64,000 bases of DNA, from the NCBI RefSeq assembly GCF_022758295.1, contig NZ_JALDWJ010000001.1, positions 682,001-746,000 on the forward strand, given 5' to 3'. The stretch comes from Lysobacter sp. CFH 32150 (lineage in GTDB: Bacteria; Pseudomonadota; Gammaproteobacteria; Xanthomonadales; Xanthomonadaceae). Below, piece after piece: positions 1-64,000 of the stretch. Numbering within the stretch: position 1 is the stretch's first letter; each line of letters opens with the position of its first letter. The position numbers and the translations under genes were made by a program. Under the pieces are notes generated by a model. The model did no database searches, was not told where the DNA came from, and was given only the letters and a program-made list of their open reading frames with translations.

Positions 1-1659
1 CGGGAAATAGCTCACGCTGCTGGCAAAGACGCCGGCCTTGGTGGGTTGGCCGAGCGCGTTGGGGACGTAGTCCACCGTCACCCCGTGCCAAACCTGCGAA
101 GCCAGGTGGCCGTTGGCGTTGTAGGTGTAAGTGATCGGCCAATTGATATTGCCGTTCCACACCAGACTCTCGCCGCTGAGCAGGCGACGCCTGTTGTAGT
201 CGTAGGTCGAGGTGACCAATGTCCCGCCGTCATTCTGGGCGACCAACGACTTGAGCTGGCCATCGGCCCAGTAGTCGTACGTGGTGTCTCCCAGGCCATC
301 ATCGGGGAAGGTGAGTGTCTTGACTCGATTGCGGGCGTCGTAGGTGCGGCTGGCACGGCGCGCCAGGATCGCTGCGGTATCGCCTTCCTTGTCGCAAGGA
401 GTCGTGCTGAGCAGGCCTGCGGCCGACCAACTCAGGTTGCCTGCCGCGTCATAGCCCATCAGGGTGGCGCCGGTTTCCGGTTCGACGGTCCGGCACAACT
501 CCTGGGTGTCGCTGAAGTAGGTGTAAGTGCGCGTCGCGACTTTGGTGCTGGCCACGTCACGTCGGGTCAGGGAGGTCGGCTTGCCAAACACATCGCGAGC
601 GATGTCGGTATAGGCGCCTGCAGGATGGACGATCGCCTTGGGCCAGTCGGTGCTCGGCTGGTCGTAGGTCAGATACGAGGTGGTCGTCACCTTGAGACGC
701 GGGTTGGTGACGCGGGTCTGGAAGCCGGTCAGGTACTCAGTGGTCGTCGCCAGTACACCCAGCTCGGAATCCTGTTCAACGCGGGTAACGCGTTCGAGGG
801 CATCGTAGCTGGTGCGGATACCCTGGGTCGGCACGGTGTAACCGGTCAGCCCCTGCATCGGATACGACTGGTACACGGCATGGCCACCGGCGTCATAGCG
901 TGTGACGGTCTGGCTGAGCGTGCCGGCGGTGTTGGCGGTGTCGTAGCGCTCGCTGACCAGCGGACGCCACAGCGCATCGTAATAAGTGACCTGGCGGCCG
1001 TTGCCAGTGCTGACCGTCTGCTTCCAGTGGCCGGCGGGGATGCCGTACTCGGTCGCTGCGACTGGCGCAAAGGTTTGGGTGGTCTCGACCCATTTACTGG
1101 TATCGCACACCTCAAGCTGCGTTTCGGACGGATAGGTGATGCCGGTTAGTCGTCCCATGGCATCAAAGCGATAGCAGGTCTTGTATTTGTTCTCGTCGGT
1201 GACCGAGTCGAGCCAACCGTTGTTATTGACCACGGCCGACTTGCTGCTGCCCGTGGGCGACTCTGGCGTGGCCGGGAACTGGATCAGCTGCGGGATGCCG
1301 CGCTTCCAACTGGACAACGTGATCGTGGTGTTGAGCGTGCCGTCTCGGCCGTCAGAGACGGTCTTGAGCGTGCCGCGTTGCCCGGTAGTCACCGCTGAGG
1401 TGGTGTCGTACGTCAGCGTCTGCTGCAGTTTGCCGAAGGCATAGGTGCGGATCGGCAAGGCCGTGGCGGGATCGTAATCCGTTTGCGATTCCACTAGACC
1501 GGTGTTGACGTTAGTCGATGACTTCTGCTGTCCGATCACCCACAGGGACAAATTGTCCTCGTAGGCAATCGTGTCGGTGCGGGTGTAAGTCTGTGCCTGC
1601 GCTGGCAAGGCCAGCAGCATCCCCAGCGTCAGCGCCGATGCGATTCCAATGTGCTTCAT
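1..1659 (-). CDS. RHS/YD-repeat protein, C-terminal half (partial)
   Basis: The gene runs off the left edge: 553 codons are visible with no stop. It starts at ATG 1659 behind GAGGGG, with a clear signal peptide (MKHIGIASALTLGMLLALPAQA). The mature part carries many YD-type repeats (YDALWRPLVSERYD, TYDALERVTRV, GYDAAGNLSWS, TYDARNRVKTL), the signature of RHS proteins that build a large beta-shell, often around a C-terminal toxin or adhesin tip. That tip lies outside the window, so the effector cannot be named. The mature start (QTYTRTDTIAYEDN) looks like the middle of a normal RHS protein, and the two genes upstream end where this one begins. Together they look like a shell split over several polypeptides (inference). 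Confidence 0.85.
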   Translation of the reverse strand, partial: MKHIGIASALTLGMLLALPAQAQTYTRTDTIAYEDNLSLWVIGQQKSSTNVNTGLVESQTDYDPATALPIRTYAFGKLQQTLTYDTTSAVTTGQRGTLKTVSDGRDGTLNTTITLSSWKRGIPQLIQFPATPESPTGSSKSAVVNNNGWLDSVTDENKYKTCYRFDAMGRLTGITYPSETQLEVCDTSKWVETTQTFAPVAATEYGIPAGHWKQTVSTGNGRQVTYYDALWRPLVSERYDTANTAGTLSQTVTRYDAGGHAVYQSYPMQGLTGYTVPTQGIRTSYDALERVTRVEQDSELGVLATTTEYLTGFQTRVTNPRLKVTTTSYLTYDQPSTDWPKAIVHPAGAYTDIARDVFGKPTSLTRRDVASTKVATRTYTYFSDTQELCRTVEPETGATLMGYDAAGNLSWSAAGLLSTTPCDKEGDTAAILARRASRTYDARNRVKTLTFPDDGLGDTTYDYWADGQLKSLVAQNDGGTLVTSTYDYNRRRLLSGESLVWNGNINWPITYTYNANGHLASQVWHGVTVDYVPNALGQPTKAGVFASSVSYFP

Positions 1660-1748
1660 TGCTCCATTCCCCTCGCCCTGTGGCGACAGTCCTTGTTCCA
1701 ACCGCGCAGTGCGCGGCACGTCAATGCTCGATGCCCCCGCCTGCCCCG

Positions 1749-3557
1749 TCATGGGGCTGGTGCACTCGACTTGGTGACATTCGTCGGACGCGCGAGGTCG
1801 TCGTAGGCGTTCACCTGATTCGTGAATGTGCGGCCATCTTGGGTGATCTTTGTGATCAGAAGCGGATCGAACTTGGTCGCCGCCTGATCGCCACGCGTGT
1901 ACCCCTCTACACCGATCTGCGCGGGGTAGGGCTGTCCTGTCGGATCAGTCTGGTAGGCGTATTCGACCTTCTTACGCAGCACGTTGTTGACATCGAAGGT
2001 TTCGGTCAACAGCTCTTTGCCTTCGGCTAGCTGCCAGCGATTACTGAATGTATGACGTGTGCGTGTGCCATCAGGGTCGCGGACATCGACATATTTGGTT
2101 GCTACGCAGCCACTCGTGCAATTGGCTTCCCAACTATTGTTGGGCGGTCCATACGAGTATTGCCACGTCATCGTCGGCAGCCCCGGGCCGGTCACCTCGC
2201 GCCTGACGAGCGACACGGTGTCGAACAAGTAGGGACGGTAGGCGTAATAGAAGTAGCCGCCCTCCACGGCACCACCGATGCAGTTACGCGGAATGTATGA
2301 GCGGCCGTGACGCGTTGGGGCGATGGTGAACGTCGCGGTTGCACCAGAGGGATGCGTGACCGTGCCGTAATAAGGGGCAGCATTTCCATGAGTAGCCGGG
2401 GGGAGGGTGTCGCATTGACTTGTCGAGGCGACGCCGCCATCCGAACTGTAATTAAGCAAGCTTGATAGGTGACTGAAGTCATACACCCAGCGACTGCCAT
2501 CCGGCAGAGTGACCGTAGAACTTGTATACGTCCACGTCTTTCCTGCAGCGGTGACGGTCGTGGTGTCATTGACCCGCGTCACGCTAATCGATCTGCCATC
2601 ACTGGCGGTGATGCTTTTCACGCCCAACGCATCGTAGGTATAGGTGACCGAATTACCAAACCGGTCTTCGACAAGGGTCGGGTAGATGTACACCCGGTCA
2701 CGCAGCAAGTAGTCCACCTTGCGCGCCGAAACGGTGGGTGTCACTTGGCCTTTCTTGCCCCCTTTTTTTGGAGCAGGACCAGCTCCGACCGGGCGATCGA
2801 TCCCACCCTCGTCACGCACCGCGAACCAGTCGAAGTGGTAGCGCATCCCATCGGGTGAGACACCAACGAAACCTTCGCCAGGATCATTCTTGGCCGTCGG
2901 CAGGCAAGTGAAGCGCCAACCCTGTTGGGTCACCCAAACGTACGTCTTGCCGTCCGTGGGCAACTTAACGCCCGTGGATTGGGCTTTCAGTATTTCCTGG
3001 CTCCCTGCTCCCGGTAAGACCAGGAAGTCGCCGTTCCAGTATTCGGTCGCATCCCATGTCGACGTTACATTGCTCATGCTGCCAACTTGGCCACCACTCG
3101 CCCAAGGCGGGGCGGCCTTACCGGCACTGCATCGTCCGACTTCGATGCCTGAAATCTGGTTCATCCGCTTCCAGACCACGTCCCGCGGATACACCCCCTC
3201 GAGATGCGGAACAGCAGGCAACCAGGTGCTTGGAACTTTGGGGTTGTCGAAAGAAAAGGCGAGACCGAACGACACTTTGAGGTCGTTGTTGCCACGCAGG
3301 TCTACCGTGGGGCTGAGGAACGACAGCGACCCGGTATACAGCCCGATCTGTTCGCCGAACATGCCATCGGGCGACAGCGCCTCGATGTTCGAGGACGGGA
3401 TGACCTGCTTGTATCCCTCTTCCCATGCGTAGGTCGCCGCTAAGGCGTAAAGCGGAATGCCGCACGCCAGGCCTGCTGCCATGACAAGGCACCGCAAGCT
3501 GCTTTGCGAAACGGGGTTGCCTGAGCCGTTTTTCATTTGAAGTTCCATAGTTCCCAT
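1749..3557 (-). CDS. secreted RHS-like N-terminal half, copy 2
   Basis: A protein of up to 602 residues, paralogous to the neighbouring product encoded at 3558-5306. It shares the EQIGLYTGSLSF, DLRGNNDLKV, GDFLVLPGAGSQE and ATFTIAPTRHGRSYI blocks and the closing LARPTNVTKSS, after which it simply stops. An N-terminal signal peptide (hydrophobic LVMAAGLACGIPLYALAA) points to export. The first ATG directly abuts the upstream stop (TAAATG), suggesting coupled translation; ATG 3536 gives a more normal signal-peptide n-region and may be the true start. It has one or two YD-like units (YTYDALG, YDDLARP) but no long repeat array and no toxin domain. I infer that it forms the N-terminal part of a multi-chain RHS shell; the biochemical role is unknown. 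Confidence 0.8.
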   Translation of the reverse strand: MGTMELQMKNGSGNPVSQSSLRCLVMAAGLACGIPLYALAATYAWEEGYKQVIPSSNIEALSPDGMFGEQIGLYTGSLSFLSPTVDLRGNNDLKVSFGLAFSFDNPKVPSTWLPAVPHLEGVYPRDVVWKRMNQISGIEVGRCSAGKAAPPWASGGQVGSMSNVTSTWDATEYWNGDFLVLPGAGSQEILKAQSTGVKLPTDGKTYVWVTQQGWRFTCLPTAKNDPGEGFVGVSPDGMRYHFDWFAVRDEGGIDRPVGAGPAPKKGGKKGQVTPTVSARKVDYLLRDRVYIYPTLVEDRFGNSVTYTYDALGVKSITASDGRSISVTRVNDTTTVTAAGKTWTYTSSTVTLPDGSRWVYDFSHLSSLLNYSSDGGVASTSQCDTLPPATHGNAAPYYGTVTHPSGATATFTIAPTRHGRSYIPRNCIGGAVEGGYFYYAYRPYLFDTVSLVRREVTGPGLPTMTWQYSYGPPNNSWEANCTSGCVATKYVDVRDPDGTRTRHTFSNRWQLAEGKELLTETFDVNNVLRKKVEYAYQTDPTGQPYPAQIGVEGYTRGDQAATKFDPLLITKITQDGRTFTNQVNAYDDLARPTNVTKSSAPAP

Positions 3558-5306
3558 TTACTGCCCGCTCGATTTGGTGACTTTGGTGGGTCGGGCAAGC
3601 TGGTCCATGTCGTAGATCCCATTGACTTGCTCAACCTGCCAGGTAAAGACGCGCCCTTGTTGCGTTGTCTGTCGTTGCACCATGGGCGCGTGCCTTTCGG
3701 CTGTCCGATCGCTGCGGGTATAGGGGCTGTGGCCAATCCGCGACGGATAGTTCTGGCCGGTCGGATCGGTCAGATAGCTTGTGGTCTCAATACGCAGGAT
3801 GTTGGTCGGGCCGGTGCCGGTCTCGACCTGGACTAGCTTGCCGTCGGTATCCAGGAACTTGTTGCCGAAGGTGTAGCGAATCCATTGGCTGTCAGGACCG
3901 GACACTTCCACCGTCTTGGTGGTCGGGCAAGCGGTCGGGCATTCGTCGGAAAAGCTGTCGTTGGTGGGACCGTAGCTGTAGGTCCATTGCGCCGTCGTCA
4001 GCCCGGGACCTGAAATGGTCTTCTGCTGGATCGCCAGTTGTGCGAACTCCTTCGCGTAGCGGGCGGTGTAGCTGGCGGATCCGCCCACTATCTCGTAACA
4101 CACCCGCGTCACGTAAGAACGGCCGTGCAACGCACCCTTGAACGTAAACTGCCCCGTCGCGCCTGAGGGATGAACCATCGTGCCGGTGTAGCTCTCGGTG
4201 CCGGGCAGATAAAGTCCGTCGCACATGCCGCCTTCCGATGTCTCCATCTCCGCGTTCAAGCTGCCGAGGGCGTATTGCCATTGGCTACCATCGGGCAAGG
4301 TGACACTGCTCAGGGTGCTCGCGCCCGCGTTATAGGTCCATGTGCGGGTGCCATCACTCACGGTGGAGACGACGCCGGAGGCGTTGTAGGTGACGGTCAA
4401 CTGCCGGCCATCGCTTGCCAGAATCTGCTTGAGTTGCCAGCGATTGGCGGCGTCATAGGTATAGGTGACCCAGTTGCCGAAGCGATCCTCTACGCGGGTC
4501 GGCATCAGCCAAGCTTCGTTGCGTGGCATGCGATAGCCCGCAAATATCGTCGGGGTGACCCTTCCTTTCTTCCCGTTCCCGCTCGCCTTGCTGGCCATCA
4601 TTCCGGTGGGAACGTTGGTGCCTTTTTCCAGGGCCGGGTAACTGCGGGTTGCTAGCCAGTCGAACCAATAGCGCGTGCCATCCGGCGCGATGGCCAGGAA
4701 GGCGTCACCCCCATTGGGATCGGGGATGCAGGAGAAGTACCAGTGATTGGCCGTGACCCATAGGTACGTGCTGCCATCCGTAGGCCGATGTGTGTTCTCG
4801 GGCACGGTCAAAAGCATTTCCTGACTGCCTTGCCCGGGAACATACAGATGGTTGCCACTCCAGTATTCAATGCCGTCGAAGGAGGCGTCTTGATAGGTCA
4901 CCTTCGGCGGAATTGCTTCATAAGCCGAGACATTGCAGCGGCGAGTTCCGGCACGAGTTAACCAGGCCCCACCAAAAATGCCCTGCAGATGCGGAATGTC
5001 GAAGTCCCAGTCACCGAAGGGACGATAGAAACTATCGATCTCGAGGCGTGGCTGCACGGTGTAACGACGACCGATGGCTACGGGCAGACTGTTATTGCCG
5101 CGCAAGCTGACATCGGTGACTGTGAACTCGGTGCTGCCGGTATAGAGGTTCACCTTCTCACCGAACAGGTCATTGCCGAGCGCACCCACCGCCTCGGCAG
5201 ATTTGATCTGCTTGGCATACTCGTCGCTCATCGAGTTGCCTTGTGCGCAGACCAAGCCACAGGCGAGTAGGCAGCTTGCGAGTAACGCACGACAAATTGC
5301 TTTCAT
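3558..5306 (-). CDS. secreted RHS-like N-terminal half, copy 1
   Basis: First gene of the three-gene RHS block; 582 residues with a signal peptide (MKAICRALLASCLLACGLVCAQ). Blocks shared with the downstream paralogue include DLFGEKVNLYTGS, VSLRGNNSLPV, LYVPGQGSQEM, VEDRFGNWVTYTYDA and PSGATGQFTF. It ends LARPTKVTKSSGQ, just where a conventional RHS protein would go on into its YD-repeat core. The start follows a leader resembling that of the gene at 1659 (ATTCCCCT and CCCTGTGGC, read on the plus strand, lie just upstream of both). No enzyme motif is visible. It could be a structural or adhesive surface protein, or half of a cocoon that needs the downstream product. Confidence 0.8.
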   Translation of the reverse strand: MKAICRALLASCLLACGLVCAQGNSMSDEYAKQIKSAEAVGALGNDLFGEKVNLYTGSTEFTVTDVSLRGNNSLPVAIGRRYTVQPRLEIDSFYRPFGDWDFDIPHLQGIFGGAWLTRAGTRRCNVSAYEAIPPKVTYQDASFDGIEYWSGNHLYVPGQGSQEMLLTVPENTHRPTDGSTYLWVTANHWYFSCIPDPNGGDAFLAIAPDGTRYWFDWLATRSYPALEKGTNVPTGMMASKASGNGKKGRVTPTIFAGYRMPRNEAWLMPTRVEDRFGNWVTYTYDAANRWQLKQILASDGRQLTVTYNASGVVSTVSDGTRTWTYNAGASTLSSVTLPDGSQWQYALGSLNAEMETSEGGMCDGLYLPGTESYTGTMVHPSGATGQFTFKGALHGRSYVTRVCYEIVGGSASYTARYAKEFAQLAIQQKTISGPGLTTAQWTYSYGPTNDSFSDECPTACPTTKTVEVSGPDSQWIRYTFGNKFLDTDGKLVQVETGTGPTNILRIETTSYLTDPTGQNYPSRIGHSPYTRSDRTAERHAPMVQRQTTQQGRVFTWQVEQVNGIYDMDQLARPTKVTKSSGQ

Positions 5307-5515
5307 TCGATTCCCCTACCTATCCCTGTGGCCAGCCGCATTGCACGGCAGTAGCCAGTCCCTAGCCGACGTGGCACGCCCCGAGCGCGCCAGATGACCC
5401 GAGTCTATCAGCGGATTGGGTTGGGATTGTGGGGATCGTGGATTCGAATTTCGTCTTCGACTTTCCAGCAAATTCAAGAGCCTGTACGAAAATGCGAGCC
5501 GTTTCCAAATCTGCA

Positions 5516-5549
5516 AAAAGAAAGCGGCCCGGTTTCCCCGGGCCGCTTT
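5516..5549 (-). terminator. rho-independent terminator after SLH subtilase
   Basis: A 9-bp GC stem (5524-5532 with 5538-5546), followed on the minus strand by TTTCTTTTT, lies 26 bases past the stop of the subtilase gene at 5575. Confidence 0.85.
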
Positions 5550-5574
5550 GCAAGCTTCCGTGCCTGGATGCGGC

Positions 5575-8088
5575 TTAGTCCTCGACGCTCTGGTAGCTGA
5601 CCTGGTAACGACCGGCGGCGACTGCGAAGGCGGCGCGGGTGACGGTCTTGTTGGGGTCGAAGTACGCGTGCAGGGTCGGGAACAGATCGAACGGTCCCTG
5701 AGTCACAGTAAAGCGCGCGTTGATCAGGCCGCGGTCCAGCGCCAGTTGCACGTAACCGCGCAGCGAGGCCGGGATCGAACCTGCATCATCGATCGGGAAG
5801 CGCTTGCCGTCGTAGAACACGGTCAGCTCGCCCGTGAAGGCCTGCGCTTCGTTCTGCAACGCCATGCTCTGCACCAGCGAGTACGCGAGGCTGACGCGGG
5901 TGACGTTGTCGTTCGGACGGAACGCGCCGTTGAGCTTGCCCATCACGCCGTTCTGGCCCTGCGTCAGGTCACGCAGCGCGCCGCCATTGGCCACTGCCGA
6001 TTCGGCATAGGCATAGCGTGAATCACCGGCGGCCAGGTCGCTGAAGCTCGAGCGGCCATTGAACGGCAGGTGCTGGCGCACGCTCTGCCCCATCAGCAGA
6101 TACTGCGCGAGTTCGCTGCGCTTGAGGTTCTGGTCGGGGCGGAAGTTGTCCGGATAGCCATCCACCAGACGATTGGCGACGGCGAACTCGATCGCCTGCC
6201 GAGCCGGGTGGTTGGCGATGTCGTTCAAGCCCGTGTAGCCGCCGCTGCGCAGGAAGCTGATCTCGCCATTGACGGTGCCCGGCAAGCCGTAGCCGTTGGT
6301 GACGTTGAGCGGATCGACATCGGCGCCGGACACCGAACCGATGCCGCGGACGCTGATCTTCCACACGCCAGGCTTGCCGGGGGCACCGGTGGTGACTGTG
6401 TCGCCAAGGACAGGCAACGCAATTGCGGAGCCGTACTTGATGCCGTCCGGATCGGTGAGCACCAGGGCCAGCGTGTTCTCGCCGATGGTCGCGCGTGCGG
6501 CAACCCAGGCGATGTCGTTACCGACGGTGAACTCTTCTTCCTCGACGGTGCCGACCGGGGCGAAATCGACCGAGAACGGACGGTTCGGCACGCCACCGAG
6601 CAGGATCGCATTGCTGTTGAACGTGCGCAGCGCGTTGACGGTGCCGCCCCAACCTGCGCGTGTGCCGGCCGCTTCGGCGACCGCCGCGTAGGCATTGATA
6701 TGGCCGTGTCCAGCTTCCCATGACAGGCGACCGGTCATGTTGGTGGCGGTGCGTTCGATGATGTTCTTGACCTGCGCCGGAGTGAGATGCGGATTGGCTT
6801 CCAGCATCAGCGCGACGATGCCGGCCACGTGCGGCGTCGCCATCGAGGTGCCGCTCATGTGGGTGTAGAACGGCAGGTACGCCGGCGCCAGGGTTTCGGC
6901 GTCGTGTTGCGCTTCGAGCGGCGGCAATACGCCGAGCAGGTCGCGCGTGGAGACGATGTCGACGCCAGTCGCGACGATGGTCGGCTTGTTGACGTAGGTC
7001 CACGACTTGCCGTCTGGCATGGTGAACGTGCCGGTCTCACCGCGCTTGCCGCGCGATGAGAAACTGGTGAGCACGCCATCCTTTTCGCCAGCGCCGACGG
7101 AGATCACCCACGGCGCCTGCGCATACGGGTTGTGCGTGTCTTCGCCCGGGCCATCGTTGCCGGCGGCGAACACGCTGACGATGCCGCGCTTGTACAACTC
7201 GTAGGTGGCGATGTTGACCGGGTTCATCGGATCGAACGGACCCGAGCTGCCCCAGGAGTTGCTGGTGACGCGGATCGCGCTGTCGAAACTGAACTGGTTG
7301 GTCGCGGCGTAATCGAGACCGCCGACCGCATCGAGCACGAGGATTACCGCGCCCGAACCGTAGCCGACCAGGTCCGCACCCGGCGCGACACCGCGGTACA
7401 GGCCATTGGAACGCTCACCGGTGCCGCCGATCGTACCGGCGCAGTGGGTGCCGTGGCCGGAGCCCAGGTCGGTGTTTGGCACGCCTTCGAGGTAAGTGAC
7501 CGGCACGATGCCCGGTGCGAACTCGGTGGCGAGTTCCGCCAGGATGTTCTGCGCACCGAGTACGTTCTGCACCACGTGTTCGCCGAGCTTGAGGTCTTCA
7601 TGCGTGGCGTCGACGCCGGAGTCGTTGACCAACACGGTTACGCCGGCACCGCTGAACGGAATCGCGCGGCCGTAATCACCCGGGTTCTGCACGGCACGTG
7701 CGGCGCCGGTGATTTCGCGTGCTTCCTTGTTGAAGTAACGCAGCGGGGCGTTGAAATAGATCGAGGCGACATCGTTGCGCAGTGCAAGCGCGCGGATTTC
7801 GGCCGGTGTCGCCAGTGCACCGGCGATCGGCAAGGTGCGCATGGTGACGCCCTTGGTGATGCCGAGCGCGTTCAGCGCAGCGATTTGGCCGGTGGTCACC
7901 GGGACGGATTGTTCGTAGCTGACGACGATCTGCAGTTCATCGGTCGGCAGCGCGCTCTCCATGCGCGACAACAGCTGCGGGTCGAGTTGGGCGTCGGCGA
8001 GGGCGACGCCGCTGGCGAACAGGCCGGCAGCAATAGCGCAGACCTTGAAGGTCCGATGCTTGGCGGGGGTAGATGCATGGAACAGCAT
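5575..8088 (-). CDS. secreted S8 subtilase with C-terminal SLH-like repeats
   Basis: 837 residues: signal peptide (1-32), an I9-like propeptide region (about 40-120), the subtilisin catalytic domain (about 145-480), a beta-rich P/jelly-roll-like domain (about 500-615), and three S-layer-homology-like repeats (from about 622; FRPDQNLKRSELAQYL, FRPNDNVTRVSLAYSLV, YFDPNKTVTRAAFA). The triad is visible: Asp156 in VNDSGVD, His212 in GHGTHCAG, Ser415 in GTSMATPH; the oxyanion Asn is N311. It should be an exported endopeptidase attached to or matured at the cell surface. It is paralogous to the products at 8308-9696 and 18454-20922 (the second SLH copy). The start is less certain: GGAG lies about 10 bases upstream of the ATG. 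The shared GTTTTCCCC-N20-ACGGAT element lies 73 bases before it. Confidence 0.93.
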   Translation of the reverse strand: MLFHASTPAKHRTFKVCAIAAGLFASGVALADAQLDPQLLSRMESALPTDELQIVVSYEQSVPVTTGQIAALNALGITKGVTMRTLPIAGALATPAEIRALALRNDVASIYFNAPLRYFNKEAREITGAARAVQNPGDYGRAIPFSGAGVTVLVNDSGVDATHEDLKLGEHVVQNVLGAQNILAELATEFAPGIVPVTYLEGVPNTDLGSGHGTHCAGTIGGTGERSNGLYRGVAPGADLVGYGSGAVILVLDAVGGLDYAATNQFSFDSAIRVTSNSWGSSGPFDPMNPVNIATYELYKRGIVSVFAAGNDGPGEDTHNPYAQAPWVISVGAGEKDGVLTSFSSRGKRGETGTFTMPDGKSWTYVNKPTIVATGVDIVSTRDLLGVLPPLEAQHDAETLAPAYLPFYTHMSGTSMATPHVAGIVALMLEANPHLTPAQVKNIIERTATNMTGRLSWEAGHGHINAYAAVAEAAGTRAGWGGTVNALRTFNSNAILLGGVPNRPFSVDFAPVGTVEEEEFTVGNDIAWVAARATIGENTLALVLTDPDGIKYGSAIALPVLGDTVTTGAPGKPGVWKISVRGIGSVSGADVDPLNVTNGYGLPGTVNGEISFLRSGGYTGLNDIANHPARQAIEFAVANRLVDGYPDNFRPDQNLKRSELAQYLLMGQSVRQHLPFNGRSSFSDLAAGDSRYAYAESAVANGGALRDLTQGQNGVMGKLNGAFRPNDNVTRVSLAYSLVQSMALQNEAQAFTGELTVFYDGKRFPIDDAGSIPASLRGYVQLALDRGLINARFTVTQGPFDLFPTLHAYFDPNKTVTRAAFAVAAGRYQVSYQSVED

Positions 8089-8161
8089 GGTGTGCGGTCT
8101 CCGAAGGACTCCTCCAAGATGAGGAGAGCCCGCAGTGTTCGTTACCGCAGCAACCGATCAC

Positions 8162-8197
8162 ATCCGTGGTTGCCTTCAACCGTATTGGGGGAAAACC
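8162..8197 (-). promoter_or_regulatory. conserved bipartite upstream element, copy 1
   Basis: On the minus strand GGTTTTCCCCC (8197-8187) is followed, with exactly 20 bases between GTTTTCCCC and the second box, by ACGGAT (8167-8162). TGAAGGCAAC (8178-8169) lies inside the spacer and is repeated in copy 2. It sits 73 bases before the ATG of the SLH subtilase. It could be a promoter for an alternative sigma factor or an operator pair. Confidence 0.6.
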
Positions 8198-8253
8198 ACC
8201 AGCGCGCCCGCTATACGACGTAAGCACAACGCTTCTTGGTCATCGCGTGCGCA

Positions 8254-8284
8254 AGAAAAAACGGCCCGGGGAAATCCGGGCCGT
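8254..8284 (-). terminator. rho-independent terminator after short subtilase
   Basis: Stem 8261-8269 with 8276-8284, followed on the minus strand by TTTTTTC, 23 bases past the stop at 8308. Confidence 0.85.
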
Positions 8285-8307
8285 GAAATCGTGCCAAGTG
8301 ATGTGCT

Positions 8308-9696
8308 CTACAAACCCTGCGCCACCTGCGCGGCTTCGTAGGCATCGACATGGCCACTGCCCACTTCGAACGGCTGTCGCCCCGCCATCGGATTGGCGGT
8401 GGATTGCAGTACTTGTTTCACCGCCAGCGGTGTCAGCCCGGGGTTGGCTTCGAACAACAGCGCGACGATGCCGGCAACGTGCGGCGTCGCCATCGAGGTA
8501 CCACTCATGTGCGTGTAGAACGCGGCTTGCGCGCCCAGCGAGAGATCCTGTGACACCGCCAGCAACGGCAGCGCACCGGTCAATGCGCGCGTGGACACGA
8601 TGTCGACGCCAGTGGCCACCAGGCTTGGCTGGTTGACGTAGGTCCACTGCACGCCATCACCCATGGTGAAGTTGCCGCTCTCGCCGATCTTGCCGCGCGA
8701 TGAGAAGTCGGCGAGCGTGCCGTCCTTGTTACCAGCGCCAACCGAGATCACCCATGGTGCCTGCGCGTAAGGGTTGTGGGTGTTTTCCGCCGGGCCATCG
8801 TTGCCGGCCGCGAACACGCTGACGATGCCCTTCTTGTATGCGGCGTAACTCGCGACGTTGACAGGATCGGTGGGATCGAACGCGCCGCTGGTGCCCCAGG
8901 AATTCGAGATCACCTTGATCGGCGCATTGAATGCATTCTGCTTGGCGATGGCGTAATCGAAGCCGCCGACTGCATCGAGGATCGAAATCACCGCGCCGGA
9001 ACCGTAGCCAACGATGTTCGCCCCCGTCGCGACGCCACGATGCTGACCGGCCGAACGCGCACCGCTGCCACCAACCGTGCCGGCGCAATGGGTGCCATGA
9101 CCGGAACTGATATCGGTATTGAGCTGGCCTTCGAGGTAGGTCACCGGCAGGAAAGTCAGCACAGAGGACAAATTGGTCAACGCCTGGACGTTCTCCACGA
9201 CGCGAACGCCAAACTTGAGATCCTCGTGGGTGGCATCGATGCCCGAATCGTTGACCATCACGGTCACGCCCTGACCGGTAAAGCCCAAGGCCGGATCGGC
9301 TTGCAGTTGGTCGACACCCGACAGCTGACGCGCGTCGGCGTTGTAGTACTCCAGGTCACGATTGAGATGGATCGCGGCGACATCGTCGCGCTGTGCCAGT
9401 GCGCGGATTTCGGCGGGGGTCGCAAAAGCACCAGCGATCGGCAACACGCGCATCGCGATGCCCTTGTCGATGCCAAGCGCTTTCAATGCGGCGATCTGGC
9501 CCGTGCTGACCGGATTGGCCTGGTCGTAGGTCACCACGATCTGCAGTTGCTCGAACGGCAACGCGGTAACCAGCTTCGAGACGAGGCGCGGATCGAGCTG
9601 GGCATCGGCAAGCGCCACGCCGCTGGCTAGCAAGCCGGCAGCGAGTGCGCAGATTCGGAACGTTTTGGTGGGTGGGCAGGGATGCGAATGCGGCAT
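8308..9696 (-). CDS. secreted S8 subtilase, short form without SLH repeats
   Basis: 462 residues, closely related to the other two subtilases here but ending right after the catalytic domain (QVAQGL), with no P-like or SLH part. Signal peptide up to about residue 31 (ALAAGLLASGVALADA), then an I9-like propeptide. The triad is Asp150 (VNDSGID), His200 (GHGTHCAG) and Ser401 (GTSMATPH). Without a surface anchor it is probably released to the medium or periplasm. AAGGAG lies six bases before the ATG. The gene has its own element (9780-9815) and its own terminator, so it is an independent transcription unit. Confidence 0.92.
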   Translation of the reverse strand: MPHSHPCPPTKTFRICALAAGLLASGVALADAQLDPRLVSKLVTALPFEQLQIVVTYDQANPVSTGQIAALKALGIDKGIAMRVLPIAGAFATPAEIRALAQRDDVAAIHLNRDLEYYNADARQLSGVDQLQADPALGFTGQGVTVMVNDSGIDATHEDLKFGVRVVENVQALTNLSSVLTFLPVTYLEGQLNTDISSGHGTHCAGTVGGSGARSAGQHRGVATGANIVGYGSGAVISILDAVGGFDYAIAKQNAFNAPIKVISNSWGTSGAFDPTDPVNVASYAAYKKGIVSVFAAGNDGPAENTHNPYAQAPWVISVGAGNKDGTLADFSSRGKIGESGNFTMGDGVQWTYVNQPSLVATGVDIVSTRALTGALPLLAVSQDLSLGAQAAFYTHMSGTSMATPHVAGIVALLFEANPGLTPLAVKQVLQSTANPMAGRQPFEVGSGHVDAYEAAQVAQGL

Positions 9697-9779
9697 GTCG
9701 AGCTCCTTGATGATCTGGCTCCGGGTCGCCCCAGGATGGGTGCGCAGCGCATTCAGCTCTCAGGGGACCCGCGATGTTG

Positions 9780-9815
9780 ATCCGGCGTTGCCTTCACGGC
9801 GAACGGGGGAAAACC
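9780..9815 (-). promoter_or_regulatory. conserved bipartite upstream element, copy 2
   Basis: Minus-strand GGTTTTCCCCC (9815-9805), a 20-base gap after GTTTTCCCC, then CCGGAT (9785-9780). TGAAGGCAAC at 9796-9787 is in the same phase as in copy 1. It lies 83 bases before the short subtilase ATG, inside the divergent region shared with the plus-strand gene at 9963. Confidence 0.6.
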
Positions 9816-9962
9816 CTCACCGACGCGCTCGGAGCGACGTTCTGCGACACAACCCTCATCACGCTGCTGAACACAAGGCAGCGCTGGGTGAAACTACCTA
9901 CAGACGCCGGGTTGGAATCGCGATTAGTCTTCGCGCTTCGTGGCCGCGGTTGTGGAGCAAGC

Positions 9963-10802
9963 ATGGTGAAGTTCGCCCTGGCGTCGAAGGCCTTGTTCGC
10001 CGCCATGCTTTTCGTCTGCACAGGGATCGCCGCAGCACAATCACTACCGGTCACCGTGGAAGCATCGGGCAACCATGCCCATGCCTCGATCACCATCGAT
10101 GGGACCGAGGTCGCAGAACTCATCCTCGACTTCCAGGACGCCAGCGGCCTGAGCGCAACCAGTCTCGGCGTGAGCGCCGAAGTGGTCAGTCCGCTCGACA
10201 GTTCGCTGTTGGCGCGCCTGCCCGACACCAGCCTGACCACACTCACCACCGGCCTGCCGGTGATGATCACGGTCGAACCGCCCGCCAACGGCGGCCTGAG
10301 CTTCCGCGACGTCGGCCGGCTTGAAATCCACACCCATGCCCTGCCCTACACGCTCGGCAGTTCGCTGCGTGTGTTCAAGGCTCCGCTGGGCGGTAATTTC
10401 CGCGACGTCACCGATGAGATCGCCGAAGGCAGCGTCCGAGCACGCAGCACTTATGGCGGCTTTTCGCAGTTCCTGATCCTCACCGATGTCCGCACCACTG
10501 GCGCGGTCATCAACGAGAAAATCGGCTGGCTGCGCGACAAGGTGTCGACCCTCCCGTTTAGCGAACGTGGCGCGTTCGACGCCAAGCTCGATGAGGTCCA
10601 GAACGCCGTCGCGCTGGGCAATTACACTGCCGCACTTGCCGCCGTCGACGCCTTCCGCGGCCGTGCGCAAGCCCGTGCCGGGCAATTCATCGCCAATGAA
10701 TGGCGTGCCACCCGCGACGTCGACAACCAGGCCGGCAATTTGGTCGCTGGTGCGGCGACCTTGCGCTTCAGCGTCGCGTACTTGCGCGATTTCGGGCAGT
10801 AG
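9963..10802 (+). CDS. secreted protein of unknown function, paralogue A
   Basis: I do not recognise the family. The start at ATG 9963 gives 279 residues with a signal peptide ending near CTGIAAAQS, the same length as the paralogue at 11583. An upstream in-frame extension to 9774 looks non-coding. Shared blocks: SLPVxV near the N terminus, VEPPxxGGLSFR, LRVFKAPLxGxFRD, GSVRARSxYGGFSQFL, and a C-terminal block around TRDVxNxAG ending AYLRDxGQ. The first 180 residues look beta-rich; the last 90 look helical. It diverges from a subtilase gene, so a role linked to secreted proteolysis (substrate, inhibitor or partner) is possible but not shown. Confidence 0.8.
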   Translation: MVKFALASKALFAAMLFVCTGIAAAQSLPVTVEASGNHAHASITIDGTEVAELILDFQDASGLSATSLGVSAEVVSPLDSSLLARLPDTSLTTLTTGLPVMITVEPPANGGLSFRDVGRLEIHTHALPYTLGSSLRVFKAPLGGNFRDVTDEIAEGSVRARSTYGGFSQFLILTDVRTTGAVINEKIGWLRDKVSTLPFSERGAFDAKLDEVQNAVALGNYTAALAAVDAFRGRAQARAGQFIANEWRATRDVDNQAGNLVAGAATLRFSVAYLRDFGQ

Positions 10803-10803
10803 T

Positions 10804-10833
10804 AGACCCGGGCCTGCCAATGCAGGTCCGGTC
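10804..10833. terminator. convergent terminator-like hairpin
   Basis: Stem 10810-10817 with 10822-10829 (one G-T pair), no T-tract, in the 29-base gap between two convergent genes. It probably ends or insulates both. Confidence 0.4.
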
Positions 10834-11290
10834 AGGGCGACGCCAGCAACAGGCCGACACGTGCGGATTGTTTCAGCGCGTAGGTCTCGCCAACCGCACC
10901 CGCCAGCAGTTCGTGGTACGACGGCAACAAGCCGCACAGCTGTTCGCGTGACTCGCAAGCCCGCATCCGCAGGGTGAACAGATAACTGTTCATGCCGGGC
11001 GCGACGGTCGCCACCTCCGCCATCAACGTGCGCGCCAATTGTTCCGACGTCACACCCTCGGGCACGAGGCCGTCGCGCTGGTTGAATTCGATCAGGCCCA
11101 GTTGATGCAGCTCGTCGAGCACCTGGTCGGCGTCGATGATGTCGTTGAAGCGCTGGCGCAACTCCCGCACGGTGAGGTCACCGAAGATTGCAATCAGCAT
11201 CGCCCGAGCGCGACAGGAAAGCGGCTGTTCGTGCCGAGTGACCTCGCGCATCCCGGCGGCGGTCTTCACCGGTATCGCATCGCTGCGCAT
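10832..11290 (-). CDS. small protein with winged-helix-like segment
   Basis: 152 residues from ATG 11290, chosen because AAGGAG lies seven bases upstream; ATG 11296 is too close to it. The central part (SCRARAMLIAIFGDLTVRE, then RQRFNDIIDADQVLDELHQLGLI) looks like a small winged-helix domain, with hydrophobic helices and a short wing before GLVPEG. The C terminus is helical. There is no signal peptide, so it is probably cytoplasmic. It lies on the opposite strand between the two paralogous secreted-protein genes, so a regulatory role is conceivable. Function unknown. Confidence 0.65.
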   Translation of the reverse strand: MRSDAIPVKTAAGMREVTRHEQPLSCRARAMLIAIFGDLTVRELRQRFNDIIDADQVLDELHQLGLIEFNQRDGLVPEGVTSEQLARTLMAEVATVAPGMNSYLFTLRMRACESREQLCGLLPSYHELLAGAVGETYALKQSARVGLLLASP

Positions 11291-11420
11291 CGCCATTCTC
11301 CTTGGCTGCTTACGGCATAAACAGCGTTGCCCGATAGCGATGTTTCGTCGACGCGGGAAAGTCCCCATGCGGCCCAGGTGAAGTCCCCCAGGGGGCATGG
11401 GACCGCGCGAGGGATTTCTG

Positions 11421-11449
11421 TTGACAAACCAGGGGAAAACGCCTAGAGA
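11421..11449 (+). promoter_or_regulatory. sigma70-type promoter for paralogue B
   Basis: TTGACA at 11421-11426, 17-base spacer, TAGAGA at 11444-11449. The spacer contains GGGGAAAAC, the reverse complement of the GTTTTCCCC box, 143 bases before the ATG of the gene at 11583. A similar box lies about 150 bases before the paralogue at 9963. Confidence 0.45.
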
Positions 11450-11582
11450 TTCGACCTGCGTCACGGTTTGGGTTCGTCCTGCCAGTCTTGCCGTACAAGT
11501 AGTGCTGCTTCTGTTCACAGGTGACCCAAGTCGCCAAGCCTCGAGACCGCCCTGCAAGCGGTGACGAGGCACAGGGGGTGGT

Positions 11583-12422
11583 ATGAAGAAGCTCACGCGC
11601 TGTGCGTTCCGCATCTGGAGCGCGCTGGTTCTGTCGACGGCCATGACCTTGGCCCATGCCCAGTCTTTGCCCGTCGAGGTCAAGGTCGCGGGTAATACGG
11701 CTACCGCACGCGTCGGCCTTCCACTGGTCGGCACCTTGGCCGACGTGACGCTGACGTTCGATCAGGTCAGCGGCTTGACCCCTTCGAGTGTGGGGATCAG
11801 CGCTCAACTGGTCAGCCTCACCGACCCGCTACTGCGCGGCCGCCTGCCCAGCTTGACCCAGATCACCTCGACGCTGCCGTTGCTGATCACCGTCGAGCCG
11901 CCATCTGCGGGTGGACTCAGCTTCCGTCGCAGCGGCCGCTACGAACTGCACACCATCCTGCTGCCTTATAGCGTCGGCAGCCACCTGCGGGTGTTCAAGG
12001 CGCCACTCGACGGCAAGTTCCGCGACATCACCGAAGAGATCGCTTCCGGCAGCGTACGAGCGCGTAGCCGTTACGGCGGTTTCTCGCAATTCCTGGTGCT
12101 GGTCGACCTGCGTGCGACCGGGACGGTCGTCGCCGAGAAGATCAGCTATTTGCGTACCCGCATCGCCAGGTTGCCGGCCAGCGAACAGCCGGCGTTCACC
12201 ACCCTGCTCAATGCCGCCGAGTCCGCCATTGCCAGCGGCAACTATGCCAATGCGATTGTGGCGATCGACTCGATCACCGCCCGTGCCACCGCTCGGGCCG
12301 GCACCTATATCCCCGATGTGTGGCGGTCGACCCGCGACGTCGAGAACCATGCCGGCGAACTGATCGCCGGCGCCGCGACGCTCAAGTTCAGCGTCGCCTA
12401 CTTGCGCGATTACGGGCAATAA
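11583..12422 (+). CDS. secreted protein of unknown function, paralogue B
   Basis: 279 residues, clear duplicate of the product at 9963-10802. Signal peptide up to about AHAQS. It keeps all shared blocks: VEPPSAGGLSFRRSG, LRVFKAPLDGKFRDI, GSVRARSRYGGFSQFL, STRDVENHAGELIAGAATL and the final YLRDYGQ. No catalytic or metal-binding pattern is evident. It has its own promoter-like sequence about 140 bases upstream and precedes the signalling operon that starts at 12569. Confidence 0.8.
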   Translation: MKKLTRCAFRIWSALVLSTAMTLAHAQSLPVEVKVAGNTATARVGLPLVGTLADVTLTFDQVSGLTPSSVGISAQLVSLTDPLLRGRLPSLTQITSTLPLLITVEPPSAGGLSFRRSGRYELHTILLPYSVGSHLRVFKAPLDGKFRDITEEIASGSVRARSRYGGFSQFLVLVDLRATGTVVAEKISYLRTRIARLPASEQPAFTTLLNAAESAIASGNYANAIVAIDSITARATARAGTYIPDVWRSTRDVENHAGELIAGAATLKFSVAYLRDYGQ

Positions 12423-12464
12423 GGCGCGACGATCCGATCGCCCATGCTGCCGCGTCGGCGCTAC

Positions 12465-12492
12465 GGCCAAGCCTGTTCAAGCGGGCTTGGCC
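12465..12492 (+). terminator. hairpin between paralogue B and FHA-GAF gene
   Basis: Perfect 9-bp stem GGCCAAGCC / GGCTTGGCC with a 10-base loop and no T-run; a weak terminator or transcript-end hairpin. Confidence 0.4.
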
Positions 12493-12568
12493 GGCTCGCA
12501 CCTGCACGGCAGCCTGCTGGAAGAGAGCGCCCATCATTCGCCCAGCCACCCCGCGCTAAGATGGCCCG

Positions 12569-13456
12569 ATGCAACAGGCGCGTCTGATTGCCTATCCACC
12601 TGATAGCGGCGCCGCCATCATCCGATCGCTGGCGCCTGACGACCTTTTGCGTATCGGTAGGGCCAGCGATTGCGATCTGGTCCTCGAGCATGCCTCGGTG
12701 TCCCGTACCCATGCCGAACTGCGCGGCGAGCCCGGGGGGTGGCGCCTGCGCGACCTCGGCAGCAAGAACGGCAGTTTCATCGACGGCCACCCGATCAGCG
12801 AAGCCATGCTGGACCGGACCTGCTGGCTGCGCTTCGGCGACGTGCATTGCGAATTCGCGGTCCTGGATGCGGTGCAGGCTGCGGCGCTCAGCGCTCGCCA
12901 GCAATCGCGCCATGCGCAGTCGCAGGCGCTGATCAGGCGCATTGACCGCCAGGCACCTTTCGGTGCGCTGCTCGACGACATCCTGCGCGGCGTGCTCGAG
13001 CTGGCCGGCTGCAGCCGCGGCTTCCTGTTGATGGCCCGCGGCGACGATTACGTGGTGTGCGCGAGCAGGACCATCGATCCCAGTGCCTTGAACACCCGCA
13101 ACTTCTCCGGCAGCGTCGGTGCCGTGCAGCGGGCGCTGACCCAGCGCAAACCGGTCGTGGTCAACCAGATGGACAGCGAGCCCTGGCTGGCTGGCCGCGC
13201 CTCGGTCATCGGCTTGGGTTTGCAATGCCTGGTGTGCCTGCCGCTGCTGGATGGCGAGCGCGTGCTTGGCGCGGTGTATGCGGACCGCAGCGAACCCGGC
13301 GAACCGATCACCCAACTCGATGTGGAACTGCTGAGCGCCTTTGCCGAAAGCGCCGCGGTATGGATGCTGGCCGGACAGGCGATCGAGGTTTTGAATAACG
13401 CACCGCGCTGGAAGACGATCGTCTCCGCACACACTCGCGAAGGACACATCGCGTGA
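12569..13456 (+). CDS. FHA-GAF domain signalling protein
   Basis: 295 residues. The N-terminal FHA domain (about 25-95) has its canonical pThr-binding motifs: RIGRASDCDLVL, SRTHAEL and LRDLGSKNGSFIDG. A GAF-like domain follows (about 130-275; GCSRGFLLMARGDDYV, LQCLVCLPLLDGERVLGAVYADR). No output domain. FHA domains bind phosphothreonine, so the likely partner is the Ser/Thr kinase encoded next, whose GTG start overlaps this stop (GTGA). First gene of a four-gene block (12569-18216). No membrane segment, so cytoplasmic. The GAF ligand is unknown. Confidence 0.9.
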   Translation: MQQARLIAYPPDSGAAIIRSLAPDDLLRIGRASDCDLVLEHASVSRTHAELRGEPGGWRLRDLGSKNGSFIDGHPISEAMLDRTCWLRFGDVHCEFAVLDAVQAAALSARQQSRHAQSQALIRRIDRQAPFGALLDDILRGVLELAGCSRGFLLMARGDDYVVCASRTIDPSALNTRNFSGSVGAVQRALTQRKPVVVNQMDSEPWLAGRASVIGLGLQCLVCLPLLDGERVLGAVYADRSEPGEPITQLDVELLSAFAESAAVWMLAGQAIEVLNNAPRWKTIVSAHTREGHIA

Positions 13457-16400
13457 GCGAGGCACTACCGCCAGCCGCTACCGCCACCGGCTTGTACGCC
13501 CATGCCGACTTTGCCGTCGGCGCGGTCCTGGCCGGGCGCTTTCGTATCGAAGCCATGCTCGGCGTCGGTGGCATGGGCGTGGTCTATCGCGCCACGGATC
13601 TCGCGCTGGAAGTGCCGGTGGCGCTGAAGTTGCTGCGCCCGGAACTGGCCTCCCGCAGCGGTGCCTTCGAACGCTTCCGCCAGGAGCTGCTGCTGGCGCG
13701 GCAGGTGTCGAACCCGCACGTGGTGCGCATCCACGATCTCGCCCAGCACGAAGACCGCTGGCTGATCAGCATGGACTTCGTCGATGGCGAATCACTCGAT
13801 CGACGCATCGACCGCGATGGTCCCTTCGCTATCGAGGACGCGCTGCGCATCACCCGCCAGCTCGCCGAGGGCCTCGCCGCCGCACACGCCAAGGGCGTGG
13901 TCCATCGCGACATGAAACCGGCGAACGTCCTGCTCGACGGGCAGGGCAATGCCTACATCAGCGATTTCGGTATCGCACGCTCGCTCGCGAGCACCGGCCT
14001 GACCCAATCCGGCACCGTCGTCGGCACGCCGGAGTACCTGTCGCCGGAACAGGCGCGCGGCGACACGGTGGATGCGCGCAGCGACCTGTATGCGTTGGGA
14101 TTGATCCTGTACGAGATGCTGGCGGGCAAGCCGCCATTCTCCGGTGGCACCGTCGCCGAGATCCTCGCGCAACGGTTGGTACGCACGCCGGAACCGCTGT
14201 CGAAGCATCGCAGCGATGTACCCGCATGGGTGTCACGACTGGTCGACAAGCTGCTGCGGCCGCAACCAGCGCACAGATTCCGCGACGCCGCGGCGGTGAT
14301 CGCGGCGATCGACAAACGCGAAGTCGCGCGCGAGTTCCGTCCAGGTCTGTGGATCGGCGCCGCGGCCGTGCTCGCGCTCGCTGTAGCACTCGGCGCTTGG
14401 TGGATGCAGCGTGAGCAACCCTCTGCTGCAATTGCTGCGGTATCGCCGCCGCTGCAGCGACTGCTGGTTCTGCCGATCGTGCAAACCGACGCTGGCGACC
14501 GCGCGTTGGCGTCACAGCTGGCCGGCGCCGGCGCACATCTGCGGGATGCGCTGGCGGCGATCCCGGGATTCGCAGTCGTCGATGGGGAACGCACCGCACA
14601 AGCGCTGCGCCAACTCGATCCCACCGGCACGGCGCCGCCCGATATCGGCGCCTTGCGCACGGTCGCCGCCGCACAACGTGTATTGCAACCGCAACTGCTC
14701 GCCGAGAACGGTCGCTGGCGATTGCGGGCCGAATTGCACAGCGATGCGCAAACGCCGCAGCTGATCGAAGGCCCGGTCGCGGCTGATCCACTCGCGGCCT
14801 TGCGCGCGTGGACCACGCAAGCGCACACCGCGAATGCGCTGGGCCTGAAGAAGGCCACGATCGAAGTGCACCTGCCCGCGCAACCGAAAGCACTTGATGC
14901 CTACGGCAACGGCATGCTTGCCTGGCAACACGGCCGACTCGCGGATGCCGCCACGCAGTTGCGCTCGGCCACCCAGGTCGCACCGGATTACACCGCGGCG
15001 TGGTTGGCGCAGGCGCAGATCGCGCTGGCGATTGGCGACCAGGACGCGGCCTTCACCGCACTCGACCAAGGCCAGTCCTCCGTTGCAAAGGCAACACAAC
15101 GCCTCCAGCGCCAGTTCAGCGCCGAGCGCGCCCTGCTCGAAGGCGATCCGCCGGCTGCGGTCGCGGCTTGGCGCGCCATGCTGGCGACAACGCCGGACGA
15201 CACCTGGGCCGAACTCAACCTTGCGCGCGCGCTAGGCGCGGGAGGCGACTTCAAGGCCGCGGTCGCCAGCCTGCAGAAATTGTCGATGCGTGACGCGCAG
15301 GACCCGCGTACCTGGTTCGAGCTTGGCAAGTTCTCCATCCTCAGCGGCGCCTCGCGGCGTGCCGTCGACGACTACCTGGTGCGCGCACTGGTCCTGTACA
15401 AACGCAGCGGCAACCGCTTCGGCGAAGGCGAGACCATCAATGCGCTCGGCATCGGCTACAACCGCCTCGGCCAGACCGCCGATGCCATCGAGCAATACCG
15501 CAAGGCGGTGGAGTTGCGGCGCGCGGTCGGCAATCGTCGTGGCGAAGCGACCAGCCTGCGCAACCTCGGCAACCTGCTGACCCAGGCCAGCAAATTCGAC
15601 GAAGCCGCAACCGTCCTTGCGCAGGCGCGCGCACTGCATGCCGAGCTCGACGATCGCGCCGGCCTGGCCGCGGTCGAGAACGAGTTGGGCCTGCTCGCCG
15701 AGGAGCGCGGCGATTACCGCGGCGCATTGGCGGCATTCCGGCGCGCGTTGCAGGCCTGGCAGCAGCTGGACGACCCGCTCGGCAAGGCGCAGGCGCTCAA
15801 CGACATCGGCTTTGCCCACTATCAGCTTGGTGCCTACGACGACGCGCAGGTGTATCTGCAGCAGGCCGCCAATGGTTATGCCGAGATCGGTGACCTGACC
15901 GGTCGTATTCGTGCCGATCAAGGCCTCGGCCTGCTCGCGATCGCGCGTGGGCACTGGCACGATGCGCGCCGACTCCTGCAGCAATCGCTGGCGAACGCCG
16001 AACAGCAGCAGATGCTGGAGGAAGTTGCGGTCAGCCGTCGCCATCTCGCCGAACTGGAGTTGCTGCAGGGTCATTTCGGCGCCGCGCTCGAACAAGCAGG
16101 CAAAGCCGAAGCGTTGTTCAAGCAGCGCGATGATGCGCGCGGCCAGGCCGACGCCACATTGCTGCGAGTCCAGGCGCTGCTGGCGATGCATGCCGACGCC
16201 GATGCCGCACGCATGCTCGATGCAGCGGCACCGACGCTGGCTCAGGCCTCCGGCGAACAACGCGCAATCGCCGCCAGCCTGCGCGCGCAGTTGGCGCAAG
16301 GCCGCGGCGACGCGGCCGTTGCACGATCGCAGCTCGCAGAAGCCGCACGCCTGGCGGCGGCCTCGGGGGTCAAGGCACTGCAATTGCAGGTTGCCTTGCA

Positions 16401-16764
16401 AGGTCCGGATGCCGGCACGCTCGATGCAGACACCAGCGCACTCGGTCATGCCGCGCTGCGCCTGCGCTGGCTGGAAATGGCGATGGTGAACGCGATGGCG
16501 CGTGGTGATCCGGCTGCCGCCGTGAGCGCATATCGCGACGCGCAGGCGCGCCTGCGCGCAGGTGATTTCCAGCGCGCGGCGCAACTGCATGCACTGGGCG
16601 CGCGTGCGCTGACCGCTGCCGGCGACCCGGCTGGTGCCGCCACCGCAGGGGCTGCCGCAGCCCGCGCCTGGGAACAATTGCGCGCGCAGATTCCCGGCGA
16701 GCAGCGCGCTGGATTTGATGCTGCGACCAGAATCGCGGGCATTGCGATGGAGCCGCCATCATGA
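13453..16764 (+). CDS. membrane Ser/Thr protein kinase with TPR sensor region
   Basis: 1103 residues from a GTG start. Hanks-type kinase domain (about 30-290): glycine loop GVGGMGVVY (37-45), Lys59 in VALKLL, HRDMKPAN with catalytic Asp153, DFG at 171-173 and GTPEYLSPEQ. One transmembrane helix (about 299-318) places the rest (320-1103) outside the cytoplasm. That part has a segment resembling the nucleoside-independent alpha/beta domain of such kinases (RLLVLPIVQTDAG), then many TPR units (GIGYNRLGQTADAIEQYRKAVEL is typical) to about residue 1000. The kinase is followed by a histidine kinase and a response regulator, so Ser/Thr and His/Asp phosphorylation may be linked. It probably phosphorylates the FHA-GAF protein (inference). 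Confidence 0.92.
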   Translation: MSEALPPAATATGLYAHADFAVGAVLAGRFRIEAMLGVGGMGVVYRATDLALEVPVALKLLRPELASRSGAFERFRQELLLARQVSNPHVVRIHDLAQHEDRWLISMDFVDGESLDRRIDRDGPFAIEDALRITRQLAEGLAAAHAKGVVHRDMKPANVLLDGQGNAYISDFGIARSLASTGLTQSGTVVGTPEYLSPEQARGDTVDARSDLYALGLILYEMLAGKPPFSGGTVAEILAQRLVRTPEPLSKHRSDVPAWVSRLVDKLLRPQPAHRFRDAAAVIAAIDKREVAREFRPGLWIGAAAVLALAVALGAWWMQREQPSAAIAAVSPPLQRLLVLPIVQTDAGDRALASQLAGAGAHLRDALAAIPGFAVVDGERTAQALRQLDPTGTAPPDIGALRTVAAAQRVLQPQLLAENGRWRLRAELHSDAQTPQLIEGPVAADPLAALRAWTTQAHTANALGLKKATIEVHLPAQPKALDAYGNGMLAWQHGRLADAATQLRSATQVAPDYTAAWLAQAQIALAIGDQDAAFTALDQGQSSVAKATQRLQRQFSAERALLEGDPPAAVAAWRAMLATTPDDTWAELNLARALGAGGDFKAAVASLQKLSMRDAQDPRTWFELGKFSILSGASRRAVDDYLVRALVLYKRSGNRFGEGETINALGIGYNRLGQTADAIEQYRKAVELRRAVGNRRGEATSLRNLGNLLTQASKFDEAATVLAQARALHAELDDRAGLAAVENELGLLAEERGDYRGALAAFRRALQAWQQLDDPLGKAQALNDIGFAHYQLGAYDDAQVYLQQAANGYAEIGDLTGRIRADQGLGLLAIARGHWHDARRLLQQSLANAEQQQMLEEVAVSRRHLAELELLQGHFGAALEQAGKAEALFKQRDDARGQADATLLRVQALLAMHADADAARMLDAAAPTLAQASGEQRAIAASLRAQLAQGRGDAAVARSQLAEAARLAAASGVKALQLQVALQGPDAGTLDADTSALGHAALRLRWLEMAMVNAMARGDPAAAVSAYRDAQARLRAGDFQRAAQLHALGARALTAAGDPAGAATAGAAAARAWEQLRAQIPGEQRAGFDAATRIAGIAMEPPS

Positions 16765-17513
16765 GCGACATCCCAAGCGGGCGGGATCATGATCAACGCG
16801 ATGACTTGCTCCCTGCCCTGCGTGAGCAGTACGAACGCCTGCTGCAACGACTGGAAGCCAACGAACGCGAATTCCGCCGACTCGGCCGGGCAGTATGGCG
16901 AGTGCAGGAGGACGAGCAGCGCCGCCTCGCGCGCGAACTGCATGACGGGATCGGCCAGAACCTGACGGCGCTCAAGCATCGCCTCGTGCAGCTCCAGCTC
17001 GGCTTCGGTGTGACGCCGGAACAACGCACGCAACTCGATGCGGCGATTGCGCTGTGCAGCGACACCCTCACCGATACCCGTGAGCTGTCGCGTCTACTGC
17101 GTCCGCAGGTCCTCGACGACCTGGGCTTGGGCCCCGCCCTGCAATGGCTGGCACGCAGCCAGCGCGAATCCAGCGGCATGGAAGTCACCGTCGAGATCGA
17201 TGCGCTGCCGCCACTGGACGGCGATGTGCAGACCCTGCTGTTCCGCGTCGCCCAGGAGGCCCTTAACAACGCCGCCAAGCACGCCGATGCGCGCAGTGTG
17301 TTGCTGCGATTGGTCGCCCGCAGCGGGCTGCTGCAATTGCAGGTGGTCGACGATGGCCGCGGCTGCGATCCCGATGCAGCCTTGCGCTCCGGTGGCAGCG
17401 GTCTCGGCGGCATGCGCGAACGGTTGCGCTTGTACGACGGGCGGCTCGAAATCCATTCCGCGCCCGGCGCAGGCACGCGCCTGCGCGCCGTCGTGCCGCT
17501 GATCGACGCGTGA
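16761..17513 (+). CDS. soluble NarX/DegS-type histidine kinase
   Basis: 250 residues, start overlapping the kinase stop (ATGA). An N-terminal coiled-coil-like helix (about 12-55) is followed by a HisKA_3 dimerisation box with His61 in LARELHDGIGQNL, then an HATPase domain: N box EALNNAAKHAD, G boxes DDGRGCDPD and GGSGLGGMRERL. No membrane segment and no sensor domain, so input must come from a partner, most simply the TPR-bearing Ser/Thr kinase upstream. The cognate regulator is the NarL-type protein encoded 50 bases downstream. Confidence 0.92.
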   Translation: MSDIPSGRDHDQRDDLLPALREQYERLLQRLEANEREFRRLGRAVWRVQEDEQRRLARELHDGIGQNLTALKHRLVQLQLGFGVTPEQRTQLDAAIALCSDTLTDTRELSRLLRPQVLDDLGLGPALQWLARSQRESSGMEVTVEIDALPPLDGDVQTLLFRVAQEALNNAAKHADARSVLLRLVARSGLLQLQVVDDGRGCDPDAALRSGGSGLGGMRERLRLYDGRLEIHSAPGAGTRLRAVVPLIDA

Positions 17514-17565
17514 CCGGTACGCCGCCGACTTGACGGCGACCGGGGCACGCGCGCAACTTGCCGGC

Positions 17566-18216
17566 ATGGGGATCGGCATCATCCGTGTACTACTCGCAGA
17601 CGACCACACGCTGGTCCGCGAAAGCCTGGTCGGCCTATTGCAGGCCGATAGCAGCGTGCAGGTCGTGGCGCAGGCCGCCGATGGCCTGGAAGCGGTGACC
17701 AAGGCGATCGCCACACGCCCCGACATCGTCGTCGCAGATATCTCGATGCCACGGCTCAACGGGCTCGAAGTGGTCCGGCGGCTACGCGAAGCACTGCCCG
17801 AGACCAAGGTGCTGATGCTGACCATGCACCAGGAAGACGAATACGTGCTGCAGGCGGTGCGTGCCGGTGCTTCCGGTTACCTGGTCAAGGACAGCGCCGC
17901 ATCGGAACTGCTTGCCGCCGTGCACAGCCTGCAGGCCGGGCGCGGCTACTTCGGACCCCAAGCTTCAAGGGCCCTGGCTGAGCAGTTGCAGCATCCTGAA
18001 CGTGTGGTCGACGACCCTTATGGCCGCCTGACCACACGCGAACGCGAAGTGTTCCACCTGATCGTGGAAGGCCTGACCACCAAGGAAATCGCACGCAGGC
18101 TCGAGATCAGTGCCAAGACCGCGGAGAACCACCGCGCCCGCGTGCTCGACAAGCTCGATGTGCGAAACACCGCCGAGCTGGTGCGTTACGCCCTGCGCAA
18201 GGGCTTGCTGGACTGA
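17566..18216 (+). CDS. NarL/LuxR-family response regulator
   Basis: 216 residues from ATG 17566; a TTG 12 codons upstream is possible, and neither start has a good Shine-Dalgarno. The receiver has the acidic pair Asp12/Asp13, phospho-acceptor Asp58 (VVADISMP) and the conserved Lys in YLVKD. The C-terminal LuxR HTH is complete (LTTREREVFHLIVEG, TTKEIARRLEISAKTAENHRARVLDKL). It should act as a DNA-binding dimer after phosphorylation by the adjacent histidine kinase. Its most obvious nearby target is the downstream SLH subtilase promoter, which carries two 14-bp direct repeats one 21-base period apart (18310-18344). Confidence 0.92.
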   Translation: MGIGIIRVLLADDHTLVRESLVGLLQADSSVQVVAQAADGLEAVTKAIATRPDIVVADISMPRLNGLEVVRRLREALPETKVLMLTMHQEDEYVLQAVRAGASGYLVKDSAASELLAAVHSLQAGRGYFGPQASRALAEQLQHPERVVDDPYGRLTTREREVFHLIVEGLTTKEIARRLEISAKTAENHRARVLDKLDVRNTAELVRYALRKGLLD

Positions 18217-18309
18217 TCGCATCGGCTGCATCAGCAGCTGCAGCACAAGGACGACGTGCCGCTGAAGTCGATTGCCATTCCGCGGCACGATTTGCCATGC
18301 CGATCACTG

Positions 18310-18344
18310 TTACGCCGTATACGCGGGTCATTACGCCGTACACG
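18310..18344 (+). repeat. direct repeats, possible activator site
   Basis: TTACGCCGTATACG (18310-18323) and TTACGCCGTACACG (18331-18344) differ at one base and are spaced 21 bases apart, two helical turns. They lie directly before the GTTTTCCCC box of the subtilase gene at 18454. A related TTACGTCGTATA lies upstream of GTTTTCCCC before the 5575-8088 gene (minus strand, near 8221-8210). Confidence 0.55.
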
Positions 18345-18347
18345 AGT

Positions 18348-18382
18348 GTTTTCCCCAACTTGCGCTGGGGACTGTTCCGGAT
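18348..18382 (+). promoter_or_regulatory. conserved bipartite upstream element, copy 3
   Basis: GTTTTCCCC (18348-18356), exactly 20 bases, then CCGGAT (18377-18382), ending 71 bases before the ATG of the third subtilase. Apart from the leading G and fifth C of the longer box, layout and distance match copies 1 and 2. Confidence 0.6.
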
Positions 18383-18453
18383 GTGGCACAGGGCAGCGCA
18401 CTCCATGCTGCTGCGGCGCTCAGCGCTCCTGTCACATTCACGAGGGTTCTTCC

Positions 18454-20922
18454 ATGTCGTTTGTTCCCCGTACGCTGCGGGCGAGCCTGCTCGCCGCCGC
18501 CATCCTGGCCACTCCGTTGCTCGCCGAGGCGCGCCGCCTCGATCTGCAACTGGAGCGCGTGCTGCCCACACTGGCCGCCAACGAGCCTGTCGAGGTCATC
18601 ATCAGCTTCAACGGCGACGGACCGCTGACCACAGAACAGACCCAGCGCCTCAATGCACTCGGCATCAAGGGCCTCAACATGCGCGCGTTGCCGATCGCCG
18701 GCGCGCTGGCCACTCCGGCGCAGGTGCAATCGCTGCTGGCGATGCCGGACGTGCGCTCGATCTGGCTGAACGCACCGCTGGAGTACGACAACAAGGAAGC
18801 CACCCAGATCACCGGCGTCGATCGCCTGCGCACCGACAGCAGCCTGCGCAATGCCGCGGGCTTGCCGTACACCGGCAAGGGCATCGGTGTCGTGGTGAAT
18901 GATTCCGGCATCGACGGCACCCACTCCGACCTGCAATACCCCGCACACGTCGTCCAGAACGTCGCGGCGCAGACCAATTTGTATGCGCTCGATTCACAAC
19001 TGCCGATCACCTACATCGAAGGCGTCGCCAACACCGACCTCGGCGGCGGTCATGGCACCCACTGCGCCGGCATCATCGGCGGCACCGGTGCGGCCTCGCC
19101 GGGCGGCGACTTCGAAGGCGTGGCGCCGGGCGCGAGCATCATCGGCTATGGCTCGGGCGCTGCGCTGTTCGTGCTCGATACGATCGGTGGTTTCGATTAC
19201 GCGCTCACGCACCAGGCGCAGTACAACATCCGCGTCATTTCCAACTCGTTCGGCAACACTGGCGACGTCGGCACCGAGTTCGACCCGGACGATCCGACCA
19301 ACATCGCGACCAAGAAGCTGTCCGACCGTGGCGTGGTGGTGGTGTTCTCGGCCGGTAATTCCGGTCCGGGCGAAGCCACGATCACCGGCAACTTCAAGAA
19401 GGCACCGTGGGTGATCGCGGTCGCCGCGGGCGACAAGGGCGGCGAGCTCGCCGGCTTCTCCTCGCGCGGCGAGAACGGCAAGGGCGGCACGGTGACGGTC
19501 GACGGCGAGCAATACAGCTGGGCCGATCGCCCGACGGTGACGTCCCCCGGCGTCGATATCGTTTCGACCCGCGCTTCGCTCGGCACGATCGACAAGCTGG
19601 CCGCGGAACAGGACATCAACGTCCTCGGTCCCGCGCTTGCCGCGCGCTACACGCACATGAGTGGTACCTCGATGGCGGCGCCACACGTGGCCGGCATCGT
19701 CGCACTGATGCTGGAAGCCAACCCCCGCATGAGCTGGCGCGAGGTGAAACAGATCCTGCAACAGACCGCCACCAACATCCCCGGCAACGAAGCCTGGGAA
19801 GCCGGCGCGGGTTACGTCAACGCCCACGACGCAGTGAAGGCGGCGCTCGGTGCTACTGGTTTCGGCAGCACGCTCAATAGCAACCGGACCTTCAACGCCA
19901 GCGCCAACGTCTCTACCGGCAACAGCACCGACTATCCGATCGAATTCAGCCCGGTCGGTCCGACCGGTTCGCAACAGTTCGAGGTCGGCGCCGATATCTC
20001 GCTGGTCAACGCCCGCGCCAACATCGGCGACAACACGCTGGCGATCTCGCTGACGGATCCGAACGGCAAGCGCTATGGCTCCTCGGTCGGCTTGCCGGTG
20101 CTCGGCTCGAACGTCGCGGTTTCCGCGCCGGGCGTGGCGGGCACATGGACGGTGACCGTACGCGGCGTCGGTTCGGTCTCGGGCGTCGCCCTCGATCCAG
20201 CGAAGGTCACCAACGGTTACGGCGTGCCGGCTACGGTCAACGTCAATGTCAAGCAAGTGCGCACCGATGGTTACAGCGGTTTGAACGACATCGCCGGCCA
20301 CGCGGCACGCGGCTTCATCGAGTTCGGTGTGGCCAATCGCCTGGTCGACAGCTACAGCGATGGCAACTTCCGCCCTGACCAGGTGCTGACTCGCGGCGAG
20401 CTCGCGCAGTACCTGGTGATGGGCGCGGGCGCACGGCAGTTCCAGCCGAGCAACGCCGTATCGAGCTTTACCGATTTGTACCCCAGCGATCCGCTGGCCC
20501 CGTTCGCGGAAGCGGTGGCGGCCAAAGGTGCGGCGCTGCGCAATCGCGAACAGCGGCAAGCCGGCATGATGGGCAAGCTCAACGGCGCATTCCGCGCGGG
20601 CGATTCGGTGACGCGCGTGAGCATGGCCTATTCGCTGGTGCAGGCACTGGCTCTACAGGACCAGGCGGCTGGCTTCAGCGGCACGCTGACGGTGTTGTCC
20701 GATGGCAAGCGCATTCCGATCGAAGACGCGACCACCATTCCAGCCAGCCTGCAGGGTTATGTGCAGCTGGCACTGGACCTGGGCCTGATCAATGCACGCT
20801 TCGCCCTGGCGCAGGGGCCGTTCGATCTGCAGCCGACGTTGAAGGCCTACTTCGACCCCGCCCAACTCGTCACCCGCGGCGCCTACGCCGCCGCGGCCAG
20901 CCGTTGGCTCGGCGTGTACTGA
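18454..20922 (+). CDS. secreted S8 subtilase with SLH-like repeats, second copy
   Basis: 822 residues from ATG 18454, with GAGGG seven bases upstream; an in-frame extension to 18256 has no signal peptide. Signal peptide about 1-26, then propeptide, then the catalytic domain with Asp150 (VNDSGID), His200 (GHGTHCAG) and Ser406 (GTSMAAPH). A beta-rich domain (about 500-600) precedes three SLH-like repeats (FRPDQVLTRGELAQYL, FRAGDSVTRVSMAYSLV, YFDPAQLVTRGAYAAAA). Same architecture as the product at 5575-8088, 10 kb away on the other strand. It follows the kinase/regulator operon directly, suggesting control by it. The SLH-like repeats suggest surface attachment. Confidence 0.93.
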   Translation: MSFVPRTLRASLLAAAILATPLLAEARRLDLQLERVLPTLAANEPVEVIISFNGDGPLTTEQTQRLNALGIKGLNMRALPIAGALATPAQVQSLLAMPDVRSIWLNAPLEYDNKEATQITGVDRLRTDSSLRNAAGLPYTGKGIGVVVNDSGIDGTHSDLQYPAHVVQNVAAQTNLYALDSQLPITYIEGVANTDLGGGHGTHCAGIIGGTGAASPGGDFEGVAPGASIIGYGSGAALFVLDTIGGFDYALTHQAQYNIRVISNSFGNTGDVGTEFDPDDPTNIATKKLSDRGVVVVFSAGNSGPGEATITGNFKKAPWVIAVAAGDKGGELAGFSSRGENGKGGTVTVDGEQYSWADRPTVTSPGVDIVSTRASLGTIDKLAAEQDINVLGPALAARYTHMSGTSMAAPHVAGIVALMLEANPRMSWREVKQILQQTATNIPGNEAWEAGAGYVNAHDAVKAALGATGFGSTLNSNRTFNASANVSTGNSTDYPIEFSPVGPTGSQQFEVGADISLVNARANIGDNTLAISLTDPNGKRYGSSVGLPVLGSNVAVSAPGVAGTWTVTVRGVGSVSGVALDPAKVTNGYGVPATVNVNVKQVRTDGYSGLNDIAGHAARGFIEFGVANRLVDSYSDGNFRPDQVLTRGELAQYLVMGAGARQFQPSNAVSSFTDLYPSDPLAPFAEAVAAKGAALRNREQRQAGMMGKLNGAFRAGDSVTRVSMAYSLVQALALQDQAAGFSGTLTVLSDGKRIPIEDATTIPASLQGYVQLALDLGLINARFALAQGPFDLQPTLKAYFDPAQLVTRGAYAAAASRWLGVY

Positions 20923-20975
20923 CCGTAAGCAAGCGTTGTCTCGCGCTGACCGTCACCCCCGATCAGTGCAACCCC

Positions 20976-21012
20976 GAAGCCCGTCGTTCCCTGCGGCGGG
21001 CTTCACCTCTTT
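20976..21012 (+). terminator. terminator after third subtilase
   Basis: 11-base arms 20976-20986 and 20994-21004 (GAAGCCCGTCG / CGGCGGGCTTC, one mismatch), followed by a weak T-rich end, 54 bases past the subtilase stop. Nearly identical to the hairpin at 21161-21190. Confidence 0.65.
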
Positions 21013-21024
21013 GCGCGCGTGGGT

Positions 21025-21059
21025 GGTTTTCCCCCTCCGCCGTGAGTGCTGCACCGGAT
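21025..21059 (+). promoter_or_regulatory. conserved bipartite upstream element, copy 4
   Basis: GGTTTTCCCCC (21025-21035), then CCGGAT (21054-21059), with 19 rather than 20 bases between GTTTTCCCC and the second box. Unlike the other copies no open reading frame starts soon after; a terminator follows 100 bases on. Confidence 0.5.
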
Positions 21060-21065
21060 AGCACC

Positions 21066-21197
21066 GCGACGCTAACCGGACCAGCCTGCACACGACTGGA
21101 GCGCCCGGGGGAGGGTCATCCGGCCGACCGCGCTGGTCGTACCCCTCGAACAGCGCACCTGAAGCCCGCCGCAGTCTTACGGCGGGCTTCACTTTTT
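21066..21197 (+). ncRNA. candidate small RNA ending in strong terminator
   Basis: The gap 20923-21272 (350 bases) has no convincing gene. It contains two near-identical hairpins, one copy of the conserved upstream element, and this stretch between element and terminator. Inside it CGACC/GGTCG (21125-21139) can pair, with an imperfect outer stem GAGGGT/ACCCCTC. It ends in a perfect 11-bp terminator stem (21161-21171 with 21180-21190) followed by TTTTT. The 5' end at about 21066 is a guess from the element position. It could instead be a leader or a duplicated terminator fragment. Confidence 0.3.
21161..21197 (+). terminator. strong rho-independent terminator
   Basis: Perfect 11-bp stem GAAGCCCGCCG / CGGCGGGCTTC with an 8-base loop and TTTTT. 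It repeats the hairpin at 20976 185 bases later, with no annotated gene between them. Confidence 0.8.
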
Positions 21198-21272
21198 CGC
21201 GGCCTCGCACGTCCGCCATCGCCACCGTACCCCGGTGTATGCTCGCCGCCTCTACAGCGGAGATCGGGAACG

Positions 21273-21737
21273 ATGCGAATCATTGTCATGGCTTTGTTGT
21301 GCGCTTTACTCGCCGCCTGCGGCGGTGGTCCTGTGCGGCGCGTATCCGAACCCGCGGCCAGCATCCAGCAACTGACCGTGCGCGCCGACGGCGCCTGGTC
21401 GGTGGACCTGCGCATCAACAATTTCAGCAGCATCCCGATGCGCTTCGACCGCGTCAGCCTCGCGCTCACCGTCGGCAGCGAGTCCGCCGGCACTCTGCTA
21501 GGCCAGCCCGCGATCGAGATCGGACCAGAATCGGCCGATGTGGTGACGCTCTCGCTCACTCCGACATCCGGGGCACGCATCGTGCTCGCCGACGCACTCG
21601 CCAGCCACCGCAGCATCACCTACACGCTCAAGGGCAACGTCGACGCCACGCCCGACGAAGAGCGCTTGCGCAACTTCGACATCGATCGCAGCAGTTCGCT
21701 GACGCCCGCACCGGGCCTGCCTGGTGTATTGCGCTGA
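21273..21737 (+). CDS. small LEA2-like lipoprotein
   Basis: 154 residues from ATG 21273. The N terminus is a lipoprotein signal with lipobox LAAC (Cys16), so it should be lipidated and anchored in the envelope. The rest resembles the LEA-type-2/WHy fold: IQQLTVRADGAWSVDLRINNFSSIPMRF, then alternating beta-strands to the end. Such domains are found in stress-related and envelope lipoproteins of unclear function. The longer in-frame extension to 20904 crosses two terminators and is not credible. Confidence 0.78.
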   Translation: MRIIVMALLCALLAACGGGPVRRVSEPAASIQQLTVRADGAWSVDLRINNFSSIPMRFDRVSLALTVGSESAGTLLGQPAIEIGPESADVVTLSLTPTSGARIVLADALASHRSITYTLKGNVDATPDEERLRNFDIDRSSSLTPAPGLPGVLR

Positions 21738-21757
21738 AACACCGGAACCGGAATTGC

Positions 21758-21827
21758 AAATGGGAATCGATGGGCCACTTCAGCCTATAACCCAAACCGA
21801 CGAACGCTTCTTTCTTGATTCCCATTT
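21758..21827. repeat. long inverted repeat in intergenic gap
   Basis: AAATGGGAATC (21758-21768) and GATTCCCATTT (21817-21827) are perfectly complementary over 11 bases with a 48-base loop, followed by TT. It could be a weak terminator for the lipoprotein gene or paired regulatory sites before the acyl-CoA dehydrogenase gene. Confidence 0.45.
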
Positions 21828-21848
21828 TTCAATCTGCGACTACGAAAC

Positions 21849-23639
21849 ATGAGCACCTACAAAGCCCCCCTCACCGACATGCGTTTCGCGTTGTTCGACG
21901 TCCTGGGCGCCGAAGCGCAATTCCAGAAGCTCGGCTTCGCCGATGCCACGCGCGACCTGCTCGATGCGATCTACGACGAAGGCGCGCGTTTCACCGAAAC
22001 CATCCTCGCGCCGCTCAACGAAGCTGGCGACCGTATCGGTTCGCGGTTCGACAAGACCACAGGCACGGTGGCCACGCCGCCAGGCTTCAAGCCGGCTTAC
22101 GTGCAATTCGTCGAAGGCGGTTGGCCCGGACTGACTTCGCCAGCTGAGTTCGGCGGCCAAGGTTTGCCGCACGCCGCCGCGGTGCCGTTCAAGGAAATGA
22201 TCGACGCCGCCAACCTCGCCTGGAGCACGTTTCCGCTGCTCTCGCACGGCGCGATCGATGCGTTGCAACACCACGGTGAGGCCTGGCAGCAGGAGACGTT
22301 CCTCAAACCGCTGGTGGAAGGCCGATGGACCGGCTCGATGTGCCTGACCGAACCGCATTGCGGTACCGATCTCGGCCTACTGAAAACCAAAGCCGAACCG
22401 CAAGCAGACGGCAGCTATGGCATCACCGGCACCAAGATCTTCATCACCGCCGGCGAGCACGACATGGTCGACAACATCTTGCACCTGGTGCTCGCGCGCC
22501 TGCCTGATGCACCGGCCGGCAGCAAGGGCATTTCGCTGTTCATCGTGCCGAAAGTGAAAGTCGCGCGCGATGGCACCGTCGGGGCAGCAAACACCGTGCG
22601 TTGCGGCAGCATCGAACACAAGATGGGCCTGCACGGCTCATCGACTTGCGTGATGAACTTCGATGGGGCGCAGGGTTATCTCGTCGGCCAACCCAACAAG
22701 GGCCTGATGGCGATGTTCACCATGATGAACACCGCGCGCCTCGGCGTTGGCCTGCAGGGCCTGGCCTTGTCCGATCGCGCCTACCAGAACGCGTTGCGCT
22801 ATTCGCGCGACCGCCTGCAAAGCCGCTCACTCTCCGGCCCTAAATTTCCCGACAAGCCTGCTGACCCGATCATCGTCCAGCCCGACGTGCGCCGCATGCT
22901 GCTGACCTGCAAGGCGATCATCGAAGCCGGCCGGGTGATGGCATACCACGCCACGTTGCTGGTCGACGGCGCCGCGCGCGGCACCAGTGAGGAAGAGCGA
23001 GCGCAAGCCGACGCGCTACTCGACTTCGTGACCCCGATCGTCAAGGGTTGCCTCACCGAGTGGGGCATCGAGTGCACCTACAACGCGCTGCAGTGTTTCG
23101 GCGGCCATGGCTACATCGGCGAGCACGGCATCGAACAACTCGCACGTGACGCGCGCATCACCACCCTGTACGAAGGCACCACCGGCATCCAGGCGCTGGA
23201 CCTGCTCGGCCGCAAGGTGATGCAACTCAAGGGTACGGGGCTGAAACTGTTCCTCGGCATGATCGAGCAGTTCTGCAATGAACAGTCGGGCAATCCCGCT
23301 GTTGCCGAATTCATCGGGCCACTGCGCGAGAAGGCCGCGCAGTGGCAGCAACTCACCCTGCAGATCGGCCAGCGTGCAGCCGCCAATCCCGAGGAAATCG
23401 GAGCGGCTGCCTACGACTACCTGATGTATTCGGGCTACGTCACTCTCGCCTACTGGTGGGCGCGCAGTGTTGCCGCCGCGGAAACCTCGTCGCAGTCGGA
23501 AAAGTTCAAGGCAGGCAAGCGCGAAACCGCCCGTTTCTACTTCGCCCGCATCCTCCCGCGCACGCTCGCCCACGCCGCCGCGATCGCCACCCCGGCGAGC
23601 ACGCTGACTGCACTGGACGAAGCGGCATTCGACAACTGA
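21849..23639 (+). CDS. acyl-CoA dehydrogenase with C-terminal extension
   Basis: 596 residues, the length of the long acyl-CoA dehydrogenase class (about 590-600 residues, extra C-terminal helical domain) rather than the usual 380. FAD/substrate motifs: MCLTEPHCGTDLGLLKTKA and GTKIFITAGEHD. The catalytic-Glu region is ARITTLYEGTTGIQALDL. It should oxidise acyl-CoA thioesters to enoyl-CoA with FAD, passing electrons to ETF. Relatives include FadE-type enzymes and DmdC, but the substrate cannot be assigned here. Cytoplasmic, apparently monocistronic. Confidence 0.93.
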   Translation: MSTYKAPLTDMRFALFDVLGAEAQFQKLGFADATRDLLDAIYDEGARFTETILAPLNEAGDRIGSRFDKTTGTVATPPGFKPAYVQFVEGGWPGLTSPAEFGGQGLPHAAAVPFKEMIDAANLAWSTFPLLSHGAIDALQHHGEAWQQETFLKPLVEGRWTGSMCLTEPHCGTDLGLLKTKAEPQADGSYGITGTKIFITAGEHDMVDNILHLVLARLPDAPAGSKGISLFIVPKVKVARDGTVGAANTVRCGSIEHKMGLHGSSTCVMNFDGAQGYLVGQPNKGLMAMFTMMNTARLGVGLQGLALSDRAYQNALRYSRDRLQSRSLSGPKFPDKPADPIIVQPDVRRMLLTCKAIIEAGRVMAYHATLLVDGAARGTSEEERAQADALLDFVTPIVKGCLTEWGIECTYNALQCFGGHGYIGEHGIEQLARDARITTLYEGTTGIQALDLLGRKVMQLKGTGLKLFLGMIEQFCNEQSGNPAVAEFIGPLREKAAQWQQLTLQIGQRAAANPEEIGAAAYDYLMYSGYVTLAYWWARSVAAAETSSQSEKFKAGKRETARFYFARILPRTLAHAAAIATPASTLTALDEAAFDN

Positions 23640-23701
23640 CGCAGAAACGGCAGTGCCGAGCCCGCTCGGCACTACAAAAACGCCGATTCATTCCAGCCGC
23701 C

Positions 23702-23730
23702 TACACAAAAAGTAAACAAAGGGGTATAAG
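23702..23730 (+). promoter_or_regulatory. sigma70-like promoter close to HNH gene
   Basis: TACACA (23702-23707), 17-base spacer, TATAAG (23725-23730). Transcription would start near 23737, only about five bases before ATG 23742, and no Shine-Dalgarno is present, so the message may be leaderless. Confidence 0.45.
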
Positions 23731-23741
23731 CTGATTTCCCG

Positions 23742-24416
23742 ATGGAGACCGATAGAGCGAAGCTTCGCCTGGTCCGAGCCGGAACCCTCGCTGAGTTCGA
23801 ACAGCGCGGACTGGCTCCCGCTCCCGTCGCTGCCCAAAATCCCCTGCGCTTCAACGCCGTACGCCTGCTGTCGCTGGACGCGCATGGCCGCGTGCTCGAT
23901 TGGATGAGCTGGCAGGACGCAACCTGCCTGTACGTGCGCGATGCGGTCGCCTGGACACTCGGTGATCCCTGCCTGACCGTGCACGGGGGCACCTGTCGCG
24001 CCACCGGCGTGCAGAGCCAGCTCGAACTGCATCCGATCATCGCCGCGCGTGGCCACGCCCGAGCACATGCGCTCGACCCGACCCCGGCGTTGACCAACGT
24101 CGCGCTGTTCGCGCGCGACCAGCACCTGTGCCTGTACTGCGGCCACGAATTCCCGCGTCCGCACCTCACCCGCGATCACGTCCTGCCGCTGTCGAAAGGC
24201 GGTCGCGACATCTGGGAGAACGTGGTCTCGGCCTGTTTCCATTGCAACTCGCGCAAAGGCGGCCGCACCCCACAGCAGGCGAGCATGCCGCTGCTGGCCG
24301 TACCGTATCGGCCTAGCTGGATCGAGCACCTGATCCTCAGCAACCGCCACATCCTGGCCGACCAGATGGCATTCCTGAAGTCCCATCTGCCCAAGAAAGC
24401 GCGGTCTCACGCCTGA
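23742..24416 (+). CDS. HNH endonuclease family protein
   Basis: 224 residues. The C-terminal half is an HNH fold with two zinc-binding CxxC pairs: Cys130/Cys133 (CLYCGHEF) and Cys165/Cys168 (CFHCNSRKGG). The catalytic core is RDHVLP (Asp145-His146) and the central Asn is in WENVVSAC (Asn160). The N-terminal 100 residues are not recognised. This arrangement is common in stand-alone chromosomal HNH proteins with no proven role. No toxin, methylase or phage gene adjoins it. Confidence 0.88.
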   Translation: METDRAKLRLVRAGTLAEFEQRGLAPAPVAAQNPLRFNAVRLLSLDAHGRVLDWMSWQDATCLYVRDAVAWTLGDPCLTVHGGTCRATGVQSQLELHPIIAARGHARAHALDPTPALTNVALFARDQHLCLYCGHEFPRPHLTRDHVLPLSKGGRDIWENVVSACFHCNSRKGGRTPQQASMPLLAVPYRPSWIEHLILSNRHILADQMAFLKSHLPKKARSHA

Positions 24417-24489
24417 GTCGTGCCCGCTTCGCCAGAACGAAGACGCCGATAAAGTTACACTCCGGACTTTCCCGATCCGGACCCTGGCA

Positions 24490-25638
24490 ATGGCGTTAAC
24501 CCTCGGCACTACCGGAATGGACTCCACCACCGAGGCGGACCTGCGCACCGCATTCAAGATTGCGAACGCGCAAAGCGGTGACCGCTGGCAGATGCTGGAC
24601 GAGAACGCAGCCGACTTCGTCATCGTCGACATGGACAGCATGTACGGCCCGATGAGTTGGCTGCGCCTGCACGCCGCTGGCAAGCGGGTGATCGGCCTGA
24701 CCTCGGCGCCGCGCACGCAGACCGACTATCGCCTCGGCCGTCCGCTCAATCCCGATGGGTTCACCGCACTGCTCACCCAGATCGCGCTCGAAAATGGTGT
24801 CCTGCCCAAGGCTCCGATCGCGCCGGTTGCGCCCCCGCCGGCCCCAGCACCATCCGCGCCAAAATCGCCTGCGCCCGCAGTGCCCTCAGGCATGAGCCCG
24901 GCCCCACTGCCGCAGGACCAGTTGCCGGAAGAGCGCCCGCAGCCGGTCAAGGAGGAGGCCAAGGCACCACCGCCGGCGCCCACACTCCCGGCCTCGGTCG
25001 CCGCGGGCACCCTGGCACCCACCACGATCAAACCCAGCACTGCGGCGCTCCCACCCGCGCATACCCCTGCGGTACCCCGCGGTCTCGCCGACTGGCTGGC
25101 CCCGGGCTTGCTGGCAGGACGCGTACGCTACGGCCGCAATGCCGGGCCGACGCTGTTGATCGACCCTGCCTCGCGCCAGTACCACGGCCCGGCGGCCCTG
25201 AAATCACTCGCCAGCTACTTCGAAGGTGTTGTGGTTGCTGGCGATTTCGCTGCTGTCGACCCTGCCGCCTGGGCGCGCGAATCCACGGCGCTCGGGGCTG
25301 CTCAACCCTTGTCGCGCCTTCAGTGGTACGGCGCCCTGCTCGCCGGCAAGGGCAAGTTCCTGCTGCCCGGCTATGACCCAACCGGCCACTTCAGACTCAC
25401 CAAGTGGCCACAGACCGAACGCGAGTTCCCAAAGCATTTCCGCATCGCGACCGCGATGATGAAGGGCCCGGCCACGTTGGACGAAGTTGCCGCCGCCAGC
25501 GGCGTCGCCCGCGAGGAAGTCATCGACTTCGTCAACGCCAATCTCGCCACCGGCTACGCCGAGCAATACCAGGAGCCGGAACCCGAGCCGGATTCGCAGA
25601 AATCGGGCGGTCTATTCGGGCGCCTGCGCGGGAAATAA
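24490..25638 (+). CDS. receiver-like protein with Pro-rich linker
   Basis: 382 residues, family not recognised by name. The first 100 resemble a degenerate response-regulator receiver: DFVIVDMDS at the phospho-acceptor strand, then AGKRVIGLTSAP and LGRPLNPDGFTALL at the Thr and Lys strands, with Pro where a regulator has its conserved Lys-Pro. A Pro/Ala-rich linker (about 110-200) connects to a C-terminal domain with RLTKWPQTER and a short winged-helix-like stretch (MMKGPATLDEVAAASGVAREEV). No signal peptide, so cytoplasmic. A regulatory or scaffold role is likely, but the partner is unknown. Confidence 0.7.
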   Translation: MALTLGTTGMDSTTEADLRTAFKIANAQSGDRWQMLDENAADFVIVDMDSMYGPMSWLRLHAAGKRVIGLTSAPRTQTDYRLGRPLNPDGFTALLTQIALENGVLPKAPIAPVAPPPAPAPSAPKSPAPAVPSGMSPAPLPQDQLPEERPQPVKEEAKAPPPAPTLPASVAAGTLAPTTIKPSTAALPPAHTPAVPRGLADWLAPGLLAGRVRYGRNAGPTLLIDPASRQYHGPAALKSLASYFEGVVVAGDFAAVDPAAWARESTALGAAQPLSRLQWYGALLAGKGKFLLPGYDPTGHFRLTKWPQTEREFPKHFRIATAMMKGPATLDEVAAASGVAREEVIDFVNANLATGYAEQYQEPEPEPDSQKSGGLFGRLRGK

Positions 25639-25758
25639 GCAGCGCGCCTTGACCCTCAAGGCGCTGCGTCGCGCAACACCACCTGGCGGCCACTGAAGGG
25701 CAACGCCATCTGCGCGGATAGCGCTAACAGGCCCCAGTCGCGCTTTACAATAAGCACG

Positions 25759-27681
25759 ATGATCGACCCCACATTCATCGACAGCGCGCGCTATCCGCGC
25801 CTGTCCCGGATCGAAACCCCGGCCGACCTCCGCCAATTCGGCGAAGACGAACTGCCGGCGATCGCCGAGGAACTGCGCGCCTACCTGATCGAATCCGTCG
25901 GCAAGAGCGGCGGCCATTTCGGCGCCGGCCTCGGCGTGATCGAATTGACCGTCGCCCTGCACTGGATGTACGACACCCCGGACGATCGCATCGTCTGGGA
26001 CGTCGGCCACCAGAGCTATCCGCACAAGATCCTCACCGGCCGCCGCGACAGCATCCACACCGTCAAGCAGAAGGATGGCGTAGCGCCGTTCCCCAAGCGC
26101 GAGGAATCCGAATACGACACTTTCGGCGTCGGCCATTCGTCGACGTCGATCTCCGCCGCGCTCGGCATGGCCATCGCCGCCGCGCACGCCGGCAGCGAGC
26201 GCAAGGTCGTCGCTGTGATCGGCGACGGCGCGATGACCGCGGGCATGGCGTTTGAGGCCTTGAATCACGCCGGCGGCATGGAGCCCGAGCCCAATCTCCT
26301 GGTCGTCCTCAACGACAACCGGATGTCGATCTCCGAGAACGTCGGCGGTCTCACCAAGATGCTCGGCCGCATGACCGGCAGCAAGACGCTCAACGCGCTA
26401 CGCGAAGGTGGCAAGAAGCTCCTCGGCGACAAGCATGGCGCGCCGGCGAAGTTCGTGCGTCGCTGGGAAGAACACTGGAAGGGCATGTTCGTGCCGTCCA
26501 CGCTGTTCGAGGAGATGGGTTTCCATTACACCGGCCCGCTCGACGGCCATGACGTCGCCTCGCTCGTGAAGACGCTGAAGACGCTGAAGACGCTCAAGGG
26601 TCCGCAGCTGTTGCACATCATCACCACCAAGGGCAAAGGCTACGAACTCGCCGAAGACGACCAGATCGGTTACCACGCTGTCGGCCCATTCGATCCATCG
26701 CAAGGCCTGGTCAGCAAATCCGGGGCGAAGAAGCCGACCTACACCGATGTGTTCGGCGACTGGCTCTGCGACATGGCCGCCGCAGACGAGAAACTGCTCG
26801 CGATTACTCCCGCGATGCGCGAAGGCTCTGGCCTGGTGCGCTACTCGAAGGAGTATCCGGAGCGCTATTTCGACGTCGCCATCGCCGAACAACACGCCGT
26901 AACGCTCGCTGCCGGCATGGCCTGCGAAGGTGCCAAGCCGGTGGTCGCGATCTATTCGACCTTCCTGCAGCGTGGCTACGACCAGCTGATCCACGACGTC
27001 GCAATCCAGAACCTCGATGTGCTGTTCGCACTCGACCGCGCCGGCGTGGTTGGTCCCGATGGCGCGACACACGCCGGCAACCTCGACCTGAGCTACCTGC
27101 GCTGCGTGCCGAACATGGTGGTAATGGCCGCGAGCGACGAAAACGAATGCCGGCAGATGCTCAGCACCGGCTACCGTTTCGAAGGCCCGGCCGCAGTGCG
27201 CTACCCGCGTGGCAGCGGCCCGGGCGTGGCTGTGCAACAGACGCTGGACACGCTGCCGATCGGCAAAGCCGAACTACGCCGTCGTGGCGCGCGCATCGCC
27301 CTGCTCGCCTTCGGCGCGCTCATACCGGCGGCTGACAAGATCGGCGAAGAACTCGGCCTGACCGTCGTCAACATGCGCTTCGTCAAACCGCTGGATCGCG
27401 CGTTGATCCTTGAATTGGCGGAGACGCACGACGCCTTCGTGACGCTCGAAGACAACGTCGTCGCCGGCGGCGCGGGTTCGGGTGTGGCGGAACTGCTCGC
27501 GGAAGAAAACATCCAGCTGCCGGTACTGCACCTCGGCCTGCCGGATCATTTCCAGCATCACGCGAGCCGCGAGGATTTGCTGGCCGAAGCTGGCCTCGAC
27601 ACCGCCGGCATTCGCGCGTCGTTGCTGGCGCGTTGGCCGCAAGTCACCGCATCGCAAGCCGCGCGGACTGCCGCCGGCTGA
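25759..27681 (+). CDS. dxs: 1-deoxy-D-xylulose-5-phosphate synthase
   Basis: 640 residues, full length. It condenses pyruvate and glyceraldehyde-3-phosphate to DXP, the first step of the MEP isoprenoid pathway, and also feeds thiamine and pyridoxal synthesis. Visible features: the thiamine-diphosphate motif [14 protein letters not shown]...LNDN, the N-terminal [15 protein letters not shown] and the transketolase-type core [14 protein letters not shown]. The acyl-CoA/TPP enzyme is cytoplasmic. The gene stands alone; its stop abuts that of the convergent TraB/GumN gene. Confidence 0.97.
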
Positions 27682-28695
27682 TTATTCCGGCGCTTCGACC
27701 GCGTAACCACGCGCTTGCAACGCCGCGATGTAGCCGTCCGTCTTCAGAAACTCGCGCATTGGCAGCACGGCAAAGGTGACGGCATTGTTCGCGAGGGCCT
27801 GTTCCGCCGCCTGCAGCCAGCGCGAACGCTTCTCGGCTTCGAGATCGCCAATCCCCAAACGCTTCCGCACCACCCCTGTCTCGGTTGCAGCGCGGTCACA
27901 GGCCTCGCTCTGATCGCTATACGGCAATGCGCGCAAGGCTGCGATGTCGCCGATGGCCCACGCGTTCGCGCGCAGGCGCATGGCGTCCAGATCGGTTTCA
28001 AGACGCTGCAGGGTCTTGGCGAAGCAATCCATGTCGTCGAGTTTCGATGCCCGGAATTCCGTCAAGGCCGCCTTTGGGTCTGCGATGACGACCGTTACCG
28101 CCGGATTGGTTTCCTTCGGCTTGCGTGCCTTGATCGCGCGCTGCAGCACGGGCCCGACGACGCCGCTCTTGCGTAAGCCGCTGTCCTTGATCGCCTCGTC
28201 GTACAGTTCGATCGCGGCGAAAAGTGGCCGCCATTGCTCGATCCCGCCGTCGCGGCCCACGTACTTGCGCTTGAGCACTTGCCAGCGCGCGTACATGTCG
28301 GCAGGCACGACCTGCGCCAGCGTTTCGCCGTCCGGATTCTTACGCGCGCCAAGCGCCTTCGGCGCCAGCAGCAATCCGCTGAAAAAGCCGACCTTGACGC
28401 TGACCGTGATCGCCGGTGACCAGATCACTTCGTCGGCCCGGGCGATCACGCGCTCCACTTCACTGGACTGCCATTCCATGCGCGATGGCAGCGGTGACAC
28501 TGTGCCCAACACCCACATCACGTGATCGCCCTTCGACACTTTCCACATACCGGGTCCCGGCTGCGAACCGGTGACCACGACGGTGTCGATATTCCGGATG
28601 TCCGACGCTGGCGTAACCGGACCAGGGCTCGACTGAGCGAACGCAGGCGATAAGCTGGATGAGACCAGCAGGCAGGCCAATAACCCTGGACGCAT
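27682..28695 (-). CDS. TraB/GumN family exported protein
   Basis: 337 residues from ATG 28695 (GGGAG nine bases upstream; the longer frame to 28779 lacks this). Signal peptide MRPGLLACLLVSSSLSPAFA. The mature protein starts near MWKVSKGDHVMWVLGTVSPLP, the entry motif of the TraB/GumN fold (erythromycin-esterase-like, possible metalloprotease), and continues with VIARADEVIWSP and a C-terminal FAVLPMREFLKTDGYIAALQARGYAVE block. It should act in the periplasm. The usual GxH in the first motif is replaced here (LGTVSPLP), so activity is doubtful. The substrate is unknown. Confidence 0.85.
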   Translation of the reverse strand: MRPGLLACLLVSSSLSPAFAQSSPGPVTPASDIRNIDTVVVTGSQPGPGMWKVSKGDHVMWVLGTVSPLPSRMEWQSSEVERVIARADEVIWSPAITVSVKVGFFSGLLLAPKALGARKNPDGETLAQVVPADMYARWQVLKRKYVGRDGGIEQWRPLFAAIELYDEAIKDSGLRKSGVVGPVLQRAIKARKPKETNPAVTVVIADPKAALTEFRASKLDDMDCFAKTLQRLETDLDAMRLRANAWAIGDIAALRALPYSDQSEACDRAATETGVVRKRLGIGDLEAEKRSRWLQAAEQALANNAVTFAVLPMREFLKTDGYIAALQARGYAVEAPE

Positions 28696-28790
28696 CCAAT
28701 GCGCTCCCTTTCCAACGGTGAGGATTTCGTAAGCCCGCGACCGGGGCAGCCGCTGATAGGACTGGGTTTGATGTTGCAAGTTCCGCGAAC

Positions 28791-28820
28791 GAAAAACGCC
28801 CGGTAATGACCGGGCGTTTT
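28791..28820 (-). terminator. terminator of tRNA-Pro operon
   Basis: Ten-base-pair stem (28795-28804 with 28809-28818), AATG loop, T-runs on both strands. It lies 12 bases beyond the 3' end of tRNA-Pro. Confidence 0.85.
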
Positions 28821-28831
28821 AGGTGATCGAT

Positions 28832-28908
28832 TGGTCGGGACGGCCGGATTTGAACCGACGACCCTCTGCCCCCCAGGCAGATGCGCTACCAGGCTGCGCT
28901 ACGCCCCG
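28832..28908 (-). tRNA. tRNA-Pro (GGG)
   Basis: 77-base cloverleaf with an encoded CCA end. The acceptor stem is CGGGGCG/CGTCCCG, the T-loop is GGTTCAAATCC and the anticodon loop is CTGGGGG (anticodon GGG, reads CCC/CCU). It is 24 bases downstream of the MerR-like gene and probably co-transcribed with it. Confidence 0.97.
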
Positions 28909-28932
28909 ACTTCAAAACGAATTGTACCTTCC

Positions 28933-29304
28933 TCAGCGGCGCAGCAGCTGCAGGACTTCTTCCAGTTCCATCCGCACCTGCTTGATGATCTGCGAGCTCA
29001 GCGCGGATTCGTCCTTCGCCGCCTCACCTTCGAGGCGCAGGCGGGCGCCACCGATGGTGTAGCCCTGCTCGTACAGCAGGCCTCGAATCTGGCGCACCAT
29101 CAGCACGTCGTGGCGCTGGTAGTAGCGGCGGTTACCGCGGCGCTTGACCGGCTTCAGCGACGGAAATTCGGTTTCCCAATAGCGCAGCACGTGCGGCTTG
29201 ACGTCGCACAGCTCGCTGACTTCACCGATGGTGAAGTAGCGCTTCGCCGGGATCGGCGGAAGTTCGCGATTACTGCCCGGATCAAGCATGTCCAGCCCCG
29301 GCAT
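28933..29304 (-). CDS. MerR-family regulator downstream of ihfA
   Basis: 123 residues. The N-terminal HTH matches the MerR family: [31 protein letters not shown], then [26 protein letters not shown]. The C-terminal part is a short coiled coil with no Cys-based sensor site. Genes of this type directly after ihfA are a familiar feature of this bacterial group. It overlaps ihfA by 23 bases (by 8 if ATG 29289 is the start). Target and effector unknown. Confidence 0.9.
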
Positions 29305-29584
29305 AGGCTTCCACGCGCTCCTTCAACTTCTGGCCCGGACGGAAGGTCACCACCGTACGCGCCGAGATCGGGATCTCTTCGCCGGTCTTCGGGTTGCGCC
29401 CCGGCCGTTGGTTCTTGCGGCGCAGGTCGAAGTTGCCGAACCCCGACAGCTTCACCTGTCGCCCGCCCTCCAACGCCTCGCGCAACGCATCGAAGAACGC
29501 GTCGACGAACTCCTTCGCCTCGCGCTTGTTCAGTCCGACCTCGTCGAACAAACGCTCGGCCATTTCTGCTTTGGTCAAAGCCAT
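29282..29584 (-). CDS. ihfA: integration host factor alpha subunit
   Basis: 100 residues from ATG 29584, the standard IHF-alpha length; the longer frame (29677) has no support. DNA-binding arm motif [26 protein letters not shown] is intact. IHF (with IhfB) bends DNA sharply and helps sigma54 promoters, replication and recombination. As in E. coli it lies directly after pheT, within the translation operon that runs on to merR and tRNA-Pro. Confidence 0.97.
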
Positions 29585-29606
29585 CCTCTCGTCCCCCTGT
29601 GAACGA

Positions 29607-31988
29607 TCAACTGCGGATGACCGCGCCGTGGTCACGCTGCAGGGCGGCCACCACCTCGGCCACCACCGCCTCCACATCGCGGTCGGTCAGCGTGCGGGAT
29701 TCATCCTGCAGAATCAAGCCCATAGCGAGACTCTTGAATCCGGTTTCCACGCCCTTGCCGGCATAACGGTCGAACAGCACCAGATCGCGCAGGGACGCGC
29801 CCGCGGCGGCCTTCACGCTGGCCTGGAGCGCCGCCCAAGGCACCTGATCGGCGACGACGAACGCGAGGTCGCGGCGGACGGACGGATACTTGGACAGCGG
29901 CTGCGCCTTCGGTATTGCGCGGGCCAGCAGCGGGGCGAGGTCCAGCTCGAACGCGACCGCATCGACATCCAGGTCCAGGGCTTGCTGCAGGCGCGGGTGC
30001 AACTGGCCGATCCAGCCCAGCTTCACGCCGTCACGGTAGACATCGGCAGAGCGGCCGGGATGGCCCCAGGCGGCTTGCGACGACCGGTATTCGAGCGCCG
30101 CACCCGACAACGCAGCAAGGCTGTCGAAGTCGCCCTTCAGATCGTGGAAATCGACCTTGCGCGCGGCCGCGTCCCATTGCTCGGACCTGACATCGCCGCA
30201 AGCGACGGCGGCAACGCGCAAGGTTTCGGTCGGCGCGCCATTGGCGTTCGCGAACGTCTTGCCGAGTTCGAACAAACGCACGCGCGGTTGCTGGCGCGCA
30301 GCATTGCGCGCGAGCGCGGCAACCAGGCCCGGCAGCAAAACCGTGCGCATCACGCCGAGTTCGGCGCTGAGCGGATTCGCCAGCGGTACCGCAGCATCGG
30401 TGGCATTCCACTTCGCCAACAGATCGGCGTCGACGAAGGCGTAGTTGATCGCCTCGAGGTAATCGCGCGCGGCGAGCTGGCGACGCACGGTGACTTCGTC
30501 GACGCTGGTTTCGCTGGGCGCGGCCAGGCGCGTGGCGCCGCCGGGCAGCGTGGTCGGGATCGCGTCGTAACCGTGGATGCGGGCGATTTCCTCGACCAGG
30601 TCTTCTTCGATCGCGAGATCGAAGCGGCGGGTCGGCGGCGTCACGCGCCAACCATCGGCGGTGTTCTCGACCGACAGGCCCAGCGCGCGGAGGATGCGTT
30701 CGACTTCACCGTCGGTAATCGAAACGCCGAGCACGCGCGCCAGGCGCGTGCGACGCAGCACGACCGGCTGCGGCTGCAGCAAGTGCTGCGGCAGGACCGC
30801 TTCAGTTACCGGGCCGGGTGCGCCACCTGCGATCTCGACGATCAGGCGCGACGCTACTTCAACCGCCTGGCGCGGCAATTCCGGATCGACGCCGCGCTCG
30901 AAACGATGGCCCGCGTCCGTATGCAGGCCCAGCTTGCGTCCACGACCGATGATCGCAGAGGGAATCCAGTGCGCCGCTTCGAGGAAGACGTTACGTGTCG
31001 CATCGGTCACGCGGGTGTCGTAACCGCCCATGATGCCGCCGAGGGCGACCACACGTGCGCCTGTCCCTCCCTGACTGTCGGACACCACGAGGAAATCCTC
31101 GTCGAGCGACACAGTGCGCCCGTCGAGCAGCTTCGTTTGCTCGCCTGCTCGTGCGTGGCGCACCACGACGGGCCCCACCAGTGTGTCGCGATCGAAGGCG
31201 TGCATCGGCTGCCCGAGCTCCAGCATCACGTACTGGGTCACATCGACCAGGAAGCTGATCGGCCGAACGCCGCTGCAGCGCAGGCGCTCGGCCATCCAGA
31301 CGGGCGTGGGCACGGCGGCGTTCACGCCCTCGATGACGCGACCCACGAAACGCGGCACCTTCGCGCCGGCATCCAATTCGACCGGGAGACTTTCGTTGTT
31401 CAAGGCCGGCATCGGCGTCGCGTCGAACGGCACCACGTCGGAGCCGCAGGCAGCCGCCACGTCGAAGGCGATGCCGCGCACGCTGAAGCAGTCGGCGCGG
31501 TTCGGCGTGAGCTTCAGTTCGATGCTGGCGTCCGGCAGGCCGAGGTAATCGGCCAGCGGTGTGCCCACCGGCGCATCGCCCGGCAATTCGAGCAGGCCGG
31601 ACGCATCGGCATCGAGGCCGAGTTCCTTCGCCGAGCAGAGCATGCCGTTCGAATCGACGCCGCGCAGCTTGGCCGCCTTGATCGTGATCTCGCCGACGCG
31701 CGTACCGACGGTGGCCAGCGGGGCAATCAGGCCGGGACGCGCGTTAGGTGCACCGCAGACGATCTGCAGGCGCTCGCTGCCAGTGTCGACCTGGCAGACC
31801 TGCAGGCGATCGGCTTCCGGATGCTTGGCGCAGTCGACGATGCGCGCGACCACGACACCGTCGAGCGCGGCGCCGAGCACGGTCATCTCTTCGACTTCGA
31901 GGCCGATCGCAGTGAGCGTCGCCGCGAGTTCCTCGCGCGTCGCATCGGTCTTGACGTGCTGGCGCAGCCAGTTTTCGGAGAATTTCAT
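29607..31988 (-). CDS. pheT: phenylalanyl-tRNA synthetase beta subunit
   Basis: 793 residues, typical length. N-terminal [35 protein letters not shown] is the conserved beta-subunit start. An EMAP-type tRNA-binding domain follows (about 40-150; [23 protein letters not shown]), then B3/B4 editing and B5 domains, then the C-terminal RNA-binding ferredoxin-like FDX-ACB domain ([24 protein letters not shown]). It forms the alpha2beta2 synthetase with PheS and edits mischarged Tyr. It lies 53 bases after pheS and 22 bases before ihfA. Confidence 0.97.
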
Positions 31989-32041
31989 CGGGGATTGCTC
32001 GGATCGGCGTGAATCAATCGGCGTGGTTCAATCGGCATGAA

Positions 32042-33109
<1,068 letters not shown>

Positions 33110-33156
33110 TCAGAAGCCCGCGCTCGAAGCGCGAACTACGGAAAGGCCGACAAAAC

Positions 33157-33516
33157 TTACGCCGCGAGCGCGCCCTTTGCCTTTTCGGCCAGCGCGGCAA
33201 AACCCGCCGCGTCGTGCACGGCGATGTCCGCCAGCACCTTGCGGTCGAGGGTGATGCCGGCCTTCAACAGGCCGTTCATGAAGCGGCTGTAGCTCATGCC
33301 GTTGATGCGGGCCGCCGCATTGATGCGGGTGATCCACAGCGAACGGAAATTGCGCTTCTTCTGCTTGCGGCCGATGTAGGCGTACTGCAGCGCCTTCGTC
33401 ACCGCCTGCTTGGCGACGCGGAAGACTTTGCGGCGGGCGTGATAGTAGCCCTTGGCCTGCTTCAGGATTTTCTTGTGGCGGCGACGCGCCGTAACACCAC
33501 GTTTAACTCGTGCCAT
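33157..33516 (-). CDS. rplT: ribosomal protein L20
   Basis: 119 residues; strongly basic N terminus [35 protein letters not shown], then [27 protein letters not shown]. Binds 23S rRNA and starts 50S assembly; in other bacteria it also represses its own operon through the rpmI leader. It follows rpmI by 12 bases. Confidence 0.98.
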
Positions 33517-33528
33517 GGTTCAGTCTCC

Positions 33529-33726
33529 TCACAAATACGGAAGCATGCGGTCCAGACGGCCCGCGTCCTCGGCACGAACATGGTTCGTCTGCCGAAGGTT
33601 GCGCTTCCGCTTGGTCGCCTTCTTGGTGAGGATGTGGCTCTTGTTGGCGTGGCCGCACTTGTACTTGCCGGAAGCGGTCTTCCGGAAGCGCTTGGCCGCC
33701 GCCCGATTGGTCTTGATCTTGGGCAT
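33529..33726 (-). CDS. rpmI: ribosomal protein L35
   Basis: 65 residues, all basic: [45 protein letters not shown]. Standard length and context between infC and rplT. The 209-base gap before it holds a small hairpin (33858-33873) and may contain the L20 target site. Confidence 0.98.
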
Positions 33727-33850
33727 TGGGGATCCTTTCGAAATCTGTCACTGGCCTGGGCGGTGGCTGGTGCCACGCTTTCCGTCCTGCCCTTGCCGGT
33801 CGTAAGTCATTGATTCAGCGATGAATCAAGACATGTCCTGGGTACTGCGC

Positions 33851-33873
33851 ACAACAAACCCGGCGAACCGGGC
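33851..33873 (-). terminator. short hairpin in rpmI leader
   Basis: Five-pair GC stem with UUCG tetraloop (33859-33863 with 33868-33872), followed by TTGTTGT on the minus strand. It lies in the infC-rpmI gap, where L20 autoregulation acts in E. coli; weak terminator or attenuator. Confidence 0.45.
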
Positions 33874-33935
33874 CGCACAGTATGCCCCGTCTTGGAAATC
33901 CTTGCAAATTGAAGCAGTTGCGGCCGGGCCGGCCG

Positions 33936-34460
33936 TCAGGTCTTCTTCTTCGGCGCGATCATCATGACCATCTGCCGCCCTTCCAGACGCGGGCGCGATT
34001 CGACCACGATGTTCTCGCCAAGGTCGGCCTCGATGCGGTTGGCCATCTCGCGGCCGAGTTCCTGGTGGCTCATCTCGCGGCCACGGAAACGGATGTTGAC
34101 CTTGATCTTGTCGCCCTCTTCCAGGAACTCGCGCATTTTGCGCAGCTTGATCTGGTAGTCACCCTCATCGGTGACCGGGCGGAACTTCACTTCCTTGATC
34201 TCGACCTGCTTGGTCTTCTTCTTGGCCTCGTTGGCCTTCTTCTGCAGTTCGAACTTGAACTTGCCGAAGTCCATGATCTTGCACACGGGCGGATCGGCGT
34301 TCGGCTGGATCTCGACGAGGTCCAGGCCCTCGTCCTCGGCCATGCGCAGGGCCTCGTCGCGCGACAAGACTCCGATCATCTCGCCGTCGCTGCCGATGAC
34401 GCGCACGCGCGGCACGCGGATCTCCTGGTTCTTTCGGTTCTGCTTTTCGGGGGTAGTGAT
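33936..34460 (-). CDS. infC: translation initiation factor IF-3 (ATC start)
   Basis: 174 residues if translation begins at ATC 34460, with CGGAGA seven bases upstream. An in-frame TGA lies two codons before it, and the next possible start (GTG 34415) would drop conserved residues [15 protein letters not shown]. Non-ATG starts (ATT in E. coli) are the basis of IF-3 autoregulation, so the ATC is very probably real. Body: [57 protein letters not shown]. It prevents subunit joining and checks the initiator tRNA. Confidence 0.95.
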
Positions 34461-34513
34461 GTTTCAATCTCCGAGGTGGAACATGCCGGCCGCTCACGCG
34501 CGGCCGGGACTAT

Positions 34514-36433
34514 TCAAACTGCAGCGTGCTCGTGGCGAGCCTGTTCCCTGCGCAAACGCGCTACGAAATCGGCAACGGACATGGTCCCCAGGTCCTCGCC
34601 ACTGCGCGTGCGCACGGCCACTGCGCCATTTTCCTTCTCGCGGTCCCCGACCACCAGCAGGTACGGCACGCGCTGCAGCGTGTGCTCGCGAATCTTATAG
34701 CCGATCTTTTCGTTCCGCAAATCGGCTGCCACCCGGAAGCCTTGATTTGCAAGGGTTTTCCGGACTTCATCCACATAATCGGCCTGGGCGTCGGTGATAT
34801 TCATCACCACCGCCTGCACCGGGGCCAGCCAGGACGGGAAATGTCCGGCGTGGTGCTCGATCAGGATGCCGATGAACCGCTCCATCGAACCGACGATGGC
34901 CCGGTGCAGCATCACCGGCTGCTGGCGCTGGCTGTTCTCGTCGATGTACTCGGCGCCGAGCCGGCCCGGCATCATGAAATCCACCTGCATGGTGCCTAGC
35001 TGCCAGGTCCGGCCGATGGCGTCCTTGAGGTGGTATTCGATCTTCGGGCCGTAGAACGCGCCCTCGCCCGGAAGCTCCTGCCATTCGACGCCAGCGGCGC
35101 CGAGCGCACTGCGCAGGGCGCTCTCGGCCTTGTCCCAAGTGGCGTCGTCGCCGAGGCGCGGCTCCGGGCGCAGCGCGATCTTGAGCTGCACGTCGGTGAA
35201 GCCGAAGTCGGCGTAGACCGCCATGGCCTGGCGGTGGAACGCGGTCACTTCGGACTCGATCTGGTCCTCGGTGCAGAAGATATGGCCGTCGTCCTGGGTG
35301 AACCCGCGCACGCGTAGGATGCCGTGCAGCGCACCGGAGGGCTCATTGCGATGGCAGGCGCCGAACTCGCCGTAGCGGATCGGCAGGTCGCGATAGCTGT
35401 GCAGGCCGGAGTTGAATATCTGCACGTGGCCGGGGCAGTTCATGGGCTTCACCGCGTAGGTCCGCTTCTCGGACTCGGTGAAGAACATGTTTTCCTTGTA
35501 GTTGTCCCAGTGGCCGGACTTCTGCCACAGCGACACGTCGAGGATCTGCGGGCAGCGTACTTCCTGGTAGCCGCTGTCGCGGTAGACCTTGCGCATGTGC
35601 TGCTCGACCACCTGCCAGATCGACCAGCCCTTCGGGTGCCAGAAAATCAGGCCCGGGGCCTCTTCCTGCAGGTGGAACAGATCCTGCTGCTTGGCGATCT
35701 TGCGGTGGTCGCGCTTTTCGGCCTCTTCCAACTGGGTGAGGTAAGCCTTGAGGTCCTTATCGTTCAGCCACGCCGTGCCGTAGATGCGGCTGAGCATCTG
35801 GTTGTTGGAATCGCCGCGCCAGTACGCGCCGGCGACCTTCATCAGCTTGAAGGCGCGCAGCTTATCGGTGCCCGAGACATGCGGGCCGCGGCACAGGTCG
35901 GTGAATTCGCCCTGGCTGTAGAGGGAGAGATCCTCGTCCGCGGGAATGGATTCGATGATCTCGGCCTTGTAGAGCTCGCCCAACCCCTTGAAGAAGGCAA
36001 CCGCGTCATCGCGCGACTTCACGCTGCGCGACACCGGCAGCGCTTCCTTGACGATCTTCTGCATCTCCGCCTCGATCGCCGGCAGGTCTTCCGGCGTGAA
36101 CGGGCGCTCGTAGGCGAAGTCGTAATAGAAGCCGTTGTCGATCACCGGGCCGATCGTGACCTGCGCGCCCGGGAACAGGCGCTGCACGGCCTGCGCCAGC
36201 AAGTGTGCAGTGGAGTGGCGCAGCACCTCGAGGGCGTCGGGATGCTTGTCGGTGACGATCTCGACCGCAACGTCGTGGTCGATCAGGAAGCTGGTATCGA
36301 CCAGCTTGCCGTCGACTTTGCCGGCCAGCGCGGCCTTGGCCAGGCCGGCGCCGATCGAGGCGGCCAGGTCCTGGACGGTGACGGGGGCGACGAATTCACG
36401 GCGGCTGCCGTCGGGGAGCGTGATCGTGATCAT
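34514..36433 (-). CDS. thrS: threonyl-tRNA synthetase
   Basis: 639 residues from ATG 36433; the upstream in-frame extension crosses a terminator. N-terminal TGS domain ([14 protein letters not shown]), editing domain ([15 protein letters not shown]), class II core with zinc Cys in [10 protein letters not shown], motif 2 [19 protein letters not shown] and motif 3 region [17 protein letters not shown], then an anticodon-binding domain. First gene of the translation block; infC follows 53 bases on. Confidence 0.98.
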
Positions 36434-36460
36434 GGATGAGGAATTTAGGACGCCGGAAAT

Positions 36461-36482
36461 AAAAAAAGCGCCCAAGGGCGCC
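36461..36482 (-). terminator. terminator between tRNA-Val and thrS
   Basis: Six-pair stem (36468-36473 with 36476-36481), 2-base loop, then seven T on the minus strand. It ends 28 bases before the thrS ATG and 125 bases after tRNA-Val, so it either ends the tRNA transcript or attenuates thrS. The stretch 36483-36606 shows no gene. Confidence 0.75.
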
Positions 36483-36606
36483 TGCAACAGCCTGCGACTT
36501 GGGGACGATTAACAGTGGGCGTCGGTAGTCCTCATGTCGCACGCTCGGCCAACGTTTCCGCGGGCCACCTGTCTGAATGTCTTCGTTCGCGATCCACGCT
36601 GGTGCG

Positions 36607-36681
36607 TGGTGGGCGGTACAGGGTTCGAACCTGTGACCCCTACCATGTCAAGGTAGTGCTCTACCGCTGAGCTAACCGCCC
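36607..36681 (-). tRNA. tRNA-Val (GAC)
   Basis: 75 bases with encoded CCA. Acceptor GGGCGGT/ACCGCCC, T-loop GGTTCGAACCC, anticodon loop TTGACAT (GAC, reads GUC/GUU). Confidence 0.97.
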
Positions 36682-36774
36682 AAGTTTTTAAACGTTACCG
36701 CTGTCCACACCGCATTGCGGCGAGGGCGCGCAGTTTAGCCCAGCCAGCCAGCCAGGGACAACCGGAATCCGCTC

Positions 36775-38808
<2,034 letters not shown>

Positions 38809-38961
38809 GGCCGGGGGAGAAGAGTCGATCGATCAGTGTAGCTCCGTCGAAGATGCGGGCGGATGCGGGATTTTCCTACCCTCGCAAGCATGAACGCCTG
38901 ATCGTCCCGGAAGCACGCCGACCTTAGCCTGACCCGGTCATCCAGCCACTGGGAAATCGCT

Positions 38962-39504
38962 GTGCGAAGCACGAACTGCGGATTCACCTTGATCGAAGCG
39001 ATGATTGCGTTGGCCGTGGTCAGCGCCTTGATTTGCGCGGCGGTGCCGGCCTGGTCAAACGCCCGCGAAGCCACTTGCAGCGGCGCGGCGCAGGCAGCGC
39101 TGGTGGAATCGGTGCTTGGCGCGGTCAGGCACTCCGTGCTGACCGGCGGAGACGTTGTTCTCTGCCCGGGCGACGAAGCCGGCGGTTGTCGAAGCAGCAT
39201 CGATTGGAGCCAAGGCTGGATCGTCTACGCCGACATCGACGGTGATCGCACCCGCGACGGCAACGAGACTTTGCTCAAGATCACCGTATCCCTGGGCGGC
39301 AAAGTGCACCTGCGCAGCACGACGGGCCGCACTCGGCTGGTATTCCAGCCCAATGGCGGGAATGCCGGTTCCAACGTCACTTTCACCCTTTGCGACGGTC
39401 GCGGGCCGGAGCAAGCCGTGACATTGGTTTTGGCCAACGACGGCCGGCTGCATTCAGGCAAACCAACCAAGGCTGCGGCGCTTGCCTGCATTTCGCCAAT
39501 GTGA
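38962..39504 (+). CDS. GspH/FimT-like pseudopilin
   Basis: 180 residues from GTG 38962. Type IV prepilin leader with the cleavage site after Gly7 in CGFTLIEAMIALAVV; Glu+5 (FTLIE) is conserved. The body matches the FimT/GspH layout (VVLCPGDEAGGCRSSIDWSQGWIVYADIDGD). It should be processed by PilD and act as a minor pilin. It is separated from the other pilin genes by tRNA-Asn and lies on the opposite strand to the pilV-like gene, so it may be an independent unit. Confidence 0.85.
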   Translation: MRSTNCGFTLIEAMIALAVVSALICAAVPAWSNAREATCSGAAQAALVESVLGAVRHSVLTGGDVVLCPGDEAGGCRSSIDWSQGWIVYADIDGDRTRDGNETLLKITVSLGGKVHLRSTTGRTRLVFQPNGGNAGSNVTFTLCDGRGPEQAVTLVLANDGRLHSGKPTKAAALACISPM

Positions 39505-39553
39505 GCATCGTCAGGTTGCGCGCGGCGCGCTGGCTCGGCACAATGGCGCCCCT

Positions 39554-39630
39554 GCCCGAATAGCTCAGCCGGTTAGAGCACTTGACTGTTAATCAGGGGG
39601 TCGTTGGTTCGAGTCCAACTTCGGGCGCCA
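39554..39630 (+). tRNA. tRNA-Asn (GTT)
   Basis: 77 bases including CCA; acceptor GCCCGAA/TTCGGGC, T-loop GGTTCGAGTCC, anticodon loop CTGTTAA (GTT). Confidence 0.97.
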
Positions 39631-39642
39631 GCTTCAGAAAAA

Positions 39643-39672
39643 AGGGCCTGCACCAGCAGGCCCTTTCTTTTT
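39643..39672. terminator. bidirectional terminator
   Basis: Eight-pair stem GGGCCTGC/GCAGGCCC with ACCA loop; T-rich on both strands. It ends tRNA-Asn (plus) and lies at the 3' end of the 812-residue pilin-like gene (minus). Confidence 0.85.
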
Positions 39673-42109
39673 ATCGCCGGCATTCCTGATCCTGGAAGCT
39701 CAGCACAGGCTGCCCGGTCAGCGCGTCGCAGGTAAACGTCGCATTGAACGGATTGCTGGTCGATTCCTCGAAGGTAACGGAGTAACTACCTCCGTCGACA
39801 ACCGCACCCAGGTCCGCCGAAGCCTCGTCATCCCTGGGCTTGCCTGCATCCGAAGAGGTCCGGAAGGCCGGTGGTGTAAAGGTGACCGTGGTACTTCCGG
39901 TAAATGCGTTGGGGCGGAACAGGTTGCAACGGGGCAAATCCGCTCGCACGCGGCTCGGGCCGCTACCGCATACTGCACCGTTGTTCTGCGCGGTCAACTG
40001 CTGGTGGTAGTTGAACATCCGGATCTGCACATTGGACGCATTCGCGGCGGTATAAAGATCGCAGACGAAACTGGTGGTATTCACGACACGAATGCAATCA
40101 CCTTGCGTGGCCTGGGCCGCGTTGACCCAGCCGATGTAGGGAGCAAAGCTGTCGCCGGTATGATTGGTGAAATAGCTCAGGCCGGTCAGTGAGATGGTGA
40201 TCTTCACGCTTGGGCGCGTGCCACCTATGAACTGGAAGCCTTGCCTGTCTGATGCCGGCCACAAGGTGTCGGTAACCGCCTGGTAAACCACGGGGAGCTT
40301 GTCCACGAGCGTGGCGACCGAACGGTTGATCGCGCCAACGGCGTCAGCGATGGAATTTGCGATCGCGCCTGACGCATCAAATACCTGCCCGGCGACTGGC
40401 GCTCCGGTCGGCGTCGACACCGAGAAGTTCTTGGGCTGGACCGTGATGGGATCCCTGGCCGCGGCCGTATCACGCTCCACTGACCAGCGTGTCAGTTCGG
40501 TCAAGTTGATGCTGGCGAACGGGGTGTGCCGCAACGCACAGGCCTGGTCCGTCGGAGTCCCCGTGCCCGTTTCGTCGATGCAGGACTGCATTACGCTTTT
40601 TGCTTCGAAGCCGAGCACGTCCATCAGGATCGCGCGGTTCTGCAGGTAACGACGGTCGTCCAAATTGATCTGGATCGGGCTGCCTGCCTGGTCATTCAAT
40701 CCATTTGAGCTTTCGAGCGCGCTGACCGTGACCCGGTTGACTGCCCAGTCATACCCTGAAAGCGGCAGGACGCGATCATTGACATAGGTCTTGACGAAAT
40801 TCTGGTAGCCAGCGGTAGCCGATATCGTCGTGTAGTCGATAGCGTTGTTGTCGGTCGGGATATACGCATAGTGATCCAGTAGTGGATCCTGCGAAACCCG
40901 GTACATCCCGTTGACGCGGATTACGCGGCACACTTCTTCGTAGTTCTGATTCGCTGCCGTGACACGGTTCGCGGTGAGGTCGCCCGTTGGATCAACGTAG
41001 TGGATATGATCTGCCCGATACGGGTCGAATTTCGGAATGTCATCCGATTCGGCAGAGGTCGGTCCAGCGTAGTCGACACTGGATGGATCATGATGGTCGC
41101 GGCAGCATACGTCGCATAGCGGGCTTTGCAGGCCCACTGCCGAAGTCTGTTCCGCGCCAATGAGATCGGTAGTCGGATAGGTAGCCTGGCCCGGCTCAGT
41201 ATAGCGAGCACCATCCCAATAGGTCGTACGTAGTGGGCGCGTCAGGAAAAGTTCGGTGGTGGTGCTCTGATCGGGAGCGAGAAGGTCGGGCGCACTCCTC
41301 GAAGTGCACTTGCAACCGATGACGCGTGTGTCGATCTCCCGCTGCACATTGATCAAACCACCGCCCACGTCCTCGTACTTATAGACCTGGAAACTGGTTT
41401 CAGCCACGCCACCGCCAATGACCTTTGGCGTGGGATTCGTCGCCGCAATTCGTGCACCAGTGCCGTCATCAAGCGGAATGGTGGTGAAATTGGTGTTCTG
41501 GGTCAGCACATCTTCATCGGTCAACTTGCTCGGTGGCGGCTGTACGACGCTGGTGGAAATCGGCCGATTCTCGAGATCATTCGAATTGATCAGTGGGATG
41601 CCACTGAGCGCATCGCCCAAGCGGAGGTTCCCCCACGAGCCATCTGTCTTGCGCCAGCCGATGTCGACCGTGATTTGCTTGAACTCGGGAATGAGTCCCC
41701 CATAAGCCGGCGCCCCAACGCCGCTGGTCGGCACGGCGGCAAAGGTGTTGCCACTGGCGCGGAAGCGCTGCACCTGGACGCAATAACGGTAATCCGACGG
41801 AAGCCCGGAGGAATTCGGTGGAACCAAAGCCCCTGCATTGTCATAGTCGCAGGCGCCAGAGGTGAAGGTCCCCTGGCTATCGAGCGCCTGGTAGTTGGGG
41901 AACGTCTGATTACCGTTGGCCCGCCGTTCCTCCACGATGTTCTGCGCCAACGTCATGGCCACGCTCCGCTCCCTGGACTCGGCGGCGGTTCGTAACATCG
42001 TGACTTGCAGGAAGGTCAGCGCGAGGATGCCGGTCGCGAGGACCACGACTGCGATCAACGCATCGAGCAATGTAAAGCCGGCAACGCGCTGCGGGAGCTT
42101 TGTGTTCAT
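39671..42109 (-). CDS. very long PilV-like minor pilin
   Basis: 812 residues from ATG 42109. The prepilin leader and helix (VAGFTLLDALIAVVVLATGILALTFLQ) and the PilV-type segment (RERSVAMTLAQNIVEERR) are at the N terminus, but Glu+5 is replaced by Asp (FTLLD). PilV is normally below 200 residues; here about 650 more follow. The extension has a Cys-rich stretch (GCKCTSRSAPD, then CDVCCRDHHD) and a beta-rich end. It sits where pilV or pilY1 would be and no pilY1 is visible in the window, so it might be a tip adhesin (inference). Confidence 0.75.
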   Translation of the reverse strand: MNTKLPQRVAGFTLLDALIAVVVLATGILALTFLQVTMLRTAAESRERSVAMTLAQNIVEERRANGNQTFPNYQALDSQGTFTSGACDYDNAGALVPPNSSGLPSDYRYCVQVQRFRASGNTFAAVPTSGVGAPAYGGLIPEFKQITVDIGWRKTDGSWGNLRLGDALSGIPLINSNDLENRPISTSVVQPPPSKLTDEDVLTQNTNFTTIPLDDGTGARIAATNPTPKVIGGGVAETSFQVYKYEDVGGGLINVQREIDTRVIGCKCTSRSAPDLLAPDQSTTTELFLTRPLRTTYWDGARYTEPGQATYPTTDLIGAEQTSAVGLQSPLCDVCCRDHHDPSSVDYAGPTSAESDDIPKFDPYRADHIHYVDPTGDLTANRVTAANQNYEEVCRVIRVNGMYRVSQDPLLDHYAYIPTDNNAIDYTTISATAGYQNFVKTYVNDRVLPLSGYDWAVNRVTVSALESSNGLNDQAGSPIQINLDDRRYLQNRAILMDVLGFEAKSVMQSCIDETGTGTPTDQACALRHTPFASINLTELTRWSVERDTAAARDPITVQPKNFSVSTPTGAPVAGQVFDASGAIANSIADAVGAINRSVATLVDKLPVVYQAVTDTLWPASDRQGFQFIGGTRPSVKITISLTGLSYFTNHTGDSFAPYIGWVNAAQATQGDCIRVVNTTSFVCDLYTAANASNVQIRMFNYHQQLTAQNNGAVCGSGPSRVRADLPRCNLFRPNAFTGSTTVTFTPPAFRTSSDAGKPRDDEASADLGAVVDGGSYSVTFEESTSNPFNATFTCDALTGQPVLSFQDQECRR

Positions 42110-42122
42110 GATGATTGCCACC

Positions 42123-43658
42123 TCAGTACGCCACGCGGTCGGACCATGAGCCGGGCAGTCCGGCGAACCGATTGTTCCCGGGGGACTCATTGAAGGCCGA
42201 GACGAGCTGCGGCAAGTAAATGACATCTACGGTGCCGTTGATCTTGCCGCCGCCTTCCATGACGAGCGACCCGTAAATCTTGGCTCCACCGCCGCCAGGC
42301 TCGAGTTCCGGGCACCCGGTGCCATCGGATACGCAAGTAGTAAAGGCAGTACCGGTATACCTCAGGAAGATGAGCCCGAAGAATTTGACGTTCGTATTCA
42401 ACTTGAGTGAACCGTCGATCACCAGGACCACCGGGTCGTCAGGCGAGCCGATCTGCCCCGTTAGGGCGTTTCCGCCGGTGCAAGGGCCCTGAACCCAGAT
42501 CACCCCGCTACTGCTTGCATTCAAGTCTGCGCAGGTCTTGATCTCAGCATTCGCTGCCAGCCATTCCACGACATCCGCTTGCGTGGGATCCCCGTCGGTC
42601 ATCTTCAGCGTCTCGCATACGCCGTCGGCATCCGTGTCATTACGGGCCTTGACCCCGAGTACGTACTCGAACATGTCGCAGGGGTAGTAGTAGGGTGAAC
42701 CAGCGAAAGCCTTTCCCCCATCCGTATTGGTGGAATCCAGGATGTCTTCGCCCTCGCCTGTACTCGCACTGGACACTCTCTGCCCGACATTGCAGGCACA
42801 ATCGTCACAGGTGGGCACGGTCTTGCTCTTGCCCATCATCACGACGCCCGTAATGTCGCTACGGAAGTATTCGTCCTGCTGGCAGGTCTGCCAGGAACCA
42901 CCGCTGCCGTCAAAGTTATTCCTGGCCCACACTGCCAATCCTTTTGGCGGGGCAACGCTTGGATTGCCGACGATCGTCGAGTTGCCGAGTCCGGTGATCG
43001 TTCCCGCCGCCATCACCGGCGGAATATTCGTGGAAAGATTGATGAGGCGGAATGTGCCGATGGTTTCGCTGACAGTCGCGGTAGTACCCTCGCCATCGAC
43101 CGTGCCACGCGACACGAGCGTGAACATCGACGTGGCCGTTGTACTGGCGGCCGTGAGCGTGCAGTCGGTTGCTGTGTTCAATCGGCACAAGAGGACACCG
43201 ACGTCGTAACTGGCATTGAAGTTGCCGGCATCGTTGCCGGTGCCGTCGTACATTCGACCAGGAGAGAACGTCACGGTGCGGCCACCGCCGCCGATGTAAC
43301 GATAATGCCTGGCGCGGAGCGCGGAGCTGCCAACGTCGGATTCAATGGTGCCGCATGGAAACGTGGTTTCGGCCGCCCCGCATACCACCCATTTTGTCGC
43401 ATCCGTTGCAACGAGCGGGTCTGGAATCAATGTTCCCGAGTTCAACCTCAAGAACTCGCGGCCATGGCTCAAGCCGGCTTCAGCCACGTGTTGGGCAATT
43501 TTTGCGCGCACGTCGTTGCCGGAGACGCGCTGTTCGCCGAGGATGGCAGGCATGGCTACGAAAATAGCCAGCGTGAGCAACAGCAAAAGCACGATCGCTA
43601 CGGTGAGTGCCGATCCCCGCTGCCGGATTGTAGGAGCGTTGGTCATATGCAGTCTCAT
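42123..43658 (-). CDS. PilX-like pilus assembly protein, long form
   Basis: 511 residues (507 from ATG 43646). The N terminus is a PilX-type leader and helix: RQRGSALTVAIVLLLLLTLAIFVAMPAILGEQRVSGNDVRAKIAQHVAEAGLSHGREF. PilX is usually about 200 residues; this one adds about 300, including CDDCACNVGQRV and many Cys. The start is uncertain, as neither ATG has a good Shine-Dalgarno. It lies between pilW and the pilV-like gene and should act in the minor-pilin priming complex. Confidence 0.78.
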   Translation of the reverse strand: MRLHMTNAPTIRQRGSALTVAIVLLLLLTLAIFVAMPAILGEQRVSGNDVRAKIAQHVAEAGLSHGREFLRLNSGTLIPDPLVATDATKWVVCGAAETTFPCGTIESDVGSSALRARHYRYIGGGGRTVTFSPGRMYDGTGNDAGNFNASYDVGVLLCRLNTATDCTLTAASTTATSMFTLVSRGTVDGEGTTATVSETIGTFRLINLSTNIPPVMAAGTITGLGNSTIVGNPSVAPPKGLAVWARNNFDGSGGSWQTCQQDEYFRSDITGVVMMGKSKTVPTCDDCACNVGQRVSSASTGEGEDILDSTNTDGGKAFAGSPYYYPCDMFEYVLGVKARNDTDADGVCETLKMTDGDPTQADVVEWLAANAEIKTCADLNASSSGVIWVQGPCTGGNALTGQIGSPDDPVVLVIDGSLKLNTNVKFFGLIFLRYTGTAFTTCVSDGTGCPELEPGGGGAKIYGSLVMEGGGKINGTVDVIYLPQLVSAFNESPGNNRFAGLPGSWSDRVAY

Positions 43659-43665
43659 GGCAACA

Positions 43666-44268
43666 TCAGAGGAATGGGTTACGCACTTGCACCGCTTGGT
43701 CGAAGCGGCGCGTGATCGCAGCGTTGCCCGTTAGTCCAAGGCGGAAGGTCACATCGATCCGGTTGGGGGCGGCAACGGTATCGCGTGCAAATAGAAGATT
43801 CGTGACCTGTACGTCGGGCGAACTGATTCTGAGCGCGCCGGTGGTGGAGCACGTCGCGGCGGTATAGGCGTTGTATTGCGCGAAGTAAACGGCGCCTCCA
43901 CTCAGGCTGATCACCTTGACTTCATTGGTGTCCAAAGCACCATCATCGTCGGTGTCATAAGCGAAACGTACGCAATTGCCGCCACTGAGGATGTCGATGT
44001 TCCCAAACGCGTTGGGGACAGTGCCGGCCGCACCAACGAACTGGCGATAGTTGCCGCTATAGCGTGCGCGCCGTAATTCCCGCGACACCAGGTCGCCGAT
44101 CGCGCGCCCTTCCTGTGTCAGCTTGGCCACAGTAACGGTCTCGGCGTTCGTCCGCAGGACGGAGGTTGCAAGCGCGACGACGGCCGCCAGCATGATGAGG
44201 CCAACGGCCATCCCGACCATCAATTCGACCAGTGAGAAGCCTGCTTGCCTGGGTGCTTTGAATCGCAT
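43666..44268 (-). CDS. pilW: PilW-like minor pilin
   Basis: 200 residues from ATG 44268 (GAGG upstream). Prepilin site QAGFSLVELMVGMAVGLIMLAAVVAL with Glu+5; then TVAKLTQEGRAIGDLVSRELRRARYSGN, typical of PilW. Shorter than many PilW proteins (often 250-350). It starts 10 bases before the fimT stop is passed, so the genes are co-transcribed. Confidence 0.85.
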   Translation of the reverse strand: MRFKAPRQAGFSLVELMVGMAVGLIMLAAVVALATSVLRTNAETVTVAKLTQEGRAIGDLVSRELRRARYSGNYRQFVGAAGTVPNAFGNIDILSGGNCVRFAYDTDDDGALDTNEVKVISLSGGAVYFAQYNAYTAATCSTTGALRISSPDVQVTNLLFARDTVAAPNRIDVTFRLGLTGNAAITRRFDQAVQVRNPFL

Positions 44269-44278
44269 CGCGTGAACC

Positions 44279-44884
44279 TCAACAGGAGCGATAACTGAAG
44301 AAAGGCGGCTTGTCGCCAGGGACACATACATATGACTGTCCAAGCGGGGTAACGATGACATTGACGACGTATCGACCATTGGCACTGGTGATCGCCAAGC
44401 TGCTGGCAGCGCTCTCCAGGAATGCCTTGCCCGGCGCACCATTGCTGGAAACGCCACCCAACTTCGGCGTATACGAAAAATCGAAATCCACGATATCGAT
44501 CGTCGGCGCTCGCTCAGCCCCGAGGTCAGCGTTGTCCACGACAAGCTTTTCGCCATCCACCAGGCAGACTGCGCTACTGGTTTCGCAATCGCATCCAGAT
44601 GCCGTGCTCGGGCGCAGTTGCCATGCGCCAGGTTCCGCAGGTTGCCTGGCACCGACGCACCAGCCCCCCGATGCCTTCTCTATCGCGAGCACGCCGATGG
44701 GCATGTTGGTCTTGACTGCAGCGGCGCGTGCGCGCGCGAGGAGATTCGTGACTTGATCCGCAGCACCACGAACCCGCGCCTTCTGGAAATAGTCGGCGAA
44801 GCTCGGCACGGCCATGGTTATCAGGACCGTCAGCACGACCAGGGTCACCATCAACTCAATGAGAGTAAAGCCGCGATGTCTCAT
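44279..44884 (-). CDS. fimT: FimT-like minor pilin
   Basis: 201 residues from ATG 44884 (a start at 44914 is possible). Prepilin site HRGFTLIELMVTLVVLTVLITMAVPSF, then the GspH/FimT layout (ARARAAAVKTNMPIGVLA, WQLRPSTASGCDCETSS, YVCVPGD). First gene of the minor-pilin operon. FimT proteins bind DNA for uptake in some relatives, but no binding residues were assigned here. Confidence 0.85.
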   Translation of the reverse strand: MRHRGFTLIELMVTLVVLTVLITMAVPSFADYFQKARVRGAADQVTNLLARARAAAVKTNMPIGVLAIEKASGGWCVGARQPAEPGAWQLRPSTASGCDCETSSAVCLVDGEKLVVDNADLGAERAPTIDIVDFDFSYTPKLGGVSSNGAPGKAFLESAASSLAITSANGRYVVNVIVTPLGQSYVCVPGDKPPFFSYRSC

Positions 44885-45035
44885 GTCACTCACACGTTCG
44901 GCGCCGAGGCTCACGGTAGCCAGCCTCCAGCCTTAAGGGCAAGCTGGCCGCGACCAGCGGCGCCTGCCTGAAGATGGACGGCGCCTCTTGGCAAGAGGGC
45001 ACGATATGATGGGATGCAATCGTCGGAGAGCCTCC

Positions 45036-45473
45036 ATGCTACCCAAAGCCCGTTCCCGTCAGTTCGGTTTTACCTTGCTCGAACTCATGATCGTGGTCGT
45101 GATCATCGCGGTCCTTGCTGCTATCGCCGTCCCCATGTACAGCCAGTACATACGGAAGTCGCGACGCGCGGACGCCATGCAGCGGATGCAGCAGATCTCC
45201 CTGGCGGAAGAGCGGTTTAGGGCAGAAAACCCGGGGTATACCGCTAACTGGGCTTTGCTTGGCGGCGATCCCGATACCACCAGCCCAACGGGGATCGGAG
45301 AATGGTTTGACTGGGCCGACGTCGTTGTTGCGGCTGGTCCACCGGCCACATGGTCCATAAGTGTGACGGCTGTCGGCAAACAGGCCAAAGACAACGCAGG
45401 TGGCGTTGCCTGCACGACACTGACCCTAAACCAGGCCGGCACCCGCACGCCGGCAGAGTGCTGGGAAAATTAG
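45036..45473 (+). CDS. pilE: PilE-like type IV pilin
   Basis: 145 residues from ATG 45036, with GGAGAG five bases upstream. Prepilin site QFGFTLLELMIVVVIIAVLAAIAVPMYSQYIRKSRRADAM with Glu+5; the end has a Cys pair (VACTTLTL, PAECWEN) forming the pilin D-region. It diverges from fimT with 151 bases between the starts, the arrangement expected for a shared promoter region. Likely a minor or major pilin. Confidence 0.88.
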   Translation: MLPKARSRQFGFTLLELMIVVVIIAVLAAIAVPMYSQYIRKSRRADAMQRMQQISLAEERFRAENPGYTANWALLGGDPDTTSPTGIGEWFDWADVVVAAGPPATWSISVTAVGKQAKDNAGGVACTTLTLNQAGTRTPAECWEN

Positions 45474-46874
45474 TCAGGCCATCACTCGATAACAGGGCCG
45501 ATACTCCCCGGCGATCTTCATCCGTCGCTGTTCGACGAAGGCGCGAAGCAACGCATCAAGGGCTTGCATCATGCCGGGGTCGCCATGGATCTCGAATGGG
45601 CCGCGCGCCTCGATCCTGCGCATGCCCTCTTCCTTGACGTTGCCGGCGACGATACCGGAAAAAGCACGGCGCAGGTCGGCGGCGAGTTCGTGCGGCTTGC
45701 GGCCATGGTGCAGGTCGAGGGCAGCCATGGCCTCATGAGTACATACGAACGGTCGCTGGAATTCCAGCGGCACGTGCATCGACCAGTTGAAGAAGAACGA
45801 ATCCTTCTGGGCGATGCGGTGCTCGCGCACTTTGCGGATGCCGGAGGCCATGTGCTTGGCCACTGTCGCCGGGTCACCGATGACTATTTCGTAGCGTGAG
45901 GTTGCGGCCTCGCCCAAGGTGAGGCGCAGGAACTGGTCGATCTGTTCGAAGTACGGCGCCGACGCGGTCGGGCCAGTGAGGATCAGCGGGAACGGCAGGT
46001 CCTTGTTCTCCTCGCGCAACAGGATGCCGAGCAGGTACAGGATTTCCTCCGCGGTGCCGACGCCACCAGGGAACACGATGATGCCGTGGCCGATGCGGAC
46101 GAAGGCCTCCAGGCGCTTCTCGATGTCCGGCATGATCACCAGGTGATTGACGATCGGGTTCGGCGATTCGGCGGCGATGATGCCGGGCTCGGTGATGCCG
46201 ATGTAACGCGTCTTGCGCCGGCGCTGCTTGGCATGGGCGATGGTGGCGCCCTTCATCGGCCCCTTCATCGCGCCTGGGCCGCAGCCGGTGCAGATGTCGA
46301 GTCCGCGCAGGCCGAGCTCGTACCCGACCTGCTTGGTGTAGACGTATTCGTCGCGATTGATCGAATGCCCACCCCAGCACACCACCAGGTTGGGGTCGGC
46401 GGGTTGCAGCACGCGTGCGTTGCGTAACAAGCCGAACACGGCGTCGGTGATGCCTTCGCTGGTTTCGAGGTCGCGACCGCCCTCCTTGACCAGTTCGATC
46501 GCGGTGTAAGCAAGGTCGCGCACAACCGCGAACAACAGTTCGGCGACGCCGCGGATGATCTCGCCATCGACGAAGGCCATTGCTGGCGCGTGGCGCAGGT
46601 CGATACGCACGCCGCGGTCCTGTTGCAGCACTTCGATGTCGAAATCCGGGTACAGCTCCTGCGCCGCACGGGGGTCATCGGAGGCACTGCCGCTGGTCAG
46701 CACCGCCAGCGCGCAACGCCGCAATAAGTCGTGCATGCCGCCGCTGGAGGCATCCCGCAGGCGCGCGACTTCCGCGCGCGAAAGTACATCCAACCCGCCC
46801 CGCGGGTAGATGCGTGCATTGGCGGTTGGCAGGGTGGCGTTCGTCGCTTTCGCAGCTTTCGTATCGTTGTTCAT
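45474..46874 (-). CDS. ppnN: nucleotide 5'-monophosphate nucleosidase (LOG family)
   Basis: 466 residues from ATG 46874; near the length of E. coli PpnN/YgdH. LOG core with the nucleotide motif PGGVGTAEEILYLLG and GCGPGAMKGPMKGA, flanked by N- and C-terminal domains typical of PpnN. It splits nucleoside monophosphates to base and ribose-5-phosphate and is regulated by (p)ppGpp in E. coli. Convergent with pilE: the two stops abut at 45473/45474. Confidence 0.93.
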   Translation of the reverse strand: MNNDTKAAKATNATLPTANARIYPRGGLDVLSRAEVARLRDASSGGMHDLLRRCALAVLTSGSASDDPRAAQELYPDFDIEVLQQDRGVRIDLRHAPAMAFVDGEIIRGVAELLFAVVRDLAYTAIELVKEGGRDLETSEGITDAVFGLLRNARVLQPADPNLVVCWGGHSINRDEYVYTKQVGYELGLRGLDICTGCGPGAMKGPMKGATIAHAKQRRRKTRYIGITEPGIIAAESPNPIVNHLVIMPDIEKRLEAFVRIGHGIIVFPGGVGTAEEILYLLGILLREENKDLPFPLILTGPTASAPYFEQIDQFLRLTLGEAATSRYEIVIGDPATVAKHMASGIRKVREHRIAQKDSFFFNWSMHVPLEFQRPFVCTHEAMAALDLHHGRKPHELAADLRRAFSGIVAGNVKEEGMRRIEARGPFEIHGDPGMMQALDALLRAFVEQRRMKIAGEYRPCYRVMA

Positions 46875-46903
46875 GATGACGACTTTAGCGCAGCGGGACG
46901 CGC

Positions 46904-46935
46904 AAAAGAAAACGGCCGGGTTACCCCGGCCGTTT
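46904..46935 (-). terminator. terminator of TonB receptor gene
   Basis: GC stem AACGGCCGGG / CCCGGCCGTT-type (about 46911-46933), followed by TTTTCTTTTG on the minus strand, 23 bases past the stop at 46958. Confidence 0.85.
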
Positions 46936-46957
46936 CGAGTGTCATGGGTATCGCCGA

Positions 46958-49900
46958 TCAGAACTTGTAGCGGAAGCCGACCTGTAGCGACCAGCGCGAT
47001 TCGCCAGTACGGTCGCGACGCGTCAGCGCTTCGTCTCCGCGGAAGTCGTAGACATACTGGCCTTGGGCATTGATACCGACAAAGTCTACAGGGCTGCGAA
47101 CGACACCACCGAAGTTGTTGTCGAACCCGACTTCGTCGATATGGCCCCATTTCTTGTTGAGCAGGTTGCCGACATTGAGGATGTCAATCCACAACTCGGC
47201 CTTGTTGCCCTCGAAGAAGCCCGGCAGTTCCTGGCTGATGCGCATGTCGAAGTTGTTGATCCAGTTCGTTTCCGAACTGTTGCGCTCCATCGCGCCACCC
47301 GCCGCGCCATTGAACTCCTTGTGACTGGCGACGTAGTTCCAGAACGCATCCTTGTCGGCCTGCGACACGAAGGCGACGCCGTCACGGTTGTCCGGGATGT
47401 AGAGGAGGTCATTGCCAGAGGTGCCGTCGCCGTTCATGTCGTTGAAGAACGTCCAGCTGTACGGCTTGCCGGTACGGCCTTCGTAGAACAGCGCGATGCT
47501 GGTGTCGTTGTCACCCCAGAAGGCCTGCTTGAACTGCAGGGCGGCTGTGACTCGATGGCGGATCGAGTAATTCGAACGGGCGGAAACCTCCTCGTTCGGA
47601 TTGAAGACCGCGCGGTTCTGCCAGCCGGAGATGGATCGACTCGATGTGAGCGGGTTCACTTCGGTGGCATTGGTGTAGCTGTACGCAGCCTGCCAGTACC
47701 AATGACTGTCGCCGATCATCGGTTTGCTGAGGCTGAAGGTGAGGTTCTGACCCTCGCCCTTGTTGGTCTCCCTGGCCAGGAGGACGTCACGGTAAGCCGC
47801 GTTGGCATTGGCACGGGCACCCGAGACCGAAGGCGTAGCCGTGTTGTAGGTACCCCAGTACAGATTGCGGCCGTCGGCGCCGATGCGAGATGCACCGCCG
47901 AGGTTGAGGTGTTCGTAGTAGAGGCCGGTGTTGACGCTGGTCAGCAGCAGCTCGGCTGAAGCCACCATGCCGTACCACGGCAATTCGTGCTCGAACGCGA
48001 GATTGGCCTTCCATACGGACGGCTGGTGCAGGTCTTCTTCGACGAAGTCGACGTCCTGTCGTGCCGTGCCGATTTGCGGGCGCGGCGCATTGGCATCCAG
48101 GAACGGCGGAGCTCCCGTACAGGAATTGGTGAAGCCGATGCCGGTACCACAACCGAATACCTGGATGGTTTGGCCGTTGTTCGTGTACGGGTTGGTCAGC
48201 CAGACATTGGAGGCCGAGCCCTGGAACAGGCCGATACCGCCGCGCAATTGGGTCGGGCGCTCACTGTCGAAGGTGTAGTTGAAGCCGAAGCGCGGCTGGA
48301 TCAGGTAATTACCGTCGATCGTGACGTCATTGCGGCGGCCGAACGCAGCCGAGGCCGCGGCATTGAACCGCGGCGGCTCATCGACATTGGGGATGTCGGC
48401 GCGCACGCCGAACAGCAGGGTCAGGTTCGGAGTGAGCGTCCAGGTGTCCTGGACGAACAGGCCGGTGTTTTCGAGCGTGAAGTTGGCCGCAACATCGTCA
48501 AGCGAACCGCCAGCCGGGAATGTGCGGAACTGGTACTCGCTGTAAACGCCGTTCTCGAAATCAGTAAGGCTGCGGAAGCGATAGGTGCCGAACCCCGAGT
48601 CCAGGAACAGGTTGTAGATTTCGTTCTTCTCGTGATCCACGCCGAACTTGAGCTCGTGGTCGCCCATGTACCAGTTGCCGGCGAAGTAGCCATTCCAGGT
48701 CTTGTTGTCGATTACGTTGGCATGACGGAACTGTTCCGTGCCGAGGCGCAGATTGGCCGAGCCGAAGTCGACGCGAATCTGCGGCTGCCTGGCCATGATC
48801 AGCGGCTGCTTGCTCTGGTAGTTCTGGTACGAGAGACGTGCCTCGGTGGAGAAATTCTCCGACCAGTCGCTGAACAGCTGGGCGACGTAGTTGTCGAACT
48901 CTTTCGGCTGCCTGTTCCAATAGCTGGACAGCGACAGGCCATTGCGGCTGAAGTTGCCCTGGAACGCTTCCAGCTGCTCGGTGTGGTTGATGCGGAACGA
49001 TGCGCGATGGTCGTCGTTGATGTTCCAGTCGAACTTGGCGAGCCAGCTCTCCGACTCGGTCGACAGGTCCTGGGCCACCAGGCTGCCGGGGATCAGGTTT
49101 TTGTCCCGGGCCTCGGCGATCACCTGGTCGATCTGCGACTGGGTGATGTTGACGATGTTCGGCTTGCCGCTGCCAACTGGGCCGAATTCGGGTGACGGTG
49201 CAGTGCGCTCGCTCTTCTCATAGTTCAGGAAGAAGAACAGGCGGTCCTTCATCAGCGGGCCGCCGAAGGTGGCGCCGTAGCTGAAGTCTTCCTTGAAGCC
49301 GGTGAATGGTGCGCCTTGCTCGCTGTCGCCGACCATGTCGGCATCGCGGTAAACGTAATACGCCGAGCCGTGGAAATCGTTGGTGCCAGACTTGGTGACG
49401 GCGTTGATGTTGGCGCCGGTGTAGCCCTTCTCGGTGACGTCATACTTGGCGACGTTCACCTCAACCGCGTCGATGGTATCGATCGAGATCGGCTGGCGGA
49501 TCGTCGGCAGGTTGTTCGACTCGATGCCGAACTTGTCGTTGGTGGTGACGCCGTCGATGGTGATCGAGTTGTAGCGGGTGTTCTGGCCGGCGGCCGAGAT
49601 CTCACCGCGCTCCTTGTCCGTCTGCGACATGCGCGGATCCATGCGCGCGTAATCCTGCAGGTCACGCTTGATCGAGCTGAAGCCGTCCAGCTGATCGCGG
49701 CTGATGTTGCTGCCCGTACCCATGGCGTTCGGCGCGAACACGCTGATGCCCGTACCTACGATCGTGACGGTTTCGAGCGTAGTAGCCGCACCGCTGGCGA
49801 GGCTCAGGTCGACGTTGTTCGACTCCGACAACTCCAAGTACACGCCCTGTTCGCTATCGGTGCCGGCGCCTGCCTTGTTCACGGTGATCGTGTACGGACC

Positions 49901-50140
49901 GCCGACACGGAGACCGCGGGCGGTGTAACGGCCATTGGCGTCGGTCGTGGCCTTGCTGACCGTGCCCGAAGCAGTGTGGACGATGGTGACTTCAGCGCCA
50001 GCGATCGGTTGCGCATCGGCACCGACCACGCGACCACCGAGGGCGGCGGAGGTGCTCTGCGCAAAAACAGGTGCCGCGGCAAGCGCAGCGATCAGGGCCA
50101 GCGACAGTTTGGATACGCGGGCGCGGTTCGGATGACTCAT
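46958..50140 (-). CDS. Oar-like TonB-dependent receptor
   Basis: 1060 residues. Signal peptide (LALIAALAAAPVFAQ), then a carboxypeptidase-regulatory-like beta-sandwich (about 33-115; GGRVVGADAQPIAGAEVTIVH), TonB-box-like ETVTIVG, a plug with ITIDGVTTNDKFGIESNN, and a long beta-barrel ending in Phe (VGFRYKF), the outer-membrane signature. Length and layout match Oar-type receptors, which in relatives import peptides or take part in protease secretion. The substrate cannot be read from sequence. No inner-membrane partner gene adjoins. Confidence 0.93.
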   Translation of the reverse strand: MSHPNRARVSKLSLALIAALAAAPVFAQSTSAALGGRVVGADAQPIAGAEVTIVHTASGTVSKATTDANGRYTARGLRVGGPYTITVNKAGAGTDSEQGVYLELSESNNVDLSLASGAATTLETVTIVGTGISVFAPNAMGTGSNISRDQLDGFSSIKRDLQDYARMDPRMSQTDKERGEISAAGQNTRYNSITIDGVTTNDKFGIESNNLPTIRQPISIDTIDAVEVNVAKYDVTEKGYTGANINAVTKSGTNDFHGSAYYVYRDADMVGDSEQGAPFTGFKEDFSYGATFGGPLMKDRLFFFLNYEKSERTAPSPEFGPVGSGKPNIVNITQSQIDQVIAEARDKNLIPGSLVAQDLSTESESWLAKFDWNINDDHRASFRINHTEQLEAFQGNFSRNGLSLSSYWNRQPKEFDNYVAQLFSDWSENFSTEARLSYQNYQSKQPLIMARQPQIRVDFGSANLRLGTEQFRHANVIDNKTWNGYFAGNWYMGDHELKFGVDHEKNEIYNLFLDSGFGTYRFRSLTDFENGVYSEYQFRTFPAGGSLDDVAANFTLENTGLFVQDTWTLTPNLTLLFGVRADIPNVDEPPRFNAAASAAFGRRNDVTIDGNYLIQPRFGFNYTFDSERPTQLRGGIGLFQGSASNVWLTNPYTNNGQTIQVFGCGTGIGFTNSCTGAPPFLDANAPRPQIGTARQDVDFVEEDLHQPSVWKANLAFEHELPWYGMVASAELLLTSVNTGLYYEHLNLGGASRIGADGRNLYWGTYNTATPSVSGARANANAAYRDVLLARETNKGEGQNLTFSLSKPMIGDSHWYWQAAYSYTNATEVNPLTSSRSISGWQNRAVFNPNEEVSARSNYSIRHRVTAALQFKQAFWGDNDTSIALFYEGRTGKPYSWTFFNDMNGDGTSGNDLLYIPDNRDGVAFVSQADKDAFWNYVASHKEFNGAAGGAMERNSSETNWINNFDMRISQELPGFFEGNKAELWIDILNVGNLLNKKWGHIDEVGFDNNFGGVVRSPVDFVGINAQGQYVYDFRGDEALTRRDRTGESRWSLQVGFRYKF

Positions 50141-50332
50141 CTTGTTGACCTCGATTGCAGGAAAGTGGCGGCGTCATGGCGCATGCCAACGCGCGCAAAT
50201 TCCTTATTGCGGGCTCGTCGGCAACTCTGCATCCCCACCCATGCGGTAGCGCACGGGTTAACGCCAGATTAACACGGTAACAATTGGGAATGACGGCGGA
50301 ATGACAGCGGTCGACACCGTCCCCTGAACGAC

Positions 50333-50923
50333 TCAGCCAGCGCGGATGTATACGCCGATACCATCCAGGAACATCTGTACCGAGATCGCCACCAGGAGCA
50401 TGCCCATCAGCCGCTCGACCGCGATCAGCACCCGCGAGCCCAGCCATTTGTAGAGGTAGGTCGCGGAGAACAGGATGGCGGCAGTGGCGACCCAGGCGAT
50501 CAGCAGGGCCAGGCTCCAGTCGGCCAGGCGCCCGGGGTCGTTGCTGCCCATCAGCATCACCGCGGCCATGCCCGAAGGGCCGGCCACCAGCGGAATGGCC
50601 ATGGGCACGATGAAGGGCTCGCCACCGGGCAACTCGCCCATCAGGCCTTCGGGTGGCGGGAAGATCATGCGGATGCCGATCAGGAACAGGACGATACCGC
50701 CGGCGATCGACACCGACTCCTGACGCAGGTGCATCAGCTCCAGCATGTATTTGCCGCCGTGCAGGAAAACCATCAACACGACCAGCGCGATCAGCAACTC
50801 ACGCGCCAGGACGATGCGCCGACGCGCGACCGGCAGCGGCTTGAGCAGGCTCAGGAACACGGGAATGTTGCCGAGCGGATCCAGGATGAGGAACAACAGG
50901 AGCGCGGCGGACGCGATCGTCAT
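50333..50923 (-). CDS. MarC-family integral membrane protein
   Basis: 196 residues from ATG 50923, overlapping the SDR stop (ATGA). Six hydrophobic segments; LDPLGNIPVFLSLL and GIRMIFP, LVAGPSGMAAVML are conserved in MarC/YhgN. The family has no proven transport function, despite the name. It is the last gene of grxD-SDR-marC. Confidence 0.9.
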   Translation of the reverse strand: MTIASAALLLFLILDPLGNIPVFLSLLKPLPVARRRIVLARELLIALVVLMVFLHGGKYMLELMHLRQESVSIAGGIVLFLIGIRMIFPPPEGLMGELPGGEPFIVPMAIPLVAGPSGMAAVMLMGSNDPGRLADWSLALLIAWVATAAILFSATYLYKWLGSRVLIAVERLMGMLLVAISVQMFLDGIGVYIRAG

Positions 50924-51681
50924 GGCCGCGGGCTCCACACCGTGCCGCGATGCGCAGCGCCAGCAGGCGACAACAGGGCGACGCAGGCGTCGGCATACGT
51001 CGCCGGATCGCGCGCATCACGGTCGCCGTCCTCGACATAAGCCTTGGCGCGCAACGCGGTACGCATCGGGCCCGGACGCAGGCCACTCACGCGCATCGAA
51101 GTCTTCGCCGACTCGGCATGCAGCATGCCGACCAATGCAGCGAGACCGTGCTGCGCCACGCCGTAGCCGCCCCAGAACGCCTGTCCGACGCGCGCCGGGT
51201 CATCGAGCACGAACACGACTGCGCTGTCTTCGGCCTTCTGCAGCAATGGCAGGCAGGCTTGCGTGAGCCACCACGGAGCGGTCAAGCCGACATGCACCGC
51301 ACGCGCGAATGCAGCCGGGTCCGTGTGTTGGAGCGGAGTCAGGCCGCGGAATTCGGCCGTGCAGTGCAGTAGCCCGTCGAGCCGTCCGAGTTCGGTTTCG
51401 ATGCGCGCTGCCAGTTCCGCATAGTCGTCGGGCGATGCGCCCTCCAGGTCCAGCGGATACAGCAATGGTTCCGGTCCTTCCTTAGCCACGGCGTCGTATA
51501 GGCGATTCAGCTTCGCCGGTTTCCGGCCGAGCAACACCACGGTCGCGCCTGCGCGCGCGCAGGCGAGCGATGCCGCGCCGCCGAGCCCGCCATGCGCGCC
51601 GGTGACGAGCACGACACGCCCTTTCAGAGCAGGTCCGGCCAGCACCGGCGCGTTCGACTCCGTGGCCGCGGCCACGCTCAC
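50920..51681 (-). CDS. SDR-fold protein with degenerate active site
   Basis: 253 residues from GTG 51681, which overlaps the grxD stop (GTGA); GTG 51675 has better Shine-Dalgarno spacing. The NAD(P) motif TGAHGGLG (27-34) and DLEGAS are intact, and the fold resembles YciK. But the catalytic YxxxK reads YGVAQ (Tyr173, Gln177) and the Ser position is Asp (VFVLDDPARVG). It may bind nucleotide without reducing anything, or act by another mechanism. It sits between grxD and marC in one operon. Confidence 0.85.
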   Translation of the reverse strand: MSVAAATESNAPVLAGPALKGRVVLVTGAHGGLGGAASLACARAGATVVLLGRKPAKLNRLYDAVAKEGPEPLLYPLDLEGASPDDYAELAARIETELGRLDGLLHCTAEFRGLTPLQHTDPAAFARAVHVGLTAPWWLTQACLPLLQKAEDSAVVFVLDDPARVGQAFWGGYGVAQHGLAALVGMLHAESAKTSMRVSGLRPGPMRTALRAKAYVEDGDRDARDPATYADACVALLSPAGAAHRGTVWSPRP

Positions 51682-51998
51682 GCCTTCTGCGCTTCCGTGA
51701 TCATGCGTGCCAGCTCGCCGGATTCGAACAGCTCCAGCGTGATGTCGCAGCCGCCGATCAGTTCGCCATTGATGAAAAGCTGCGGGAACGTCGGCCAATC
51801 GGAATAGCGCGGCAGATTGGCACGGATCTCGGGTTCTTCCAGCACATTGATGGTGTGCATGCCTGTCGCCCCCGCGGCCTTCAACGCCTGCACAGTTCGG
51901 CTGGAAAAACCGCACATCGGGAACTGCGGGGTTCCCTTCATGAAAAGGACAATCGGATGGCCTTCTACTTCGGCCTGGATCCGCTCAAGCACTGACAT
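51678..51998 (-). CDS. grxD: monothiol glutaredoxin
   Basis: 106 residues from ATG 51998, GGAG upstream. CGFS active site in [35 protein letters not shown] for glutathione binding. Grx4-type proteins bind [2Fe-2S] clusters with BolA and help iron-sulfur trafficking. The gene diverges from sodB across a 133-base region with a perfect 7-bp palindrome. Confidence 0.96.
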
Positions 51999-52059
51999 GG
52001 ACAACTCCTGCAATAGCGTGTTGCGCGGCCATGACGGCGTCTCAACACGACGTGGGGAT

Positions 52060-52079
52060 ACAATTGCGAAGCCAATTGT
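52060..52079. promoter_or_regulatory. perfect palindrome between grxD and sodB
   Basis: ACAATTG-N6-CAATTGT, a perfect 7-bp inverted repeat with a 6-base centre, overlapping TACAAT (52059-52064), which resembles a -10 box. An operator for redox or iron control of sodB is plausible; it does not match a Fur box. Confidence 0.45.
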
Positions 52080-52131
52080 AAGCCTTCGCGCGGCCACAGG
52101 CCGCCTCCCCCACAGCCCACAGGAGCCGACT

Positions 52132-52725
52132 TTGGCTATCGAACTGCCTGCTCTCCCCTATGACCGTACCGCGCTCGAGCCGCATATTTCCGGCGAGACG
52201 ATCGATTACCACTATGGCAAGCACCACAAGACCTACGTCGACAACCTCAACAAGATGATCGAGGGTACCGAGTTCGCCGACATGGCGCTCGAGGACATCA
52301 TCCGCAAGGCGCAGGGCGGCATGTTCAACAACGCCGCGCAAATCTGGAACCACACTTTCTACTGGAACTGCCTGAAGCCGGCTTCCGGACCGAATGCGGG
52401 TGGCGGCGAGCCGGGTGGCAAGCTGGCCGATGCCATCAGCAAGGCCTTCGGCGACTTCGCCAAGTTCAAGGAAGAGTTCACCAAGATTTCGGTCGGCACG
52501 TTCGGCTCCGGCTGGGGTTGGCTGGTGCAGCGTCCGGACGGCTCGCTGGCGTTGGCCAGCACGCCGAATGCCGCCACGCCGCTGACTGGCGAGGACACCC
52601 CGCTACTGACCTGCGATGTGTGGGAACACGCCTATTACATCGACTACCGCAACGCGCGACCGAAGTATGTCGAAGCGTTCTGGAACCTGGTCAATTGGGA
52701 TTTCGTCGCGTCGAACATGCGCTGA
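52132..52725 (+). CDS. sodB: iron superoxide dismutase (TTG start)
   Basis: 197 residues from TTG 52132, with AGGAG six bases upstream; no in-frame ATG fits. The N terminus [19 protein letters not shown] is the normal start. Metal ligands His27, His74, Asp162, His166 ([21 protein letters not shown]). [10 protein letters not shown] and GSGWGWL suit the Fe/Mn family, and the length and sequence are closest to FeSOD. Converts superoxide to H2O2 and O2 in the cytoplasm. Confidence 0.97.
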
Positions 52726-52750
52726 CCGGAATCGCCATCGTCGAATGCAA

Positions 52751-52782
52751 AACGGCCGGAGTACCCGGCCGTTTTTGTTTTC
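52751..52782 (+). terminator. terminator of sodB
   Basis: Stem 52751-52759 with 52765-52773, then TTTGTTTT, 25 bases past the sodB stop. Confidence 0.85.
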
Positions 52783-52801
52783 CAGGCCGAAGCGTGCGCC
52801 G

Positions 52802-53935
52802 TCAGCGCAGCGCTTGAATGGCAGGCGCAACCTGTGCTTCGCGACCAAGCGCAATGCCCACGCGTTGCAACGCACTTGCCAGCTGTTCGGCAGAGTCCGC
52901 GCGCACCGTCGCATGCCCTACCTTGCGCCCGTCACGTGGGGCTTTGCCGTAGTCGTGCCAGTGGCCACCGGGTTCGTTCAACACGACGTTGGCATCGGGC
53001 AGGTCACCAATCCAGTTGAGCATGCAGGCGTGGCCGAGCATGCGAGTGTCGCCAAGCGGGAGGCCGAGCACGGCGCGTAAATGGTTCTGGAACTGCGAGG
53101 TCTCGCTGCCTTCGATGGTCCAGTGCCCGGAGTTGTGTACGCGCGGGGCCATTTCATTGGCCAGCAGTTCGCCGTCACGCAGGAACAGTTCGAGTGCGAA
53201 CACACCCACATAGTCGAGCGCTTCGCCCACGCGGCGCGCGTAGTCGAGCGCGTGCGCAGCGAGCGCGGGCGCCACGTGCGCAGGGGCAAGACTGGCGGAG
53301 AGGATGCCGTGTTCATGCCAGTTCTCGGTCAGCGGCCATGCGCGGAACTCGCCATCGCGGCCGCGTGCGGCGACCACCGACAGCTCGCGTTCGAATGGCA
53401 CGAAGGCTTCGAGGATCAAGCCATGCGTGTTGCCGCTCAGCGCAACCCAGGCGGCGTCCGCGTCGGCGAGCGTCCTGATGCGGAACTGGCCCTTGCCGTC
53501 GTAACCGAGGCGGCGGGTCTTGAGGATGCTGGGTGCGCCGATCACCGCAAGCGCGGCATCGAGGTCGGCGCGGGTGTCGATCGCGGCGAACGCCGGTACG
53601 CCGATGCCGAGTTCGCGGAACAGAGTCTTCTCGGCGAGACGATCCTGTGCCACGGCAAGCGCGCGCGGATTCGGGAACACGGGAACGCGCTGGGCGAGCC
53701 ACTCGGCACTGTCGGCCGGCACGTTCTCGAAGTCGAAGGTGGCGACATCGATGCGGCTGGCGAATTCCGCCAGCGCGGTTTCGTCACGGTAATCACCGAC
53801 CACCATCGGCACGAACTGGCCGGCGCAGGCGTCGGCGGTGTTGTCCATCACCAGGAAGCGCAGGCCCAGCGGCGCGCCGGAAAGCGCGAGCATGCGGGCC
53901 AGTTGCCCGCCGCCGAGGATTCCAACCGTCGTCAT
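52802..53935 (-). CDS. purK: 5-(carboxyamino)imidazole ribonucleotide synthase
   Basis: 377 residues. N-terminal [30 protein letters not shown]-grasp core ([45 protein letters not shown]). Converts AIR, ATP and bicarbonate to N5-CAIR in purine synthesis. Start overlaps the purE stop by four bases (ATGA), so PurE and PurK are translated together. Confidence 0.97.
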
Positions 53936-54423
53936 TTGCGCGGGTCGTCGTTGCTGGTCACGTCGTTCGTCTGCTTGGCACGGAACGCGGCCAGCGCGGT
54001 GGCGATATGCGGGTGTTCGTTCGCCAGCATCGCGGCGGCAAACAATGCGGCGTTCGCGGCACCGGCGTTGCCGATGGCGAAGGTCGCGACGGGAATGCCA
54101 GCGGGCATCTGCACGATCGACAACAGCGAATCCATGCCGTTGAGTGCTTTCGATTGCACCGGCACGCCGAGCACCGGCACCGCGGTCTTGGCGGCGAGCA
54201 TGCCAGGCAAGTGTGCGGCACCACCAGCGCCAGCGATGATCGCGCGCAGGCCGCGCTCGGCGGCGGTGGCGGCATAGTCGAACAACACATCCGGCGTGCG
54301 ATGTGCCGACACCACGCGCACTTCATGCGGCACCCCCAGGGCCTCGAGCCTCTGCGCGGCGTGCTGCATCGTCTCCCAGTCGGAACGGGAGCCCATCACG
54401 ATGCCGACCAAGGGTGCTGGCAT
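53932..54423 (-). CDS. purE: N5-CAIR mutase
   Basis: 163 residues from ATG 54423 (AGGAAG six bases before; a start at 54441 lacks it). [33 protein letters not shown] are diagnostic. Converts N5-CAIR to CAIR. First gene of purEK, divergent from the Trm112-like gene. Confidence 0.97.
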
Positions 54424-54494
54424 GACTGCTTCCTGCGGCAAAACGCCGCTCTAAACAAAGTATTCTACCGGCCTCCTACGTCGTCGGCATCGCC

Positions 54495-54764
54495 ATGGAC
54501 CGGAAACTCCTCGACATCCTCGCCTGCCCCGCCACCCGCCAGCCGCTGGCGCTGCTGGAGGCGCGCGGATTGGAGGCGTTGAACCAGGCCATCAAGGCGG
54601 GTGGCATCAAGCGTATAGACGACACGCCGCAGGCCGATGCCTTACGCGAGGGGCTGGTCACCCGTGACCGCAAGCTCGTCTATCGCATCGACGACGGCAT
54701 CCCGGTGCTGCTGGTCGAGGAAGGCATCGCCACGGGGCAGGTGGCCGGCTTTCCGAAAGAATGA
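54495..54764 (+). CDS. Trm112-like small zinc-ribbon-type protein
   Basis: 89 residues. MDRKLLDILACPATRQPL and the closing YRIDDGIPVLLVEE are the two halves of the Trm112/YcaR family. Of the usual Cys only one is kept (LACPATR), so zinc binding is unlikely, as in many bacterial members. Role unknown; eukaryotic Trm112 activates methyltransferases. It overlaps nadC by four bases (ATGA). Confidence 0.88.
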   Translation: MDRKLLDILACPATRQPLALLEARGLEALNQAIKAGGIKRIDDTPQADALREGLVTRDRKLVYRIDDGIPVLLVEEGIATGQVAGFPKE

Positions 54765-55645
54765 ATTCGATCCGCATGAGCACGCGGTTTGAGGCGCCGC
54801 CGACCACGGTGATCGAATCCGACGTCGCCCGCGCGCTCGCCGAAGACCTCGGCAGCGGTGACGTCACTGCCTCCCTATTGCCTGATGCACCCGACATCGC
54901 CTACCTGTTGTGCAAGGAAGACGCGGTGGTCTGCGGACGACCGTGGTTCGATGCCTGCCACCGCGCGCTCGATCCGGACGTCCGCATCGACTGGCGTGTC
55001 GCCGAGGGTGATCGCGTCGGCAAGGGCACGGTGTTGGCGACGCTGGAAGGCCACACCCGCGCACTGGTCAGCGCCGAGCGTGCGGCGCTCAACTTCCTAC
55101 AAACGCTAAGCGGCACGGCGACCACGACCGCGGCCTATGTGGATGCGGTACGCGGCACCAGGGTGCCGGCTCCTGACCCGCAAATCCTCGACACTCGCAA
55201 AACCATCCCCGGCCTGCGCCTGGCACAGAAGTACGCCGTGCGGGTCGGCGGGGGCGTCAACCACCGCATCGGTTTGTTCGATGCCGTGATGCTGAAGGAA
55301 AACCACATCCGCGTTGCGGGTTCACTCCAGGCCGCGATCCATGCCGCACGTGCGATGCATCCGGCGTTGCCGCTGATCGTGGAAGTGGAAACCCTGGAAC
55401 AACTCGATGAAGCGCTGCAGGCGGGGTGCGAACGCATCCTGATCGACGACTTCGATGCTGCCACGCGACGCGAGGCCGTGCGACGTGCGGCTGGTCGAAT
55501 TCCCCTGGAAGTATCCGGCGGCGTAGATCTGGATACCGTGCGCGCCGTCGCCGCGGATGGCGTCGATTGCATCTCGATCGGCGGACTGACGAAGCACGTC
55601 CACGCGATCGATCTTTCGATGAAACTGGGCCGGCCTGCTGGCTAG
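54761..55645 (+). CDS. nadC: quinolinate phosphoribosyltransferase
   Basis: 294 residues. DLGSGDVTASLL at the start, ERAALNFLQTLSGTATTT, PQILDTRKTIPGLRLAQKYAVRVGGGVNHRIGLFDAVMLKENH and the barrel end SGGVDLDTVRAVAADGVDCISIGGLTK. Forms nicotinate mononucleotide from quinolinate and PRPP in NAD synthesis. Its stop overlaps that of the convergent FHA gene by four bases. Confidence 0.97.
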   Translation: MNSIRMSTRFEAPPTTVIESDVARALAEDLGSGDVTASLLPDAPDIAYLLCKEDAVVCGRPWFDACHRALDPDVRIDWRVAEGDRVGKGTVLATLEGHTRALVSAERAALNFLQTLSGTATTTAAYVDAVRGTRVPAPDPQILDTRKTIPGLRLAQKYAVRVGGGVNHRIGLFDAVMLKENHIRVAGSLQAAIHAARAMHPALPLIVEVETLEQLDEALQAGCERILIDDFDAATRREAVRRAAGRIPLEVSGGVDLDTVRAVAADGVDCISIGGLTKHVHAIDLSMKLGRPAG

Positions 55646-56415
55646 CGCAGCGCCGCCATAACCCAGATCGCCGCGAGCGCGACCGTGGCCAGCGCGATCC
55701 AGGGCCACGGCGACACCTGCAACCGCGACGGGTCGGCTTTCCGTTCCGCATGCACCTGCTCGGGCTGGCCCGTTGCGGTCAGGCGGAAACGCAAGGTGTC
55801 GAAACCGATCTCATCGCCGATCCTGGCTTCGCCACGCAGTACGCGCTTGTCGTTGACGTAACTACCGTTGCTGGAACCCAGGTCCTCGAGCAGCATGCCG
55901 TCCTCGGTCGGCTGCAGGCGCGCATGCACGCGCGAGATGCCGGATTCGTCGAGGCGCAGCGTGCATTCCGGCGAGCGACCGATCGTGGTCGTGCCGTGGA
56001 TCGGATACGTGCGGCCGAAAGCCTCGCCAGAGACGCCACGCAACACGTAGCGCGGCACCGCCGGCCGAATCGCAGTGGCGCCTGGGTCGTCGTTCGCCGG
56101 CGACGGCAGCTGCCCACGCCGCACCAGCGCCGGGGCTTCTACTGCCGTCAGCCGTGCCTGCACGTGGTCGAAGGCGACGCTGTCCCCCGGGCGCAGTGCG
56201 ATCAGGCCATCGACCTGGCGTCCGTTGACGCTGACCGTGGTGCCGTGCGGCACATCCAGCATCACCCCGCTGTGGGTGACGTGCAGCTGGCAATGTTGCG
56301 GCTGCACCCCTGGATAGTTGAGGAGGATATTGGCCTTGGGGTCGGAACCGATCCGGTTGACGCCAAGCCCGAGCAGCACTTGCGGATGTTCACCGCCTGG
56401 GAAGACAAGTTTCAT
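55642..56415 (-). CDS. double-FHA membrane protein
   Basis: 257 residues. Two FHA-like domains: the first (about 1-90) is degenerate (RIGSDPKANILL, but PQHCQL instead of SRxH); the second (about 125-210) is canonical (TIGRSPECTLRL, ISRVHARL, LEDLGSSNGSYVND). A single C-terminal transmembrane helix (WPWIALATVALAAIWVM) anchors it with the FHA domains in the cytoplasm. A phosphothreonine reader; its kinase could be any Ser/Thr kinase in the cell, including the one at 13453. Confidence 0.9.
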   Translation of the reverse strand: MKLVFPGGEHPQVLLGLGVNRIGSDPKANILLNYPGVQPQHCQLHVTHSGVMLDVPHGTTVSVNGRQVDGLIALRPGDSVAFDHVQARLTAVEAPALVRRGQLPSPANDDPGATAIRPAVPRYVLRGVSGEAFGRTYPIHGTTTIGRSPECTLRLDESGISRVHARLQPTEDGMLLEDLGSSNGSYVNDKRVLRGEARIGDEIGFDTLRFRLTATGQPEQVHAERKADPSRLQVSPWPWIALATVALAAIWVMAALR

Positions 56416-56492
56416 GCGTGAGTTGGCTCCGTATCCTTGAATCGTGTGCCAAGACGCTTGCGACCGGCCACTGCTATCGCCACATTACATGG

Positions 56493-56819
56493 ATGCCGAC
56501 TCTACTCATCCTGATGATCGTTGCTGCGATGGCGTTCGCATTCTGGAGCGCCGGTCGCGCCGCCGCCGAGCGGGCGGAACACCTCGGCCGCGATGCCTGC
56601 CGCGCCGCTGGCGTGCAATGGCTGGACCAGACCGTGCACGCCTCCGGCTTGCGACTGCACCGTGGCGAAGACGGCCGGCTCGGCTTCGAACGCAGCTTCC
56701 GCTTCGAGTACTCGTATGACGGTAGCGATCGCCACATCGGCAAGCTCGTATTGCGCGGTGAGCGCCTGGTGTCGTTCGTCGGGCCGACGCGGGCGGCCAA
56801 TGTGATCGAGTTGCACTAA
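56493..56819 (+). CDS. small membrane protein, DUF3301-like
   Basis: 108 residues from ATG 56493 (GTG 56418 is possible in frame). N-terminal hydrophobic helix (LLILMIVAAMAFAFWSAG), then a helical AAERAEHLGRDACRAAGVQWLDQTV, then RGEDGRLGFERSFRFEYSYDG and a short beta end. This matches my recollection of the DUF3301 family, whose function is unknown. Confidence 0.75.
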   Translation: MPTLLILMIVAAMAFAFWSAGRAAAERAEHLGRDACRAAGVQWLDQTVHASGLRLHRGEDGRLGFERSFRFEYSYDGSDRHIGKLVLRGERLVSFVGPTRAANVIELH

Positions 56820-56850
56820 TTGCGCGGGACCAGCAAATACTGGGGCGAGG

Positions 56851-57282
56851 CTACTTGATCACCCGCAAATGCCCGCGTCGCGGCGTCGGGCCTGCATCCT
56901 CGGGTGGCGTATCCGGCGAATGCGGCGGTTCGTCTTGCGGGCCGGAAGTGGCGACGTCCTCCGGCAATGCCATGCCCTGCCCTGTTTCGCGCGCGTAGAT
57001 CGCAAGCACTGCGCTGATCGGCACAACCACCGGATGGCTGACGCCGCCGAAACGGGCGGTGAAGCTGACGCTCTCGTTGTCGATCAGCAGCCGCGCGACC
57101 GCGCGCTCGGCGATGTTGAGCACGACCTTGCCATCGTTGATCGCCTGCGTCGGCACTTGCACGCCGGGGCGGGTGGCATCGACCAGCAGGTGCGGGGTCA
57201 TGCCGTTGTCGGCGATCCATTCGTTCAACGCCCGCAGCAGGTACGGGCGGTGGCTGGTCATCGCCGGACTGTCTTCGCTCAT
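56851..57282 (-). CDS. sspB: ClpXP adaptor SspB
   Basis: 143 residues. SspB fold: SHRPYLLRALNEWIADNGMTPHLLVDATRPGVQVP and VLNIAERAVARLLIDNESVSFTARFGG; disordered linker, then the ClpX-docking C terminus GHLRVIK. It brings ssrA-tagged proteins to ClpXP. Overlaps the sspA stop by four bases (ATGA). Confidence 0.96.
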   Translation of the reverse strand: MSEDSPAMTSHRPYLLRALNEWIADNGMTPHLLVDATRPGVQVPTQAINDGKVVLNIAERAVARLLIDNESVSFTARFGGVSHPVVVPISAVLAIYARETGQGMALPEDVATSGPQDEPPHSPDTPPEDAGPTPRRGHLRVIK

Positions 57283-57914
57283 GTAGGCAAATCGCGCAGC
57301 TTCTTTTCCTGGTCGGTCAGGCTACGCATGAAACCAGGATTGCGGAAGATGCGGTTGCCGTAATCCTCGATCACCTTGCCGTCCTTCGGCAGTGGGATCT
57401 CGAGCGCTTGCAGACGCCAGATGATCGGCGCCATGGCGCAGTCGGCGAGGCTCATTTCCGGATTGAGGAAGAACTTGCTGGCCTTGAACAGCGGCACCGA
57501 CGCAGTGAGCAGCTCCTTCAGGCGCTTGCGGCCGGCTTCGGCCTGCTGCTTGTTGCCGAGCTGGATCGCCTGCACCTGCGGCACCCAGTCGTGTTCGAGG
57601 CGCAGCATCGCCAGGCGCAGGCGCGCGCGGGAGAGCGGATCCACCGGCATCAGCGGCGGATGCGGGTAACGCTCATCGAGATATTCGGTCACCACGGAGG
57701 CGGCGTACAGCACCAGTTCGCGCTCCACCAGCGTAGGCACGGAGTGGTACGGATTGAGGTCGATCAGGTCTTCCGGAGGATTCTGCGGATCGACCGCGAT
57801 CAGGTCGTAGGTGACGCCTTTGGCGGCCAGCACCAAGCGCACGCGATGGCACAGCACGCAATCGGTGGATGAAAACAAAGTCAGGGCGTTACGCATACGC
57901 GGGCTTGCGGCCAT
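57279..57914 (-). CDS. sspA: stringent starvation protein A
   Basis: 211 residues from ATG 57914 (GGAGAGG six bases upstream; ATG 57917 is adjacent). Glutathione-transferase-like fold: LTLFSSTDCVLCHRVRLVLAAKGV, PYHSVPTLVERELVLYAASVVTEYLDERYPHPPLMP. It binds RNA polymerase in starvation and controls acid and virulence genes in relatives. First gene of sspAB, downstream of petC. Confidence 0.95.
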   Translation of the reverse strand: MAASPRMRNALTLFSSTDCVLCHRVRLVLAAKGVTYDLIAVDPQNPPEDLIDLNPYHSVPTLVERELVLYAASVVTEYLDERYPHPPLMPVDPLSRARLRLAMLRLEHDWVPQVQAIQLGNKQQAEAGRKRLKELLTASVPLFKASKFFLNPEMSLADCAMAPIIWRLQALEIPLPKDGKVIEDYGNRIFRNPGFMRSLTDQEKKLRDLPT

Positions 57915-58011
57915 CATCGACCTCTCCAGCGACCGGAATCCGCCGGTCGTCACGACGCCGCCCACCCCTTGCGGGCGGTCGCCACGGCCTCGAGCATAGC
58001 CATGATCCTAC

Positions 58012-58039
58012 CGAAAAGCCCTACTCCAGCGGCTTTTCG
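58012..58039 (-). terminator. hairpin between petC and sspA
   Basis: Nine-pair stem CGAAAAGCC / GGCTTTTCG with a 10-base loop, about 50 bases past the petC stop; no long T-run. Probably ends or punctuates the pet transcript. Confidence 0.5.
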
Positions 58040-58087
58040 TGAAAAGCCCGACCGTGGGGGTGGCCGTGCTCTCGCGGAGGGATCCGC

Positions 58088-58831
58088 CTAGTGCACGTCG
58101 CGCCAGTATTCCTTCTTCAGCAGGTACGCCAGGAAGGTGAACGCCGCCAGGAACAGGACCACCCAGACGCCCATGCTCTGGCGCTTGAGCGCGGCTGGTT
58201 CGCCGGCGTACTCGAGGAAAGCGGTGATGTCGCGCGCGGCCTGGTTGAACGCTTCGCTGTCGAGCTTGCCTGGCTGCGCCAAGACCAGCTTTTCGACATG
58301 GCGTTCGCCGGTGGCCGCATCGGGCTTGCCGTACTCGGCGTGCTGCAGACCCTGCAGCTGCCACAGCGGGTTCGGCATCGATGCGTTCGGGAACACGGTG
58401 TTGTTCCAGCCGAGCGGACGCGATTCGTCCAGGTAGAACGACTTCAGGTAGGTGTAGATCCAGTTGCTGCCGCGCACGCGTGAGATGACGCTGAGGTCCG
58501 GCGGCATCTTGCCAAACCACTGGGTAGCCTGCGCTTCGGGCATCGCGGTCAGCACGGTCTCGCCGAACTTGGCGCCGGTGAAGTTGAGGTTATTCATCAC
58601 CTCTTCTTCGCTGAGACCAAGGTCTTCGGCCATGCGCGAATAGCGCAGGTATTTCAACGAATGACAACCCGAGCAGTAGTTCATGTACAGCTGCGCACCG
58701 CGCTGCAGCGACACGCGGTCGCCGAGGTCAGTGTCCGCCTGCTGCTCGTTGCCACCGCTGGAAGCGAGCGCTGAAGTCGAGATCAGCAAGCCAGCTGCGA
58801 ACGTGGTCAGTTTGCGGGTGAAGTTAGTCAT
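58088..58831 (-). CDS. petC: cytochrome c1 (bc1 complex)
   Basis: 247 residues. Signal peptide (LTTFAAGLLISTSALA), CxxCH haem site in YCSGCHSLKYLRY, distal Met region (GKMPPDLSVI), and a C-terminal membrane helix (VVLFLAAFTFLAYLLKKEYW). Its start overlaps the petB stop by eight bases. It passes electrons from the Rieske protein to cytochrome c. Confidence 0.96.
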   Translation of the reverse strand: MTNFTRKLTTFAAGLLISTSALASSGGNEQQADTDLGDRVSLQRGAQLYMNYCSGCHSLKYLRYSRMAEDLGLSEEEVMNNLNFTGAKFGETVLTAMPEAQATQWFGKMPPDLSVISRVRGSNWIYTYLKSFYLDESRPLGWNNTVFPNASMPNPLWQLQGLQHAEYGKPDAATGERHVEKLVLAQPGKLDSEAFNQAARDITAFLEYAGEPAALKRQSMGVWVVLFLAAFTFLAYLLKKEYWRDVH

Positions 58832-60083
58832 GCGTCGTCACCCGTTCCGGCACCGGCTTGGTTTTGTCGAGCTTGGTCCACAGCGGCATGGTGATGAAGA
58901 AAGCGAAGTACAAGAAGGTCAGGACACGGCCGATGATGGTCTCCACCGGATCCGTACCCGGGCCGGCGCCGATCTTGCCAAGCCACACGAAGCAGATCGC
59001 GAAGATGCCGAGTGCGATCTTCGACAACAGCCCGCGGTACCGGTACGACTTGACCTTGGCGCGATCCAGCCACGGCACCAGGAACAGCACTGCGATCGCA
59101 CCGAACATCACGATGACACCGGACAGTTTGTGCGGGATCACGCGCAACATCGCGTAGTACGGCGTGTAGTACCACACCGGCTTGATGTGCTCCGGCGTGA
59201 CCAGGCGGTTGGCTTCGGTGAAGTTGTCGTGCTCGAGGAACAAGCCACCGAGTGCCGGCGCGAAGAAGATGATGAAGGCGGCAAGGATCAGGAACACGCC
59301 GACGCCGAAGGTGTCCTTCACCGTGTAGTACGGATGGAACGGGATGCCATCGCGCGGTGCGGTGGTCGACCAGCGGTTGCCCTTGGGACCTTTCTTGATC
59401 TCGACGCCATCCGGGTTGTTCGAGCCGACTTCGTGCAACGCGCCCAAGTGCAGCACGACCAGCAGCAATAGCACCAACGGGAGCGCGATCACATGCAGTG
59501 CGAAGAAGCGGCCGAGGGTGGCGTCGCCGGGCAGGTAGTCGCCCATGATCCATTCGGTGAGGCCTTGACCGATCACCGGGATCGCGCCGAACAGCGAGAT
59601 GATCACCTTGGCGCCCCAGAACGACATCTGGCCCCACGGCAGCACGTAACCCATGAAGGCTTCGGCCATCAGCACCAGGTAGATCACCATGCCGAGGATC
59701 CACACCAGTTCGCGCGGCTTCTGGTACGAGCCGTACATCAGGCCACGGAACATGTGCAGGTAAACGACGATGAAGAACAGCGAAGCGCCGGTGCTGTGCA
59801 TGTACCGGATCAGCCAGCCCCATTCCACGTCGCGCATGATGTACTCGACCGAGGAGAACGCTTCTGCGGCGCTCGGCTTGAAGTGCATCGTGAGGAAGAT
59901 ACCGGTGACGATCTGGTTGACCAGCACCAGCAGCGCCAGCGAACCCATGTAGTACCAGAAGTTGAAGTTCTTCGGCGCGTAGTACTCGGTCATGTGCTTG
60001 CGATACACCGGCATCATGCCCGGCGCACGCGCGTTGACCCAATCCATCACGCCATTAGTGGCGCGGCTAAAGATGTTTGCCAT
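58824..60083 (-). CDS. petB: cytochrome b (bc1 complex)
   Basis: 419 residues, full length. Haem-ligating His in WLIRYMHSTGASLFFIVVYLHMFR and in LGRFFALHVIALPLVLLLLVVLHL; quinol site GYVLPWGQMSFWGA, C-terminal PVWYYTPYYAMLRVIP (PEW-like region). Eight membrane helices expected. Middle gene of petABC. Confidence 0.97.
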   Translation of the reverse strand: MANIFSRATNGVMDWVNARAPGMMPVYRKHMTEYYAPKNFNFWYYMGSLALLVLVNQIVTGIFLTMHFKPSAAEAFSSVEYIMRDVEWGWLIRYMHSTGASLFFIVVYLHMFRGLMYGSYQKPRELVWILGMVIYLVLMAEAFMGYVLPWGQMSFWGAKVIISLFGAIPVIGQGLTEWIMGDYLPGDATLGRFFALHVIALPLVLLLLVVLHLGALHEVGSNNPDGVEIKKGPKGNRWSTTAPRDGIPFHPYYTVKDTFGVGVFLILAAFIIFFAPALGGLFLEHDNFTEANRLVTPEHIKPVWYYTPYYAMLRVIPHKLSGVIVMFGAIAVLFLVPWLDRAKVKSYRYRGLLSKIALGIFAICFVWLGKIGAGPGTDPVETIIGRVLTFLYFAFFITMPLWTKLDKTKPVPERVTTHD

Positions 60084-60086
60084 GAC

Positions 60087-60743
60087 TTACGCGGCCCCCG
60101 TGCTGCTTGACGGCGAGGGATCAACGCCGATCACGAGCGTGGTGTCATTCTCGTAATGGTGCGGCGGCACGACCAGATTGGTCGGCGCCGGCACGCCCTG
60201 GAACACGCGTCCTGCCATGTCGAAGCGCGACTTGTGGCAAGGGCAGAAATAGCCGCCCTTCCATTCCGGATCGAACGGCTCAGGCTTGATCTCGGCCTTC
60301 ATCTCCGGCGAGCAGCCGAGGTGTGTGCACAGGCCCACCAGCACCGAGACGTCCGGCTTGATCGAACGCGTCTCGCCCTTGATGTAGGACGGCTGCTGGT
60401 CGAGGTTTTCCGACTTCGGGTCGCGCAGCTTGCTGTCGAGGGTCGGCAGCAGGTCGAGGATTGCCTTGGAGCGCTTGACGATCCAGATCGGCTGGCCGCG
60501 CCATTCGACGACCAGACGCTGGCCTTCGGCCAGGGCACTGATGTCGGCGGATATCGGCGCACCGGCCAACTTGGCCCGGGCGCTGGGATTCCACGACTTG
60601 ATGAACGGTACCGTCGCAATGCCGACACCAACCGCACCGACCACGCTGGTGGTCGCGGTCAGGAACCGGCGACGGCCCTGGTTGACGGGTTCCCCGTCGT
60701 GAACATGAGCGGGATCGTTGATCCCTACCCCTACGTTGGCCAT
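60087..60743 (-). CDS. petA: Rieske iron-sulfur protein (bc1 complex)
   Basis: 218 residues. Tat-type signal anchor NQGRRRFLTATTSVVGAVGVGIATVPF. [2Fe-2S] motifs CTHLGC and CPCHKSRFD with two Cys and two His. Takes electrons from ubiquinol and hands them to cytochrome c1. First gene of petABC; petB follows three bases after its stop. Confidence 0.97.
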   Translation of the reverse strand: MANVGVGINDPAHVHDGEPVNQGRRRFLTATTSVVGAVGVGIATVPFIKSWNPSARAKLAGAPISADISALAEGQRLVVEWRGQPIWIVKRSKAILDLLPTLDSKLRDPKSENLDQQPSYIKGETRSIKPDVSVLVGLCTHLGCSPEMKAEIKPEPFDPEWKGGYFCPCHKSRFDMAGRVFQGVPAPTNLVVPPHHYENDTTLVIGVDPSPSSSTGAA

Positions 60744-60906
60744 CCGGCACTCCGCAAAAGAACGCTAATCGAGGCTGGGCCCTCGCCACGCAGAGCGCAT
60801 TGGCAAGCGGCCACAAAGACGGGGAAGTGTAACGGAACGCTTAACAAGCCGACAACAGAAGTGGCCGGATTCAGTGGCTGGAGAGCGCCTGAATCGGGTT
60901 CTGCGC

Positions 60907-61824
60907 CTATTGCGCCGCCCGCACGTTGCTGGCCAGCGCGCCGCGATAGCGTTCGGCGAGGACGGCGACGCGTTCGACGTAACGGCGGGTCTCGCTGTAG
61001 GGCGGCACGCCCTTGTACTTGTCAACCGCGCCCTCGCCAGCGTTGTAGCCGGCCGCAGCGAGGGTCAGGTTGCCGTCGAAGCGCTTGAGCAGCCAAGCCA
61101 GGTACTGCACCCCGCCGGCGATGTTCTGGTTGGCGTCAAAGGCGTTGCCGACGCCGAACCGGCGTGCGGTGGCGGGCATCAACTGCATCAGCCCCTGCGC
61201 CCCGACACGGGAGAGCGCGTTCGGGTTGAAGGCAGATTCGGCGTGGATGATGGCGCGCACGATCGATTCCTCGACCCCATGCTGGCGCGCGGCGGCCGCG
61301 ATCTCGGCCTGGTAGGCCGCAGTGTTCAGCCGCAGCGTATTGAAGTTCACCCCGGGCCTGGTGCCGCAGGCGAAGCAGGTTTCCATGAAGCTGTATTTGA
61401 TCGTGCGCAGCGCCGTCGCACCGGCCACGCCCCGCGGCGGCTTGCTGGTGTAGTGGCGCACGCCGTCCTTGATGTAGGAATAGACCTGCCCTTGCACTAG
61501 GCGCGTGGTCGGAGCGGAGGACGACTGCACCGGAGTGGTGACCGTCTCGACCGCAGGCACACTTACCGTCGCCGGGGAACCGGACACCAGGTTGGCCGGT
61601 GTCACGCTGCCGACTGCCGGCACGGGCGCCTTGGACACTGCAGGCGTCGGCGCGGAAGCACGCGATGACTTGTAGCTGATCACGGTGCATTTGGCCCCCG
61701 CGACACGCTTGCTGACATAGCTGCGGGAACCATCGGCGCTGTCGCAACGGTACAAAGTGCCGGCCGCGGCAGGAGCCGCTGCCAGCACGCACAAAAGCGC
61801 CAAAATTCCCCTTGCCCCCTTCAT
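60907..61824 (-). CDS. lytic transglycosylase with DUF4124-like N terminus
   Basis: 305 residues from ATG 61824 (GGAGGAG upstream). Signal peptide ([14 protein letters not shown]), a short DUF4124-like segment ([19 protein letters not shown]), a linker, then an SLT domain (about 170-290) with catalytic Glu in [22 protein letters not shown] and [12 protein letters not shown]. It cleaves peptidoglycan glycan strands with 1,6-anhydro ends. Periplasmic. Divergent from miaB. Confidence 0.93.
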
Positions 61825-62000
61825 GGCCGCGAGTCTCCTCCCATCCGGAGCGCTTTGACAAGTATTTGATTTATATGAACACGGCCAGCGTTGCCGTTTT
61901 TTCAGTAAACGTGACGAGGACCGCATTGCGGCCTCCGAGGGCTACAATGCCGCCCCCTTCCGGCGCGGATTCACCGCCGCCCTCCCGGACCGAGACCGAC

Positions 62001-63422
62001 ATGACCGACCCGACTGTCGCCGCGCCGCGCGGCAAGCCCTTGGAAGGCTCGCCTTCCAAGAAAGGCAAGCTCTATATCAAGACCCACGGCTGCCAGATGA
62101 ACGAGTACGACTCGGCCAAGATGGCCGACGTGCTCGCCGCATCAGATGGGCTTGAGCTGACGCAGAACGTCGAAGAAGCCGACGTCATCCTGGTCAATAC
62201 CTGCTCGATTCGCGAAAAAGCGCAGGAAAAGGTCTTCAGCCAGCTCGGCCGCTGGAAAGCGCTCAAGAAGGACGGCAAGCCGGTCCTGATCGGCGTCGGC
62301 GGCTGCGTCGCTTCGCAGGAAGGCGCAGCCATCGTCAAGCGCGCGCCCTACGTCGACCTGGTGTTCGGCCCGCAAACCCTGCACCGCCTGCCCGAATTGA
62401 TCCGTGCCCGCCGTGCCTCCGGCCAGCCGCAGGTCGACATCAGCTTCCCTGAGATCGAGAAATTCGACCGCCTGCCCGAGCCGCGCGCCGAAGGTCCGAG
62501 CGCCTTCGTCTCGATCATGGAAGGCTGCTCGAAGTACTGCTCGTTCTGCGTCGTGCCGTACACGCGTGGAGAAGAGGTCAGCCGTCCGTTCGAAGACGTG
62601 CTGGTCGAAGTCGCGCAACTCGCTGCGCAGGGCGTGCGTGAGATCAACCTGCTCGGGCAGAACGTCAACGCGTACCGCGGCCCAATCGCTCCTGATGAAA
62701 GCGGGGGCGACGGCGAAATCGCCGACCTCGGCCTGCTGATCCGCACCATCGCCGAGATCGAAGGCATCGGCCGCATCCGCTTCACCACTTCGCATCCGCT
62801 TGAGTTCGGCGATTCGCTTATCGAGGCCTACCGTGACGTCCCGCAACTCGCCAACTACCTGCACCTGCCGGTGCAGGCCGGCAGCGACCGCGTGCTCGCG
62901 GCGATGAAGCGCGGCTATACCGCGCTCGAGTTCAAGCAGAAGATTCGCAAGCTGCGCGCGGTGCGACCGGACATCTCGATCTCGTCGGATTTCATCGTCG
63001 GTTTTCCCGGCGAAACCGATGCCGACTTCGACAAGACGATGAAGCTGATCGAGGACGTCGGTTTCGACCAGTCGTTCTCCTTCATCTACTCCCGTCGCCC
63101 CGGCACGCCCGCGGCCGATCTCGAAGACGACACGCCCGATGCGGTGAAACACGCGCGGCTGGAACGCCTGCAGGCGCACATCAACGCCCATGCCGCGACC
63201 ATTTCGCAGGCGATGGTCGGCACCACGCAAACGGTGCTGGTCGAAGGCCCGTCGAAGAAGAACCCCAACGAGCTGACGGGCAAGACCGAGAACATGCGCT
63301 CGGTGAACTTTCCCGGCCACCCGCGCCTGGTCGGCCAATTCGTCGATCTCGTGATCACCGAGGCCATGTCCAACTCGCTGCGTGGCCGCGTGATGATGGC
63401 CGACGATCAGGCAGCAGCCTGA
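62001..63422 (+). CDS. miaB: tRNA-2-methylthio-N6-dimethylallyladenosine synthase
   Basis: 473 residues from ATG 62001. N-terminal cluster Cys31, Cys68, Cys102 (HGCQMN, NTCSIRE, GGCVAS); radical-SAM Cys176, Cys180, Cys183 (CSKYCSFC); C-terminal TRAM domain. It adds the 2-methylthio group at A37 of tRNAs reading UNN codons. The start was chosen at the first ATG giving the family length; the in-frame extension to 61812 is antisense to another gene. Confidence 0.97.
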
Positions 63423-63433
63423 TCGCGCCCGCC

Positions 63434-63928
63434 GTGAGCCCCGACCTGCAGATCCACGAGATCCATGCCGACGGGTTCGAACGCGCCTGGCCGGTGTTCC
63501 ACGAGGTGATCGCCTCCGGCGACACCTACAGCTACCCGCCCGATCTGGATCGGGACACAGCGCGCGCCTGGTGGACCACGCCGCCGAGCCGCTGCTTCAT
63601 CGCCGAACGCGACGGCGAGGTGCTGGGCCTGTACATGTTGCGACCCAACCAACCCGGGCTCGGCAACCACGTCGCCAACGCCGGCTACATGGTGTCCGCC
63701 CGCGCCCGCGGCCAGGGCATCGCCTCGGCGCTGTGTGAACACTCGATGGACGAGGCGCGCCGCGCCGGTTTCACCGCCATGCAGTTCAACTTCGTGGTCA
63801 GCAGCAACGAAGGCGCGGTGCGGCTGTGGCAGCGCCACGGCTTCGCCATCGTCGGTCGCGTGCCCGGTGCATTCCGCCACGCCACGCTCGGCGCGACCGA
63901 CATCTACGTGATGCACCGCGCGCTGTAG
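63434..63928 (+). CDS. GNAT-family acetyltransferase
   Basis: 164 residues from GTG 63434. Acetyl-CoA motif A is RARGQGIASALCEHSMDEAR; motif B is NEGAVRLWQRHGFAIVGRVPGAF. EVIASGDTYSYPPDL at the N terminus resembles PAT-type N-acetyltransferases acting on amino-acid-like herbicides or toxins, but the substrate is not known here. 11 bases after miaB, likely co-transcribed. Confidence 0.92.
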   Translation: MSPDLQIHEIHADGFERAWPVFHEVIASGDTYSYPPDLDRDTARAWWTTPPSRCFIAERDGEVLGLYMLRPNQPGLGNHVANAGYMVSARARGQGIASALCEHSMDEARRAGFTAMQFNFVVSSNEGAVRLWQRHGFAIVGRVPGAFRHATLGATDIYVMHRAL

Positions 63929-63938
63929 CGCGGGCGGC

Positions 63939-64000
63939 TCAGTCCAGCCGCTTGCGAAAGCGGCTGATCGCCAGCGTCATCATCACCGTGGTGAACGCCA
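63939..64000 (-). CDS. C-terminal end of unidentified gene (partial)
   Basis: Last 20 codons before the right edge: AFTTVMMTLAISRFRKRLD then TGA. The hydrophobic stretch followed by a basic tail suggests an inner-membrane protein such as a transporter permease, but this is too short to assign. Confidence 0.4.
   Translation of the reverse strand, partial: AFTTVMMTLAISRFRKRLD

What the first reader, a model, noticed from the sequence alone, without database searches (positions are those of the whole stretch)
5575..20922. Possible subtilase system controlled by linked Ser/Thr kinase and two-component signalling
Three paralogous secreted subtilases and two paralogous unknown secreted proteins surround FHA-GAF, a TPR-bearing membrane kinase, a sensorless histidine kinase and a NarL regulator, all overlapping or nearly so. 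Shared upstream elements tie the subtilases together. I know of no described system with this composition. The outer TPR domain could sense a peptide or peptidoglycan product.
Basis: partly seen in the sequence, partly recalled or inferred. Interest (0 to 1): 0.75.

Follow-up and report, generated by a model that had tools for sequence, protein, structure and literature searches.

The report
Conserved kinase module switching secreted subtilases
A block of signalling genes found in many relatives of Lysobacter is inherited together with secreted protein-cutting enzymes, and a shared DNA element in front of both suggests that the block turns the enzymes on.

Summary
The window carries three related subtilases (S), two DUF6689 proteins (D), FHA-GAF (F), a membrane Ser/Thr kinase with an outer TPR superhelix (K), a sensorless histidine kinase (H) and a NarL-type regulator (R). 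In Lysobacteraceae the order S(divergent)-D-F-K is kept in 26 of 29 DUF6689 loci, H-R following in 24. F occurs in 30 of 119 genomes, 29 of them the D genomes; the S clade in 27, 26 of them D genomes. A genome of another gammaproteobacterial family has the same set, rearranged. An inverted repeat (about TRGGKGAAAWCNCCYA) lies in 33 of 33 S-D intergenic regions and before 14 of 14 unlinked clade subtilases; elsewhere it is about as frequent as in genomes without the system. In two modules without subtilase, other secreted proteins sit behind the same box. Best reading: K senses outside, F couples it to H, and R activates D-F-K-H-R and the secreted effectors through the box. R binding the box and the K-F-H order are inferred, not shown. 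No paper describing it was found in the library searched. Ligand and purpose are unknown.

The parts
5575..8088 (-). S1, secreted subtilase with SLH domain
   Evidence: Peptidase_S8 E 6e-44, SLH E 4e-16; signal peptide read by eye
8186..8201 (+). operator box upstream of S1 (TGGGGGAAAACCACCA)
   Evidence: matrix trained without the window scores 19.1
8308..9696 (-). S2, secreted subtilase without SLH
   Evidence: Peptidase_S8 E 9e-43
9804..9819 (+). operator box in the S2/DufA divergent region
   Evidence: score 19.4, the best in 64 kb
9885..9900 (+). second operator box in the S2/DufA region, directly before a putative -35 (CAGACG 9901-9906) and -10 (TAGTCT 9925-9930)
   Evidence: score 18.2; same layout (NNGAC next to the box, TAnnnT 16-19 bp on) in 19 of 33 relatives' S-D regions
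9963..10802 (+). DufA, secreted DUF6689 protein (the ORF opens at 9774; start judged from signal peptide and promoter)
   Evidence: PF20396 E 1.3e-111; AF2 model of the paralogue DufB, pLDDT 92.6
10832..11296 (-). small frame, 154 aa, no Pfam family over cut-off, no tblastn match (1e-4) in the other loci of over 6 kb held; perhaps an insertion between the duplicated D genes
11375..11390 (+). weak box upstream of DufB
   Evidence: score 12.6
11430..11445 (+). operator box upstream of DufB (CAGGGGAAAACGCCTA)
   Evidence: score 15.1
11583..12422 (+). DufB, secreted DUF6689 protein
   Evidence: PF20396 E 1.2e-104; AF2 model pLDDT 92.6
12569..13456 (+). F, cytoplasmic FHA-GAF protein; phosphothreonine-binding residues R31, S45, H48, N67 invariant in 23 rows (roles recalled)
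   Evidence: FHA 1.5e-17, GAF 1.3e-14; alignment A1
13453..16764 (+). K, Hanks-type Ser/Thr kinase, one membrane span (by eye), outer alpha/beta domain and TPR superhelix; conserved N-terminal TxTG
   Evidence: Pkinase 2e-50; TxT in 34 of 36; ectodomain model pLDDT 93.4
16761..17513 (+). H, histidine kinase (HisKA_3 + HATPase_c) with no sensor domain
   Evidence: conserved H-box
17530..18216 (+). R, NarL-type response regulator (frame opens at 17530, start may lie later)
   Evidence: Response_reg 6e-29, GerE 4e-19
18343..18358 (-). operator box upstream of S3
   Evidence: score 12.4; permuted-matrix p 0.016 in its own upstream region
18454..20922 (+). S3, secreted subtilase with SLH domain (ORF opens at 18256)
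   Evidence: Peptidase_S8 4e-42, SLH 1e-10

Best explanation
This is a conserved, self-activating transmembrane signalling module (D-F-K-H-R) whose output is the secretion of subtilases. K sits in the inner membrane; its outer alpha/beta plus TPR domain meets a signal in the periplasm and switches the inner Ser/Thr kinase. K phosphorylates itself, probably on its conserved N-terminal TxTG motif, and the FHA domain of F docks there. F, through its GAF domain, relays to H, which has no sensor of its own. H phosphorylates R. R binds inverted repeats (half-sites about TRGGKG/CMCCYA) next to the -35 region and activates the D-F-K-H-R operon, the divergent subtilase gene, and unlinked subtilase genes elsewhere in the genome. 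Shown by comparison: gene set and order, co-occurrence, the box and where it lies, the conserved motifs. Inferred: R as the box-binding protein, activation rather than repression, the order K-F-H-R, and the existence and nature of a ligand.
For: Order S<D>F>K> in 26 of 29 DUF6689-centred loci from 28 family genomes, with H>R> in 24 of these 26; the other two end at a contig edge. Over 119 genomes: F in 30, including all 29 D genomes; S clade in 27, of which 26 are D genomes; Fisher D-S 8e-22, D-F 7e-27 (not corrected for relatedness). G463, another family of the class: S>D>F>K>H>R>S<, rearranged, with boxes before both subtilases (p 0.020 and 0.002). Motif found de novo: likelihood ratio 255 against 60-71 in five shuffled sets, which had fewer starting seeds (80 against 120). 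Box of score 12 or more in 33 of 33 S-D regions, p <= 0.007 each; most of these trained the matrix, but L042, L046, L048, L057, L058 and L072 did not and score 17.0-25.5. 14 of 14 unlinked clade subtilases, none used in training, have a box at -55 to -100, p <= 0.010 each. Genome-wide pattern: 17 of 30 sites in 30 system-bearing genomes (G022 counted in) lie in the cluster or before a listed unlinked subtilase; the other 13 (0.43 per genome) are near the background of 29 in 89 genomes without the system (0.33). The box also precedes two subtilases of other architecture (L051, L230). FHA residues invariant in 23 rows; TxT in 34 of 36 kinases in an otherwise variable tail. Regions before F and H carry no more boxes than chance (2 of 32 and 1 of 30 at p<0.05), as expected for one operon driven from the D promoter.
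Against: No experiment. No protein-DNA evidence that R is the box-binder. Two second-place subtilases in the cluster (L043, L044) show no box and L059 is marginal (p 0.068). Two family genomes with the module, G039 and G109 (G109 a 94% complete draft), and G482 of the same order show no S1-type subtilase at E 1e-15. The solitary D of L056 has no box. No F-H fusion among 66 distant FHA-GAF frames, by a simple motif test, so coupling of F to H is unsupported by gene fusion. One strong matrix hit (8777, 14.6) lies inside S2, and 50 Markov sequences of window length reached 18.1 at best, so the window hits alone would not settle the matter. Related genomes are not independent, so the Fisher values overstate significance.
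Confidence: 0.7

Rival explanations
1. The box and the subtilases are controlled by the H-R two-component pair alone; K and F are a separate Ser/Thr pathway that only shares the operon.
For: HisKA_3/NarL pairs normally work as a pair (general knowledge); no F-H fusion was found among 66 distant FHA-GAF frames.
Against: H has no sensor domain in the window, so it probably needs a partner. F and K stand beside H-R in every locus that has H-R.
Confidence: 0.16
2. The box is bound by a different regulator, for example a global one, and R controls other genes.
For: R binding was not tested here. In the own genome a box core also overlaps the start of a gene that looks like a diffusible-signal synthase (label recalled).
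Against: Off-target density is near that in genomes lacking the system, so the box travels with the cluster. An inverted repeat suits a dimeric LuxR/NarL-type binder (recalled). R is the only DNA-binding protein seen in the conserved set D-F-K-H-R.
Confidence: 0.11
3. Plain inherited neighbourhood: the genes stay together because the family inherited them, without functional connection.
For: LEA_2 and acyl-CoA dehydrogenase genes also often follow the block; the LEA_2 genes lack a conserved box.
Against: Presence is patchy (21 of 54 genera; 7 of 20 genomes of one genus), with D, F and S mostly present or absent together. The set is rearranged but complete in another family. Unlinked subtilases carry the same box.
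Confidence: 0.03

Closest known systems
Myxococcus xanthus EspA / PktA5 / EspB signalling (hybrid histidine kinase with Ser/Thr kinases)
   Same: A histidine kinase acts together with Ser/Thr kinases; EspA's NCBIfam model hits the FHA part of F weakly (E 2.3e-6, far under its cut-off). Partners as described in passages of PMC4320627.
   Different: EspA is a hybrid kinase acting on turnover of MrpC; here H has no receiver or sensor, F is a separate FHA-GAF protein, and the proposed output is transcription of secreted subtilases.
Ser/Thr kinases that phosphorylate response regulators (PknH-DosR, Staphylococcus VraR)
   Same: Convergence of Ser/Thr kinases and two-component regulators (passages of PMC4601284).
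   Different: That review calls such kinases few and pleiotropic; here all parts form one conserved operon with its own operator and secreted effectors.
UhpB/UhpA- and NarX/NarL-type two-component systems
   Same: HisKA_3 kinase and NarL-type regulator.
   Different: No membrane or sensor domain found in H; the NCBIfam hits shown for H and R fall below their cut-offs.
ZU5/GAIN/FIIND domains (ankyrin, CD97, NLRP1)
   Same: Predicted DUF6689 N-terminal domain resembles them (VIA Z 6.1, 6.0, 5.2).
   Different: Z under 8 is weak; no His two before the conserved Ser of FS in any of 26 rows, so canonical self-cleavage (recalled) is not expected; secreted and bacterial, with a C-terminal helical part.

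Membership tests
Subtilase (peptidase S8) | S8 domain over cut-off, Asp-His-Ser motifs present | tested here: met
   DSG, GHGTHCAG and GTSMATPHVAG (GTSMAAPHVAG in S3) read (motif roles recalled)
DUF6689 (PF20396) | score over gathering cut-off 27 | tested here: met
   372.7 and 349.8 bits
Hanks-type Ser/Thr kinase | Pkinase domain with HRD and DFG | tested here: met
   Pkinase 172 bits; HRDMKPAN and SDFG
PASTA kinase (Stk1/PknB family) | NCBIfam NF033483 over cut-off 450 | tested here: not met
   294 bits, kinase part only
NarL/HisKA_3 two-component pair | HisKA_3, HATPase_c, receiver and GerE domains | tested here: met
   H-box and HTH conserved across relatives
EspA-type hybrid kinase | kinase with FHA and receiver in one chain (domain order recalled); NF052573 cut-off 1400 | tested here: not met
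   F is separate; 25.9 bits
ZU5/GAIN autoproteolytic domain | shared fold | tested here: inconclusive
   Foldseek best E 0.017; VIA Z 5-6
ZU5/GAIN autoproteolytic domain | His two before the scissile Ser/Thr (recalled) | tested here: not met
   G, A or S in 26 of 26 rows of A2; equivalence of the site judged by eye, not by structure alignment

The most novel reading that the evidence does not exclude
A closed protease-sensing circuit: the subtilases cut the secreted ZU5/GAIN-like DUF6689 protein (or a target that it guards), the product or the freed protein is read by the outer TPR superhelix of K, and the signal returns through FHA-GAF, H and R to the box, so that the cell measures its own extracellular proteolysis and adjusts it.
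Probability: 0.15. Interest if true: 0.88.

Novelty: new variant of a known kind. Interest (0 to 1): 0.66.

Why it matters
It joins three signalling languages (Hanks-type kinase, phosphothreonine reader, two-component pair) in one conserved operon with a readable operator and a defined output; cross-talk of this kind is better known between pleiotropic partners (general knowledge and PMC4601284 passages). The box predicts target genes in many genomes, so signalling order and effector repertoire become directly testable. It gives a context to DUF6689, for which the library searched holds no paper, and it suggests swapping of secreted effectors behind a constant sensor.

Tried and rejected
Chance explanation for the repeat: rejected. 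LEA_2 lipoprotein as a regulon member: the window box at 21020 (p 0.012 in its own region) is not conserved (of 20 relatives' regions 1 below p 0.05 and 3 at 0.05), dropped. Strong matrix hit inside S2 coding (8777, score 14.6): treated as chance, not followed. Gene fusion F-H as proof of coupling: none in 66 distant FHA-GAF frames. Known RNA elements: none at gathering threshold in 5000-22000. Single weak boxes (11375, 18343): a 64-kb Markov sequence gives about 2.6 hits of score 10 or more, so they count only in their own upstream regions. Own-genome subtilases outside the clade (L163, L178) have no box of score 11 or more in the stretch fetched. Literature: searches listed no paper on this set; only passages were seen of PMC8195603, PMC3130047, PMC4601284, PMC4320627, PMC12189002. 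Distribution: D in 3 of 369 genomes of a class draw and 3 of 398 of a phylum draw, the own genome included and the same three both times.

An error mended: my first cut of the S-D regions was too short in some loci, so that seemed to show no box in L042, L046, L048, L057, L058 and L072. With correct borders all six have it. I raised the confidence from 0.68 to 0.70 for this and trimmed two rivals by 0.01 each.

Parts given and rows dropped: A1 holds the window plus 22 of 28 F relatives, A2 two window rows plus 24 of 29 D loci, A3 the window plus 24 of 36 kinases; several rows carry overlong N-termini from mechanical ORF starts. L066, L067 and L075 are named copies of L043, L055 and L058 and were left out of the motif control, the kinase counts. 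L044 had no readable kinase N-terminus. L078 and L165 are the same locus. G022:C84 was left out of the box test because the gene lacks its start.

Full report
1. What is there. Pfam gives Peptidase_S8 for 5575-8088(-), 8308-9696(-) and 18256-20922(+), with an SLH domain in the first and third; DUF6689 for 9774-10802 and 11583-12422; FHA+GAF for 12569-13456; protein kinase plus TPR for 13453-16764; HisKA_3+HATPase_c for 16761-17513; receiver+GerE for 17530-18216. I call them S1, S2, S3, DufA, DufB, F, K, H and R. The three S are 50-63% identical, the two D 56%.

2. Does the set hold together elsewhere? DUF6689 occurs in 29 of 119 genomes of the same family (own genome included), in 21 of 54 genera, and in none of 14 control genomes. 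I fetched up to 20 kb around it from the 28 others (29 loci) and searched them with the window proteins. 26 of 29 loci read S<D>F>K>; 24 of these go on with H>R>, and the other two end at a contig edge. Two (L064, L065) read D>F>K>H>R> without subtilase; one (L056) is a second, solitary D in a genome that also has the block. So the family is Lysobacteraceae.

3. Independent queries give nearly the same genomes. A profile of F, scanned over the same 119 genomes, hits 30: the 29 D genomes plus G025. S1 as query hits 27 of 119 genomes at E<=1e-60: 26 of the 29 D genomes plus one fragmented genome, G022. Missing are G013, whose subtilase is cut at a contig end, and G039 and G109, which have none even at 1e-15. 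Fisher tests give 8e-22 (D-S) and 7e-27 (D-F), uncorrected for relatedness. Outside the family D is rare: besides the own genome, only G482 (same order) and G463 (another family of the class) in draws of 369 and 398 genomes. G463 has S>D>F>K>H>R>S<, the whole set in another arrangement, with S at 45-53%, F at 23% and K at 28% identity. G482 has D>F>K>H>R> and no S1-type subtilase.

4. The shared element. GTTTTCCCC occurs five times in the window, all in intergenic DNA of the cluster, and 15 times in the genome against 6 for the reversed control. A de novo search over S-D regions of relatives plus window regions found an inverted repeat TGGGGGAAAaCCCCcA, often followed by CTACAGAC. A repeat of the search without window sequences and named copies gave likelihood ratio 255 for the same motif, against 60-71 in five shuffled sets. 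A matrix from 28 distinct non-window sites finds in the window 9804, 8186, 9885 and 11430 as its four best hits (19.4 to 15.1), all intergenic in the cluster; the fifth, 8777, lies inside S2 and is probably chance; 11375, 18343 and 21020 are weaker. Fifty Markov sequences of window length gave 18.1 as their highest score.

5. Completeness. With the S-D region of each locus properly bordered, 33 of 33 have a box of score 12 or more, each with permuted-matrix p <= 0.007. Six of these (L042, L046, L048, L057, L058, L072) were not in the training set and score 17.0-25.5.

6. The box in trans. In 14 genomes a subtilase of the same clade lies far from the cluster (in one, G022, no cluster was found). 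In 14 of 14 the best hit in the 400 bp before the gene scores 11.3-20.7 and lies 55-100 bp upstream; permuted matrices reach it in at most 1% of cases. Aligned on the box, the box columns hold 1.26 bits on average against 0.43 in the flanks; since the box was picked by the matrix this is partly circular. A second G-rich/C-rich repeat recurs by eye about 24 bp further on. For subtilases at the S3 position or otherwise second in the cluster, 6 of 9 pass p<=0.016; L043 and L044 fail and L059 is marginal. Regions before F, H and LEA_2 pass p<0.05 in 2 of 32, 1 of 30 and 1 of 20, with three more LEA_2 regions at 0.05 exactly.

7. Genome-wide specificity. RGGKGAAAWCNCYYA gives 59 sites in 119 genomes. 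Of 30 sites in 30 system-bearing genomes (G022 included) 17 lie in the cluster or before a listed unlinked subtilase; the remaining 13 (0.43 per genome) are close to the 29 in 89 genomes without the system (0.33 per genome). Two sites lead to subtilases of other architecture: in L051 (one of the 17) an S8 protein with a sub-threshold MAM match at the S3 place, and in L230 (one of the 13) an unlinked S8+PA gene some 120 bp behind the box.

8. Effector swap. L065 and L076 have no subtilase match. In both, the gene divergent from D is a secreted protein of one shared family (P0008, P0009; similarity read by eye), and a gene near R is a secreted FG-GAP_2 protein; boxes of score 14 or more lie before all four. 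The boxes next to D in these two loci helped to train the matrix; those before the FG-GAP_2 genes did not. So the constant part seems to be D-F-K-H-R plus box, and the secreted output varies, being a subtilase in most.

9. Promoter geometry. In 19 of 33 S-D regions the box is followed at once by NNGAC, and in all 19 a TAnnnT hexamer follows 16-19 bp later, a plausible -35/-10 of the D operon (no chance control was run). In the window this is 9885-9900, CAGACG and TAGTCT before DufA. A box next to the -35 suits an activator; this is inference.

10. The proteins. F keeps the phosphothreonine-binding residues R31, S45, H48 and N67 in all 23 rows (roles recalled). K has, in an otherwise variable N-terminal tail, TxT in 34 of 36 and TxTG in 31 of 36 relatives (counted by eye), a candidate autophosphorylation and FHA docking site. 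Its ectodomain is predicted with pLDDT 93.4 as a small alpha/beta domain plus a long TPR superhelix; parts of the TPR are nearly as conserved as the kinase domain. H has only the dimerisation and ATPase parts. DUF6689 (DufB) is predicted with pLDDT 92.6; its N-terminal sandwich resembles ZU5, GAIN and FIIND domains (Z 5-6), its end a part of a GH92 enzyme (Z 7.7, 90 residues, 1.8 A). The FS pair is invariant but the His expected two before the Ser in self-cleaving members (recalled) is absent in 26 of 26 rows.

11. Mechanism. Best supported: R, switched by H, activates both the module and the subtilases through the box. Next, and inferred: K reads an outside signal, phosphorylates itself, F docks by its FHA domain and relays to H. 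Least supported: any role of D as substrate, inhibitor or ligand.

12. Novelty. No paper on DUF6689 and none on the composition was listed in an open-licence library that lacks most subscription journals. The nearest precedent is EspA with Pkt kinases in Myxococcus (passages). I file it as a new variant of Ser/Thr kinase/two-component hybrid signalling.

Noticed in passing
window 1749-5306 (-): Two adjacent secreted proteins (602 and 582 aa) related to each other by eye, with YD-repeat-like wording but no Pfam match, directly downstream of S1.
   Followed up: no
L170:4329 (G000:C8:38329): A box-like site overlaps the start of a crotonase-like gene that looks like the diffusible-signal synthase RpfF, near hybrid-kinase and HD-GYP frames (names recalled, not searched). 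It could link the regulon to quorum sensing, or be chance.
   Followed up: partly
L228:2469 (G014): A perfect box (AGGGGAAAACCCCTA) directly before an ECF sigma factor gene (PF07638).
   Followed up: partly
L165:9432-10241 (G025; L078): In the record that matches Lysobacter xinjiangensis only the FHA-GAF gene of the module is found, beside LEA_2 and acyl-CoA dehydrogenase: a natural deletion.
   Followed up: partly
L056:9262-10329 (G073): A second DUF6689 gene standing alone, without box or partners.
   Followed up: no
L173:4157 (G000:C10): Box-like site between an EamA-like transporter gene and a receiver/histidine kinase hybrid gene (labels by eye).
   Followed up: no
L065:10439-12217 and L076:7601-8815: A secreted protein family without Pfam match (repeats around EFSVELEDLPAGTY) that stands in the place of the subtilase next to D.
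   Followed up: partly
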